Source of the DNA: Amphibalanus amphitrite
Taxonomy: Eukaryota; Arthropoda; Thecostraca; Balanomorpha; Balanidae
Assembly (NCBI RefSeq): GCF_019059575.1
Contig: NW_024881792.1
Coordinates: forward strand, 248,001 to 312,000
Reading direction: 5' to 3'
DNA: 64,000 bases
In this document: piece by piece, positions 1-64,000 of the stretch
How the letters are laid out: each line of letters starts with the position of its first letter
Position numbering within the stretch: the first letter of the stretch is position 1
Made by a program: the position numbers and the translations under genes
Notes under the pieces: generated by a model
Told to the model about the DNA's origin: nothing
Seen by the model: only the letters and a program-made list of their open reading frames with translations
Databases searched by the model: none

Positions 1-811
1 CTTGTGGTTATGTTTAGGTGTATAAAGGAAACAAGAAGTCCGGAAAAGGGAGGGAAGGTCCTTTCTCGCTGCCTCAATGTTGAGGGGTGCCGCCCCCTCG
101 GCTCTCAGGTTGGGAGGGGGGCAAGCGCCCCCGCTGCCCCCCTGTTTCCCGGGTCTATGAAAATTACTCACCAAATAAGGGATAAGGGTGGAAAACTGAT
201 GGTCAGATAAGGCCTAAAAAGAGTGGAAGAAGAATGTACAGCAAAATTGAATACAAGGCTGGTATGTGGGAAGTAAAATGGCTATCGATCCATGCAAATG
301 CTTTTTCTTGGTAAAATTGGGAGTGGAAAATGGGCTTAAAATGGAGGCGAGTGAAGAGTGATTTTCATTTGGATGTCGTTTCCCACCTAAATCAACAAAT
401 TTTGGGGCACTGGTACGGGGTACCCCTCGCCAGCATCAGGGTTGACGTCACTCAGGACCTGCCTATGGTTGGTTGGTGGGTGAGTTACTGTACCTTCTAT
501 GGGTGACATTGAGCCAGCTCGGCGTTTGGAGGCAGTAAGCACCTCCTAAACGTGTCGAGCTAGGAAGCAGCGGCAACCTTTGGAAGTAAAACCATATTGG
601 CCTGTTTACAGCGTAGGGGCTGTCTGTATGCTGGTCATTTGGTCCCTGATCAATCCGGATCTTCGCGGAAAGGCAAGCTTGTTGCCCGTGGCGGGTGATG
701 CGGATACTATCAGATTTCAAAAGCGGGTATTTTTGGTATTCAGGTCGGGTAATTGCCCTAGACATTCGGAGAATCTTGGGATGCCCAATTCTGCAAGTCC
801 TGGGTGAAGCT
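1..811. other. No gene recognised; one imperfect hairpin
   Basis: Open frames here are short and have no recognisable domain. An imperfect inverted repeat is visible with arms at 516-532 and 542-561 and a 9-nt loop. A G-tract/C-tract stem lies near 114-132. I see no promoter, RNA gene or transposon end that I can support. Confidence 0.5.
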
Positions 812-1290
812 CGCTAGTCTACCCGGGGGTGTCCCCTTCTACAACGACCCCGGGGCAGCTCACTAGTCTGCCCGGGGGGTGTTCCCTTCTACAACGACCC
901 CGGGGCAGCTCACTAGTCTGCCCGGGGGTGTCCCCTTCTACAACGACCCCGGGGCAGCTCGCTAGTCTGCCCGGGGGGTGTCCCCTTCTACAACGACCCC
1001 GGGGCAGCTCGCTAGTCTGCCCGGGGGTATCCCCTTCTACAACGACCCCGAGGCAGCTCGCTAGTCTGCCCGGGGGTGTCCTCTCCTGCAACGGCCTCGG
1101 GGCAGCTCGCTAGTCTGCCCGGGGGTGTCCCTTTCTACAACGACCCCGGGGCAGCTCGCTAGTCTGCCCCAGGGTGTCCCCTTCTACAACGGCCTCGGGG
1201 CAGCCCGCTAGTCTGCCCGGGGGTGTCCCTTCTACACGGCCTCTGGGCAGCTCGCTAGTCTGCCCGCGGGCGTCCCCTCCTACAACAGCC
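812..1290. repeat. GC-rich 49-bp minisatellite, about 10 copies
   Basis: The word CTAGTCT recurs at 814, 863, 913, 962, 1012, 1061, 1110, 1159, 1208 and 1254, a period of about 49 bp. Each copy holds a CCCGGGGGTGTCCC-like core and a CAACGACCCCGGGGCAG-like core, with a few substitutions. Both strands stay open in places only because the unit lacks stops, so the Pro/Gly-rich translations are not evidence of a gene. Confidence 0.93.
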
Positions 1291-2117
1291 TGATTCCTGG
1301 AGCGGGCTGAGAGCCCTCCCCTTTTTTGCTGGGCGGCTGTCAACGACCTTCGTTGATGCTGTTCTAACCCCTTCCAAAGTTATGGGAAAATTAATGGTCG
1401 CGCTGAAAGGCATGTGCATAGGGTTCAAGGTAAAGGAGAATACAGCTTCTGTTGTCAGATGCCTCAAAACTCATGGATGGTTGTTTTTTCGGCGGGTATA
1501 TCGAGGGCCTTTACTTGGTGGAGGCTATCATCGCAGTAGTGGCTAATGCTACTGGTTGTTAGTCCTGTGAGGGCTTCGGTATAAATGCCGTAATATTGCT
1601 CTTCATTGGTGACCGCTGTATCGCTCACATTCATGTTGGCAGGTTTAAGGGATCGTGGCGTTTCTGGTAAGCTTCGGGCCAGGTTGAGGAAATAATTACC
1701 TACCTTCAACCAAGCACGTATTTGGGTGGGTTCTGCCACTGGTCTCGACACTGGTGGCGACTAGAGGTCTTTTGTGTTAATTTGTATCCCCCATTCGGTC
1801 TGCTGGTCTCGGGAAGGGGGCGTTTTATTTTGGCGCATTGGTGTCTGGGTGGATGTATTGAATGGGTGGGGACACCATTGCGCCGCGCGGGGGGAGGGGT
1901 GGCGGCCCGTTGGCAGGGCAGTCTCGGTTGAGACATGTATACTTGCTAGTATGTTTGTGTCGTGTTCATTTGGGCTGAATATACCAATAGCCCCTTTTTG
2001 TACAGCTACAGTGTTTTTCTGGAGGGACTTGGTTGTGAGGTTGGCGCTGAGATTGGTTACGCATAGCATAGCTAATTGTCTCTATGTTTGCTGGCAGCTC
2101 GAAGGGGAAGCGGAAAA
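1255..2117 (-). other. Protein-like stretch of unknown origin
   Basis: On the minus strand, successive open frames give ordinary-looking protein composition (for example NEEQYYGIYTEALTGLTTSS near 1,540-1,610) rather than the low-complexity output of the neighbouring minisatellite. I recognise no family or motif and assign no function. Its 3' end runs into the 49-bp minisatellite. Its 5' part is duplicated at 2595-2849. It may be an old coding relic, or it may be chance. Confidence 0.3.
1863..2117. repeat. 255-bp direct repeat, copy 1
   Basis: This block recurs at 2595-2849, 732 bp downstream, with no difference that I could find by eye. The copies bracket a 477-bp GC-rich segment. Near-identity indicates a recent duplication. 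Confidence 0.9.
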
Positions 2118-2594
2118 TACGCCCGGTTATATATGACAAGATATAACCGGTTTTTCCGCGACACTACGAGCCGGAGCGTCTTCTCTGGGGCGGCCCCGGA
2201 GCCGGGCCGGCCTCTGCGAGCAGCGTTCGGCGGCAGGCGGGCGGCCGCCTGCGCCCCCGGGCGGCGAGGCCGCTAAGGCGGCGGCCTCCTCTGATTGGTG
2301 GAGCGACTCGTGTCACGTGACCGTGACGGCGCGGGGTTTGAGTGCATTTGCGCGGTCACTCTGTTCTAAGCCGCCTGGTCTGACGCAAGTCAGCAGTGTT
2401 CTCGCTCTGAAATGTTTTTGCGTTTCCCACCCACCCACCACCATTTTTGGGGCTTTTTTTTTTTACACGCACCACACTCTTAAATAAAGATGGGTTTTTC
2501 CACAAAATGTGGTTTTTTCCCCAACTAGGTCCCCCGGTTTTTTTCTAGTTAGGACTTTTTCCGGGGGAGGACACACACGACAGGGTTTCTAGTT
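2118..2594. promoter_or_regulatory. GC-rich promoter-like segment between direct repeats
   Basis: The segment opens with a perfect 10-bp inverted repeat CCGGTTATAT (2123-2132 and 2141-2150, 8-nt loop). It continues with CpG-rich DNA, a reversed CCAAT box (2294-2298) and a CACGTG E-box (2314-2319), and has AATAAA at 2483-2488. That combination fits a promoter or the end of a transposable element. There is no ORF, so function is inferred from composition only. Confidence 0.35.
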
Positions 2595-2849
2595 TGGGTG
2601 GGGACACCATTGCGCCGCGCGGGGGGAGGGGTGGCGGCCCGTTGGCAGGGCAGTCTCGGTTGAGACATGTATACTTGCTAGTATGTTTGTGTCGTGTTCA
2701 TTTGGGCTGAATATACCAATAGCCCCTTTTTGTACAGCTACAGTGTTTTTCTGGAGGGACTTGGTTGTGAGGTTGGCGCTGAGATTGGTTACGCATAGCA
2801 TAGCTAATTGTCTCTATGTTTGCTGGCAGCTCGAAGGGGAAGCGGAAAA
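2595..2849. repeat. 255-bp direct repeat, copy 2
   Basis: This is the second copy of 1863-2117. After its end the sequence (AAATATTCATG...) differs from that following copy 1, which fixes the boundary at the GGAAAA shared by both. Confidence 0.9.
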
Positions 2850-4032
2850 AATATTCATGATCACAAATGATTGGGCACTACCGAGAATTGCTTCATTGAA
2901 ACCACGGGGAACACTCAAGAGAGTCAAGTTGAAATTCCGACCAAAAGTTGGCGTGTCCAAGGTTAGACGATGATGTACCAACCCGCCGACGACACGATCT
3001 TATGACGTCATTACTGATCAACAAGTGTAAACACAGTCTGTTTCCTGGAATATGACGTCACTGAGTGAATATAGCAAGCTGCGGTGGAGACGTTTCGGCT
3101 GGTAGGCGTAAATATCGTGTAGATGTTCATCTACACGATATTCCTTTCAAAAGGAATAGTAGATGGTCTGAGTATTTGGCGGCGCAGATTTCTCTATCCA
3201 ATGATTTTTTTTTTCTGTTGTTCATGTCGCGGGTAACAATTGATTCGTACCGCGCAGCGGTGCGCACATGGACTGAAGGGATTCTACGGATCAGACAGGT
3301 AAGGAGATACAGAAGGAGTGACTTTGAAGTGGTCGATAGATATTGAACCGGAATTACACAAGGAGGAAAAGATCTAAGGATGGATGCTAGCCGACGAGGA
3401 AGTATGTTGCAACACTTTCATGTGTTTTTGACTCTGCTGATACGTCTAAGTCTACTAGGATTGGAACCGTCTCACGTTACGGAAGAAGTAAGTAAATATG
3501 TTAGGCAGATATCAGAACAAAGAACGCCATAAGACGCCCAAGCTGAGAGGTGAGTCAGAGAGAGAGAAACGGACGAGGGAGCACACCGCCGAAGGTGAGT
3601 GACAAATACGAAGATGATAGAGGAAAGGCGAGGAGTAATACCGCCGGGATGAGGTAAGTGAAAGTCCACCGTCGGAAATATCGCAGCATGCATCATTCAT
3701 GACGCTAACGCGCTTGAACACACATCTGCAGGACAGAATTCCACGGCGTCGGATAAAATTGCAGGATAGATTCAGTCATGGAGTCTTCGAGTCACACCGG
3801 TCAATGATTCAAAGGCGCCACTTGCGGGTGCCATGACTGCATGAGAGTACTGAGTAGGTACCTGTCTATGAGCCCGGTGAGACTGCGGTCGTCGGGGTAG
3901 CAGGCTTGTGTCCACCGGTTCGTTAGGTGAAAACGCGTAAGACGGTCTCTCACAGAAGGGCTGCAAGGGTCAGTAACCAACGTCCGGCCGCGGGATTTTA
4001 GTAGGGAAACAGAGATGTGCCGTGAGCGGCAG
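2850..4032. other. No gene recognised; two CRE palindromes and twin hairpins
   Basis: Two TGACGTCA octamers lie 50 bp apart (3003-3010 and 3053-3060), each preceded by TA. Short open frames show no domain. The hairpins at 3111-3157 are listed separately. Confidence 0.4.
3111..3157. repeat. Two adjoining perfect hairpins
   Basis: The arm AATATCGTGTAGATG (3111-3125) pairs perfectly with 3128-3142 across a 2-nt spacer. The arm ATTCCTTT (3140-3147) then pairs with 3150-3157 across 2 nt. The two stems share bases 3140-3142. A 15-bp perfect stem with a 2-nt loop is unusual outside transposon ends or recent foldback events. Confidence 0.9.
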
Positions 4033-4257
4033 AGGTTGACGGACCAATCATAAGCCACCGAGGAACGCTAATAACTGACGCTACCCGCGTCGATCTTTAG
4101 ACAAGTAATCGGGGTCAAATGATGTAGGTGTTCGAAGAGAGTGGGCGGACAGAGATTGATTGAACCAATCACACCCTCGACGAACGCTAATAATGTAATC
4201 GCTACCTGCGTTGCACCTTTAGACAAGTAATCAGGGTTAAGTGATGTAGGTGTTCGA
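4033..4257. repeat. Diverged tandem duplication, about 121-bp unit
   Basis: Words such as CGAACGCTAATAA, TTTAGACAAGTAATC and GATGTAGGTGTTCGA occur twice in the same order, about 121 bp apart, with perhaps 20% divergence. No ORF spans both units. Confidence 0.75.
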
Positions 4258-5102
4258 GGATATTGGGCCAGGGAGCCCAAGAGGTGCTAGGAAGAGCACA
4301 CACGATTCCAATGTTGGAATGGGGCGCGATAAGTCGTTGGGAGATAAGAGTAAGCCTAGATGAAAATTACACTAATCACGGAGTCTATTGAACAAATTGC
4401 GTTTATTGTCCCTGATATGTACCGCTGGAGGGAGTTAGAATAATTGCTGGGAGGGACTGAGAGGTCGACGCGGGATCAAATTTATTGTAGTGGGATGAGA
4501 GAGGTATGACAAAGAGAGTGAGTCTGAGGGAGATTGAGGTATGCGTCATATAGTGTAAGGACCAGCGGGAGATCTAATCTCAGCATTGAGGGCGACATTA
4601 AATGGGGATGTACTCGATTATCTTTGGGATGATAGGCATTAGAAAGGGAGAGAATGGTGGGTAGCTATCAGGTATCAGATGGTGGCTTCAGGTTATGTCC
4701 TCAAGGGAGGCATCAAAATTATATGCTTTGGGGAGACATCCGTGTCCTAAATTCCTTATGAGACAGGTACCGTCCTAGGCAGTGAAGACTATATGTTGAC
4801 AAGCGACAAGCCAGCCTCATTATAAATATTGTTTGTGACGAGCCCCAGGCACAAGGAACGGTGGCGGAAAGGAATCGGTCAGCTTGAAACCAACGGACCG
4901 ACCAGCAATTGGAAATGGGTGTGTAATTACGTTTGAACAAGAGAGAAATCAAACAGCAAGAAAATCAACTCATTAATCAACCATTTGAGGATCTACCAGC
5001 CGAAAACACTCACCTGAGGTCGTTCCAGAACACGGCGCAGGTCGGCAACCATCTCGGACAGAAAACACCCCCGATGAACGAAATTTTATTAAAGAATTTT
5101 CT
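4258..5102. other. No feature recognised
   Basis: Purine-rich, non-repetitive sequence with only short open frames. The boundary with the LINE downstream is unclear and probably lies near 5105-5115. Confidence 0.4.
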
Positions 5103-5487
5103 TTGAAAACATACTCCCCACCGCTTCCGGACCCCCAGGGGGCACACGTCACACTGGCACGGGCAGAGACGGCGCGAGCGGCTGGCCAGCACCTGGGGCC
5201 AGTAATCATCTGGGCCGGGGGCAACGACGTGTACCCCGGCCCAGGCGGACCCGCGAGGTCCCCGGACTCCAAAGCGGAGGACGTGGAGGCCCTCCTGACG
5301 GCCCTCTCCCGGGCGGTCCCGGAAATGATAATTGCCGGACCGACGCCCCGACCGGCGTTCGACGAGGGGCAGCCGTGGAGCGCGACCCCGGCCTTCCAGT
5401 TGGAGCGCCAGCTCCTGAGACTCGCACCCCGTCGTCCGGCGAAGGTGTTTCGCGAACGTAGACAAAGGACAGTTCAACCGACAGCTG
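5103..5487 (+). pseudogene. SGNH-esterase-like fragment of a LINE
   Basis: The frame reads GPVIIWAGGNDVYPG around 5197-5240, resembling the GxND block of SGNH/GDSL hydrolases, followed by an acidic-helical stretch and a MIIAGPTPRP strand. SGNH esterase domains are known from ORF1 of CR1-like LINEs, where their role is unclear. The usual N-terminal GDS block is not visible, so the domain is 5'-truncated. Near 5440 the frame changes, and the downstream frame is already in the linker that normally separates endonuclease from reverse transcriptase, so the endonuclease is missing. CpG-rich codon use matches the following RT ORF, which suggests one element with an internal deletion. Confidence 0.6.
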
Positions 5488-7539
5488 TTGAACGTCAACT
5501 GGGCGTCCGTCTACACCGCTGCCGGACCTGAGGAGAAGTGGACCGCCTTCATCAACATCTTCAAACCACTTCTCGACTTGACGGCGCCTGAGAGACGCGT
5601 CGTTCTCCGGCCGGAGGGGGCGCCACCTGTCTCCCGTGATACCCGCCACCTACTTACACAGCGACGAACTGCACTCTCTGCTGGCCGCCACCAGGAGTAC
5701 AAAGAGCTGAATCGGCTGTCACGCGCGGCCATTCGAGCTGACTGTCGGAGAGACCTGCAGGAAAAACTGCACAGGAGCGGTCCCGGCAACATGTGGAGAG
5801 TTCTCCGGCCCATCATCGGTTCCAAGAAGTCCTCGTCAGGCATCAGCCGTATAACCGCTGACACACTGAACGAGTACTACACGTCGGTGGCTCGAGACCT
5901 AGCCTCCACCTTACCTGCCCCGTCGAAGTCGGTCCCCATCAGACTGCCGAGGGTTACGTCTGGAGCCCTGAGAATTCAGCCCGTCAGCATGGAGACGCTG
6001 TGGACGATAGTACAGGGTATGAAGCCATCTACCTTCGCCGGTGACGACGGCATCAGCGTCAGGATGATGCAGGACTTCTTCCCCGGCCTCGGTCACATCA
6101 TACATGATGCTGTAAACGCCAGCCTCGAGACCGGCCAAGTACCCAGCGCATGGAAACGTGCAATCATCACACCAATTCCGAAGGGGAAGCAGGCACCATC
6201 TGATCCGTCGGGCACGCGCCCAATCTCGCTGCTACCGGCCATCATGAAAGTGACCGAGAGAGCGGCCCAACTTCAGCTCACATCATACATGGAGTCACAT
6301 CACCTACTGAGCGAGGCGCAGCACGGATACAGAAGGCAGCATTCGTGTGAAACAGCTCTTCACGTGGTGACAGACGACATACTCGGAGCGATGGACAGAA
6401 GTGAAATCACTCTGTGGGCTATGGTAGACCTGTCAAAGTGTTTCGATATGGTACCGCACGATAAGCTATTAGAAAAGCTGTCTCTGTACGGAATAGACAC
6501 TTTTTGGATCAAACATTATCTGGAAGGACATACCCAACAAGTACAACTTACAAATAGTGCTCTTGGATCCGTATCTCGATCGTCTATCAGGGAGAATTCG
6601 GTTGGCGTTTACCAGGGCGGATCGATGAGTTGCGTTCTCTGGTGCATATTTGCCAATGACCTGTGCCTGCACGTTCCAGACTCAGTGCGCATAGTTCAGT
6701 TTGCTGATGATACACAGATATGGACTAGTGGAAAGAGACGCGACCTACCTGCCCTGGTCAGTCGGATCGAAACTGCTCTGCAGTGTTTGTTTGACTGGTT
6801 CTGTCACCATGGAATGAAAGTGAACGCTGCAAAAACTGAGTTAATGGTATTTGGGAGTAGACAATTACTTGCTCTTACTCCTGATGTGTCTGTGAAATTT
6901 AATGCATCGACCATTCGAGCTACCAAAGAGGTGCGAAATCTAGGCGTCATTTTTGATCGAAACTTGTCTTTTCAGTCTCACGTCAGCCTGATCGTTCACA
7001 AATGCACAGGAATGCTGCTCGCCTTAAACAATGCAAAACATGTCCTGCCTCGCGGCACGATCAAGTATCTGATCGACGCGTTGGTGATGTCAGCGATGCG
7101 GTACTGTCTGTCGGTGTTCGGCGTATGTGGTCAGACGGAGAAGCGTCGGCTACAAAAGCTGGTAAACTTTGCCGCGCGAGTGCTGAGCGGGCGACGCAAA
7201 CATCAGCGCGTTGCTGACGTCATTTGTCATGTCAGATGGCTCACTGCTGAGCAGCTTATTCAGTACCACAGGATTATGTCCGTACATCGACTTGTGACAC
7301 ACCGTGTGCCAGCGGTGCTTGCTGAAACCATTGGTCCCCCAGCGAGCCGGCTGCATCAGCACGACACTCGAGATGCCGACAGCTTGTCACTGCCGAGCAT
7401 TCATACGGAGGCGGGGCGGAATCGGCTGTGCTATAGCGCCGTGCAGGGCTATAACAGCGTGCGCAGAACGCAGGGCACTGTGAACAGGGCAGCCGTGAAA
7501 AGACACCTGAGGTCCGAGCGGTCGGCGTCCGGTAACTGA
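5488..7539 (+). CDS. LINE reverse transcriptase, CR1/L2/Jockey-like
   Basis: This 683-codon open frame encodes a non-LTR reverse transcriptase. The linker DLTAPERR is followed by fingers and palm motifs: PSTFAGDDGIS (RT motif 1), WKRAIITPIPK, GTRPISLLP, EAQHGYRRQHSCETAL, the first catalytic aspartate in MVDLSKCFDMVPH, GVYQGGSMS (usually PQGS) and the catalytic FADDTQIW. NLGVIFDRNLSF and a C-terminal thumb follow, with no RNase H. The enzyme copies its own RNA at a nicked target site in the nucleus. The frame is open upstream to about 5443, so the first ATG at 5488 is not the native start. Endonuclease is absent, so this copy probably could not move on its own, though the RT looks intact and hence fairly young. 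The clade is assigned by motif style only. Confidence 0.93.
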   Translation: MNVNWASVYTAAGPEEKWTAFINIFKPLLDLTAPERRVVLRPEGAPPVSRDTRHLLTQRRTALSAGRHQEYKELNRLSRAAIRADCRRDLQEKLHRSGPGNMWRVLRPIIGSKKSSSGISRITADTLNEYYTSVARDLASTLPAPSKSVPIRLPRVTSGALRIQPVSMETLWTIVQGMKPSTFAGDDGISVRMMQDFFPGLGHIIHDAVNASLETGQVPSAWKRAIITPIPKGKQAPSDPSGTRPISLLPAIMKVTERAAQLQLTSYMESHHLLSEAQHGYRRQHSCETALHVVTDDILGAMDRSEITLWAMVDLSKCFDMVPHDKLLEKLSLYGIDTFWIKHYLEGHTQQVQLTNSALGSVSRSSIRENSVGVYQGGSMSCVLWCIFANDLCLHVPDSVRIVQFADDTQIWTSGKRRDLPALVSRIETALQCLFDWFCHHGMKVNAAKTELMVFGSRQLLALTPDVSVKFNASTIRATKEVRNLGVIFDRNLSFQSHVSLIVHKCTGMLLALNNAKHVLPRGTIKYLIDALVMSAMRYCLSVFGVCGQTEKRRLQKLVNFAARVLSGRRKHQRVADVICHVRWLTAEQLIQYHRIMSVHRLVTHRVPAVLAETIGPPASRLHQHDTRDADSLSLPSIHTEAGRNRLCYSAVQGYNSVRRTQGTVNRAAVKRHLRSERSASGN

Positions 7540-7728
7540 ATAATTTTAGATGTTCCTATGTAACTGGTGCTCTTTAGTCTTAATCTTCTTTTAGTTCATT
7601 TTAACCTTTTAACCCTGTTTACGTAGCTGCGTGTGAATGTTTACTCATGTCTTATTTTGTGACGTGCGGAAGTGAAAAGCCACACTTTTGAGTGGACCTT
7701 TTGTGAATAAATATCTATATCTATATCC
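7540..7728 (+). mobile_element. LINE 3' UTR with AATAAA and TATATC tail
   Basis: A 3' UTR of about 170 bp follows the RT stop, with AATAAA at 7706-7711 running straight into a short TATATC/TATC microsatellite (7711-7727). A short 3' microsatellite instead of poly(A) is typical of CR1/L2-type LINEs. The next base begins the GC-rich 5' region of the second LINE, so the two elements abut. Confidence 0.75.
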
Positions 7729-8069
7729 GGGCCGAGGAGCAGAAGTCCTGACCCTCGGCCGCCGGGTGTGCCGGTGGAGGAACGGCGGCCGGAGACTCCG
7801 GGGCTACTATGTGTTCGCCGGGCCATTCTTCGCGGCCGATGGCATCCACCTGGCGGCCGATGGGTACCAGTTTGGCCTTGACCGCCGGCCGGGTTACAGC
7901 TCGCGCCCCTCGCTCCGCTCGCCCGCCTGCGGCCGACCCCGACCCAGCAGTGTCGCGCTTGGCAGCCTGCCAGCCCGTTTCGGGGCGGACATTGTGAACG
8001 CTCTGTGGTGATAGGGGTCGTGCGAGTGACGGGGAAGTGATTTTGTTGACTGAGTCTGAGTGAATTAAA
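7729..8069 (+). promoter_or_regulatory. CpG-rich 5' region of second LINE
   Basis: GC-rich sequence with many CpGs precedes the ORF1 ATG at 8070 and begins exactly where the previous LINE's tail ends. LINE 5' UTRs of this kind usually hold an internal promoter. No specific element can be defined. Confidence 0.5.
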
Positions 8070-8887
8070 ATGCCTGATTCATCGCCAGTCACGGAGGAAG
8101 CTCTGAAGCGTGCCTTGATGGCTTGCTTCAGTGACAACGAGATACGCAAATCTCTGCGTGACATCTTCAAAGAAGAGCTCGAGTCTCGCGACAAGGAGAT
8201 CAAGCAGCTCAAGGAGCAAGTCAATGAGCAGAAGAAATCATTGAAGCTCAAGCTGACGCGATTGACGACATCGAGCAGTACTCGCGTCGCAACTGCCTGA
8301 ACTTTAACGGCGTGACGGAGACGGCTAACGAGAAGCCGGTGCGTCTGGCGATCGATCTCGGCCGGACGCTGGGAGTCCAGCTCCAGCCCAGCGACATAGA
8401 CCGGGCTCACAGGATCGGCAAGCCATAGACCGCACAGGGCGGCTCCGCTCGCGCCCGATCGCTGATTGTCAAGTTCGTGTCCTACACGAAAAGGGATGAA
8501 GTCTGGCGTGCTCGCAAGAAGCTCAGGACGGCGCTCCCGCCCAGACAATCTTGTCTGCCGCAGAACGCGACCACGAACGCATATGTGACCGAAAATCTCA
8601 CCAGACGCAATCAGAAGGTTATGTACGCGGCTCGCCAGTTACGCAGAGAAGGCAAGATCTGGGCAGCCTGGAGCGACGACTGCGTTATGAAGATCAAGAC
8701 GGCTCCCAACGCTGCAACACAGAAGATCAAGTCCGAAGAGGATCTTCGTCGGATCGTGGAACGCACTGAGACAGCTGGACGCCAGACAGATACGGCGGCA
8801 CCGTCGCAGGATCGAGAGTCGCAGTCGTTCGCGGCCGCGGCTGCAGCGCCGCCGGCGCCCGGTACCCAACCCGATACCCACCAGTGA
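8070..8887 (+). pseudogene. LINE ORF1 (coiled coil plus RRM-like), broken
   Basis: The ATG at 8070 opens a frame with a coiled coil rich in E/K/Q (residues about 25-60, KELESRDKEIKQLKEQV region). A frameshift near 8230-8245 leads into the frame containing DDIEQYSRRNCLNFNGV, an L1-type ORF1 signature, then DIDRAHRIGK, a TAG stop at 8426-8428, and again the same frame from 8477 with FVSYTKRDEVWRARKKL, TENLTRRNQKVMYAARQLRR and an Ala-rich tail ending at 8887. LINE ORF1 proteins are RNA-binding chaperones that trimerise through the coiled coil. Two lesions show this copy is inactive. The 5'-to-3' order with the ORF2 pieces downstream supports a single element. Confidence 0.85.
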
Positions 8888-9239
8888 AGGGAAGTACAAC
8901 ACACGAAGGTAAACTACCATATGGTAGCCTGTTTCCTTTCGTTGAACCAGCTTCCATATTGTGAACAATGACAGATCTTGCGCAGGTGCTACGTTCGTGA
9001 CGCACTGCATTCCGGCCAAGTCTGTGCAGTGCTTTGACCTTGTTTTGTTTTGATACGGTCTCGATTTGGATTGAGTTGAATATTGATTCAGGATATCAAC
9101 ATTGAGTTCAAGTTAGTGTTTATATTGATAAACAGTGGACTTGGAGGAGAGGATATTGCACCAGCACCACTCATTCCAGCATGATCAGTATTCAAAGATG
9201 ATAAACTATCACTATGGAGTTTTGGTTTGTATCAGTATC
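8888..9239 (+). other. LINE inter-ORF region
   Basis: No ORF of interest. It lies between ORF1 and ORF2 of the second LINE and is AT-richer than ORF1. A short perfect palindrome ACCATATGGT lies near 8917-8926. Confidence 0.4.
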
Positions 9240-9900
9240 ATGATCTGCTAGACAACATTCCTAGATGATTCAGTGTGTAGATGGATAGAAGGCTAGGGAA
9301 GCAGAAGTACAGGGTTGCATAGAAACAATACTTGTTTTGTTTATTAGACTCAACCCAACTTCCTACACAGAACAATGGGTAGGTTCCTGGTCCAGTGTCA
9401 GTGTGTTCTTAGTTGATGTTCAGTCATTCGGACAACCTGCAGTTTGTTTTGTTATCATGTCATGTTCATCGCTCATTGTTCATTGTCATTGTTCATCATT
9501 GTCTGCCATCAATCTGTATGCACATCTTCTACTGTAGCTTGTGTGTTCCTTGAAACAAATGTATCCGTATCTACCTGGACAATGCCAATGCTCAGTTGGA
9601 CGATCCAGTTTGTAGATGGATGGGGGCCAGGGGAGACAGCTGAAGTTCAGGGTCACATAGAAAACCAGACATGCTGTGTTAACTAGATTTGCCCTGGCTA
9701 CCCACGCTGAATTCAGGCTTAGCTGGTCCAGTGCCTTCTTTGCTGGTGTTCAGACAACCCGCAGTTTGTTTTGCTACCTACCATGTCATGATCACTGCTC
9801 ATTGTCCATTATCGTTGTTCATTATCGCCTGCCATTAAGCCAAAGCACATTTATTATAATTTGTGTTCCCTTGGAGTCATTTGGTTAAATATGATTAGAT
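9240..9900. repeat. Diverged tandem duplication, about 320-335 bp
   Basis: Words including GTAGATGGAT (9277 and 9612), GACAACC[T/C]GCAGTTTGTTTTG (9431 and 9753) and GCTCATTG recur in the same order 322-335 bp apart, with many substitutions. It lies between ORF1 and ORF2, where LINEs sometimes carry repeats. Old duplication. Confidence 0.7.
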
Positions 9901-10016
9901 GTTTCTTTGCTATATCACTAATATGTTACTGCATATCACTTCTGTTGATGTATCTTTCGTTCCCACCTTGATCTCAGCCACCCTGTCACTCGCACGACCC
10001 TGACGTTTTTGTCTAT

Positions 10017-10429
10017 ATGCCCACAGCCTCCAGAAGCTGCCAGGAGCCCGCCACTGGTTCTTCATCTTTCTATCTCCAGATTGAATCTTCTCGCCTTGGC
10101 TTGCACCATAGTTATTTTGAGGTAAGCTGTGCCACAGTGGCTGGTGTATTATCCTTTCCAAACCACATCCTTCATCCCTACCTCTCACCATCGCCTAAAC
10201 ACCATTACACAAACCACTCACATCCTCCACCATCACACAAACATCTTCTCACAAAACACTTACGCAACACTTGTACATATCACCATTCACCACTAGCATG
10301 TATAGTATTTTCTAAACTTTTTCATTTTCTCTTTCCTGACATTCAAGCATGTTTGCTCATAAGTGGTTTGGAAACAAACCCAGGACCATCAGAACACAAG
10401 CCAATCACAATATCACATGTCAACATTAA
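10017..10429 (+). CDS. LINE ORF2 N-terminus with 2A-like NPGP site
   Basis: The frame carries a His/Pro/Thr-rich stretch, then FHFLFPDIQACLLISGLETN followed directly by PGP, the NPGP codons lying at 10377-10388. It closely resembles the 2A consensus D(V/I)ExNPGP, although the aspartate is replaced by glycine. 2A peptides make the ribosome skip one bond between G and P, and 2A-like sequences are known in several invertebrate LINEs just ahead of the endonuclease, as here. The next residues SEHKPITISHVNIN begin the endonuclease fold. The frame is then split by a TTAA element. The true start codon is uncertain; 10017 is the first ATG in frame. Confidence 0.7.
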
Positions 10430-11345
10430 CCCGCGAGTTGCTGGGGGGGCGTTAAACGCCCCCACTTTTTTCGCCGGGCCATAGCATAAAAACGGCGCGC
10501 CGCAGGCGCGCCAAATTTTGGGTACCTGTAGGGAATTAATTGAAGTTTATTGTGACAAAGTTTCAAAAAAATCGGTCGGAAAGTTTTTGAGATATCGAGG
10601 TTTTAGTTACGTCATGATTTCTGAGTTTTCGACCAAAAACGGCACATGTTCAAAAAATCATATAAAATCACAGAATAGGCATACAGACATGCGGTAAACG
10701 CCATTAGACTGCCAATACCATGAACAATCAAATGGCTATCTTCGATTATTGATTATCGTTCCGCATTTTCCAAAATCTTGAACTGAATCTTGGCAATTTC
10801 TCGTGACTACTTCACGACCATGATACATGCATTTCTTAAATTGAGCTTTTTGAGCCAAACACGTACACATATGATAAAATGAATGTGACCATCGTGTTCT
10901 ACGCCCCAAATTACCCATGAAACATGTGTCACAGGCTGCGAATATCAGTTTTGATTTTCGGGGATATGTGCCTACCCGGTTGACCTGACCTTGACCCTGA
11001 CCTATGCTTGACTGACCCCTACATGGAGCTGACACTCTCGTAGGCATTATATGATGGATTGTGCACCGTTTTGACAGAGTTTATGACGAGAGGCGCCCAT
11101 TGCGAAGTCCTGAAGTCCATGCTACTGAAAGCCCGATTTCAGGTGTTTGACCTGACCTTGACCCGACCTGTGACCTCAAAATTCAACTTTAAAGTACTCA
11201 TCTGAAGCGTCTCGTCGCGTTCTTTCGTTTGCCGCCTCGTGCGTTTCGCTGCGCCTATTGGTTCTCGAGTTATCGGCTGGGGGCGTTTAACGCCCCCTCC
11301 CAGAAAACGGTGGGTGGCGAAATACCCCAGCAACTGCCGGGTTAA
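10426..11345. mobile_element. TTAA-flanked non-autonomous DNA transposon (piggyBac-like)
   Basis: The element occupies 10430-11341 (912 bp) and is flanked by TTAA at 10426-10429 and 11342-11345. Its ends are inverted: CCCGCGAGTTGCTGGGG on the left and, read inward from the right, CCCGGCAGTTGCTGGGG. Both ends then carry the palindrome GGGGGCGTTAAACGCCCCC. Deleting the element plus one TTAA restores the LINE frame as HVNINSITSPGRLDEL, which proves insertion. TTAA duplication and CCC ends fit piggyBac, but there is no transposase. The interior holds minus-strand AGGTCA repeats (10981-11003, 11148-11178). Confidence 0.88.
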
Positions 11346-12012
11346 CAGCATCACTTCACCTGGACGACTAGACGAACTAGCTCTTTTCACCACTCATAAC
11401 AGTATCGACATATTATTGCTGACTGAGACAAAACTAGACGAACAAGTGCACCCCAACCTATACATTCTTGACAATTACCACATCCCAATGACAAGACATA
11501 GGACTAGACACGGTGGTGGAGTTGCTGCCTACTTTAGATCAACCCTAGCTACAAAACGACTGCCCGACTTAGAACTTGACGAAACTGAGTGGATCTGGTC
11601 ACTTGTTAAGACACAGACTGACGTAATACTCATATGATGCCTCTATCTACCACCTAATTTAACAAGTAGCCTCCTATCCGACTTCATAGACAACTTAACT
11701 GAAAGTGTTTCCCTTGCACAATCTTACAATCCATCATCCATATTCATCCTGGGAGACTTTAATGCAGGGAATATCTATCTGAGTGACACAAACTCTATAA
11801 CACATAGCAACATCACTGCATTTGAGACTCATTTAAAAGACACCATTGACTCACTTAACCTCATTCAACTCATTGACCAACCTACCCGTATCACGCAAAC
11901 TACTGCTAACCTAAGGGACCTCATTATAACATCTAACACTAGTCTAGTAAAAGACAGCGGAGTTCTCCCTTCATTTTCACAAATCGATCACTTTCCCACT
12001 TTCGCTACCCTT
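11346..12012 (+). pseudogene. LINE ORF2 apurinic-type endonuclease domain
   Basis: Continues the frame interrupted by the TTAA element. Motifs of the APE-like LINE endonuclease appear in order: the N-x-N start (HVNINSIT, split by the insertion), LLLTETKLD with the metal-binding glutamate, RHGGGVAAYFRS, YLPPN, FILGDFNAG with the catalytic D-x-N, and a final SQIDHFPTF. One in-frame TGA stop at 11635-11637 interrupts an otherwise clean domain. It would nick target DNA to start reverse transcription. The 3' side is interrupted at 12012 by a CACTG element. Confidence 0.87.
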
Positions 12013-12254
12013 CACTGTAAACCAAATTGACAAGTCTTGTGTAATATAACCAATCATCTCTTGGTATGTTTACCAACTGATACTTTTTAAACAAGCCGTT
12101 GTCTGGTGCATTGCTTGTCAGGTGACAACTACGAGTCAATAGTTACTATGCACACCTACTTCTCAGTATCCAGACCAACTCTACATTTGTTTCAACGTTT
12201 GTTTCTCAACCAGTTTTGGAAACTTGTTGCCGCATGGTTATTTAACCGGCGCCT

Positions 12255-12560
12255 AACTTGTACTGGTCAGCTGGTCAGCATACACATGGTCAGCTGCGCC
12301 TGACGTCAGACTTGGCGGACCAATCAGCGGTCGCCGCCCGCCGTTAGCGGGCCCCGGCGCGGCGGTTTCGAACCAGCAGTTGTCGCGCGGCCGCCGTGCA
12401 GCCTGGAGCAGCGACGAGGGCTGTTCCAGCATTTGTGCAGTAAAAAGTGAAATCTGTGAACTGTGGTGTTTGTGCTGTGAGTGAGGCCCCCTCTGGCCTG
12501 CGGGACGCACTAATCGTGCCTATACCCGCGGTCGAGACGCCTCCCTTCCCCTGCGCGCGC
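12255..12560. promoter_or_regulatory. CpG-rich promoter-like block inside CACTA element
   Basis: Three GGTCAGC words precede a CRE palindrome TGACGTCA (12301-12308), a CCAATCA box (about 12320) and about 100 bp of dense CpG. This is the standard layout of a CpG-island promoter, here with no ORF behind it. It may be cargo or a leftover of the autonomous element. Inferred from motifs only. Confidence 0.35.
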
Positions 12561-12788
12561 AATGTAAGTGGGCCAGACCTGTGCATGCACATGTGAGCAG
12601 ATGTTTTGCGGTCGGTGTTTTTTATATATAAATACATTTATTTGCCTTTAATTCAACTCTTTAGTTGTAATATAATGTTGTAATACAACTCTAATAGTTG
12701 TATTTTTAACTTAACTGATGGACATATATGGGCTGTAAAAGCTAATCTGGCTGGCGATCATGATTTATTCGAATTATCTGCGTGTCGT

Positions 12789-13250
12789 GCAACTGCCATG
12801 ATTGTTATGGTCAATGTTCAGGAAATATTCGTCATACGGGCATGTTATACTTCTGGCTTGATGCGGTGCACAAACCATGTTCTTCCACATACGCAGCAGT
12901 TCTTGCTTCAAAGACTTATATGCTGACGGTGCACGATAGGTATACCTACTGGGTATACCTACCTCATGCATTTACCACATCCATGCGAAAATATGCACTC
13001 GAAATTGTCTCCAGTCAATAGTATTAATTATGTGACCGTAATGAATACTAATGATTCCAGAAACTTCCGAATGGATGTGGTGTATGCATTTATTGATTGT
13101 ATAACCCATCAGTATTTCGTTTCTTGTCAGCGCAAGCCTTTGAGCAATAACTGATGCTAGTCATGGTTTTGTGCACCACTTCCAGCCAAAAAAAAATAAC
13201 CTGTCCGTATAGAAAATATTTCCTGAATCAGTATCGTGGCAATTGAAAAC
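12789..13250. repeat. Imperfect foldback about 460 bp long
   Basis: Blocks on the left (TTCAGGAAATATT near 12818, GGTGCACAAA near 12867, TTGCTTCAAAG near 12903, TTTACCACATCCAT near 12969) reappear inverted and in reverse order on the right (TGGATGTGGTG near 13072, CTTTGAGCAA near 13139, TTTTGTGCACC near 13168, AATATTTCCTGAA near 13215). The two arms therefore fold on a centre near 13,020. Arms are diverged. It looks like a foldback element nested in the CACTA-type transposon. Confidence 0.7.
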
Positions 13251-13384
13251 GAACGCGAATCGTAAGTTCTTAAGGTTATCAACGCAAACAAAGCGATTGT
13301 AACGAAGAACAAGTTCGAACAGAGCGTTAATACACTTACTTGTTGACAATTTGTAAGCTAGCAATGCCCAGTCAAATGCTAGTT

Positions 13385-13712
13385 CATCAACAAACCAGAG
13401 GTTGGTGAACCGACAAAGAAACGACTATGCCTATCCAGAAGTTGGTAGGTCCACAAGGCCCAGACTAGTACTCAACAAGGTGACCCCTATGCGAATTGGA
13501 ACCAAACTTGTAGACAAACTGTTAGTTTGTTGGCCAACAAGCCTGGGGTTGGTGAATCGACAAGGTATCGACAAGGTGACGCCTATGCGAATTGGAACCA
13601 AACTTGTAGACAAACTGTAAGTTTGTTGGCCAACAAGCCTGGGGTTGGTGAATCGACAAGGTGTCGACAAGGTGACGCCTATGCGAATTGGAACCAAACT
13701 TGTAACAAGGAG
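13385..13712. repeat. Subterminal 96-bp tandem repeats
   Basis: The word TGAC(C/G)CCTATGCGAATTGG occurs at 13481, 13577 and 13673, exactly 96 bp apart, preceded by a degenerate copy from about 13385. CACTA elements typically carry subterminal repeats that bind transposase. Here they occupy only the right end. Confidence 0.88.
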
Positions 13713-13740
13713 CCAACTTGTAGATTTGGTTTACAGTGTT

Positions 13741-13911
13741 GACTTGACACTCGCATCCCCAAAAACTACATACAAACACATCTGGAACTATACTAACATG
13801 GACACAGACAAACTTTCACATCTCCTCATTGACACAGACTGGGATTTAATCCTCGACAGAGACATAGACGAGGCGACAGCTAACTTCACCCAGACATTAT
13901 TGGACGCACGA
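13741..13911 (+). pseudogene. LINE ORF2 linker segment
   Basis: The frame continues from the endonuclease with DLTLASPKTTYKHIWNYTNM and then DTDWDLILDRDIDEATANFT, a region found between endonuclease and RT in CR1-like LINEs. It is interrupted by a third insertion at 13912. Confidence 0.82.
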
Positions 13912-14399
13912 TAGGCGTTATCACAAGTGTATTCGCGGCCATTGGGGCGACGTAAGAAAAGAAGAAAGCAACTGGCCCCACGAACTTTAAATTATCAGTT
14001 AGCATGCACCTTTTCCTTGATATGTAGAGAATTTACCATTAATTGTTAGAGAAAATTGCATCTAAAATCTTCCATTTATGCTTTTTTTCATCGTTTGCAC
14101 AGTATGTTCTTTTACTAAGCTAGAAACACTAATTAGAAATAGTTCCCGCATCATCAAGAACAATAGGGAAGGCTTGAAGTGAATACAATAATCTAAACGG
14201 TTTTGTAATCCATGTGAAGACACTTCTAAAATTGCCTGTAGAAATATTAAAGGCAAAAGTTCAACTTTTTCACAAAACGGATGGCTATAAACCTATTCAA
14301 CGTGTGACAACTCAGCCGGTATTTCGTCGCCTACAGCCCAGCTTTCCCTAGTGACCGATAGAGGCGCTGCTATCGATGTCCGCCCGTGCCGCCTAGCGA
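13909..14399. mobile_element. Short DNA element interrupting the LINE linker
   Basis: Removing 13912-14396 plus one CGA (13909-13911 / 14397-14399) restores the LINE frame as LLDARAAETIPIKTIKIRPH, so this 485-bp stretch is an insertion. Its ends are weakly inverted (TAGGCG on the left, CGCCTA near the right end) with a possible 3-bp CGA duplication. No ORF, and I cannot assign a superfamily. Confidence 0.55.
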
Positions 14400-14868
14400 G
14401 CTGCTGAAACCATACCAATTAAAACAATTAAGATCAGACCACATGACAAACCATGGGTTACTGGGACACTTCGGAGAGAAATGAGGAAAAGAGACAGACT
14501 ATTCAGACTAGCTCAGAGACACAAGACAGACCATCACTGGGACAATTGGAGACGACAGCGTAACTTTACCACTAGTCTTAACAAAACATTAAAGGAAAAT
14601 CATCTCAACAGTCAAGTAAATACTCTATTGCACTCAAAGAAAAATCCACACGAATATCACCGGACCCTGAAAAACATATTGGGACGACCACAGACAGAGA
14701 CCATACCACCACTCATAGGACCTGACGGAACTCCACTGACACAGGACTCTGACAAAGCTGACCTCTTAGGGGACTTTTTCGCCAGACAAACACAACTTGA
14801 CAACGACGACCAACCCATCCCCAGGACCGCCCCCACGGACCCACCTCCCCCTCCTTTAGACAACATTG
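14400..14868 (+). pseudogene. LINE ORF2: linker and region before RT
   Basis: The frame resumes with IRPHDKPWVTGTLRREMRKR, the conserved PW...R motif at the start of the RT region in CR1-like LINEs, then HEYHRTLKNILGRPQTE, DKADLLGDFFARQ and a Pro-rich stretch ending at DNI. It is intact until the hairpin-ended repeat begins at 14869. The next LINE residues (TEEEVLKVLNNMDPNKSSG) are not here but occur inside the repeat array at 42.6, 52.4, 54.6 and 58.8 kb. Confidence 0.85.
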
Positions 14869-15414
14869 TAACCGCAGGTTGTTTGAAAAGACAAACACTA
14901 TTCGTTAGAATTGTGTTTTTCTAAGATCAGACCACATGACAAACCATGGGTTACTGGGACACTTCGGAGAGAAATGAGGAAAAGAGACAGACTATTCAGA
15001 CTAGCTCAGAGACACAAGACAGACCATCACTGGGACAATTGGAGACGACAGCGTAACTTTACCACTAGTCTTAACAAAACATTAAAGGAAAATCATCTCA
15101 ACAGTCAAGTAAATACTCTATTGCACTCAAAGAAAAATCCACACGAATATCACCGGACCCTGAAAAACATATTGGGACGACCACAGACAGAGACCATACC
15201 ACCACTCATAGGACCTGACGGAACTCCACTGACACAGGACTCTGACAAAGCTGACCTCTTAGGGGACTTTTTCGCCAGACAAACACAACTTGACAACGAC
15301 GACCAACCCATCCCCAGGACCGCCCCCACGGACCCACCTCCCCCTCCTTTAGACAACATTGTAACCGCAGGTTGTTTGAAAAGACAAACACTATTCGTTA
15401 GAATTGTGTTTTTC
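14429..15414. repeat. 493-bp tandem duplication of LINE plus hairpin
   Basis: 14429-14921 and 14922-15414 appear identical. Each copy holds LINE linker sequence followed by the first 50-odd bases of the TAACCGCAGG hairpin. The junction lies inside the hairpin, after GTGTTTTTC and next to TAAGATCAG. This duplicates 150 codons of the LINE and shows that a hairpin was already in the LINE when the duplication occurred. Confidence 0.95.
14869..14921. repeat. Hairpin start, truncated copy
   Basis: The first copy of the unit start TAACCGCAGG in the window, cut after about 53 bp by the tandem duplication. Confidence 0.9.
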
Positions 15415-16799
15415 TATTGAAAAACAACCGGAGCGGTCCTTCTCCGGGCTATGTTTTGCAAGTCTGGCAGCGAATCGAGACATCTTGATTGGGGCCTAGA
15501 CGAAATGTACAATCTTCGTAAAAAGTTCAGTGTATGGGCTCCCGGAGGCGATCTACCTTATGGCACCGGTCGCTACTCGCTTAAAACCTCGTGGCACGTG
15601 GCACGTGCGATTCCATTTTCCCCATGTTAAGTCAACGGGGTTTTGGACACTTTTTGCGCGATCGCCAATGGCGGGAAAACGAGCCAAGAAGGAGGTGGTT
15701 TTCTTCCCAGCATTTTATGGCAAACACGTTTGGGTACACGCCAGTGTGCGCTGTATACCCCTCAGAATCTCGGAACGTGTCTTTGCACGAGATCAAAGTT
15801 GGAATTTTGCTGTGTCCCATGTTAAGTCAATGGACGGCGATGTCGAGACTTTGCAGAGACATTTTCATTCGATCTTTGTACAAAATTTTAGCGATAGATT
15901 TCGCCCAAACTCTGATATCTTGTAGAGGAAAGAGCGTAGTACATGCTGGTATGCTTCGTTAAGCTGGCAGAAATCGTTTTTTCTTATAAAGTTTATTTGA
16001 AATTTAAATTTTTTAACATGGAAAGTCAATGGGAGCGTCTTTGTTGCTTAATAACTTTTTACGTTGCAGATGTATCAAAGTGAAAAGTTAATAAAATATA
16101 CAACTTTCGATGCTCTTTCCAACAATGTATAGAACGTCACTGCACGATGCGCCGTTTCTAAGAAAAGTTGTAAAAAAGCAGGGCTCGACTGTGACTTGAA
16201 CCCAACCACATTAAAATATACGAACAGGTGACGGGGATACCTCCCGTGTGCGGATGCGACACTGATTATTGCTAAATATTAGCAGTCGGCCGCCGTGGGG
16301 GCGCCTTTACAAACCTTATATCTCTGCAACCACTGGACCGATTCACTCGCGCTCTTTTGTGTGGGATAATTTCTTCCTTTCCCAAACGTAGTGTGCTACT
16401 CTCGATGCGTATGGGTGACCCCTAATGCACGTGCCACGTGCAAAACGAAGAGGTGTCAGTTCGGTAGCAAGTGTAATAACTCTAGTTATTTTGCCGAATA
16501 CGCTGATCCTTAGCATGGATGTAGGCACCCGCCCCGCAATGCATTTCCATGTGTCACGGTTGGGGTGCCGCTGCACGTGCGCACGGGCAGGGTGACGCTT
16601 CCAGATCTGGAGAACGGCTGGGCCGATTGTGATCAAAGTTGGCACACCGCTAGGGCTCGGCGAGTAGGGTGCCGTGCACAAGTCAGATGGGTCCCAGTTT
16701 GCACGTGCGCACGTGCAGGCTGACGCTTCCATATCTCAAGAACGGCTGGACCGACTGTGCTCAAATTTGGCATACCACTAGAGACTAGTTAGTAGGGTG
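15362..16799 (+). repeat. Repeat unit 1, type A, 3'-truncated
   Basis: Starts in the second LINE fragment. Order of parts shared by type A units: 76-nt imperfect hairpin (ACCGC...GCGGT); a head with CCCATGTTAAGTCAA words; an AT-rich middle; a block beginning GTATACGAACAGGTGACGG; then CACGTG monomers. Here it stops in the third monomer (AGTAGGGTG), where the next TAACCGCAGG begins. Open frames in it are not genes. Confidence 0.9.
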
Positions 16800-18671
16800 T
16801 AACCGCAGGTTGTTTGAAAAGACAAACACTATTCGTTAGAATTGTGTTTTTCTATTGAAAAACAACCGGAGCGGTCGTTCTCCGGGCTATGTTTTGCAAG
16901 TCTGGCCGCGAATCAGTACAACTTGGTCGCAGCCTAGACGAATCGCTCAATCTCCGTAAAAATTTCAGTGTATGGGCTCTCGGGGGCGATCTACCTGATG
17001 GCATTAGTCGCTACTCGCTTAAAATCTCGTGGCACGTGGCACGTGCGATTCCATTTTTTCCATAGTAAGTCAATGGGGTTTTGGGGCACTTTTTGTGCGA
17101 TCGCGAATAGCGGGAAAACGAGCCAAGGGAGAGGTGGTTTTCTTCCCAGCATTTTATGGGAAACACGTTCCGGTACACGCCAGTGTGCGCCGTACACCCC
17201 TTAGAAGTTCGTAACGTGTCTTTGCTCGAGGTCAAAGTTGAACTTTTTTCGCTCCCCATGTTAAGTCAATGGGCGCTTTTGCAGAGACATTTTCATTTGT
17301 TCATTGTACAAAACTATATGATACGATTTTGTTTAAACTGTCAGGACCTGTTGAGAAACGACCATAGAACATGTTGTTATGCTTCGTTAAGCTCTCAGAA
17401 TTCGTTTGGTCTTTTTAAGCTCGTTTAGAAATGAAAAATTTTAACATGGAAAGTCAATGGGGGCGTCTTTGGTGCTTAATAACTTTGTACGTTGAAGATA
17501 TATTTAAGTGAAAAGTTGATAGGATATACAACTTTTGATGCTCTTTCCAATGATATATAGAGCATTATTGCACGTTGTGCCGTTTTTGATGAATTTAGTA
17601 AAAAAGCACGACATTACCGAGATTTGAGCTCACACCTATATATGGTCTTGCTCAGACAGTATACGAACAGGTGACGGGGATACCTCCCAATGAAGGATGC
17701 GATTTAATGCTAAATATTAGCGGCCGGCCTCCGTGGGGACGTTTTTGCACGACTTATATCTCCGCAAGCAGGGGACCGATACACTTGCAGTTTTTTGTAA
17801 GGGGTAGCGTATACCCTTCTTACAAGTACTTCACTATGGACGATGCATGCGGGTGACCCCTATTGCACGTGACACGTGTAAAACGGAGAGGTGTCAGTTT
17901 TGTAATAAGTGCAATAACTCGGTAATTACTGGGCCGATTGCGCTGAAACTTGGTATGGAGGTAGTCACCTACTAGGCGATTCATTTTTATGTGCCACGGT
18001 AGGGGTGCCGCTGCACGTGCGCACGTGCAGGGTGACGCTTCCAGATCTCGTGACCGGCCGGGCCGATTGAGTTCAAATTTGGTACACCGCTAGAGACCGG
18101 TTAGTAGGGTGCCGTGCGGAGGTCAGTAAGGACCAATCTTGCACGTGCGCACGTGCAGGGTGAGGCTTTCAGATCTCAGGAACGGCCGGGACGATTGAAC
18201 TCAAATTCGGCACACTTCTAGGGACCGATCAGTAGGGTGCCGTGCACAAGTCAGTTAGTATGTATTTCCATGTGCCCAGACTGGGGTGCAGCTGCACGTG
18301 CGCACGTGCAGGGTGACGTTTTCAGATCTCGAGAACGGCCAGGCCGGATGAGCTCAAATTTGGTACACCGCTAGAGACCGGCGAATAGGGTGCCGTGCAA
18401 AAGTCAGATGGGACCATTTTGCACGTGCGCACGTGCAGGGTGTCGTTTCCAGATCTCGAAAACGGCCGGGTCGATTGCACTCAAATTTGGCACACCGCTA
18501 GAGACCGGTTAGTTGAGTGCAGTGCACGTCAGTTCGTAGCACACCCACTCTGATCTGCACGTGCAAGGCTCATCCTCTCGTTTGGCGGCGGGCGTTTTTG
18601 CGGCGTTACAGAGGTGCTTGCTCAAACAACCTGCGGTCCCGCGATGCGGAGCCCAGCATCGCAGATGCTGG
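16800..18671 (+). repeat. Repeat unit 2, type C, complete
   Basis: Hairpin start, type C head and middle (TATATGATACGATTTTG word), then monomers with the palindrome GCACGTGCGCACGTGC near 18013, 18141, 18293 and 18421, that is spacings of about 128, 152 and 128 bp. Ends with the inverted start TCAAACAACCTGCGGT (18622-18637) and the CCAGCATC/GATGCTGG hairpin, directly joined to the next unit. Confidence 0.92.
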
Positions 18672-20429
18672 TAACCGCAGGTTGTTTGAAAAGACAAACA
18701 CTATTCGTTAGAATTGTGTTTTTCTATTGAAAAACAACCGGAGCGGTCGTTCTCCGGGCTATGTTTTGCAAGTCTGGCAGCGAATTGGGGCAACTTGGTA
18801 GGGGCCTAAACGAATCGCTCAATCTTCGTAAAAATTCCAGGGTATGGGCTCCCGCAGGCGATCTACCTGATGGCACCGGTCGGTACTCGCTAAGAAGTCT
18901 TTTGCGCGTGGCACGTGCGATTCCATTTTTCCCATGTTAAGTCAACGGGGGTTTGGACACTTTTTGCGCGATCGCGAATGGCGGGAAAACGAGCCAAGGA
19001 AGAGGTGGTTTTCTTCCCAGCATTTTATGGCAAACACGTTTGGGTACACGCCAGTGTGCGCTGTATACCTCTCAGAATCTCGGAACGTGTCTTTGCACGA
19101 GGTCAAAGTTGGAATTTTGCTGTGTCCCATGTTAAGTCAATGGACGGCGATGTCGAGACTTTGCAGAGACATTTTCATTCGATCTTTGTACAAAATTTTA
19201 GAGATAGATTTCGTCCAAACTCTTATATCTTGTAGAGGAAAGAGCATAGTACATGCAATTATGCTTCGTTAAGCTGGCAAAACTCATTTTTTCTTATAAA
19301 GTTCATTTGAAAATTAAAATTTTTAACATGGAAAGTCAATGGGAGCGTCTTTGTTGCTTAATAACTTTTTACGTTGCAGATATATCAAAGTGAAAAGTTA
19401 ATAAAATATACAACTTTCGATGCTCTTTCCAACAATGTATAGAACGTCACTGCACGATGTGCCGTTTCTAAGAAAAGCTGTAAAAAAGCAGGGCTCGACT
19501 GTGACTTGAACCCAACCACATTAGAGGATACGAACAGGTGACGGGGATACCTCCCGTGTGCGGATGTGACACTGATTATTGCTAAATATTAGCAGTAGGC
19601 CGTCTGTGGGGGCGCCTTTACAAACCTTATATCTCTGCAACCATTGGACCGATTCACTCGCGGTCTTTTGTGTGGGATAGCTTCTTCCTTTCTCACACGT
19701 AGTGTGCTGTTCTCGATGCGTATGGGTGACCCCTAATGCACGTGCCACGTGCAAAACGAGGAGAAGTCAGTTCAGTAACAAATCTAATAACTCTGTAGTT
19801 AGTTTGCCGATTGCGCTGGTACTTGGCATGGATGTTGGCACGTATCCGGCAATGCATTTCCATGTTTCACGGTTGGGGTGCTATTGCACGTGCACACGTG
19901 CAGGGTGACGCTTCCAGATCTCGAGAACGGCTGGGCCGATTGTGATCAAAGTTGGCACACCGTTAGGGATCGGCGAGTAGGGTGCCGTGCACAAGTCAGA
20001 TGGGATTCATTTTGCACGTGCGCACGTGCAGGCTGACGCTTCCAGATCTCGAGAACGGCTGGGCCGATTGTGCTTAGATTTGGCACACCACTAGAGACTG
20101 GTTAATAGGGTGCCGTGCACAAGTCAGTAAGTATGTATTTTCATGTGCCACGGTTGGGGTGCATCTGCACGTGCGCACGTGTAAGGGTCGTTTCCAGATC
20201 TTGGAAACGGCTGGGCTGAATGCGATTAAATTTGGTACATCGCTATAAACCGGCGAATAGAGTGCCGTGCACAAGTCAATTGGGACCTAGGCTGCACGTG
20301 CGCAGGTGCAGGGTGTCGCTTCCAGATCTCGAAAACGGCCGGGTCGATTGCACTCAAATTTGGCACACCGCTATAGACCGGCGAATAGGGTCTTAATGCG
20401 TCAGTGTTTACGTTTAACGGACGGTATTT
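18672..20429 (+). repeat. Repeat unit 3, type A, 3' end replaced
   Basis: Type A unit with a full head, middle and monomer block. After the last GAATAGGGT the usual 3' end is replaced by CTTAATGCGTCAGTG..., a sequence also found at the end of type B units near 22,395, so the unit is a recombinant. Confidence 0.88.
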
Positions 20430-22559
20430 TAACCGCAGGTTGTTTCTTCATTGACAAACACTATTCGTTAGAATTGTGTTTTTCTATTGAAAAACAACCG
20501 GAGCGGTCCTTCTCCGGGCTATGTTTTGCATGGTTGGCAGCGAATCAGTACAACTTGATTGGGGCCTAAACGAATCGCTCAATCTTCGTAAAAAGTTCAG
20601 GGTATGAGCTCCCGCAGGCGATCTACCTGATGGCACCGGTCGCTACTCGCTCAGAATTCTTTTGCGCGTGGCACGTGCGATTCCATTTTCCCCATGTTAA
20701 GTCAACGGGGTTTTGGACACTTTTTGCGCGATCGCGAATAGCGGAAAAAATCGCCGATCAAGGTAGGGTTTGCTGCACCCCATTTTATGACCGACACGTT
20801 CAGGTACACGCCCGTGGGCGCCGTATACCCGTCAGAATTCGTTAACTTGAGTTGCACGAGTTTGAAGTTGAACTTTTTTTGCTCCCCATGCTAAGTCAAT
20901 GGACGTTTTTGCAGAGACATTTTCATTCGTTCATTGCACAAAATTATATGATACGATTTTGTTTAAACTTTCAGGACCTGTTGAGAAACGACCATAGAAC
21001 ATGTTGTTATGCTTCGTTATGAAATATAATGGCCCGTTTTGGGGTAATCGGCACGTGCATTTTCCCATAGGGTTAACATGGGAAAAAAATAAAATGCGAT
21101 TTGCGAAAAATTTCGTCAATTATATTTGCTGATATTTTTAGGGTCGGATCTCGGGCTGGCACCCCAACTGACGGTGGTAACTACTTAAAATATAATTGAC
21201 AAAATTTCGGGTAATCGTCACAAACAGTTACCCCATGTTGAGCCTATGGCGATTTCGAAAAATTATTTTCAAATCGATTTTGTCAAAAATTTCCACGTTA
21301 GATTTTGAAAATGTTCCAATATGTTGTGCCCCAGGGTGTCGGCTACCACATGGTATGGGTCAGATATGGGGCGATTGAAAAGCACGTGCCACGTGCAAAC
21401 GTGTTTGATGGGGTAACCTCCGGGAAAATCCGACATTGGCCTACTCGGGGTCCTCTGGCGTGGAAACGACTTCAACTAGCGACACCAAATCAGTGCAGCC
21501 GGTGAGCAGATGAGTCCAGCTTGTCGCACTAGTGGTCACGTGTCGCACGTGCTATTGCACGTGCCGTGGCAGGGGGTCAATTTTGGTGCTTAAATATACT
21601 AGCATTGTGAAATGCAAGGAGTGAGGGAAATAGCCGTCAGGCCGTCAGTTTTTATGATAGGGTCGATCTGAAAACGGGTTTAGGCACAGAATGAAGACGT
21701 CTAAAAAACTGCTATCTCGGATTTTTTGTAAAATGAAAAATTTAAAATTCTGGGGAAGTTATATATTCGAAAGGTGAAATTTCCCTAAATTTTCCCGTTT
21801 TTCGAGTTTAGCCGTCCACTGTTCGGAGACGGTGACACCGGCCGGGGTCATCTTTTACATGCTGATGGCCACGTCGATGGGTCATCACGTGGCGTGAACG
21901 GTGAAGCTATCAGAGGTCCGGCACGTGCCACGTGGCCACGTGTTTGAGTCCCGTACCTCCCAGATTATCGTGTGTTTGCCGATTTGTGGCCTTATAGCAC
22001 GAAAACAGCACAAGCCAGGAACACTGAAATGGTGCAATCAGCGAGCGGACAAGTCCTGCTTACACCACCGGCGGTCACGTGGCACACGTGCAAATTTGTG
22101 CACCTCCGTTGCGGAGATATTTTATAGTGAAATATTGAAATAAACATAACTTTGTCAGTTTAAGTCCAATTGGGCTAGATTTTAGTGGGTGGATAAAATT
22201 GTTAAGCGACAGGAACGAATGCGCCACGTTTGTTGCAGTGCGCCACGTTTGTCTCAAAGCGCCATTTTTGCCGCAAATCACAGAATGTGCCTAACTTTAT
22301 CGAACATGGGACGATTAGGATGCGCTTTGATTGAGGGATGGCTGCTTAAACGGCAGATATGAATTCACCACACTTGCCGCAAGGCGCCATATTTGTCTTA
22401 ATGCGTCAGTGTTTAGTTTAACGGACGGCGTGCGTTTTTTTTTGCGGCAGTGTTTGTAGCACACCGACTCCCGTGTGCACGTGCAAGGCTCATCCCCTCG
22501 TTTGGCGGCGGGCGTTTTTGCTGCGTTTTCAAAGGTGCTTGCTCAAACAACCTGCGGTC
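20430..22559 (+). repeat. Repeat unit 4, type B
   Basis: A variant hairpin (TTGTTTCTTCATTGACAAAC) is followed by the shared head, then the type B tail starting GAAATATAATGG in place of monomers. The tail holds the inverted repeat GTCAATTATATTT (about 21115-21127) / AAATATAATTGAC (about 21188-21200), the hairpin TTTTCCCAT...ATGGGAAAA near 21060, and GCGCCACGTTTGT words near 22,220-22,265. The 3' inverted start is present near 22,545-22,560. Confidence 0.88.
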
Positions 22560-22668
22560 TATCCGCTGTCCTATTAGCTCCACTATTTTTTTCTGAGTTA
22601 TGAGCCTCCCGGTTCGATGTGCCTTCAGCTGTCGCCAGTGCTACGGAACGAGATACAGCTTCTTCTAC
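22560..22668. other. Unique segment replacing a unit's 5' hairpin
   Basis: Between the 3' inverted start of unit 4 and the head of unit 5 lies about 110 bp found nowhere else in the window. The downstream head begins at GTCTGGCCGCGAATCAG, so unit 5 has lost its hairpin here. Confidence 0.7.
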
Positions 22669-24570
22669 ATGTCTGGCCGCGAATCAGTACAACTTGACGG
22701 GGGCCTAGACGAAATGTACAATCTTCGTAAAAAGTTCAGGGTATGGGCTCCCGCAGGCGATCTACCTGATGGCACCGGTCGCTACTCGCTAAGAAGTCTT
22801 TTGCGCGTGGCACGTGCGATTCCATTTTCCCCATGTTAAGTCAACGGGGTTTTGGACACTTTTTGCGCGATCGCGAATGGCGGGAAAACGAGCCAAGAAG
22901 GAGGTGGTTTTCTTCCCAGCATTTTATGGCAAACACGTTTGGGTACACGCCAGTGTGCGCTGTATACCCCTCAGAATCTTGGAACGGTGCTTTGCACGAG
23001 GTCAAAGTTGGAATTTTGCTGTGTTCCATGTTAAGTCAATGGACGGCGATGCCGAGACTTTGCAGAGACATTTTCATTCGATCTTTGTACAAAATTTTAG
23101 AGATAGATTTTGCCCAAACTCTTATATCTTGTAGAGGAAAGAGCATAGTACATGCCGTTATGCTTCGTTAAGCTGGCAAAACTCATTTTTTCTTATAAAG
23201 TTCATTTGAAATTTAAAATTTTTAACATGGAAAGTCAATGGGAGCGTCTTTGTTGCTTAATAACTTTTTACGTTGCAGATATACCAAAGTGAAAAGTTAA
23301 TAAAATATACAACTTACGATGCTCTTTCCAACAATGTATAGAACGTCACTGCACGATGTGCCGTTTTTAAGAAAAGCTGTAAAAAAGCGGGGCTCGACTG
23401 TGACTTGAACCCAACCACATTAGAGTATACGAACAGGTGACGGCGATACCTCCCATGTGCGGACGCGACACTGATTATTGCTAAATATTAGCAGTAGGCC
23501 GCCTGTGGGGTGCCTTTACAAACCTTATATCTCTGCAACCACTGGACCCATTCACTCGCGGTCTTTTGTGTGGGATAGCTTCTTCCTTTCTCACACGTAG
23601 TGTGCTACTCTCGATGCGTATGTGTGACCCCTAATGCACGTGCCACGTGCAAAACGATGAGAAGTCAGTTCAGTAACAAGTCTAATAACTCTGTAGTTAG
23701 TTTGCCGATTGCGCTGGTACTTTGCATGGATGTTGGCACGCACCCGGCAATGCATTTCCATGTGTCACGGTTGGGGTGCCGCTGCACGTGCGCACGGGCA
23801 GGGTGACGCTTCCAGATCTCGAGAATGGCTGGGCCGATTGTGATCAAAGTTGGTACACCCTTAGGGCTCGGCGAGTAGGGTGCCGTGCACAAGTCAGATG
23901 GGACCCAGTTTGCACGTGCGCACGTGCAGGCTGACGCTTCCATATCTCAAGAACGTCTGGACCGACTGTGCTCAAATTTGGCATACCACTAGAGACTGGT
24001 TAGTAGGGTGCCGTGCACAAGTCAGATGGGATCCATTTTGCACGTGCGCACGTGCAGAGTGACGCTTCCAGATCTCAAGAACGGCTGGATCGATTGCACT
24101 CAAATTCGGCACACATTTAGAGACCGGTTAGTAGGGTGCTGCGCACAAGTCAGTTAGTATGTATATTCATGTGTCACGATTGGGGTGCAACTGCACGTGC
24201 TCACGTGTAGGGGTCGCTTCCAGATCTTGAAAACGGCTGGGCCGATTGAGCTCAAATTTCGTACACCGCTAGAGACCGGCGAATAGAGTGCCGTGCACAA
24301 GTCAGTTGGGACCCAGCTTGCACGTGCGCACGTGAAGGGTGCCGCTTCAAGATCTCGAAAATGGCCGGGCCGATTGCACTCAAATTTGGCACACCGCTAT
24401 AGACCGGCGAATAGGGTGCCGTGCACGTCAGTCCGTAGCACACCGACTCCGGTCTGCACGTGCAAGGTTCATCCTCTCGTTTGGCGGCGGGCGTTTTTGC
24501 TGCGTTTACAAAGGTGCTTGCTCAAACAACCTGCGGTCCCGCGATGCGGAGCCCAGCATCGCAGATGCTG
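22669..24570 (+). repeat. Repeat unit 5, type A, lacking 5' hairpin
   Basis: Type A head, middle and monomers, with the 3' inverted start at about 24522-24537 and the terminal hairpin. Unlike other copies the hairpin's right arm is complete here, giving the 12-bp stem GAGCCCAGCATC/GATGCTGGGCTC. Confidence 0.9.
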
Positions 24571-24797
24571 GGCTCTGTCAGCTCTTGAGGGCCCCTGCCC
24601 CCTGCCCTCCTTAACCCCCTCTTGGGGCCGATGCCTAAGGGTCCCACATGAGCACCTGAAAGCCCAGCCCAGGAGCCCAGCATCGCAGATGCTGGGCTCT
24701 GTCAGCTCTTGAGGGCCCCTGCCCCCTGCCCTCCTTAACCCCCTCTTGGGGCCGATGCCTAAGGGTCCCACATGAGCACCTGAAAGCCCACAGAGTT
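24550..24797. repeat. 124-bp direct repeat carrying the unit's terminal hairpin
   Basis: GAGCCCAGCATC...GATGCTGGGCTC and the following GTCAGCTCTTGAGGGCCCC... are repeated once, 124 bp apart. The terminal hairpin of the array unit has thus been copied together with flanking minisatellite DNA. Confidence 0.88.
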
Positions 24798-25610
24798 ATC
24801 TCAGGGCCCCATACCATTTTCTGAAGGCCCTCACCGGCTCTTGAGGGGCCCCAGACCGATATCCAAGGACCTCTGGCCAATGCCCGGGGGCGCAGGCCGA
24901 TGCCCGAGGGCCCCAAGCCGTTACCCGAGGGCCTAACACGGCTATCGCAGGGTATAATGCCACTTTCCGAGGGCCCTAACCGGCTCTTGAGGGCCCCAGG
25001 CCGATTCCTGAGATCCCCAGGCTGATGTGAGAGGGCCGACCGACTGAGGCGGCCCCTACGTCAGTTTCTAAGGGCGTCCATGACCGCCGTCTGGTCAAAG
25101 CTGATCTCTGGGGGACCTACGCAGGTTTTTAAGTGCACTCAGCTCTTGTTTAGGATCTCACACCGGCCTCTGAGATCGGATGGCTTATGCATGCCGCAGA
25201 GGAGCCCTTACCGGCTCCTGAGGGCTCCGTGCTGATAGTTGAGGGCCCCATGCCAATACTCGAGAGTCCCATTCAGTAATCTCAGCGCCCTACACCAGTT
25301 TGAGGAACGCCGTTCGGCCAAGGCCGACCTCCGAGGAAAAGCCCTTTGCAAGCCTCGGAGTGCCCTCACTTTCTTTTTTAGGATCTCACACCAACCTCTG
25401 AAGTCGCAGGGCTAAAGGATGCTTCTGATAACCCTTACTAGCTCGGACCCAAATCGATGCATGATGGCCCGACAGAAATGCCTGAGCAGCCCACACAGTA
25501 ATATCAGGGCTCACACCAGTTTCTGAGGGCCTACACGAACGCTTTTTGGCCAAGGTCGATGTCTCGGGGCCTTATTCAGGCATCGAGGCTACCCGGGCGC
25601 CAAGAGACGG
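24571..25610. repeat. Degenerate 21-22-bp GC-rich minisatellite
   Basis: Many diverged copies of GAGGGCCCCAGGCCGATNCC follow one another at about 21-22 bp, clearest at 24,830-25,040. No ORF is credible. It lies between unit 5 and the TTAA-family copy. Confidence 0.75.
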
Positions 25611-25767
25611 TGGGGAGCCTCCAGGCGAGCTTGCTTGGTAGTCTAGACGGCGGAACGGGGAGGGCACCGGGGCACCGTGCCCCCCTTTGATTTGGGCATT
25701 TTAACATTAGCCCTATGGGCGTTGCATTGAAAGAATGGGACCAAAAGTCGGCAGTGCCCCCCCCCCC
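25611..25767. other. GC-rich spacer
   Basis: Short non-coding stretch ending in a run of eleven C. It contains AACATTAGCCCTATGGG, akin to the CCCATAGGGTTAACATGGG palindrome of type B units. No other feature seen. Confidence 0.4.
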
Positions 25768-26655
25768 TTAACCCGCGCGGGGCTGGGGTCTCCAGCCGAA
25801 CGCGCGGGGCTGGGGGGGGGGGTAAATTTTACCCCCCCTGTTATCTCCCGAACTAACGGTCCGATTTGGAAAATTCAAACGCCAATCGAAAGCTCTCATC
25901 ACGAACTACTAAAAACATGTACTTAATTTAAAGTTTGAGGTCAAGGTCAAGGTCAGGTCAAGGGTACAAATTGCAAGTTTCTACAGTATCGGCCTTGCAC
26001 CGTAGTTGCCGAAGAATGGAGTCATGGACTGAGACTGATCGCCCAAAACGTGTTCTTAGGCTACCAAGACAATATTCGTTGCATAAAATATCATTCAGAG
26101 GTCAAGGTCAAGGTCAGGTCAGGTCAGGTCAGGTCACCAAAAAACAAAATATAGAAAAGGGCATATGCGACACATGTTTTATGGGTCATTTTACTCATAG
26201 AATTCAATAGGCACACTCAATAAGTGATATGGACCACCTCTGGATGAATTTCAGGTCGAGGTCAGGTCAAGGTCAGGTCAAGTGAGGTCAAATTTTGAAG
26301 TTGCTTGTTAAGGCCTAAAAAGGTGTCTATCTGATGCAGTTTTTCACGGCGAATCGAATGGTGCTATTTTTGTTTCCGTACGAGGTCTAGAACTTCCAAA
26401 AAGTCATTTTTCAAAAATTTTGTGTGTCGTGACGTCATAAAATTTTGAATAACTCCCACATTTTTGAACCGATTCTTCTAAAATTTGGTATGTAGGTGCA
26501 CATAGACCACTTCTCTGACATATATTCCGGTTTTTTCGATAGACTCAAAATTTTGGATTTTATAATGATTTTCCCAAAAAAGTCAGTTTTTTGAAAAAAT
26601 TTAGGCCAAAATCCAAAATTTTCAAAAAACCGAGATAGCCATTTGATAGACAAAG
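25768..26655. mobile_element. TTAA-family element, second copy (partial)
   Basis: Begins TTAACCCGCGCGGGGCTGGGG and carries a G-tract palindrome around TAAATTTTA (about 25,812-25,838). It holds three AGGTCA clusters and a GACACATGTTTTATGGGT block that matches the minus strand of the copy at 10430-11341, so it lies in opposite orientation. Its far end is not seen; a new repeat unit starts at 26656. No ORF. Confidence 0.7.
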
Positions 26656-28441
26656 TAACCGCAGGTTGTTTGAAAAGACAAACACTATTCGTTAGAATTG
26701 TGTTTTTCTATTGAAAAACAACCGGAGCGGTCGTTCTCCGGGCTATGTTTTGCAAGTCTGGCAGCGAATCGAGACATCTTGATTGGGGCCTAGACGAAAT
26801 GTACAATCTTCGTAAAAAGTTCAGTGTATGGGCTCCCGGAGGCGATCTACCTTATGGCACCGGTCGCTACTCGCTTAAAACCTCGTGGCACGTGGCACGT
26901 GCGATACCATTTTCCCCATGTTAAGTCAACGGGGTTTTGGACACTTTTTGCGAGATCGCGAATGGCGGGAAAACGAGCCAAGGAAGAGGTGGTTTTCTTC
27001 CGAGCATTTTATGGCAAACACGTTCCGGTACACGCCAGTGTGCGCTGTATACCCCTCAGAATCTCGGAACGTGTCTTTGCACGAGGTCAAAGTTGGAATT
27101 TTGCTGTGTCCCATGTTAAGTCAATGGACGGCGATGTCGAGACTTTGCAGAGACATTTTCATTCGATCTTTGTACAAAATTTTAGAGATAGATTTCGCCC
27201 AAACTCTTATATCTTGTAGAGAAAGGAACATAGTACATGCTGGTGTGCTTCGTTAAGCTGGCAGAAATCGTTTTTTCTAATAAAGTTCGTTTGAAAATGA
27301 AAATTTTTAACATGGAAAGTCAATGGGTGCGTCTTTATTCCTCTATAACTTTTATTGTTAGTAATATACATAGGTGAAAAGTTCATATAATATACAACAT
27401 TTGATGCTCTTTCCACTGATGTATAGAACGTCACTGCACGATGTGCCGTTTTCAAGAAAAGTTGTAAAAAAGCAGGGCTCGACTGTGACTTGAACCCAAC
27501 CACAATAGAATATACGAACAGGTGAAGGGGACACCTCCCATGTGCGGACGCGACACTGATTATTGCTAAATATTAGCAGTCGGCCGCCGTGGGGGCGCCT
27601 TTACAAACCTTATATCTCTGCAACCACTGGACCGATTCACTCGCAGTCTTTTGTGTGGGATAGCTTCTTCCTTTCTTACACGTAGTGTGCTACTCTCGAT
27701 ACGTATGGGTCACCCCTTATGCACGTGCCACGTGCAAAACGAAGAGGCGTCAGTTTGGTAAGAAGTCTAATTACTCTGTAGTTAGTTTGCCGATTGCGCT
27801 GATACTTGGCTGGGATGTAGGCAACCGCCGCGCAATGCATTTCCATGTGTCACGGTTGGGGTGCAGCTGCACGTGCGCACGGGCAGGGTGACGATTCCAG
27901 ATCTCGAGAACGGCTGGGCCGATTGTGATCAAAGTTGGCACACCGCTAGGGATCGGCGAGTAGGGTGCCGTGCACAAGTCAGATGGGGCCCAGTTTGCAC
28001 GTGCGCACGTGCAGGCTGACGCTTCCATATCTCAAGAACGGCTGGACCGACTGTGCTCAAATTTGGCATACCACTAGAGACTGGTTAGTAGGTTGCCGTG
28101 CACAAGTCAGTAAGTATGTATTTTCATGTGCCACGGTTGGGGTACAACTGCACGTGCGCACGTGTAGGGGTCGTTTCCAGATCTTGGAAACGGCTGGGCC
28201 GAATGCGATTAAATTTGGTACATCGCTAGAAACCAGCGAATAGAGTGCCGTGCACAAGTCAATTGGGACCCAGCTTGCACGTGCGCACGTGCAGGGTGCC
28301 GCTTCAAGATCTCGAAAACGGCCGGGCCGATTGCACCCAAATTTTGCACACCGCTCTAGACGGGCGAATAGGGTGCCGTGCACGTCAGTTTTTAGCACAC
28401 CCACTCCGGTCTGCACGTGCAAGGCTCATCCTCTCGTTTGG
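26656..28441 (+). repeat. Repeat unit 6, type A, 3'-truncated
   Basis: Complete to the last monomer, with CACGTG palindromes near 27868, 27995, 28150 and 28277, then cut at CTCGTTTGG where the next TAACCGCAGG begins. The same unit recurs at 46666-48451. Confidence 0.92.
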
Positions 28442-28486
28442 TAACCGCAGGTTGTTTGAAAAGACAAACACTACGAAGACGACTTG
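28442..28486. repeat. 45-bp hairpin stub
   Basis: TAACCGCAGG start cut after ACAAACACTA, followed by CGAAGACGACTTG and another TAACCGCAGG. Repeated at 48452-48496. Confidence 0.9.
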
Positions 28487-30367
28487 TAACCGCAGGTTGT
28501 TTGAAAAGACAAACACTATTCGTTAGAATTGTGTTTTTCTATTGAAAAACAACCGGAGCGGTCGTTGTCCGGGCTATGTTTTGCAAGTCTGGCAGCGAAT
28601 TGGGGCAACTTGGTAGGGGCCTAGACGAAATGTACAATCTTCGTAAAAAGTTCAGTGTATGGGCTCTCGGAGGCGATCTACCTGATGGCACCGGTCGCTA
28701 CTCGCTAAGAAGTCTTTTGCGCGTGGCGCGTGCGTTTGAATTTTCGCCCATGTTAAGTCAATGGGGGTTTGGGGGTCTTTTTGCGCCATCGGGAATGGCG
28801 GAAAAACGAGCCAAGGAAGAGGTGGTTTTCTTCCCAGCATTTTATGGCAAACACGTTCAGGTACACGCCAGTGTGCGCTGTATACCCCTCAGAATCTCGG
28901 AACGTGTCTTTGCACGAGGTCAAAGTTGGAATTTTGCTGTGTCCCATGTTAAGTCAATGGACGGCGATGCCGAGACTTTGCCGAGACATTTTCATTCGAT
29001 CTTTGTACAAAATTTTAGAGATAGATTTCGCCCAAACTCTTATATCTTGTAGAGGAAAGAGCATAGTACATGCCGTTATGCTTCGTTAAGCTGGCAGAAC
29101 TCATTTTTTCTTATAAAGTTAATTTGAAATTTAAAATTTTTAACATGGAAAGTCAATGGGAGCGTCTTTGTTGCGTAATAACTTTTTACGTTGCAGATAT
29201 ACCAAAGTGAAAAGTTAATTAAATATACAACTTTCGATGCTCTTTCCAACAATGTATAGAACGTCACTGCACGATGTGCCGTTTTTAAGAAAAGCTGTAA
29301 AAAAGCAGGGCTCGACTGTGACTTGAACCCAACCACATTAGAGTATACGAACAGGTGACGGCGATACCTCCCGTGTGCGGATGCGACACTGATTATTGCT
29401 AAATATTAGCAGTAGGCCGCCTGTGGGGTGCCTTTACAAACCTTATATCTCTGCAACCACTGGACCGATTCACTCGCGGTCTTTTGTGTGGGATAGCTTC
29501 TTCCTTTCTTACACGTAGTGTGCTATTCTCGATGCGTATGGGTGACCCCTAATGCACGTGCCACGTGCAAAACGATGAGAAGTCAGTTCAGTAACAAGTC
29601 TAATAACTCTGTAGTTAGTTTGCCGATTGCGCTGGTACTTTGCATGGATGTTGGCACGCAACCGGCAATGCATTTCCATGTGTCACGGTTGGGGTGCCGC
29701 TGCACGTGCGCACGGGCAGGGTGACGCTTCCAGATATCGAGAACGGCTGGGCCGATTGTGATCAAACTTGGCACACCGCTAGAGGCTGGTTAGTAGGGTG
29801 CCGTGCACAAGTCAGATGGGACCCGTTATGCACGTGCGCACGTGCAGGCTGACGCTTCCAGATCTCAAGAACGGCTGGGCCGACTGTGCTCAAAATTGGC
29901 ATACCGCTAGAGACTGGTTAGTAGTGTGCCGTGCACAAGTCAATTAGTATGTATTTTCATGTGCCACGGTTGGGGTGCAGCTGCACGTGCGCACGGGTAG
30001 GGGTCGTTTCCCGATCTTGGAAACGGCTGGGCCGATTCAGATTAAATTTGGTACATCGCTAGAAACCGGCGAATAGAGTGCCGTGCACAAGTCAATTGGG
30101 ACCCAGGTTGCACGTGCGCACGTGCAGGGTGTCACTTCCAGATCTCGAAAACGGCCGGGTCGATTGCACTCAAATTTGACAAACCGCTAGAGACCGGTTA
30201 GTAGAGTGCAGTGCACGTCAGTCCGTAGCACACCGACTCCGGTCTGCACGTGCAAGGCTCATCCTCTCGTTTGGCGGCGGGCGTTTTTGCTGCGTTTACA
30301 AAGGTGCTTGCTCAAACAACCTGCGGTCCCGCGATGCGGAGCCCAGCATCGCAGATGCTGGTAAAAT
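28487..30367 (+). repeat. Repeat unit 7, type A, complete
   Basis: Hairpin, head, middle, monomers, 3' inverted start and terminal hairpin are all present; nine CACGTG hexamers counted. A 5-bp extra AAAAT precedes the next unit start at 30368. Confidence 0.92.
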
Positions 30368-32102
30368 TAACCGCAGGTTGTTTGAAAAGACAAACACTAT
30401 TCGTTAGAATTGTGTTTTTCTATTGAAAAACAACCGGAGCGGTCGTTCTCCGGGCTATGTTTTGCAAGTCTGGCCGCGAATTGGGGCAACTTGATTGGGG
30501 CCTAGACGAAATGTACAATCTTCGTAAAAAGTTCAGCGTATGGGCTCCCGGAGTCGATCTACCTGATGGCATCGGTCGCTACTCGCTAAAAAGTCTTTTG
30601 CGCGTGGCGCGTGCGATTCCATTTTCCCCATGTTAAGTGAACGGGGTTTTGGACACTTTTTGCGCGATCGCCAATGGCGGGAAAACGAGCCAAGAAGGAG
30701 GTGGTTTTTTTTTCCTAGCATTTTATGGCAAACACGTTCAGGTACACGCCAGTGTGCGCTGTATACCCCTCAGAATCTCGGAACGTGTCTTTGCACGAGG
30801 TCAAAGTTGGAATTTTGCTGTGTCCCATGTTAAGTCAATGGACGGCGATGCCGAGACTTTGCAGAGACATTTTCATTCGATCTTTGTACAAAATTTTAGA
30901 GATAGATTTCGCCCAAACTCTTATATCTTGTAGAGGAAAGAGCATAGTACATGCCGTTATGCTTGGTTAAGCTGGCAGAACTCATTTTTTCTTATAAAGT
31001 TAATTTGAAATTTAAAATTTTTAACATGGAAAGTCAATGGGAGCGTCTTTGTTGCTTAATAACTTTTTACGTTGCAGATATACCAAAGTGAAAAGTTAAT
31101 AAGATATACAACTTTCGATGCTCTTTCCAACAATGTATAGAACGTCACTGCACGATGTGCCGTTTTTAAGAAAAGCTGTAAAAAAGCAGGGCTCGACTGT
31201 GACTTGAACCCAACCACATTAGAGTATACGAACAGGTGACGGCGATACCTCCCATGTGCGGATGCGACACTGATTATTGCTAAATATTAGCAGTCGGCCG
31301 CCTGTGGGGTGCCTTTACAAACCTTATATCTCTGCAACCACTGGACCGATTCACTCGCAGTCTTTTGTGTGGGATAGCTTCTTCCTTTCTTACACGTAGT
31401 GTGCTATTCTCGATGCGTATGGGTGACCCCTAATGCACGTGCCACGTGCAAAACGAAGAGGTGTCAGTTCGGTTACAAGTCTAATAACTCTGTAGTTAGT
31501 TTGCAGATTGCGCTGGTACTTTGCATGGATGTTGGCACGCACCCGGCAATGCATTTCCATGTGTCACGGTTGGGGTGCCGCTGCACGTGCGCACGGGCAG
31601 GGTGACGCTTCCAGATCTCGAGAACGGCTGGGCCGATTGTGATCAAACTTGGCACACCGCTAGAGGCTGGTTAGTAGGGTGCCGTGCACAAGTCAGATGG
31701 GACCCGTTATGCACGTGCGCACGTGCAGGCTGACGGTTCCAGATCTCAAGAACGGCTGGGCCGACTGTGCTCAAAATTGGCATACCGCTAGAGACTGGTT
31801 AGTAGTGTGCCGTGCACAAGTCAGTTAGTATGTATTTTCATGTGCCACGGTTGGGGTGCAGCTGCACGTGCGCACGGGTAGGGGCCGTTTCCCGATCTTG
31901 GAAACGGCTGGGCCGATTCAGATTAAATTTGGTACATCGCTAGAAACCGGCGAATAGAGTGCCGTGCACAAGTCAATTGGGACCCAGGCTGCACGTGCGC
32001 ACGTGCAGGGTGTCGCTTCCAGATCTCGAAAACGGCCGGGTCGATTGCACTCAAATTTGGCACACCGCTATAGACCGGCGAATAGGGTGCCGTGCACGTC
32101 AG
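30368..32102 (+). repeat. Repeat unit 8, type A, 3'-truncated
   Basis: Type A unit cut at GTGCACGTCAG, just before the usual CCGTAGCACACC, by the next TAACCGCAGG. Confidence 0.92.
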
Positions 32103-32888
32103 TAACCGCAGGTTGTTTGAAAAGACAAACACTATTCGTTAGAATTGTGTTTTTCTATTGAAAAACAACCGGAGCGGTCCTTCTCCGGGCTATGTTTTGC
32201 ATGTCTGGCCGCGAATTGGGGCAACTTGGGTCAGGCCTAAACTTGTGGCTCGATTTTCTTAAAAATTTCAGTGTATGGGCTCCCGCAGGCGATCTACCTG
32301 TTGGCACCGGTCGCTACTCGCTTAAAACCTCGTGGCACGTGGCACGTGCGATTCCATTTTCCCCATGTTAAGTCAACGGGGTTTTGGACACTTTTTGCGC
32401 GATCGGGAATAGCGGAAAAACGAGCCAAGGAAGAGGTGGTTTTCTTCCCAGCATTTTATGGCAAACACGTTTGGGTACACGCTGGTGTGCGCCGTATACC
32501 CCTCAGAACTTCGTAACGTGTCTTTGCACGAGGTCAAAGTTGAATTTTTTTCGCTCCCCATGTTAAGTCAATGGGCGTTTTTGCAGAGACTTTTTCATTC
32601 GCTCATTGTACAAAATTATATGATACGATTTTGTTTAAACTTTCAGGACTTGTTGAGAAAAGACCATAGAACATGGTGTTATGCTTCGTTAAGCTGTCAG
32701 AATTCGTTTGCTCTTTTGAAGCTCGTTTAAAAATGAAAAATTTTAACTTTGAAAGTCAATGGGAGCGTCTTTGATGCTTAATAACTTTTTACGTTTAAGA
32801 TATGTTTAAGTCAAAAGTTGATATTTTATACAACTTTTGATGCTCTTTCCAATGATATATAGAACGTTATTGCACGTTGTTCCGTTTT
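32103..32888 (+). repeat. Repeat unit 9, type C, truncated
   Basis: Hairpin and type C head and middle, ending within TGCCGTTTT where unique DNA begins. Its first roughly 570 bp recur at 60692 onward (offset 28,589). Confidence 0.9.
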
Positions 32889-33407
32889 CCTGGTGTTGTC
32901 CATCTGAACTTGTCAGTCACGTGACCCATTTGACCTTCGGATCCAATTCTGGTAGTCAATTCTGGCGCTTTTGTTACCATAGCGAAATATGTAACGCCGT
33001 GTTCACAGTTTACTGACGACGAAGGTCCTGCTTAATCTGGCAAATAGCGTTCGAGAACTGCGGCCAAGCCCCGCTGATCTTGAACGTGATTGGTCGGTGG
33101 GCGTAAAGAATCTCCGTCGTCAGGGAGACTGCGAACACGGGGTAAACCAAGGAGTAAACAATCTGTGCGTGGAATGGGGAGTGGTGAATGTGGAACGGCG
33201 ATGATAGGTGCTGATGTCGTCGATTTTTATTTATACTGTTATCCTTATTATACATTCTGATCATTTTTTATGTTCAGGAGTTTTCTCTGTTGATTTAACA
33301 TCAAAAACGGTGTGTTTAACTGTTATTGCCAAGTGCCATATTGATATTGAAATTGGGGTACAATTCAACATTCTGATTCACTGGTTTTCTATGGCCTGTT
33401 GTGTATC
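32889..33407. other. Unique segment, no gene recognised
   Basis: Non-repetitive within the window. One CACGTG (near 32920) and short open frames without domains. The break from unit 9 is sharp. Confidence 0.45.
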
Positions 33408-33566
33408 ATATTATTGGTAATGTGAATATAGGTACTCCAAACGGCAAACACTGCTATTTTCTGGTATATATTAATGTTTGACCTGATTTTATATTATTGG
33501 TAATGTGAATATAGGTACTCCAAACACTGCTATTTTCGGGTATATATTAATGTTTGACCTGATTTT
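33408..33566. repeat. Tandem duplication, 83-bp unit
   Basis: ATATTATTGGTAATGTGAAT and the following TATATATTAATGTTTGACC recur 83 bp apart, the second copy lacking a few bases (GGCAAA). Confidence 0.9.
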
Positions 33567-34002
33567 ACTTCACTTCACCTTATATTTTTTGCAGGAACAG
33601 TTATCACAGCATTATTGTGCAAAAATAAGGGTGGTGTATCACAGCATATCACAGCACTCTGCCAGCCGCTTTTGGCTTCCATAGAGACATCAACAAGCCT
33701 ATACCTCCAACACTACCGGAGGTTGACGCTAGCTCACGCGGAATGCGCTGGCAGCGGCTGGCAGCGCGCCCATGAAACACAGCCAGGGGTTTCTTCTGTA
33801 AAGTCATTGTTGTCTAGGTACATGGGCCTTTACCAATTGTTAACAGCTATAAAAATTGGAATTAAAAATGTTCAGGTATTATGAGCATCAGCTAAACAGG
33901 GAAGAGGATTCGGCTTCAGCCCATCTTGCAACGCCTCAATGAAATTTAACGAGAAACTTAAATTGAGGGAGCAGCTACTCAACTGTGGTAAAGCCCATAA
34001 AT

Positions 34003-34043
34003 CCTTGTGGATTTACCTACATACCTGAGGTAAATCCACAAGG
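34003..34043. repeat. Perfect 16-bp hairpin
   Basis: CCTTGTGGATTTACCT (34003-34018) pairs perfectly with 34028-34043 across a 9-nt loop. It lies just upstream of the 758-bp tandem duplication. Confidence 0.93.
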
Positions 34044-34136
34044 CACCTTGAGTTCAAAATATGAAGTGACAACAAGCGAAATATAGCAGAAATTGGGACT
34101 TAAAGGAGCTTAGAAATAATCTGCTTAGTTCATTTG

Positions 34137-35652
34137 AAATGTATTGTTACCCACTTTCTAACCATGCATATTTTTGTGTCTTGTGAGGTCTCATATAGCA
34201 ATAAAAATAGAAAAGTTATACAAGAGCAGTGACATGCATAGTTTGCTTGTGTTGTCACAACTTTGTACAATATTTCCAGCTTTATAATATGCAGTTATCA
34301 GTCACATTGGGCATCACACATGTATTTTTTTTTCTGCAGGAGGGAAGACACAGGAGGGAACTAGTGACTCATGTTTTTGCTTCTATCGCTTCACCCCTGG
34401 GGAATCAGTTCCTGCACCCCTTGAATATAATGGTCACCAAGGGGTGCTGTCCTGACACGTTCACTTTCTGTTGAGAAGGTTAGAACAAACACCATGTGTG
34501 TCATTTAGTTGCATATATAATACTTCAATGTTAAGTCTGCATGAAGTCTGAAGTCTAGCCACTCTTAATCCTAGGTTGTCGTGACGTTAATCTAGCCTGG
34601 GTGGATATTTTGCTGTGCTAAAAGCACGGACTCCGCTACGCCCCAGTACGGCGGCTGGGGCGCCTCCCCTGGAGGAAAACGGCGCCGGGGAGGGGGACGG
34701 ACACTGTTACACTTGCGGTTTTTTGTGTGGGGTAGCGTATACTCTTCTTACAAGTATTTACTATGGACAATGCTTGCGGGTGACCTCCACTGCACGTGAC
34801 ACGTGTAAAACGGAGAGGTGTCACTTTTGTTACGGAGCGAGCGAAGCGAGCGAAGTCTTTCCTTAGATTAACGGAAATTTCTGAGTATGAGCGGAAATGT
34901 ATTGTTACCCACTTTCTAACCATGCATATTTTTGTGTCTTGTGAGGTCTCATATAGCAATAAAAATAGAAAAGTTATACAAGAGCAGTGACATGCATAGT
35001 TTGCTTGTGTTGTCACAACTTTGTACAATATTTCCAGCTTTATAATATGCAGTTATCAGTCACATTGGGCATCACACATGTATTTTTTTTTCTGCAGGAG
35101 GGAAGACACAGGAGGGAACTAGTGACTCATGTTTTTGCTTCTATCGCTTCACCCCTGGGGAATCAGTTCCTGCACCCCTTGAATATAATGGTCACCAAGG
35201 GGTGCTGTCCTGACACGTTCACTTTCTGTTGAGAAGGTTAGAACAAACACCATGTGTGTCATTTAGTTGCATATATAATACTTCAATGTTAAGTCTGCAT
35301 GAAGTCTGAAGTCTAGCCACTCTTAATCCTAGGTTGTCGTGACGTTAATCTAGCCTGGGTGGATATTTTGCTGTGCTAAAAGCACGGACTCCGCTACGCC
35401 CCAGTACGGCGGCTGGGGCGCCTCCCCTGGAGGAAAACGGCGCCGGGGAGGGGGACGGACACTGTTACACTTGCGGTTTTTTGTGTGGGGTAGCGTATAC
35501 TCTTCTTACAAGTATTTACTATGGACAATGCTTGCGGGTGACCTCCACTGCACGTGACACGTGTAAAACGGAGAGGTGTCACTTTTGTTACGGAGCGAGC
35601 GAAGCGAGCGAAGTCTTTCCTTAGATTAACGGAAATTTCTGAGTATGAGCGG
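34137..35652. repeat. 758-bp perfect tandem duplication
   Basis: 34137-34894 and 34895-35652 appear identical; encoded frames of 81 and 83 codons repeat exactly. Each copy ends in a fragment of array middle sequence (TTTTTTGTGTGGGGTAGCGT... to GGAGAGGTGTCA, 34707-34832 and 35465-35590). A polypyrimidine-CAG that could act as a splice acceptor lies at about 34322-34339 and again 758 bp on, but no exon family is recognised. Confidence 0.93.
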
Positions 35653-35900
35653 CCGGCCGGCCGGCCGGCCGGCCGTGCGGACGCTTTTGCGAGGCTTATA
35701 GGCGGCGTGATGCCCCAAAACGGATATTGCGGCGCCGTCGATTGACGCACGAGGGTGAAATTTTCACGACTCGTGGGTCATGTAATTCAACAGGTCGTAT
35801 TAGCTTTTGGGCACGATTCGGCCGGGGGTGCGCCCGTGGCGCGTGCTCATGTGCGCCATAGGGTTAACATTAAAAACGGCAAAAACAGGCTATTGCTCCA
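35645..35900. repeat. GGCC tract and diverged array fragment
   Basis: A run of GGCC tetranucleotides (about 35650-35674) is followed by GTGCGGACGCTTTTGCGAGGCTTAT, a diverged form of the array's CCGTGGGGACGTTTTTGTACGACTTAT, and by CATAGGGTTAACATTAAAA, as in type B tails. Confidence 0.6.
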
Positions 35901-37597
35901 GATGGTCCGACCACTACAACCCCATATGATGCACTCTTGGCTGCATCCCCACCCCACCCTTTCCCCTTACAGTATGAAGTATGAAAAACAGTGATTTTTT
36001 ACTGGAGCTGCAAAGTGTGCCTTTGAACCACCTTATGATTTACTAGTATCTAATGTATTTGTCCATCAGGATCAGTTATCTAATGGCAGTAGACTGTTGT
36101 CTTCACATACTTCATATCTATTTTGGCTACTGCATTGTGTTCTGTAAAAAAAAAATATGGAAAACGTTTTGGATGTAGTTTTTAGTAGAATGCTTCTTTA
36201 CAGATCCCGAAAGAAGATAACTGCTTGTTTTCTTCACCGCCACCAGTCTACCTGCTCTCTGCACACTCGGCAGAGCGCGGCAGGGCACCCCACGGAGCTG
36301 CACTAGTCACATCCGGGCCCCACGCCGGTCGACGGCCGATGCGATGGAGGCACTACTCCGAGGCACTACTGGGAGGCCTGCGGCGCGGACGACGGATGCG
36401 GCAGTTGGTCAAGACACGGCAGCCTACTCGAGGTGCTTCTCGCCTGGAGGACGCAGGCGAATCGCGTTATCCTAGCTGTGCCTCGTCATGGTGCGATGAG
36501 CCTTAATAGACTAATGCATATTCTTCCTTTGGTTGTAATTCATTTGCTGCTGCCCGCTGGGCTAAGGAGTAACTCTGTGCGCCTACTTTGTGCAGACGCT
36601 CGTCCAGTGCCGCCCTTCGTTTGCCGCACATATCTTTATTTATTCTTCGTTACAATTCCGTCTTTGGTCATTTTTTTTTTACCATGGGGGCACTTGAAAG
36701 TTTTGTTTTTAAATCTGTGGACATTGAACCTGGAATCGGTTTTTTGTCGGATTTCGGTTTTGTTTTTGCACTGTGGAAATATCTCGTTCAATATTTTTTT
36801 AAGATAGGGCGTGTTAAAACTTTTAGTCTCATTACTCCTCTGTGCATTCTAAAGTACTATAATGTGCATCTCAAGTGTTTGGTGCTGTACTGTTATTATT
36901 TATGGTTAATCCAGTGCTGATTTATGGTTAATCCAGTTTTTATTCGATTGAATCGTTGTGTGTAATGTGCATGACATCCGCGTACCGCCTGTAGCAGTGT
37001 TATATATTTTCATTTATGCTGGAAAATAATAACTTTCTTGTTCATTGGCTTTATTCGATGACAGAGACGTGCCAGATGACTGGGGCTGCGACTTGACTTG
37101 GTAGTTGTTAACGGTGCAAACTTCAACCATCAAGCATGATGTGGAAACGTCACATTCCGTTATCAAATCTTCGTACCGTAAATACTGAATAAGATCAATA
37201 CTAGGCTGGAGCTTGCTAGAAAAACCGTGCACTGACAACGGCGAGTGGTGGACCTGAGTAGCGGCCGGGAGGCAGGGAAGTCAGCCAATTGTCAGATGTC
37301 TATTTCTTCACACATCTTTATTCTTTACTTTACACCGTCATAGACGTAATGCAATTATCGGAGCATGAAGTGGTGTATTGCCCTTATTACACCCTTCCAG
37401 TAAGTATCCAATGCCCATCCATCCACTTTCCGCAGGTGCAGGAGCAAGGGAGAGCGAAATAATTTTTATCGTCACTCACCTCACGCCCAACTGCTAGGCG
37501 AAAAGCCAGTACTCGCAATGTTTCAATCTTATTTAAGAAAAAAAGCAAATGTATCGGCTATAAATGCGTCGTGTTCCCTGCGGTAATACTATTAGTT
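35901..37597. other. Unique AT-rich segment, no gene recognised
   Basis: Short open frames, including one at 36225-36506 that is Arg/Ala-rich, show no domain. No tandem or inverted repeat of note. Confidence 0.45.
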
Positions 37598-37755
37598 TAA
37601 CCCGGCACCGCCTGGGCTATTTCCGTACCCACGACAGCCTGGGGGGGGGGGTCGCATCCGACCCCCCCCCCCCCCCTGTGTGGCCGCTGGACCCAGGACA
37701 CCAGGTGTCTCAACCGCGAAAGGTACGAAAACGTATTTCTTACGGAGAGCGGCAT
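37598..37755. mobile_element. TTAA-family element, third copy (end fragment)
   Basis: TTTAACCCGGCACCGCCTGGG, then TATTTC...GTACCCAC matches the right end of the 10430-11341 copy read inward, including the GGTATTTCGCCACCCAC segment. A G-tract/C-tract palindrome with core GTCG-CATC-CGAC follows. The rest of the element is not recognised. Confidence 0.6.
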
Positions 37756-37997
37756 ATCGGACGCGCTTGCGTTCTTCCGCAAAGCGAGCGGCGCTACCAG
37801 GGCTCAAGGCAGAGCTGATGACAGCAGTTGCAGAGAAGCGGTGTCGCAGCAGGTGGCGTCCCATATCAGGCTCATTCCTCGGCTGAAAGGGAAGAGCGTT
37901 ATCCCATCGGGACGTCGGCCGTCACCTCTGTCAAGGCCGGTGGGCTCTAAAACACTCTCGAGCCCTGTGCTGCTCTCGCCCGCACATGGGGGGGGGG
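37756..37997. other. GC-rich spacer, no feature recognised
   Basis: Ends in a run of ten or more G directly before array sequence (TAACACACCGACTCC). Confidence 0.4.
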
Positions 37998-38134
37998 GTA
38001 ACACACCGACTCCGGTCTGCACGTGCAAGGCTCATCCTCTCGTTTGGCGGCGGGCGTTTTTGCTGCGTTTACAAAGGTGCTTGCTCAAACAGCCTGCGGT
38101 CCCGCGATGCGGAGCCCAGCATCGCAGATGCTGG
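37998..38134 (+). repeat. 3'-end fragment of a repeat unit
   Basis: Contains CACACCGACTCCGGTC, the half palindrome GCACGTGC, an inverted start with one change (CAAACAGCCTGCGGT) and the terminal hairpin. Confidence 0.88.
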
Positions 38135-40419
38135 TAACCGCAGGTTGTTTGAAAAGACAAACACTATTCGTTAGAATTGTGTTTTTCTATTGAAAAACAA
38201 CCGGAGCGGTCCGTCTCCGGGCTATGTTTTGCAAGTCTGGCCGCGAATTGGGGCAACTTGACCGGGGCCTAAACGTGCATTGCGATTTTCGTAAAAATTT
38301 CAGGGTATGGGCTCCCGGGGGCGATCTACCTGATGGCTTCGGTCGCTACTCGCTTAAAACCTCGTGGCACGTGGCACGTGCGATTCCATTTTCCCCATGT
38401 TAAGTCAATGGGGTTTTGGACACTTTTTGCGCGATCGCGAATAGCGGGAAAACGAGCCAAGGAAGAGGTGGTTTTCTTCCCAGCATTTTATGGCAAACAC
38501 GTTTGGGTACACGCTAGTGTGCGCCGTATACCCCTCAGAACTTCGTAACGTGACTTTGCACGAGGTCAAAGTTGAACTTTTTTCGCTCCCCATGTTAAGT
38601 CAATGGGCATTTTTGCAGAGACTTTTTCATTCGCTCATTGTACAAAATTATATGATACGATTTTGTTTAAACTTCCAGGACTTGTTGAGAAAAGACCATA
38701 GAACATGTTGTTATGCTTCTTTAAGCTGTGCAAATTCGTTTGTTCTTTTTAGGCTCGTTTAAAAATGAAAAATTTTAACATGGAAAGTCAATGGGAGCGT
38801 CTTTGCTGCTTAATAACTTTTTACAGTTGAGATATATTTATGTGAAAAGTTGATAGGTTATACAACTTTTGATGCTCTTTCCAATGATATATACAACTTT
38901 ATTGCACGTGGTGCCGTTTTTGAGAAATATAGTAAAAAAGCACGACATTACCGAGATTTGAGCTCAGACCTATATCGTTACGGTGTCAGGCGGACACGAG
39001 GACAGGTGGCGCCGCCGCCGCCCGCATAGCGGCGGGAATGTGAACTAACCTGTTTACCATCTATGGTATGGTACCATCGGGGGACCGGCCGCCGTCGGCA
39101 CCATTTCGGGACTTTGCATCGCAATAAAAGGCTTATTTACAATTGAAAATGGACTAGCGAGAGTCGTTATGGAATCAGAATTTGATGCTCTACAAAACTA
39201 GGCTATTTTCATTGTGATGGCATCACAGACTACACCGCTAAACCCAATAAAGCAGATTTATGTCGCGTCATCGATGATTACATATAATGTATCATTCTTT
39301 GATATATATGTAGTCGGGTCTTTCAGCTGCGTCCCTCCCCTCCCTCGCCGCGCCGGCGGGTCGGCCATCCGTGGCTTGCCGCCCGCCGGCTGCTGGCCGG
39401 TCAGCTGGCCGGTCAGCTGGTCGCCCGCGGCTGTCGGTGCAGTGCGGGATGCCTACTTGCGGGGGGGGCCGTCGTGGCGGCGGCCCGGGTGGACTGGGCG
39501 AGCAGTGAGTTGGGGAGCGCTGCGCTGTCGGTGCTCTAGTTTGTATTGCGTTCGCATGATACGGCTTGAGCCAATACAGAGTGAACTGATTGAGCTGAGC
39601 AAGTCTTTACATACATTGAAAAGTAAAGCACTTTTTACTGCATCTACGGTGAGATGCTAGATAAAATTTATGGTCTACCTAATGGTACCCATTACTTAAC
39701 AATTAAGTGAATCATTTCGTCGCTAAACTCTCGTAAATTCGTATGTCCGCCTCACTATGGAGTTTGGACCGTAACGTATGGCCTTTGCTCAGACAGTATA
39801 CGAACAGGTGACGGGGATACCTCTAATAGAAGGATGCGACACGATTTTACTGCTAAATAGCGGCCGGCCGCCGTGGGGACGTTTTTGTACGACTTATATC
39901 TCGGCAACCACTGGGCTGATACACGTGCGGTTTTTTTGTGTGGGGTAGCTTTTTCCCTTCTTTCACATAGTGTGCTACTCTCGATGCATATGGGTGACCC
40001 CTAACGCACGTTCCACGTGCAAAGCCAAGAGGTGCCTGTTTTGTAATAAGCGCAATAGCTCGCGGTAATTACTGGGCCGATTGCGCTAAAACTTGGCATG
40101 GAGGTAGACACTTTCCAGGCGATGCATTTCCATGTGTCTTGGTAGGGGTGCAACTGCACGTGCGCACGTGCAGGGTGACGCTTCCAGATCTCGAGAACGG
40201 CTGGACCGATTGTGTTCAAATTTGGCATAACGCTTGATACCGATCAGTAGGTTGCAGTCATTTAGTATGTATTTCCATGTGCCACGATTGGGGTGCAACT
40301 GCACGTGCGCACGTGCAGGGTGACGCTTCCAGATCTCGAGAACGGCCGGGCCGATTGAGTTCAAATTTGGTACACCGCTAGAGACCGATTAGTAGGGTGC
40401 CGTGCGCAAGTCAGTTTGG
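38135..40419 (+). repeat. Repeat unit 10, type C, with an 801-bp insertion
   Basis: Hairpin, type C head and middle, then an insertion at 38976-39776, then monomers. It is cut at GTCAGTTTGG by the next unit. The uninterrupted form (63,210-63,230) continues ACCCATC, so the next unit begins with its own TAACC. Confidence 0.88.
38976..39776. mobile_element. Short DNA element inside unit 10
   Basis: The ends are inverted: CGTTACGGT on the left, ACCGTAACG on the right, and GGCGGACA/TGTCCGCC further in. The corresponding undisturbed site in unit 2 (CACCTATATATGG, near 17,633) shows the insertion point; flanks read TAT on both sides. CpG-rich inside, with GGCCGGTCAGCT repeated near 39,398. No transposase. 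Superfamily not assigned. Confidence 0.65.
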
Positions 40420-42389
40420 TAACCGCAGGTTGTTTGAAAAGACAAACACTATTCGTTAGAATTGTGTTTTTCTATTGAAAAACAACCGGAGCGGTCGTTC
40501 TCCGGGCTATGTTTTGCAAGTCTGGCCGCGAATCAGTACAACTTGACCGGGGCCTAAACGAATCGCTCAATCTTCGTAAAAATTTCAGGGTATGGGCTCC
40601 AGCAGGCGATCTACCTGATGGCACCGGTCGCTACTCGCTTAAAACCTCGTGGCACGTGGCACGTGCGTTTCAATTTTCGCCCATGTTAAGTCAACGGGGT
40701 TTTGGACACTTTTTGCGCGATCGCGAATGGCGGAAAAACGAGCCAAGAAGGCGGTGGTTTTCTTCCTAGAATTTTATGGCAAACATGTTTGGGTACACGC
40801 TAGTGTGCGCCGTATACCCCTCAGAATTTCGTAACGTGCCTTTGAACGAGGTCAAAGTTGAACTTTTTTCGCTCCCCATGTTAAGTCAATGGGCATTTTT
40901 GCAGAGACATTTTCATTCGTTCATTGCACAAAATTATATGATACGATTTTGTTTAAACTTTCAGGACCTGTTGAGAAACGACCATAGAACATGCTGTTAT
41001 GCTTCGTTTTGAAATATAATGGCCCGTTTTGGGGTAATCGGCACGTGCATTTTCCCATAGGGTTAACATGGGAAAAAATTAAAATGCGATTTGCGAAAAA
41101 TTTCGTCAATTATATTTGCTGATATTTTTAGGGTCGGATCTCGGGCTGGCACCCCAACTGATGGTGGTAATTACTTAAAATATAATTGACAAAATTTCGG
41201 GTAATCGTCACAAACAGTTACCCCATGTTGAGCCTATGGCGATTTCGAAATATTATTTTCAAATCGATTTTGTCAAAAATTTCCACGTTAGATTTTGAAA
41301 ATGTTCCAATATGTTGTGCCCCGGGGTATCGGCTACCACAAGGTATGGGTCAGATATGGGGCGATTGAAAAGCACGTGCCACGTGCAAACGTGTTTGATG
41401 GGGTAACCTCCGGGAAAATCCGACATTGGCCTACTTGGGGTCCTATGGCGTGGAAACGACTTCAACTAGCGACACCAAATCAGTGCAGCCGGTGAGCAGA
41501 TGAGTCCAGCTTGTCGCACTAGTGGTCACGTGTCGCACGTGCTATTGCACGTGCCGTGGCACGGGGTCAATTTTGGTGCTTAAGTATACTAGCATTGTGA
41601 AATGCAAGGAGTGGGGGAAATAGCCGTCAGGCCGTCAGTTTTTGTGATAGGGTCGATCTGAAAACGGGTTTAGGCACAGAATGAGGGGGGCTAAAAAACT
41701 GCTATCTCGGATTTTTTTGTAAAATGAAAAATTTAAAATTCTGGGGAAATTATATGTTCGAAAGGTGAAATTTCCTAAAATTTTCCCGTTTTTCGAGTTT
41801 AGCCGTCCACTGTTCAGAGACGGTGACACCGGCCGGGGTCATCTTTTACATGCTGATGGCCACGTCGATGGGTCATCACGTGGCGTGAACGGTAAAGCTA
41901 TCAGAGGTCCGGCACGTGCCACGTGGCCACGTGTTTGAGTCGCGTACCTCCCAGATCATCGTGTGTTTGCCGATTTGTGGCCTTATAGCACGAAAACAGC
42001 ACAAGCCAGGAACACTGAAATAGTGCAATCAGTGAGGGGACAAGTCCTGCTTACACTAACGGCGGTCACGTGGCACACGTACAAATTTGGGCACCTCTGT
42101 TGCGGAGATATTTTATAGTGAAATATTCAAATGAACATAACTTTGGCAGTTTAAGTCCAATTGGGCTAGACTTTGGTGGGTGGATAAAATTGTTAAGCGA
42201 CAGGAACAAATGCGCCACGTTTGTCGCAGTGCGCCACGTTTGTCTCAAAGCGCCATTTTTGCCACAAATCACAGAATGTGCGTAACTTTATCGAACATGG
42301 GACGATTAGGATGCGCTTTGATTGAGGGATGGCTGCTTAAACGGCAGATATGAATACACCACACTTGCCGCAAGGCGCCATATTTGTCT
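40420..42389 (+). repeat. Repeat unit 11, type B
   Basis: Hairpin, shared head and type B tail (inverted repeat GTCAATTATATTT etc.), ending at CATATTTGTCT where a variant TAACCGCAGG start follows. Recurs at 52484-54453. Confidence 0.9.
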
Positions 42390-42575
42390 TAACCGCAGGT
42401 TGTTGTTTCATTAGATTCAAGATAGCACACCGACTCCGGTTAGCACACCGACTCCGGTCTGCACGTGCAAGGCTCATCCTCTCGTTTGGCGGCGGGCGTT
42501 TTTGCTGCGTTTACAAAGGTGCTTGCTCAAACAACCTGCGGTCCCGCGATGCGGAGCCCAGCATCGCAGATGCTG
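42390..42575 (+). repeat. Deleted mini-unit
   Basis: Variant start TAACCGCAGGTTGTTGTTTC joins directly to the unit's 3' part: GCACACCGACTCCGGT (twice), the half palindrome, inverted start and terminal hairpin. Head, middle and monomers are missing. Confidence 0.88.
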
Positions 42576-42616
42576 GTAATAACTGAAGAAGAAGTTTTGA
42601 AAGTTCTCAATAATAC
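42576..42616 (+). pseudogene. 41-bp LINE ORF2 fragment
   Basis: AACTGAAGAAGAAGTTTTG... encodes TEEEVLKVLNN, the segment just before RT motif 1. It continues the second LINE, whose upstream part stops at 14868. Confidence 0.75.
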
Positions 42617-44375
42617 GGTCCTTCTCCGGGCTATGTTTTGCATGGTTGGCAGCGAATCAGTACAACTTGATTGGGGCCTAAACGAATCGCTCAATCTTCG
42701 TAAAAAGTTCAGGGTATGAGCTCCCGCAGGCGATCTACCTGATGGCATCGGTCGCTACTCGCTCAGAATTCTTTTGCGCGTGGCACGTGCGATTCCATTT
42801 TCCCCATGTTAAGTCAACGGGGTTTTGGACACTTTTTGCGCGATCGCGAATAGCGGGAAAAATCGCCGATCAAGGTATGGTTTGCTGCACACCATTTTAT
42901 GACCGACACGTTCAGGTACACGCCCGTGTGCGCCGTATACCCGTCAGAATTCGTTAACTTGAGTTGCACGAGTTTGAAGTTGAACTTTTTTTGCTCCCCA
43001 TGCTAAGTCAATGGACGTTTTTGCAGAGACATTTTCATTCGTTCATTGCACAAAATTATATGATACGATTTTGTTTAAACTTTCAGGACCTGTTGAGAAA
43101 CGACCATAGAACATGTTGTTATGCTTCATATGAAATATAATGGGCCCGTTTTGGGGTAATCGGCACGTGCATTTTCCCATAGGGTTAACATGGGAAAAAA
43201 TTAAAATGCGATTTGCGAAAAATTTCGTCAATTATATTTGCTGATGTTTTTAGGGTCGGATCTCGGGCTGGCACCCCAACTGACGGTGGTAATTACTTAA
43301 AATATAATTGACAAAATTTCGGGTAATCGTCACAAACAGTTACCCCATGTTGAGCCTATGGCGATTTCGAAAAATTATTTTCAAATCGATTTGGTCAAAA
43401 ATTTCCACGTTAGATTTTGAAAATGTTCCAATATGTTGTGCCCCGGGGTGTCGGCTACCACATGGTATGGGTCAGATATGGGGCGATTGAAAAGCACGTG
43501 CCACGTGCAAACGTGTTTGATGGGGTAACCTCCGGGAAAATCCGACATTGGCCTACTCGGGGTCCTATGGCGTGGAAACCACTCCACCTAGCGACACCAA
43601 ATCAGTACAGCCGATGAGCAGATGAGTCCAGCTTGTTGCACCAGTGGTCGCGTGGCGCACGTGCTATTGCACGTGCCGTGGCACGGGGTCAATTTTTGTG
43701 CTTAAATATACTAGCATTGTGAAATGCAAGGAGTGGGGGAAATAGCCGTCAGGCCGTCAGTTTTTATGATAGGGTCGATCTGAAAACGGGTTTAGGCACG
43801 GAATGAAGGGGGCTAAAAAACTGCTATCTCGGATTTTTTTTAAAATGAAAAATTTAAAATTCTGGGGAAATTATATATTTGAAAGGTGAAATTTCCCTAA
43901 ATTTTCCCGTTTTTCGAGTTTAGCCGTCCACTGTTCAGAGACGGTGACACCGGCCGGGGTCATCTTTTACATGCTGATGGCCACGTCGATGGGTCATCAC
44001 GTGGCGTGAACGGTGAAGCTATCAAAGGTCCGGCACGTGCCACGTGGCCACGTGTTTGAGTCGCGTACCTCCCAGATTATCGTGTGTTTGCCGAATTGTG
44101 GCCTTATAGCACGAAAACAGCGCAAGCCAGAAACACTGAAATGGTGCAATCAGTGAGGGGACAAGTCCTGCTTACACCACCGGCGGTCACGTGGCACACG
44201 TGCAAATTTGGGCACCTCCGTTGCGGAGATATTTTATAGTGAAATATTCAAATGAACATAACTTTGTCAGTTTAAGTCCAATTGAGCTAGACTTTGGTGG
44301 GTGGATAAAATTGTTAAGCGACAGGAAGGAATGCGCCACGTTTGTTGCAGTGCGCCACGTTTGTCTCAAAGCGCG
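42617..44375 (+). repeat. Repeat unit 12, type B, lacking 5' hairpin
   Basis: Begins within the hairpin's 3' flank (CGGTCCTTCTCCGGGC), fused to the LINE fragment, then head and type B tail. Confidence 0.88.
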
Positions 44376-44594
44376 TTTTTCACAATTAAAGCGGTTTTTC
44401 ACAATTAAAGTCCCAACCTTCGGATCCGCAGTGCTGTTCGATAAGCGCTGCCCGGGCCTATGTATTTTCATGTGCCACGGTTGGGGTGCAGCTGCACGTG
44501 CGCACGTGTAGGGGTCGCTTCAAGATAGCACACCGACTCCGGTCTGCACGTGCAAGGCTCATCCTCCCGTTTGGCGGCGGGCGTTTTTGCTGCG
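44376..44594. repeat. Composite junction segment
   Basis: Two copies of GTTTTTCACAATTAAAG, about 60 bp of unique sequence, then part of a monomer and of the unit 3' end, cut at TTTTTGCTGCG. Confidence 0.75.
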
Positions 44595-44645
44595 TAACCG
44601 CAGGTTGTTTGAAAAGACAAACACTATTCGTTAGAATTGTGTTTT
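44595..44645. repeat. 51-bp hairpin stub
   Basis: TAACCGCAGG to GTGTTTT, then immediately another TAACCGCAGG. Same at 56659-56709. Confidence 0.9.
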
Positions 44646-46517
44646 TAACCGCAGGTTGTTTGAAAAGACAAACACTATTCGTTAGAATTGTGTTTTTCTA
44701 TTGAAAAACAACCGGAGCAGTCGTTCTCCGGGCTATGTTTTGCAAGTCTGGCAGCGAATCGAGACATCTTGATTGGGGCCTAGACGAAATGTACAATCTT
44801 CGTAAAAAGTTCAGTGTATGGGCTCCCGGAGGCGATCTACCTGATGGCAACGGTCGCTACTCGCTTAAAACCTCGTGGCACGTGGCACGTGCGATTCCAT
44901 TTTCCCCATGTTAAGTCAACGGGGTTTTGGACACTTTTTGCGCGATCGCCAATGGCGGGAAAACGAGCCAAGGAAGAGGTGGTTTTCTTCCCAGCATTTT
45001 ATGGCAAACACGTTCCGGTACACGCCAGTGTGCGCTGTATACCCCTCAGAATCTCGGAACGTGTCTTTGCACGAGATCAAAGTTGGAATTTTGCTGTGTT
45101 CCATGTTAAGTCAATGGACGGCGATGTCGAGACTTTGCAGAGACATTTTCATTCGATCTTTATACAAAATTTTAGAGATAGATTTCGCCCAAACTCTTAT
45201 ATCTTGTAGAGAAAGGAGCATAGTACATGCTGGTATGCTTCGTTAAGCTGGCAGAAATCGTTTTTTCTTGTAAAGTTCATTTGAAAATTAAAATTTTTAA
45301 CATGGAAAGTCAATAGGAGCGTCTTTATTCCTCTATAACTTTTATCGTTAGTAAAATATATAGGTGAAAAGTTAATATAATATACAACTTTTGATGCTCT
45401 TTCCACTGATGTATAGAACGTCACTGCACGATGTGCCGTTTTTAAGAAAAGTTGTAAAAAAGCAGGGCTCGACTGTGACTTGAACCCAACCACATTAGAG
45501 TATACGAACAGGTGACGGAGATACCTCCCGTGTGCGGATGCGACACTGATTATTGCTAAATATTAGCAGTAGGCCGCCTGTGGGGTGCCTTTACAAACCT
45601 TATATCTCTGCAACCACTGGACCGATTCACTCGCGGTCTTTTGTGTGGGATAGCTTCTTCCTTTCTTACACGTAGTGTGCTATTCTCGATGCGTATGGGT
45701 GACCCCTAATGCACGTGCCACGTGCAAAACGATGAGAAGTCAGTTCAGTAACAAGTCTAATAACTCTGTAGTTAGTTTGCCGATTGCGCTGGTACTTTGC
45801 ATGGATGTTGGCACGCACCCGGCAATGCATTTCCATGTGTCACGGTTGGGGTGCCGCTGCACGTGCGCACGGGCAGGGTGACGCTTCCAGATCTCGAGAA
45901 CGGCTGGGCCGATTGTGATAAAAGTTGGCACACCGTTAGGGATCGGTGAGTAGGGTGCCGTGCACAAGTCAGATGGGACCCATTTGGCACGTGCGCACGT
46001 GCAGGCTGACGCTTCCAGATCTCAAGAACGGCTGGGCCGACTGTGCTCAAATTTGGCATACCGCTAGAGACTGGTTAGTAGGATGCCGTGCACAAGTCAG
46101 TTAGTATGTATTTCCATGTGCCACGGTTGGAATGCAGCTGCACGTGCGCACGTGCAGGGTGACGCTTTCATATCTCGAGAACGGCCGGGCCGATTGTTAT
46201 CAAACTTAGCACACCGCCAGAGATCGGCGAATAGGGTGCCGTGCAAAAGTCAGTTGGAACCATTTTGCACGTGCGCACGTGCAGTGTGACGCTTCCGGAT
46301 CTCTAAAATGGCCGTGCCGATTGCACTCAAATTTGGCACACCGCTACAGACCGGCGAATAGGGTGCCGTGCACGTCAGTCCGTAGCACACCCACTCCGGT
46401 CTGCACGTGCCAGGCTCATCCTTTCGTTTGGCGGCGGGCGTTTTTGCGGCGTTACAGAGGTGCTTGCTCAAACAACCTGCGGTCCCGCGATGCGGAGCCC
46501 AGCATCGCAGATGCTGG
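44646..46517 (+). repeat. Repeat unit 13, type A, complete
   Basis: All parts are present; the 3' inverted start is near 46467 and the terminal hairpin ends at GATGCTGG. Confidence 0.92.
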
Positions 46518-46665
46518 TAACCGCAGGTTGTTTGAAAAGACAAACACTATGCACGTGCCAGGCTCATCCTTTCGTTTGGCGGCGGGCGTTTTTGCGGCGT
46601 TACAGAGGTGCTTGCTCAAACAACCTGCGGTCCCGCGATGCGGAGCCCAGCATCGCAGATGCTGG
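46518..46665 (+). repeat. 148-bp deleted mini-unit
   Basis: The start TAACCGCAGG...CAAACACTA is joined directly to GCACGTGCCAGGCTCATCC and the unit 3' end, giving a minimal copy with both termini and almost nothing between. Confidence 0.92.
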
Positions 46666-49600
46666 TAACCGCAGGTTGTTTGAAAAGACAAACACTATTC
46701 GTTAGAATTGTGTTTTTCTATTGAAAAACAACCGGAGCGGTCGTTCTCCGGGCTATGTTTTGCAAGTCTGGCAGCGAATCGAGACATCTTGATTGGGGCC
46801 TAGACGAAATGTACAATCTTCGTAAAAAGTTCAGTGTATGGGCTCCCGGAGGCGATCTACCTTATGGCACCGGTCGCTACTCGCTTAAAACCTCGTGGCA
46901 CGTGGCACGTGCGATACCATTTTCCCCATGTTAAGTCAACGGGGTTTTGGACACTTTTTGCGAGATCGCGAATGGCGGGAAAACGAGCCAAGGAAGAGGT
47001 GGTTTTCTTCCGAGCATTTTATGGCAAACACGTTCCGGTACACGCCAGTGTGCGCTGTATACCCCTCAGAATCTCGGAACGTGTCTTTGCACGAGGTCAA
47101 AGTTGGAATTTTGCTGTGTCCCATGTTAAGTCAATGGACGGCGATGTCGAGACTTTGCAGAGACATTTTCATTCGATCTTTGTACAAAATTTTAGAGATA
47201 GATTTCGCCCAAACTCTTATATCTTGTAGAGAAAGGAACATAGTACATGCTGGTGTGCTTCGTTAAGCTGGCAGAAATCGTTTTTTCTAATAAAGTTCGT
47301 TTGAAAATGAAAATTTTTAACATGGAAAGTCAATGGGTGCGTCTTTATTCCTCTATAACTTTTATTGTTAGTAATATACATAGGTGAAAAGTTCATATAA
47401 TATACAACATTTGATGCTCTTTCCACTGATGTATAGAACGTCACTGCACGATGTGCCGTTTTCAAGAAAAGTTGTAAAAAAGCAGGGCTCGACTGTGACT
47501 TGAACCCAACCACAATAGAATATACGAACAGGTGAAGGGGACACCTCCCATGTGCGGACGCGACACTGATTATTGCTAAATATTAGCAGTCGGCCGCCGT
47601 GGGGGCGCCTTTACAAACCTTATATCTCTGCAACCACTGGACCGATTCACTCGCAGTCTTTTGTGTGGGATAGCTTCTTCCTTTCTTACACGTAGTGTGC
47701 TACTCTCGATACGTATGGGTCACCCCTTATGCACGTGCCACGTGCAAAACGAAGAGGCGTCAGTTTGGTAAGAAGTCTAATTACTCTGTAGTTAGTTTGC
47801 CGATTGCGCTGATACTTGGCTGGGATGTAGGCAACCGCCGCGCAATGCATTTCCATGTGTCACGGTTGGGGTGCAGCTGCACGTGCGCACGGGCAGGGTG
47901 ACGATTCCAGATCTCGAGAACGGCTGGGCCGATTGTGATCAAAGTTGGCACACCGCTAGGGATCGGCGAGTAGGGTGCCGTGCACAAGTCAGATGGGGCC
48001 CAGTTTGCACGTGCGCACGTGCAGGCTGACGCTTCCATATCTCAAGAACGGCTGGACCGACTGTGCTCAAATTTGGCATACCACTAGAGACTGGTTAGTA
48101 GGTTGCCGTGCACAAGTCAGTAAGTATGTATTTTCATGTGCCACGGTTGGGGTACAACTGCACGTGCGCACGTGTAGGGGTCGTTTCCAGATCTTGGAAA
48201 CGGCTGGGCCGAATGCGATTAAATTTGGTACATCGCTAGAAACCAGCGAATAGAGTGCCGTGCACAAGTCAATTGGGACCCAGCTTGCACGTGCGCACGT
48301 GCAGGGTGCCGCTTCAAGATCTCGAAAACGGCCGGGCCGATTGCACCCAAATTTTGCACACCGCTCTAGACGGGCGAATAGGGTGCCGTGCACGTCAGTT
48401 TTTAGCACACCCACTCCGGTCTGCACGTGCAAGGCTCATCCTCTCGTTTGGTAACCGCAGGTTGTTTGAAAAGACAAACACTACGAAGACGACTTGTAAC
48501 CGCAGGTTGTTTGAAAAGACAAACACTATTCGTTAGAATTGTGTTTTTCTATTGAAAAACAACCGGAGCGGTCGTTGTCCGGGCTATGTTTTGCAAGTCT
48601 GGCAGCGAATTGGGGCAACTTGGTAGGGGCCTAGACGAAATGTACAATCTTCGTAAAAAGTTCAGTGTATGGGCTCTCGGAGGCGATCTACCTGATGGCA
48701 CCGGTCGCTACTCGCTAAGAAGTCTTTTGCGCGTGGCGCGTGCGTTTGAATTTTCGCCCATGTTAAGTCAATGGGGGTTTGGGGGTCTTTTTGCGCCATC
48801 GGGAATGGCGGAAAAACGAGCCAAGGAAGAGGTGGTTTTCTTCCCAGCATTTTATGGCAAACACGTTCAGGTACACGCCAGTGTGCGCTGTATACCCCTC
48901 AGAATCTCGGAACGTGTCTTTGCACGAGGTCAAAGTTGGAATTTTGCTGTGTCCCATGTTAAGTCAATGGACGGCGATGCCGAGACTTTGCCGAGACATT
49001 TTCATTCGATCTTTGTACAAAATTTTAGAGATAGATTTCGCCCAAACTCTTATATCTTGTAGAGGAAAGAGCATAGTACATGCCGTTATGCTTCGTTAAG
49101 CTGGCAGAACTCATTTTTTCTTATAAAGTTAATTTGAAATTTAAAATTTTTAACATGGAAAGTCAATGGGAGCGTCTTTGTTGCGTAATAACTTTTTACG
49201 TTGCAGATATACCAAAGTGAAAAGTTAATTAAATATACAACTTTCGATGCTCTTTCCAACAATGTATAGAACGTCACTGCACGATGTGCCGTTTTTAAGA
49301 AAAGCTGTAAAAAAGCAGGGCTCGACTGTGACTTGAACCCAACCACATTAGAGTATACGAACAGGTGACGGCGATACCTCCCGTGTGCGGATGCGACACT
49401 GATTATTGCTAAATATTAGCAGTAGGCCGCCTGTGGGGTGCCTTTACAAACCTTATATCTCTGCAACCACTGGACCGATTCACTCGCGGTCTTTTGTGTG
49501 GGATAGCTTCTTCCTTTCTTACACGTAGTGTGCTATTCTCGATGCGTATGGGTGACCCCTAATGCACGTGCCACGTGCAAAACGATGAGAAGTCAGTTCA

Positions 49601-50372
49601 GTAACAAGTCTAATAACTCTGTAGTTAGTTTGCCGATTGCGCTGGTACTTTGCATGGATGTTGGCACGCAACCGGCAATGCATTTCCATGTGTCACGGTT
49701 GGGGTGCCGCTGCACGTGCGCACGGGCAGGGTGACGCTTCCAGATATCGAGAACGGCTGGGCCGATTGTGATCAAACTTGGCACACCGCTAGAGGCTGGT
49801 TAGTAGGGTGCCGTGCACAAGTCAGATGGGACCCGTTATGCACGTGCGCACGTGCAGGCTGACGCTTCCAGATCTCAAGAACGGCTGGGCCGACTGTGCT
49901 CAAAATTGGCATACCGCTAGAGACTGGTTAGTAGTGTGCCGTGCACAAGTCAATTAGTATGTATTTTCATGTGCCACGGTTGGGGTGCAGCTGCACGTGC
50001 GCACGGGTAGGGGTCGTTTCCCGATCTTGGAAACGGCTGGGCCGATTCAGATTAAATTTGGTACATCGCTAGAAACCGGCGAATAGAGTGCCGTGCACAA
50101 GTCAATTGGGACCCAGGTTGCACGTGCGCACGTGCAGGGTGTCACTTCCAGATCTCGAAAACGGCCGGGTCGATTGCACTCAAATTTGACAAACCGCTAG
50201 AGACCGGTTAGTAGAGTGCAGTGCACGTCAGTCCGTAGCACACCGACTCCGGTCTGCACGTGCAAGGCTCATCCTCTCGTTTGGCGGCGGGCGTTTTTGC
50301 TGCGTTTACAAAGGTGCTTGCTCAAACAACCTGCGGTCCCGCGATGCGGAGCCCAGCATCGCAGATGCTGGT
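46666..50372 (+). repeat. 3.7-kb duplicated block, copy 2 (units 14-15)
   Basis: Copy of 26656-30362. Units start at 46666, 48452 (stub) and 48497. It is followed directly by TAACCGCAGG at 50372. Confidence 0.93.
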
Positions 50373-52426
50373 AACCGCAGGTTGTTTGAAAAGACAAACA
50401 CTATTCGTTAGAATTGTGTTTTTCTATTGAAAAACAACCGGAGCGGTCGTTCTCCGGGCTATGTTTTGCAAGTCTGGCCGCGAATCGAGACATCTTGAGT
50501 CTGGCCTAAACGAATCGCTCAATCTTCGTAAAAAGTTCAGTGTATGGGCTCCCGGAGGCGATCTACCTGATGGCACCGGTCGCTACTCGCTAAGAAGTCT
50601 TTTGCGCGTGGCACGTGCGATTCCATTTTCCCCATGTTAAGTGAACGGGGTTTTGGACACTTTTTGCGCGATCGCCAATAGCGGGAAAACGAGCCAAGAA
50701 GGAGGTGGTTTTCTTCCCAGCATTTTATGGCAAACACGTTTGGGTACACGCTAGTGTGCGCTGTATACCCGCCAGAATCTCGTGGCACGTGGCACGTGCG
50801 ATTCCATTTTCCCCATGTTAAGTGAACGGGGTTTTGGACACTTTTTGCGCGATCGCCAATGGCGGGAAAACGAGCCAAGGAAGAGGTGGTTTTCTTCCCA
50901 GCATTTTATGGCAAACACATTTGGGTACACGCCAGTGTGCGCTGTATACCCCTCAGAATCTCGGAACGTGTCTTTGCACGAGATCAAAGTTGGAATTTTG
51001 CTGTGTCCCATGTTAAGTCAATGGACGGCGATGCCGAGACTTTGCAGAGACATTTTCATTCGTTCATTGTACAAAATTTTAGAGATAGAATTTGCCCAAA
51101 CTCTTATAGCTTGTACAGGAAAGAGCGTAGTACATGCTGGTATGCTTCGTTAAGCTGGCAGAAATCGTTTTTTCTAATAAAGTTCGTTGGAAAATGAAAA
51201 TTTTTAACATGGAAAGTCAATGGGAGCGTCTTTATTCCTCTATAACTTTTATCTTTAGTAAGACATATAGGTGAAAAGTTAATATAATATACAACTTCTG
51301 ATGCTCTTTCCACTGGTGCATAGAACGTCACTGCACGATGTGCCGTTTTTAAGAAAAGCTGTAAAAAATCAGGGCTCGACTGTGACTTGAACCCAACTAC
51401 ATTAGAGTATACGAACAAGTGAAGGGGACACCTCCCATGTGCGGACGCGACGCTGATTATTGCTAATTATTGGCAGTCGGCCGCCCTGGGGGCGCCTTTG
51501 CAAAGCTTATATCTCCACAACCGCTTGACCGATTCACTTGCGGTCTTTTGTGTGGGATAGCTTCTTCCTTTCTCACACGTAGTGTACTATCCTCGATACG
51601 TATGGGTGACCCCTAATGCACGTGCCACGTGCAAAACGAAGAGGTGTCAGTTCGGTAACAAGTCTAATAACTCTGTAGTTAGTTTGCCGATTGCACTGAT
51701 ACTTGGCATGGATGTAGGCACCCGCCGTGCAATGCATTTCCATGTGTCACGGTTGGGGTGCCGCTGCACGTGCGCACGGGCAGGGTGACGCTTCCAGATC
51801 TCGAGAACGGCTGGGCCGATTGTGATCAAACTTGGCACACCGTTAGGGATCGGCGAGTAGGGTGCCGTGCACAAGTCAGATGGGGCCCAGTTTGCACGTG
51901 CGCACGTGCAGGCTGACGCTTCCATATCTCAAGAACGGCTGAACTGACTGTGCTCAAATTTGGCATACCACTAGAGACTGGTTAGTAGGGTGCCGTGCAC
52001 AAGTCAGTAAGTATGTATTTTCATGTGCCGCGGTTGGGGTGCAGCTGCACGTGCGCACGTGTAGGGGTCATTTCCCGATCTTGGAAACGGCTGGGCCGAT
52101 TCAGATTAAATTTGGTACATCGCAAGAAACCGGCGAATAGAGTGCCGTGCACAAGTCAATTGGGGCCCAGGCTGCACGTGCGCACGTGCAGGGTATCGCT
52201 TCCAGATCTCGAAAACGGCCGGGTCGATTGCACTCAAATTTGGCATACCGCTATAGACCGGCGAATAGGGTGCCGTGCACGTCAGTCCGTAGCACACCGA
52301 CTCCGGTCTGCACGTGCAAGGCTCATCCTCTCGTTTGGCGGCGGGCGTTTTTGCTGCGTTTACAAAGGTGCTTGCTCAAACAACCTGCGGTCCCGCGATG
52401 CGGAGCCCAGCATCGCAGATGCTGGT
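50372..52426 (+). repeat. Repeat unit 16, type A, with duplicated head
   Basis: Complete type A unit whose head carries an extra 181-bp tandem copy (GCACGTGCGATTCC at 50611 and 50792). Recurs at 56710-58764 as part of a 2.2-kb block (50372-52588 / 56710-58926, offset 6,338). Confidence 0.92.
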
Positions 52427-52483
52427 AACTGAAGAAGAAGTTTTGAAAGTTCTCAATAATATGGACCCTAACAAATCTAGTGG
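52427..52483 (+). pseudogene. 57-bp LINE ORF2 fragment
   Basis: Encodes TEEEVLKVLNNMDPNKSSG, the residues that precede RT motif 1 (KSxGPDGI) in CR1-like LINEs. Left neighbour is a unit's terminal hairpin, right neighbour a new TAACCGCAGG start. The LINE frame at 14868 (DNI) fits directly onto it. Confidence 0.82.
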
Positions 52484-55400
52484 TAACCGCAGGTTGTTTG
52501 AAAAGACAAACACTATTCGTTAGAATTGTGTTTTTCTATTGAAAAACAACCGGAGCGGTCGTTCTCCGGGCTATGTTTTGCAAGTCTGGCCGCGAATCAG
52601 TACAACTTGACCGGGGCCTAAACGAATCGCTCAATCTTCGTAAAAATTTCAGGGTATGGGCTCCAGCAGGCGATCTACCTGATGGCACCGGTCGCTACTC
52701 GCTTAAAACCTCGTGGCACGTGGCACGTGCGTTTCAATTTTCGCCCATGTTAAGTCAACGGGGTTTTGGACACTTTTTGCGCGATCGCGAATGGCGGAAA
52801 AACGAGCCAAGAAGGCGGTGGTTTTCTTCCTAGAATTTTATGGCAACCATGTTTGGGTACACGCTAGTGTGCGCCGTATACCCCTCAGAATTTCGTAACG
52901 TGCCTTTGAACGAGGTCAAAGTTGAACTTTTTTCGCTCCCCATGTTAAGTCAATGGGCATTTTTGCAGAGACATTTTCATTCGTTCATTGCACAAAATTA
53001 TATGATACGATTTTGTTTAAACTTTCAGGACCTGTTGAGAAACGACCATAGAACATGCTGTTATGCTTCGTTTTGAAATATAATGGCCCGTTTTGGGGTA
53101 ATCGGCACGTGCATTTTCCCATAGGGTTAACATGGGAAAAAATTAAAATGCGATTTGCGAAAAATTTCGTCAATTATATTTGCTGATATTTTTAGGGTCG
53201 GATCTCGGGCTGGCACCCCAACTGATGGTGGTAATTACTTAAAATATAATTGACAAAATTTCGGGTAATCGTCACAAACAGTTACCCCATGTTGAGCCTA
53301 TGGCGATTTCGAAATATTATTTTCAAATCGATTTTGTCAAAAATTTCCACGTTAGATTTTGAAAATGTTCCAATATGTTGTGCCCCGGGGTATCGGCTAC
53401 CACAAGGTATGGGTCAGATATGGGGCGATTGAAAAGCACGTGCCACGTGCAAACGTGTTTGATGGGGTAACCTCCGGGAAAATCCGACATTGGCCTACTT
53501 GGGGTCCTATGGCGTGGAAACGACTTCAACTAGCGACACCAAATCAGTGCAGCCGGTGAGCAGATGAGTCCAGCTTGTCGCACTAGTGGTCACGTGTCGC
53601 ACGTGCTATTGCACGTGCCGTGGCACGGGGTCAATTTTGGTGCTTAAGTATACTAGCATTGTGAAATGCAAGGAGTGGGGGAAATAGCCGTCAGGCCGTC
53701 AGTTTTTGTGATAGGGTCGATCTGAAAACGGGTTTAGGCACAGAATGAGGGGGGCTAAAAAACTGCTATCTCGGATTTTTTTGTAAAATGAAAAATTTAA
53801 AATTCTGGGGAAATTATATGTTCGAAAGGTGAAATTTCCTAAAATTTTCCCGTTTTTCGAGTTTAGCCGTCCACTGTTCAGAGACGGTGACACCGGCCGG
53901 GGTCATCTTTTACATGCTGATGGCCACGTCGATGGGTCATCACGTGGCGTGAACGGTAAAGCTATCAGAGGTCCGGCACGTGCCACGTGGCCACGTGTTT
54001 GAGTCGCGTACCTCCCAGATCATCGTGTGTTTGCCGATTTGTGGCCTTATAGCACGAAAACAGCACAAGCCAGGAACACTGAAATAGTGCAATCAGTGAG
54101 GGGACAAGTCCTGCTTACACTAACGGCGGTCACGTGGCACACGTACAAATTTGGGCACCTCTGTTGCGGAGATATTTTATAGTGAAATATTCAAATGAAC
54201 ATAACTTTGTCAGTTTAAGTCCAATTGGGCTAGACTTTGGTGGGTGGATAAAATTGTTAAGCGACAGGAACAAATGCGCCACGTTTGTCGCAGTGCGCCA
54301 CGTTTGTCTCAAAGCGCCATTTTTGCCACAAATCACAGAATGTGCGTAACTTTATCGAACATGGGACGATTAGGATGCGCTTTGATTGAGGGATGGCTGC
54401 TTAAACGGCAGATATGAATACACCACACTTGCCGCAAGGCGCCATATTTGTCTTAACCGCAGGTTGTTGTTTCATTAGATTCAAGATAGCACACCGACTC
54501 CGGTTAGCACACCGACTCCGGTCTGCACGTGCAAGGCTCATCCTCTCGTTTGGCGGCGGGCGTTTTTGCTGCGTTTACAAAGGTGCTTGCTCAAACAACC
54601 TGCGGTCCCGCGATGCGGAGCCCAGCATCGCAGATGCTGGTAATAACTGAAGAAGAAGTTTTGAAAGTTCTCAATAATACGGTCCTTCTCCGGGCTATGT
54701 TTTGCATGGTTGGCAGCGAATCAGTACAACTTGATTGGGGCCTAAACGAATCGCTCAATCTTCGTAAAAAGTTCAGGGTATGAGCTCCCGCAGGCGATCT
54801 ACCTGATGGCATCGGTCGCTACTCGCTCAGAATTCTTTTGCGCGTGGCACGTGCGATTCCATTTTCCCCATGTTAAGTCAACGGGGTTTTGGACACTTTT
54901 TGCGCGATCGCGAATAGCGGGAAAAATCGCCGATCAAGGTATGGTTTGCTGCACACCATTTTATGACCGACACGTTCAGGTACACGCCCGTGTGCGCCGT
55001 ATACCCGTCAGAATTCGTTAACTTGAGTTGCACGAGTTTGAAGTTGAACTTTTTTTGCTCCCCATGCTAAGTCAATGGACGTTTTTGCAGAGACATTTTC
55101 ATTCGTTCATTGCACAAAATTATATGATACGATTTTGTTTAAACTTTCAGGACCTGTTGAGAAACGACCATAGAACATGTTGTTATGCTTCATATGAAAT
55201 ATAATGGGCCCGTTTTGGGGTAATCGGCACGTGCATTTTCCCATAGGGTTAACATGGGAAAAAATTAAAATGCGATTTGCGAAAAATTTCGTCAATTATA
55301 TTTGCTGATGTTTTTAGGGTCGGATCTCGGGCTGGCACCCCAACTGACGGTGGTAATTACTTAAAATATAATTGACAAAATTTCGGGTAATCGTCACAAA

Positions 55401-56709
55401 CAGTTACCCCATGTTGAGCCTATGGCGATTTCGAAAAATTATTTTCAAATCGATTTGGTCAAAAATTTCCACGTTAGATTTTGAAAATGTTCCAATATGT
55501 TGTGCCCCGGGGTGTCGGCTACCACATGGTATGGGTCAGATATGGGGCGATTGAAAAGCACGTGCCACGTGCAAACGTGTTTGATGGGGTAACCTCCGGG
55601 AAAATCCGACATTGGCCTACTCGGGGTCCTATGGCGTGGAAACCACTCCACCTAGCGACACCAAATCAGTACAGCCGATGAGCAGATGAGTCCAGCTTGT
55701 TGCACCAGTGGTCGCGTGGCGCACGTGCTATTGCACGTGCCGTGGCACGGGGTCAATTTTTGTGCTTAAATATACTAGCATTGTGAAATGCAAGGAGTGG
55801 GGGAAATAGCCGTCAGGCCGTCAGTTTTTATGATAGGGTCGATCTGAAAACGGGTTTAGGCACGGAATGAAGGGGGCTAAAAAACTGCTATCTCGGATTT
55901 TTTTTAAAATGAAAAATTTAAAATTCTGGGGAAATTATATATTTGAAAGGTGAAATTTCCCTAAATTTTCCCGTTTTTCGAGTTTAGCCGTCCACTGTTC
56001 AGAGACGGTGACACCGGCCGGGGTCATCTTTTACATGCTGATGGCCACGTCGATGGGTCATCACGTGGCGTGAACGGTGAAGCTATCAAAGGTCCGGCAC
56101 GTGCCACGTGGCCACGTGTTTGAGTCGCGTACCTCCCAGATTATCGTGTGTTTGCCGAATTGTGGCCTTATAGCACGAAAACAGCGCAAGCCAGAAACAC
56201 TGAAATGGTGCAATCAGTGAGGGGACAAGTCCTGCTTACACCACCGGCGGTCACGTGGCACACGTGCAAATTTGGGCACCTCCGTTGCGGAGATATTTTA
56301 TAGTGAAATATTCAAATGAACATAACTTTGTCAGTTTAAGTCCAATTGAGCTAGACTTTGGTGGGTGGATAAAATTGTTAAGCGACAGGAAGGAATGCGC
56401 CACGTTTGTTGCAGTGCGCCACGTTTGTCTCAAAGCGCGTTTTTCACAATTAAAGCGGTTTTTCACAATTAAAGTCCCAACCTTCGGATCCGCAGTGCTG
56501 TTCGATAAGCGCTGCCCGGGCCTATGTATTTTCATGTGCCACGGTTGGGGTGCAGCTGCACGTGCGCACGTGTAGGGGTCGCTTCAAGATAGCACACCGA
56601 CTCCGGTCTGCACGTGCAAGGCTCATCCTCCCGTTTGGCGGCGGGCGTTTTTGCTGCGTAACCGCAGGTTGTTTGAAAAGACAAACACTATTCGTTAGAA
56701 TTGTGTTTT
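52484..56709 (+). repeat. 4.3-kb duplicated block, copy 2 (units 17-18)
   Basis: Copy of 40420-44645: type B unit (52484-54453), mini-unit (54454-54639), LINE fragment (54640-54680), type B unit lacking its hairpin (54681-56439), junction segment and hairpin stub (56659-56709). Confidence 0.93.
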
Positions 56710-58764
56710 TAACCGCAGGTTGTTTGAAAAGACAAACACTATTCGTTAGAATTGTGTTTTTCTATTGAAAAACAACCGGAGCGGTCGTTCTCCGGGCTAT
56801 GTTTTGCAAGTCTGGCCGCGAATCGAGACATCTTGAGTCTGGCCTAAACGAATCGCTCAATCTTCGTAAAAAGTTCAGTGTATGGGCTCCCGGAGGCGAT
56901 CTACCTGATGGCACCGGTCGCTACTCGCTAAGAAGTCTTTTGCGCGTGGCACGTGCGATTCCATTTTCCCCATGTTAAGTGAACGGGGTTTTGGACACTT
57001 TTTGCGCGATCGCCAATAGCGGGAAAACGAGCCAAGAAGGAGGTGGTTTTCTTCCCAGCATTTTATGGCAAACACGTTTGGGTACACGCTAGTGTGCGCT
57101 GTATACCCGCCAGAATCTCGTGGCACGTGGCACGTGCGATTCCATTTTCCCCATGTTAAGTGAACGGGGTTTTGGACACTTTTTGCGCGATCGCCAATGG
57201 CGGGAAAACGAGCCAAGGAAGAGGTGGTTTTCTTCCCAGCATTTTATGGCAAACACATTTGGGTACACGCCAGTGTGCGCTGTATACCCCTCAGAATCTC
57301 GGAACGTGTCTTTGCACGAGATCAAAGTTGGAATTTTGCTGTGTCCCATGTTAAGTCAATGGACGGCGATGCCGAGACTTTGCAGAGACATTTTCATTCG
57401 TTCATTGTACAAAATTTTAGAGATAGAATTTGCCCAAACTCTTATAGCTTGTACAGGAAAGAGCGTAGTACATGCTGGTATGCTTCGTTAAGCTGGCAGA
57501 AATCGTTTTTTCTAATAAAGTTCGTTGGAAAATGAAAATTTTTAACATGGAAAGTCAATGGGAGCGTCTTTATTCCTCTATAACTTTTATCTTTAGTAAG
57601 ACATATAGGTGAAAAGTTAATATAATATACAACTTCTGATGCTCTTTCCACTGGTGCATAGAACGTCACTGCACGATGTGCCGTTTTTAAGAAAAGCTGT
57701 AAAAAATCAGGGCTCGACTGTGACTTGAACCCAACTACATTAGAGTATACGAACAAGTGAAGGGGACACCTCCCATGTGCGGACGCGACGCTGATTATTG
57801 CTAATTATTGGCAGTCGGCCGCCCTGGGGGCGCCTTTGCAAAGCTTATATCTCCACAACCGCTTGACCGATTCACTTGCGGTCTTTTGTGTGGGATAGCT
57901 TCTTCCTTTCTCACACGTAGTGTACTATCCTCGATACGTATGGGTGACCCCTAATGCACGTGCCACGTGCAAAACGAAGAGGTGTCAGTTCGGTAACAAG
58001 TCTAATAACTCTGTAGTTAGTTTGCCGATTGCACTGATACTTGGCATGGATGTAGGCACCCGCCGTGCAATGCATTTCCATGTGTCACGGTTGGGGTGCC
58101 GCTGCACGTGCGCACGGGCAGGGTGACGCTTCCAGATCTCGAGAACGGCTGGGCCGATTGTGATCAAACTTGGCACACCGTTAGGGATCGGCGAGTAGGG
58201 TGCCGTGCACAAGTCAGATGGGGCCCAGTTTGCACGTGCGCACGTGCAGGCTGACGCTTCCATATCTCAAGAACGGCTGAACTGACTGTGCTCAAATTTG
58301 GCATACCACTAGAGACTGGTTAGTAGGGTGCCGTGCACAAGTCAGTAAGTATGTATTTTCATGTGCCGCGGTTGGGGTGCAGCTGCACGTGCGCACGTGT
58401 AGGGGTCATTTCCCGATCTTGGAAACGGCTGGGCCGATTCAGATTAAATTTGGTACATCGCAAGAAACCGGCGAATAGAGTGCCGTGCACAAGTCAATTG
58501 GGGCCCAGGCTGCACGTGCGCACGTGCAGGGTATCGCTTCCAGATCTCGAAAACGGCCGGGTCGATTGCACTCAAATTTGGCATACCGCTATAGACCGGC
58601 GAATAGGGTGCCGTGCACGTCAGTCCGTAGCACACCGACTCCGGTCTGCACGTGCAAGGCTCATCCTCTCGTTTGGCGGCGGGCGTTTTTGCTGCGTTTA
58701 CAAAGGTGCTTGCTCAAACAACCTGCGGTCCCGCGATGCGGAGCCCAGCATCGCAGATGCTGGT
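56710..58764 (+). repeat. Repeat unit 19, type A (copy of unit 16)
   Basis: Matches 50372-52426, including the 181-bp head duplication, so that duplication predates the 6,338-bp-spaced copy. Confidence 0.93.
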
Positions 58765-58821
58765 AACTGAAGAAGAAGTTTTGAAAGTTCTCAATAATAT
58801 GGACCCTAACAAATCTAGTGG
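58765..58821 (+). pseudogene. 57-bp LINE ORF2 fragment, second copy
   Basis: Same as 52427-52483. Confidence 0.82.
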
Positions 58822-60691
58822 TAACCGCAGGTTGTTTGAAAAGACAAACACTATTCGTTAGAATTGTGTTTTTCTATTGAAAAACAACCGGAGCGGTCGT
58901 TCTCCGGGCTATGTTTTGCAAGTCTGGCAGCGAATCGAGACATCTTGATTGGGGCCTAGACGAAATGTACAATCTTCGTAAAAAGTTCAGTGTATAGGCT
59001 CCCGGAGGCGATCTACCTGATGGCACCGGTCGCTACTCGCTTAAAACCTCGTGGCACGTGGCACGTGCGTTTCAATTTTCGCCCATGTTAAGTCAACGGG
59101 GTTTTGGACACTTTTTGCGCGATCGCGAATGGCGGAAAAACGAGCCAAGAAGGCGGTGGTTTTCTTCCTAGAATTTTATGGCAACCATGTTTGGGTACAC
59201 GCTAGTGTGCGCCGTATACCCCTCAGAATTTCGTAACGTGCCTTTGAACGAGGTCAAAGTTGAACTTTTTTCGCTCCCCATGTTAAGTCAATGGGCATTT
59301 TTGCAGAGACATTTTCATTCGTTCATTGCACAAAATTATATGATACGATTTTGTTTAAACTTTCAGGACCTGTTGAGAAACGACCATAGAACATGCTGTT
59401 ATGCTTCGTTTTGAAATATAATGGCCCGTTTTGGGGTAATCGGCACGTGCATTTTCCCATAGGGTTAACATGGGAAAAAATTAAAATGCGATTTGCGAAA
59501 AATTTCGTCAATTATATTTGCTGATATTTTTAGGGTCGGATCTCGGGCTGGCACCCCAACTGATGGTGGTAATTACTTAAAATATAATTGACAAAATTTC
59601 GGGTAATCGTCACAAACAGTTACCCCATGTTGAGCCTATGGCGATTTCGAAATATTATTTTCAAATCGATTTTGTCAAAAATTTCCACGTTAGATTTTGA
59701 AAATGTTCCAATATGTTGTGCCCCGGGGTATCGGCTACCACAAGGTATGGGTCAGATATGGGGCGATTGAAAAGCACGTGCCACGTGCAAACGTGTTTGA
59801 TGGGGTAACCTCCGGGAAAATCCGACATTGGCCTACTTGGGGTCCTATGGCGTGGAAACGACTTCAACTAGCGACACCAAATCAGTGCAGCCGGTGAGCA
59901 GATGAGTCCAGCTTGTCGCACTAGTGGTCACGTGTCGCACGTGCTATTGCACGTGCCGTGGCACGGGGTCAATTTTGGTGCTTAAGTATACTAGCATTGT
60001 GAAATGCAAGGAGTGGGGGAAATAGCCGTCAGGCCGTCAGTTTTTGTGATAGGGTCGATCTGAAAACGGGTTTAGGCACAGAATGAGGGGGGCTAAAAAA
60101 CTGCTATCTCGGATTTTTTTTGTAAAATGAAAAATTTAAAATTCTGGGGAAATTATATGTTCGAAAGGTGAAATTTCCTAAAATTTTCCCGTTTTTCGAG
60201 TTTAGCCGTCCACTGTTCAGAGACGGTGACACCGGCCGGGGTCATCTTTTACATGCTGATGGCCACGTCGATGGGTCATCACGTGGCGTGAACGGTAAAG
60301 CTATCAGAGGTCCGGCACGTGCCACGTGGCCACGTGTTTGAGTCGCGTACCTCCCAGATCATCGTGTGTTTGCCGATTTGTGGCCTTATAGCACGAAAAC
60401 AGCACAAGCCAGGAACACTGAAATAGTGCAATCAGTGAGGGGACAAGTCCTGCTTACACTAACGGCGGTCACGTGGCACACGTACAAATTTGGGCACCTC
60501 TGTTGCGGAGATATTTTATAGTGAAATATTCAAATGAACATAACTTTGTCAGTTTAAGTCCAATTGGGCTAGACTTTGGTGGGTGGATAAAATTGTTAAG
60601 CGACAGGAACAAATGCGCCACGTTTGTCGCAGTGCGCCACGTTTGTCTCAAAGCGCCATTTTTGCCACAAATCACAGAATGTGCGTAACTT
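58822..60691 (+). repeat. Repeat unit 20, type B, chimeric head
   Basis: The first about 200 bp match type A units such as 46666 (GCAGCGAATCGAGACATC). From about 59040 it follows unit 17 (52702 on) apart from about one extra T in a T-run near 60,120. It ends at GTGCGTAACTT, cut by the next start. Confidence 0.9.
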
Positions 60692-61532
60692 TAACCGCAG
60701 GTTGTTTGAAAAGACAAACACTATTCGTTAGAATTGTGTTTTTCTATTGAAAAACAACCGGAGCGGTCCTTCTCCGGGCTATGTTTTGCATGTCTGGCCG
60801 CGAATTGGGGCAACTTGGGTCAGGCCTAAACTTGTGGCTCGATTTTCTTAAAAATTTCAGTGTATGGGCTCCCGCAGGCGATCTACCTGTTGGCACCGGT
60901 CGCTACTCGCTTAAAACCTCGTGGCACGTGGCACGTGCGATTCCATTTTCCCCATGTTAAGTCAACGGGGTTTTGGACACTTTTTGCGCGATCGGGAATA
61001 GCGGAAAAACGAGCCAAGGAAGAGGTGGTTTTCTTCCCAGCATTTTATGGCAAACACGTTTGGGTACACGCTGGTGTGCGCCGTATACCCCTCAGAACTT
61101 CGTAACGTGTCTTTGCACGAGGTCAAAGTTGAATTTTTTTCGCTCCCCATGTTAAGTCAATGGGCGTTTTTGCAGAGACTTTTTCATTCGCTCATTGTAC
61201 AAAATTATATGATACGATTTTGTTTAAACTTTCAGGACTTGTTGAGAAAAGACCATAGAACATGTTGTTATGCTTCTTTAAGCTGTGCAAATTCGTTTGT
61301 TCTTTTTAGGCTCGTTTAAAAATGAAAAATTTTAACATGGAAAGTGAATGGGAGCGTCTTTGCTGCTTAATAACTTTTTACAGTTGAGATATATTTAAGT
61401 GAAAAGTTGATAGGTTATACAACTTTTGATGCTCTTTCCAATGATATATACAACTTTATTGCACGTGGTGCCGTTTTTGAGAAATATAGTAAAAAAGCAC
61501 GACATTACCGAGATTTGAGCTCAGACCTATAT

Positions 61533-62576
61533 CGTTACGGTGTCAGGCGGACACGAGGACAGGTGGCGCCGCCGCCGCCCGCATAGCGGCGGGAATGTGA
61601 ACTAACCTGTTTACCAGAGGGGTGTTCACGGGCACCGCACACTGCTGCGTGCGCTGTGTGCGGTGCGTCCAGCAGGCGTGGGGGTAGGGGATGGGTAGGC
61701 GGTTCTGACGTCACGGCTGCGTGCGGTGGACGGTCCGCTGTGGCCAGTCCCGACCGGCCACAGCGATCGCTGTGTGCGGTGACGGAAGGCTGACGTAGGG
61801 ACGCAGTGGGCGGAGCTTGGAGGCTATGTGCGGTCCGACCGCACACAGGGCCCGTGAACAGCCCTCTGATCTATGGTATGGTACCATCGGGGGACCGGCC
61901 GCCGTCGGCACCATTTCGGGACTTTGCATCGCAATAAAAGGCTTATTTACAATTGAAAATGGACTAGCGAGAGTCGTTATGGAATCAGAATTTGATGCTC
62001 TACAAAACTAGGCTATTTTCATTGTGATGGCATCACAGACTACACCGCTAAACCCAATAAAGCAGATTTATGTCGCGTCATCGATGATTACATATAATGT
62101 TTCTTTGATATATATGTAGTCGGGTCTTTCAGCTGCGTCCCTCCCCTCCCTCGCCGCGCCGGCGGGTCGGCCATCCGCGGCTTGCCGCCCGCCGGCTGCT
62201 GGCCGGTCAGCTGGCCGGTCAGCTGGTCGCCCGCGGCTGTCGGTGCAGTGCGGGATGCCTACTTGCGGGGGGCCGTCGTGGCGGCGGCCCGGGTGGACTG
62301 GGCGAGCAGTGAGTTGGGGAGCGCTGCGCTGTCGGTGCTCTAGTTTGTATTGCGTTCGCATGATACGGCTTGAGCCAATACAGAGTGAACTGATTGAGCT
62401 GAGCAAGTCTTTATATACATTGAAAAGTAAAGCACTTTTTACTGCATCTACGGTGAGATGCTAGATAAAATTTATGGTCTAATGGTACCCATTACTTAAC
62501 AATTAAGTGAATCATTTCGTCGCTAAACTCTCGTAAATTCGTATGTCCGCCTCACTATGGAGTTTGGACCGTAACG
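61533..62576. mobile_element. Second copy of the CGTTACGG element, with nested insert
   Basis: Same element as 38976-39776 with a few small differences, enlarged by a 253-bp insertion at 61616-61868. Confidence 0.68.
61616..61868. mobile_element. 253-bp MITE-like insertion
   Basis: The ends are inverted: AGAGGGGTGTTCACGGGC on the left; read inward from the right CAGAGGGCTGTTCACGGGC. The empty site is seen in the paralogue (39059/39060: TTTACC-ATCTATGG). The filled site has the same flanks with no evident target duplication. hAT-like CAG ends, but the missing 8-bp duplication argues against a plain hAT insertion. Confidence 0.75.
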
Positions 62577-63526
62577 TATGGCCTTTGCTCAGACAGTATA
62601 CGAACAGGTGACGGGGATACCTCCCATAGAAGGATGCGACACGATTTTACTGCTAAATAGCGGCCGGCCGCCGTGGGGACGTTTTTGTACGACTTATATC
62701 TCGGCAACCACTGGGCTGATACACGTGCGGTTTTTTGTGTGGGGTAGCTTTTTCCCTTCTTTCACATAGTGTGCTACTCTCGATGCATATGGGTGACCCC
62801 TAACGCACGTTCCACGTGCAAAGCCAAGAGGTGCCTGTTTTGTAATAAGCGCAATAGCTCGCGGTAATTACTGGGCCGATTGCGCTAAAACTTGGCATGG
62901 AGGTAGACACTTTCCAGGCGATGCATTTCCATGTGTCTTGGTAGGGGTGCAACTGCACGTGCGCACGTGCAGGGTGACGCTTCCAGATCTCGAGAACGGC
63001 TGGACCGATTGTGTTCAAATTTGGCATAACGCTTGATACCGATCAGTAGGTTGCAGTCATTTAGTATGTATTTCCATGTGCCACGATTGGGGTGCAACTG
63101 CACGTGCGCACGTGCAGGGTGACGCTTCCAGATCTCGAGAACGGCCGGGCCGATTGAGTTCAAATTTGGTACACCGCTAGAGACCGATTAGTAGGGTGCC
63201 GACTGCCGTGCGCAAGTCAGTTTGGACCCATCTTGCACGTGCGCACGTGCAGGGTGACGCTTCCAGATCTCAAGAACGGCTGGACCGATTGCACTCAAAT
63301 TCGGCAAACATCTAGAGATCGATCAGTAGGGTGCCGTGCACAAGTCAGTTAGTATGTATTTCCATGTGTCACGGTTGAGATGCAACTGCACGTGCGCACG
63401 TGGAGGGGTCGTTTCAAGATCTTGAAAACGGCTGGGCCGATTGAGCTCGAATTTGGTACACCGCTAGAGACCGGCGAATAGGGTCCCATGCACAATGCAA
63501 TTGGACACAGCTTGCACGTGCGCACG

Positions 63527-64000
63527 TAACCGCAGGTTGTTTGAAAAGACAAACACTATTCGTTAGAATTGTGTTTTTCTATTGAAAAACAACCGGAGCG
63601 GTCGTTGTCCGGGCTATGTTTTGCAAGTCTGGCAGCGAATTGGGGCAACTTGGTAGGGGCCTAGACTAAATGTACAATCGTCGCAAAAAGTTCAGTGTAT
63701 GGGCTCCCGGAGGCGATCTACCTGATGGCAACGGTCGCTACTCGCTTAAAACCTCGTGGCACGTGGCACGTGCGATTCCATTTTTCCCATGTTAAGTCAA
63801 CGGGGTTTTGGACACTTTTTGCGCGATCGCGAATGGCGGGAAAACGAGCCAAGGAAGAGGTGGTTTTCTTCCCAGCATTTTATGGCAAACACGTTTGGGT
63901 ACACGCCAGTGTGCGCTGTATACCCCTCAGAATCTCGGAACGTGTCTTTGCACGAGGTCAAAGTTGGAATTTTCCTGTGTCCCATGTTAAGTCAATGGAC
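63527..64000 (+). repeat. Repeat unit 22, type A, running off the window
   Basis: Hairpin start and type A head. The window ends at the second GTTAAGTCAATGGAC word. Confidence 0.92.

Follow-up and report, generated by a model that had tools for sequence, protein, structure and literature searches.

A head-to-tail array of Helitron2-like units with a common start and varied ends inside a LINE

How could an array arise in which nearly all copies share one starting base, while their stopping points vary? Such an array occupies much of the window (the whole 64,000-nucleotide stretch analysed here): over about 49 kb, copies of non-coding mobile DNA follow one another head to tail. It bears on how rolling-circle transposons become satellite DNA, and its joints are a record of the ways in which an array of this kind may grow. 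We consider it likely, with a probability of about two in three, that the units are non-autonomous Helitron2-type rolling-circle transposons, with the Rep/helicase encoded elsewhere, and that the array grew by one-ended transposition, bypass of the 3' end and insertion at element starts.

Starts and ends of the units

The starts are marked by TAACCGCAGG, found in 27 exact copies in the window, 27 of 27 on the plus strand, compared to a chance mean of 0.10; none of 100 shuffles reached 27 copies. A complete unit consists of TA and a 16-bp repeat, an interior, the exact inverse of the repeat and a further 34 bp with two hairpins (Table 1). In the reference unit, the two 16-bp repeats are perfect, the one separated from the 5' terminus by 2 nt and the other from the 3' terminus by 34 bp; when the two ends were base-shuffled 2000 times, no inverted match exceeded 11 bp. 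The first 76 nt contain a hairpin with the 5' repeat as its stem, and the 85-nt fold, computed on one unit over a stretch that is 98-99.7% identical between units, was more stable than any of 200 shuffles (z -4.42). Complete 34-bp hairpin ends number 11 in the array, and all 11 have an 8-bp stem at the very terminus; the whole 66-nt 3' end was no more stable than shuffles (z -1.21; 20/200). One of the 11 is followed by GCTC instead of TAA. Between units, the ends are more conserved (94-100% identity) than the interior (83-93%; 7 to 16 segments per bin), and positions 1843-1875 are 100% identical across the 7 segments compared.

Thus, much of the initial annotation held up, namely the 27 starts, the start hairpin, the start repeat with its perfect inverse near the end, and the roughly 35 nt of small hairpins behind it (34 bp by our measure). 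The first start lies slightly earlier than the 15362 given there, at 14869, the reference unit ends at 30361 rather than 30362, and complete units proved to be a minority. A start stands directly behind a complete 3' end in only 5 of 27 cases (18672, 38135, 46518, 46666 and 50372), and a sixth (30368) has a complete 3' end 6 bp before it; the remaining 21 are preceded by a truncated copy, a mini-unit, LINE sequence or foreign DNA. The starts are precise to the base, while the copies that precede them break off at many positions. Mini-units are opened by the starts at 14869, 28442, 42390, 44595 and 46518, plus block copies of three of these. The starts at 14869, 44595 and 46518 sit within exact local tandem duplications (493, 51 and 148 bp, respectively), and thus separate transposition events are not required for them.

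Several subfamilies are present. Subfamilies A, B and C have the first ~589 bp in common, and B has an interior of its own; the longest B unit retains 104 bp from the 3' part of the family, without the final hairpins. Neither of the two stretches of foreign DNA contained a Pfam domain in six frames, and neither Rfam families nor tRNAs were found in the window. Exact 23- and 27-mer patterns were absent from viral contigs, as was an exact 28-mer from prokaryote genome contigs; a 15-mer pattern occurred at 50 loci in viral contigs, none of which matched the window in blastn at E 1e-3.

Table 1. Features of the array and the LINE that hosts it (window positions).
Feature	Position	Strand	Remarks
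Interrupted LINE hosting the array	10017..15361	+	Pfam Exo_endo_phos; frame open to the array joint at 15361
Exact 493-bp tandem duplication	14429..15416	+	LINE flank and first 55 bp of element
Head-to-tail array of Helitron2-like units	15362..64000	+	extends past window end
Longest subfamily B unit	20430..22559	+	
Foreign DNA, ~2.1 kb	24572..26655	+	between complete 3' end and next start
Block X, copy 1	26656..30361	+	three starts; copy 2 (46666-50371) is 100% identical
Reference complete unit, subfamily A, 1875 bp	28487..30361	+	terminal repeats and hairpin ends
5' end of reference unit	28487..28562	+	TA and 16-bp inverted repeat within 76-nt hairpin; folding of 85 nt
Central tandem repeats, ~128 bp each	29668..30216	+	
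3' end of reference unit	30312..30361	+	inverse 5' repeat followed by two hairpins, CCGC-GAT-GCGG and CCAGCATC-GCA-GATGCTGG
Mostly foreign DNA, ~5.1 kb	32889..37997	+	between C-type 5' part and 3' end of one unit
Subfamily B unit	40420..42389	+	interior of its own; truncated at T|TAAT
Block Y, copy 1, 4226 bp	40420..44645	+	2 mismatches to copy 2
Block X, copy 2	46666..50371	+	
Block Z+B, one copy	50372..54352	+	right edge within a B unit (T|TATCG)
LINE piece, 58 bp, inside array	52426..52483	+	between complete 3' end and next start
Block Y, copy 2	52484..56709	+	
Block Z+B, other copy	56710..60691	+	
Subfamily C unit	60692..63526	+	3'-truncated

Insertion contexts and the interrupted LINE

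The base before the start is G in 11 and T in 5 of the 16 distinct left contexts and never A (G or T in 16/16, chance 4e-5, a rule that was noticed first and tested afterwards). Of the 9 truncations that could be scored for the base behind the cut, 6 have T (chance 0.016) and 3 another base, a rule also noticed before it was tested; one of the nine (40420, A) rests on a weak alignment. The 7 of 16 contexts left out of this scoring are the LINE, a complete end, a complete end plus TAAAAT, foreign DNA, a mini-unit with filler, the 58-bp LINE piece and the mosaic before 20430. Since TAAC stands directly before CGCAGG in 27/27 copies across the 16 contexts, it belongs to the element, and on the same ground we rejected, for the array, the idea that each copy was inserted independently and duplicated a 4-bp TAAC target; such a duplication is possible at the single LINE site.

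Both flanks are available at only two sites, G|TAAC and G|TAAA, the latter (G|TAAAAT) inside the array. The host element, which we take to be a CR1/L2-like LINE, has its endonuclease domain at ~11359-11970 (Pfam Exo_endo_phos), and its ends at 10017 and 15361 appear to belong to one element. When the LINE flanks are joined without the array, an open reading frame runs across the junction. No target is duplicated there beyond TAAC, itself common to the element, such that a TAAC duplication is indistinguishable from none. The joined frame had no match in PDB up to E 10, and its score of 32 against the other LINE in the window was no better than shuffles (123/300 as good). Homology support thus failed, and the case for the empty site consists of the open frame plus a motif that we take to resemble the start of a LINE reverse transcriptase. 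The 58-bp LINE piece inside the array has an exact copy at 58764-58821, and its first 36 bp also occur at 42580 and 54644.

How the array may have grown

In the mechanism that we favour, Rep would nick just 5' of TAACC, and a strand would be peeled off across one or several units. Peeling would stop at the 3' hairpin (...GATGCTGG) or, early or late, at another site preceded by G or T, and G|TAA or T|TAA would then serve as the insertion site of the product. With TAAC behind a G or T, the 5' end of the element is itself a target of this kind, so that new copies would tend to land at older starts, and repeated landing there would yield a head-to-tail array growing inside one LINE. This rolling-circle model is supported by the anatomy of the ends and their stronger conservation, by the precise starts as against 3' sides truncated at many positions, by the G or T before every start and the T behind most scorable cuts, by three multi-unit blocks that begin exactly at TAACC, by the piece of flanking LINE that was brought into the array behind a 3' end, and by the open frame of the joined LINE flanks with no target duplication except the shared TAAC. 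It also agrees with the need of Helraiser for its 5' end, the dispensable 3' end, and the truncation and read-through described in excerpts of that work (PMC4778049). Against the model we count that a strict T|T target is lacking, that only two sites have both flanks, that no Rep/helicase lies in the window parts scanned, that two joints lack a 5' end, and that GCTC follows 1 of 11 3' ends and T is missing in 3 of 9 truncations. Moreover, the lack of local hopping in the excerpted Helraiser results speaks against preferred insertion beside a resident copy, at least for a canonical Helitron.

Two other arrangements were rejected. Insertion of units into older ones would be expected to leave orphan 3' remainders directly behind complete 3' ends, and none was seen when the joints were read by eye. 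Neither can a simple tandem satellite be the whole story, as the left copies end variously while the next begins at TAACC.

The blocks are where unequal recombination has to be weighed. Three multi-unit blocks of 3.7-4.2 kb are each present in copies that are 99.6-100% identical, with the left edge exactly at a start, and they adjoin neighbours that are only 92-93% identical. It is possible, although we put it below even odds, that Helitron2-like elements were amplified into a satellite-like array with higher-order repeats by unequal recombination, with rolling-circle events only at the non-homologous joints; this reading shares the nature of the element with our own, and the two estimates are not meant to sum to 1. 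The contrast in identity between blocks and neighbours fits such exchange. So do the two ends, which as the most conserved stretches are the best place for it, and exchange in the identical first ~76-110 bp would mimic a block edge at a start. The two Z+B copies differ only by one run-length gap and by differences clustered within 77 bp, and this 77-bp patch, of A type inside a B unit, suggests conversion. However, block X, flanked in copy 1 by ACAAAG on the left and TAAAAT on the right, is followed by TAACC in the other copy, and the Z+B blocks end in ...AACTT|TAACC at 60691 and ...AACTT|TATCG at 54352, such that both have an edge without homology; nor would homologous exchange make the many distinct non-homologous joints at TAACC.

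Some joints lie outside the rolling-circle pattern. Five local tandem duplications (493, 124, 148 and 759 bp, exact; 181 bp, 96%) begin elsewhere than at an element start, and thus another process is needed for them. Two independent joints, at 22668 and at 42616 (= 54680), have no 5' end. Distinct truncations fall within the first 76 of 1875 bases in 5 of 14 cases (chance 1.6e-4 under an even spread), a clustering at the hairpin that was seen before it was tested, and 3 of the 5 (14869, 44595 and 46518) could be local tandem duplications.

An assembly artefact, with the identical blocks as mis-joins at the 76-bp start common to units, is improbable: the near-identity of the blocks and their left edges in a stretch common to nearly all units would fit, but the anatomy of the element and the distinct non-homologous joints would be left unexplained. 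Very improbable is a minus-strand retroposon, copied by target-primed reverse transcription, in which the 3' end (...CCTGCGGTTA) would be fixed and the 5' truncation would vary. This would give the same picture mirrored, with the 58 bp of LINE as a 5' transduction, but neither a tail nor any common sequence lies past the fixed end in the 16 distinct contexts, no target is duplicated at the one LINE site beyond the ambiguous TAAC, the scanned parts of the array contained no Pfam domain, and Helitron2 accounts for the asymmetric repeats and for the hairpins at both ends.

Under the rolling-circle model, one sequence seems to record initiation at the same base, and termination and bypass at many sites after G or T, as well as carriage of the neighbouring LINE and recent multi-unit duplications. 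The model predicts circles whose joints read G/T|TAACC, and it predicts that new insertions will lie immediately in front of starts already present. A further step, which we regard as rather doubtful, is that the first bases copy the element's own integration target, such that each copy provides a fresh target and composite blocks are mobilised, resulting in a self-growing satellite-like array with higher-order repeats.

Comparison with known elements

A cut-and-paste transposon (MITE) was rejected because the repeats are asymmetric (2 versus 34 bp from the ends) and TAAC is part of the element; the asymmetric ends likewise exclude a symmetric-TIR transposon. A canonical Helitron (Helitron1; 5' TC, 3' CTRR, insertion between A and T) was rejected because the 5' end is TA and A never precedes the start in 16 contexts. 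By letters, the 3' end CTGG does match the canonical CTRR.

The end anatomy matches the descriptions of Helitron2 and, for the most part, of HINEs in excerpts of the published accounts (PMC3627910, PMC4067079, PMC5148889), and on these the affinity is with the Helitron2 group, which includes Helentrons, close to HINEs. As excerpted, Helitron2 has a 5' T and an inverted repeat of 8-15 bp that lies 0-2 bp from the 5' end and builds the 5' hairpin, with a partner upstream of the 3' hairpin ~20-30 bp from the end, and the Chlamydomonas families insert after TTTT (PMC3627910, Bao and Jurka 2013). Our units share the asymmetric repeats, with the 5' one 2 nt from the end and the partner upstream of a terminal 3' hairpin, the 5' hairpin built from the 5' repeat, and the 5' T; they differ in the length of the repeat (16 bp), in its 3' distance (34 bp) and in insertion after G or T.

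HINE/DINE-1 elements are described in the excerpts as non-autonomous Helentrons; their inverted repeats are sub-terminal, 2-4 nt inside the 5' end, and mite families have a 3' repeat 38-60 bp and a palindrome 8-35 bp from the end (Thomas 2014, PMC4067079); the oyster Cg_HINE offers a further comparison (PMC7492417). Sub-terminal repeats, a 3' palindrome, mid-element tandem repeats and the lack of a clear target duplication are common to these elements and ours, as far as the excerpts go (PMC4067079, PMC7492417). In contrast, the 3' distances here (34 bp, and a palindrome at the very end) fall just outside the excerpted mite-family ranges, and insertion within T|T without target duplication was not found. 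Thus, of the original HINE assignment, the asymmetric repeats, both hairpins, the central tandem repeats and the head-to-tail order stand, while derivation from Helentrons is not established; its remarks that the T-T rule is not clearly followed and that Rep/helicase is absent agree with our test of the contexts and with a Pfam search of the window parts scanned. Judged from the sequence, non-autonomous Helitron2-like elements would be the safer name.

Helraiser, a canonical bat Helitron, requires its 5' end and not strictly its 3' end, generates truncated and read-through 3' ends and circles with head-to-tail joints, and shows scattered insertions without local hopping in the excerpted results (PMC4778049). 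The likeness to our array lies in the fixed need for the 5' end, the dispensable 3' end with truncation and read-through, and the head-to-tail joints; the differences are its canonical class and the finding that it does not hop locally, and the excerpts do not deal with arrays.

Tandem arrays of truncated Helitrons in plants, according to excerpts of two reports, have 5' ends that outnumber 3' ends, copies cut on the 3' side, in many cases a single 3' end, and a rolling-circle model to account for them (PMC12628747, PMC5148889). The surplus of 5' ends, the 3'-side cuts and the rolling-circle model are shared with the array described here. The plant arrays of Xiong 2016 are reportedly canonical Helitrons. 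Compared to the plant arrays as excerpted, ours combines several subfamilies, 11 complete 3' ends and multi-unit blocks with Helitron2-like termini.

Element ends, interiors and subfamilies

We conclude that the array (15362-64000, + strand) is a real and well-formed array of putative non-autonomous Helitron2-like elements, with the class assigned by structure only. The initial annotation had described a repeated start, a perfect inverse near the end and small terminal hairpins, and all of these were borne out. The start TAACCGCAGG occurs 27 times in the window, always on the + strand (0.10 expected). The complete 1875-bp unit that we used as reference (28487-30361) opens with TA followed by ACCGCAGGTTGTTTGA, carries the exact inverse TCAAACAACCTGCGGT 34 bp before its end, folds into two hairpins within those last 34 bp, and has tandem repeats with a period of ~128 bp in its central part. 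Among the 11 complete 3' ends of this type in the window, 10 are followed by TAA, which in five cases is the start of the next unit itself, and one (24571) by GCTC. As single-stranded DNA, the 5' 76 nt are predicted to form a single long hairpin, with the 5' inverted repeat as its outer stem (-17.4 kcal/mol for 85 nt folded; z -4.42; 0 of 200 shuffles equally stable), while the 66-nt 3' end holds the two small hairpins with an overall stability that is ordinary (z -1.21; 20 of 200 shuffles).

We aligned 19 unit segments (7-16 per bin), leaving out the second copies of three duplicated multi-unit blocks, X, Y and Z. Mean pairwise identity was 98-99.7% over bases 1-76, 94% at 77-110, 83-93% in the interior, 94% at 1740-1780 and 97.5-100% over the final 95 bases. 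Such conserved ends around a drifting interior are expected in a mobile element, more than in a repeat that was amplified passively. Over the common 5' part, identity to the A reference is 80-85% for subfamilies B and C; between B and C it is ~92% in most pairs, and 86% for the B unit at 20430, which also retains 104 bp from the 3' part of the family. The array thus does not derive from copying a single circle. A ~0.8-kb insert within a C unit (38976-39776), with inverted ends CGTTACGGT...ACCGTAACG and TAT on either side, is probably a nested DNA transposon.

Features of the array and its flank (starts are given by the position of their first base)
Feature	Coordinates	Description
Subfamily A		entire reference sequence common to its units
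Subfamily B		first ~589 bp common with reference; interior its own
Subfamily C		~800 bp common with reference, related central repeats; inserts present
Left of start: LINE	14869, 15362
Left of start: complete 3' end	18672, 38135, 46518, 46666, 50372
Left of start: complete end + TAAAAT	30368
Left of start: unit cut inside	16800, 28442, 32103, 40420, 42390, 44595, 44646, 60692, 63527
Left of start: unit cut inside	48452, 54454, 56659, 56710	block copies
Left of start: A-to-B mosaic, cut inside	20430
Left of start: mini-unit	28487, 48497	32 nt, + 13 nt filler
Left of start: LINE	52484, 58822	58 bp
Left of start: foreign DNA	26656
Tandem duplication	14429-15416	493 bp, exact
Tandem duplication	24548-24790	124-bp period, exact; 3' hairpin and GC-rich flank
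Tandem duplication	34136-35652	759 bp, exact; in foreign DNA of unit 32103
Tandem duplication	44595-44697	51 bp, exact; sole one of six beginning at a start
Tandem duplication	46402-46698	148 bp, exact
Tandem duplication	50607-50963	181 bp, 96%
Reverse transcriptase	5488-7539	frame
Endonuclease domain	~11.36-11.97 kb

Joints, blocks and growth of the array

Of the 16 distinct left contexts of starts, 11 have G as their last base and 5 have T, with A and C never seen there (chance 4e-5); where an intact homologue reveals which base followed the cut, T is found in six of nine cases, C in two and A in one. Two units are exceptions with imprecise starts: that at 22668 lacks the first 97 bp, and that at 42616 (copy at 54680) lacks 72 bp. 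Five of 14 distinct truncations fall within the 76-nt hairpin (chance 1.6e-4 under an even spread), as if replication had often broken there, and three of these five coincide with tandem duplications.

Three duplications span several units. Block X (26656-30361 and 46666-50371; 3706 bp, three starts) is identical throughout, with next units that differ by 7% and left neighbours that are unlike. The two copies of block Y (40420-44645 and 52484-56709) differ by 2 mismatches over 4226 bp. Those of block Z (50372-52483 and 56710-58821) show no difference across 2112 bp, and the match runs on into a B unit, up to 54352/60691 (99.6% overall), with differences confined to one cluster over 77 bp and one gap; this cluster resembles A units (99% to 44741-44845), and is therefore probably a short conversion or template switch. 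Every block has TAACC at its left edge, with left neighbours that differ between copies. The right edge is a complete 3' end in X, lies 51 nt into a further start in Y, and is AACTT in the extended Z block, followed by TATCG (within the B unit) in one copy and by TAACC in the other.

The array probably interrupts a host LINE, whose sequence reads ...GACAACATTG directly before it. Copies of TAACTGAAGAAG... (58 bp), beginning at 52426 and 58764, lie between a complete 3' end and the next start; the first 36 bp of the same LINE sequence recur at 42580 and 54644, after a 3' end plus TAA. Joining the two LINE flanks gives an open frame of 148 residues that spans the joint, for which homology support was sought and not obtained. 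We read the LINE target as G|TAAC and suppose that read-through beyond the 3' end brought a copy of the right flank into the array. The first copy of block X lies between ACAAAG and TAAAAT; this second flank pair likewise reads G|TAA, at a site inside the array.

Growth of the array is best read as one-ended rolling-circle transposition combined with insertion at element starts. A strand would initiate at the fixed start base, pass through several units and stop after G or T, which explains all three blocks; read-through past the 3' end would carry the LINE right flank into the array, and new copies would insert at the starts of resident elements. Unequal recombination is kept as a serious rival because left block edges of this kind could also arise by exchange inside the identical opening 76-110 bp. 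The transposition reading is not proven against recombination or against assembly error as the source of the pattern.

Local repeats were also noted. At 24548-24790 a flank that begins with GCTC lengthens the hairpin stem, and each duplicate at 34136-35652 includes a stretch 75% like the element interior. A 49-bp minisatellite (808-1291; ~10 copies) lies distant from the array. Two stretches with AGGTCA-type repeats, 10880-11185 in the host LINE region and 25938-26281 in foreign DNA of the array, are weakly similar and oppositely oriented.

Coding content

Non-LTR retrotransposon domains lie within the first 14.4 kb of the window. Pfam scans, with stops read as X, took in six frames each for 1-14402 (E up to 0.01), 20430-22669, 24571-26657, 28487-30363 and 32889-37999, plus a single frame for 60692-63526 (E up to 0.1); eight single frames were scanned as well. 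In these scanned parts there was no Rep or helicase, the hits being LINE domains plus a few matches under the curated cut-offs; the remaining array is mostly homologous to the scanned units, except for the C-unit inserts. A frame adjoining the reverse transcriptase (5103-5531) matches a GDSL-lipase model at 21.1 bits, below its cut-off of 32.9. Some CR1 LINEs are known to carry such a domain in their first frame.

Comparison with known elements

Our limited literature search, mostly outside subscription papers, found no Helitron2-type array described as having multi-unit blocks. Tandem Helitrons with 3'-truncated inner copies are already published (PMC7492417; PMC12628747), and a resident element is on record as having received an insertion close to its 5' end (PMC5148889). 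Helraiser needs its 5' end but not strictly its 3' end, and displays truncation and read-through; the same work reports no local hopping (PMC4778049), which does not favour self-targeting here.

The initial annotation had compared the units to Helentron-derived non-autonomous elements (HINEs), and that match holds except for the target and small distances. In mite HINEs the sub-terminal repeats sit 2-4 nt and 38-60 bp inside the termini, there is a 3' palindrome, and targets are rich in T (PMC4067079); the present units agree with this except in those two respects. Fusarium members of the group also use a different target, inserting after TNAT (PMC5148889); thus, target rules vary. Helitron2 elements are characterised by terminal inverted repeats that are short and asymmetric: the 5' repeat sits 0-2 bp inside its terminus and takes part in a 5' hairpin, whereas the 3' repeat lies ~20-30 bp inside its own and precedes a hairpin. 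Their first 5' base is T (PMC3627910), and the present units agree with this description nearly point by point.
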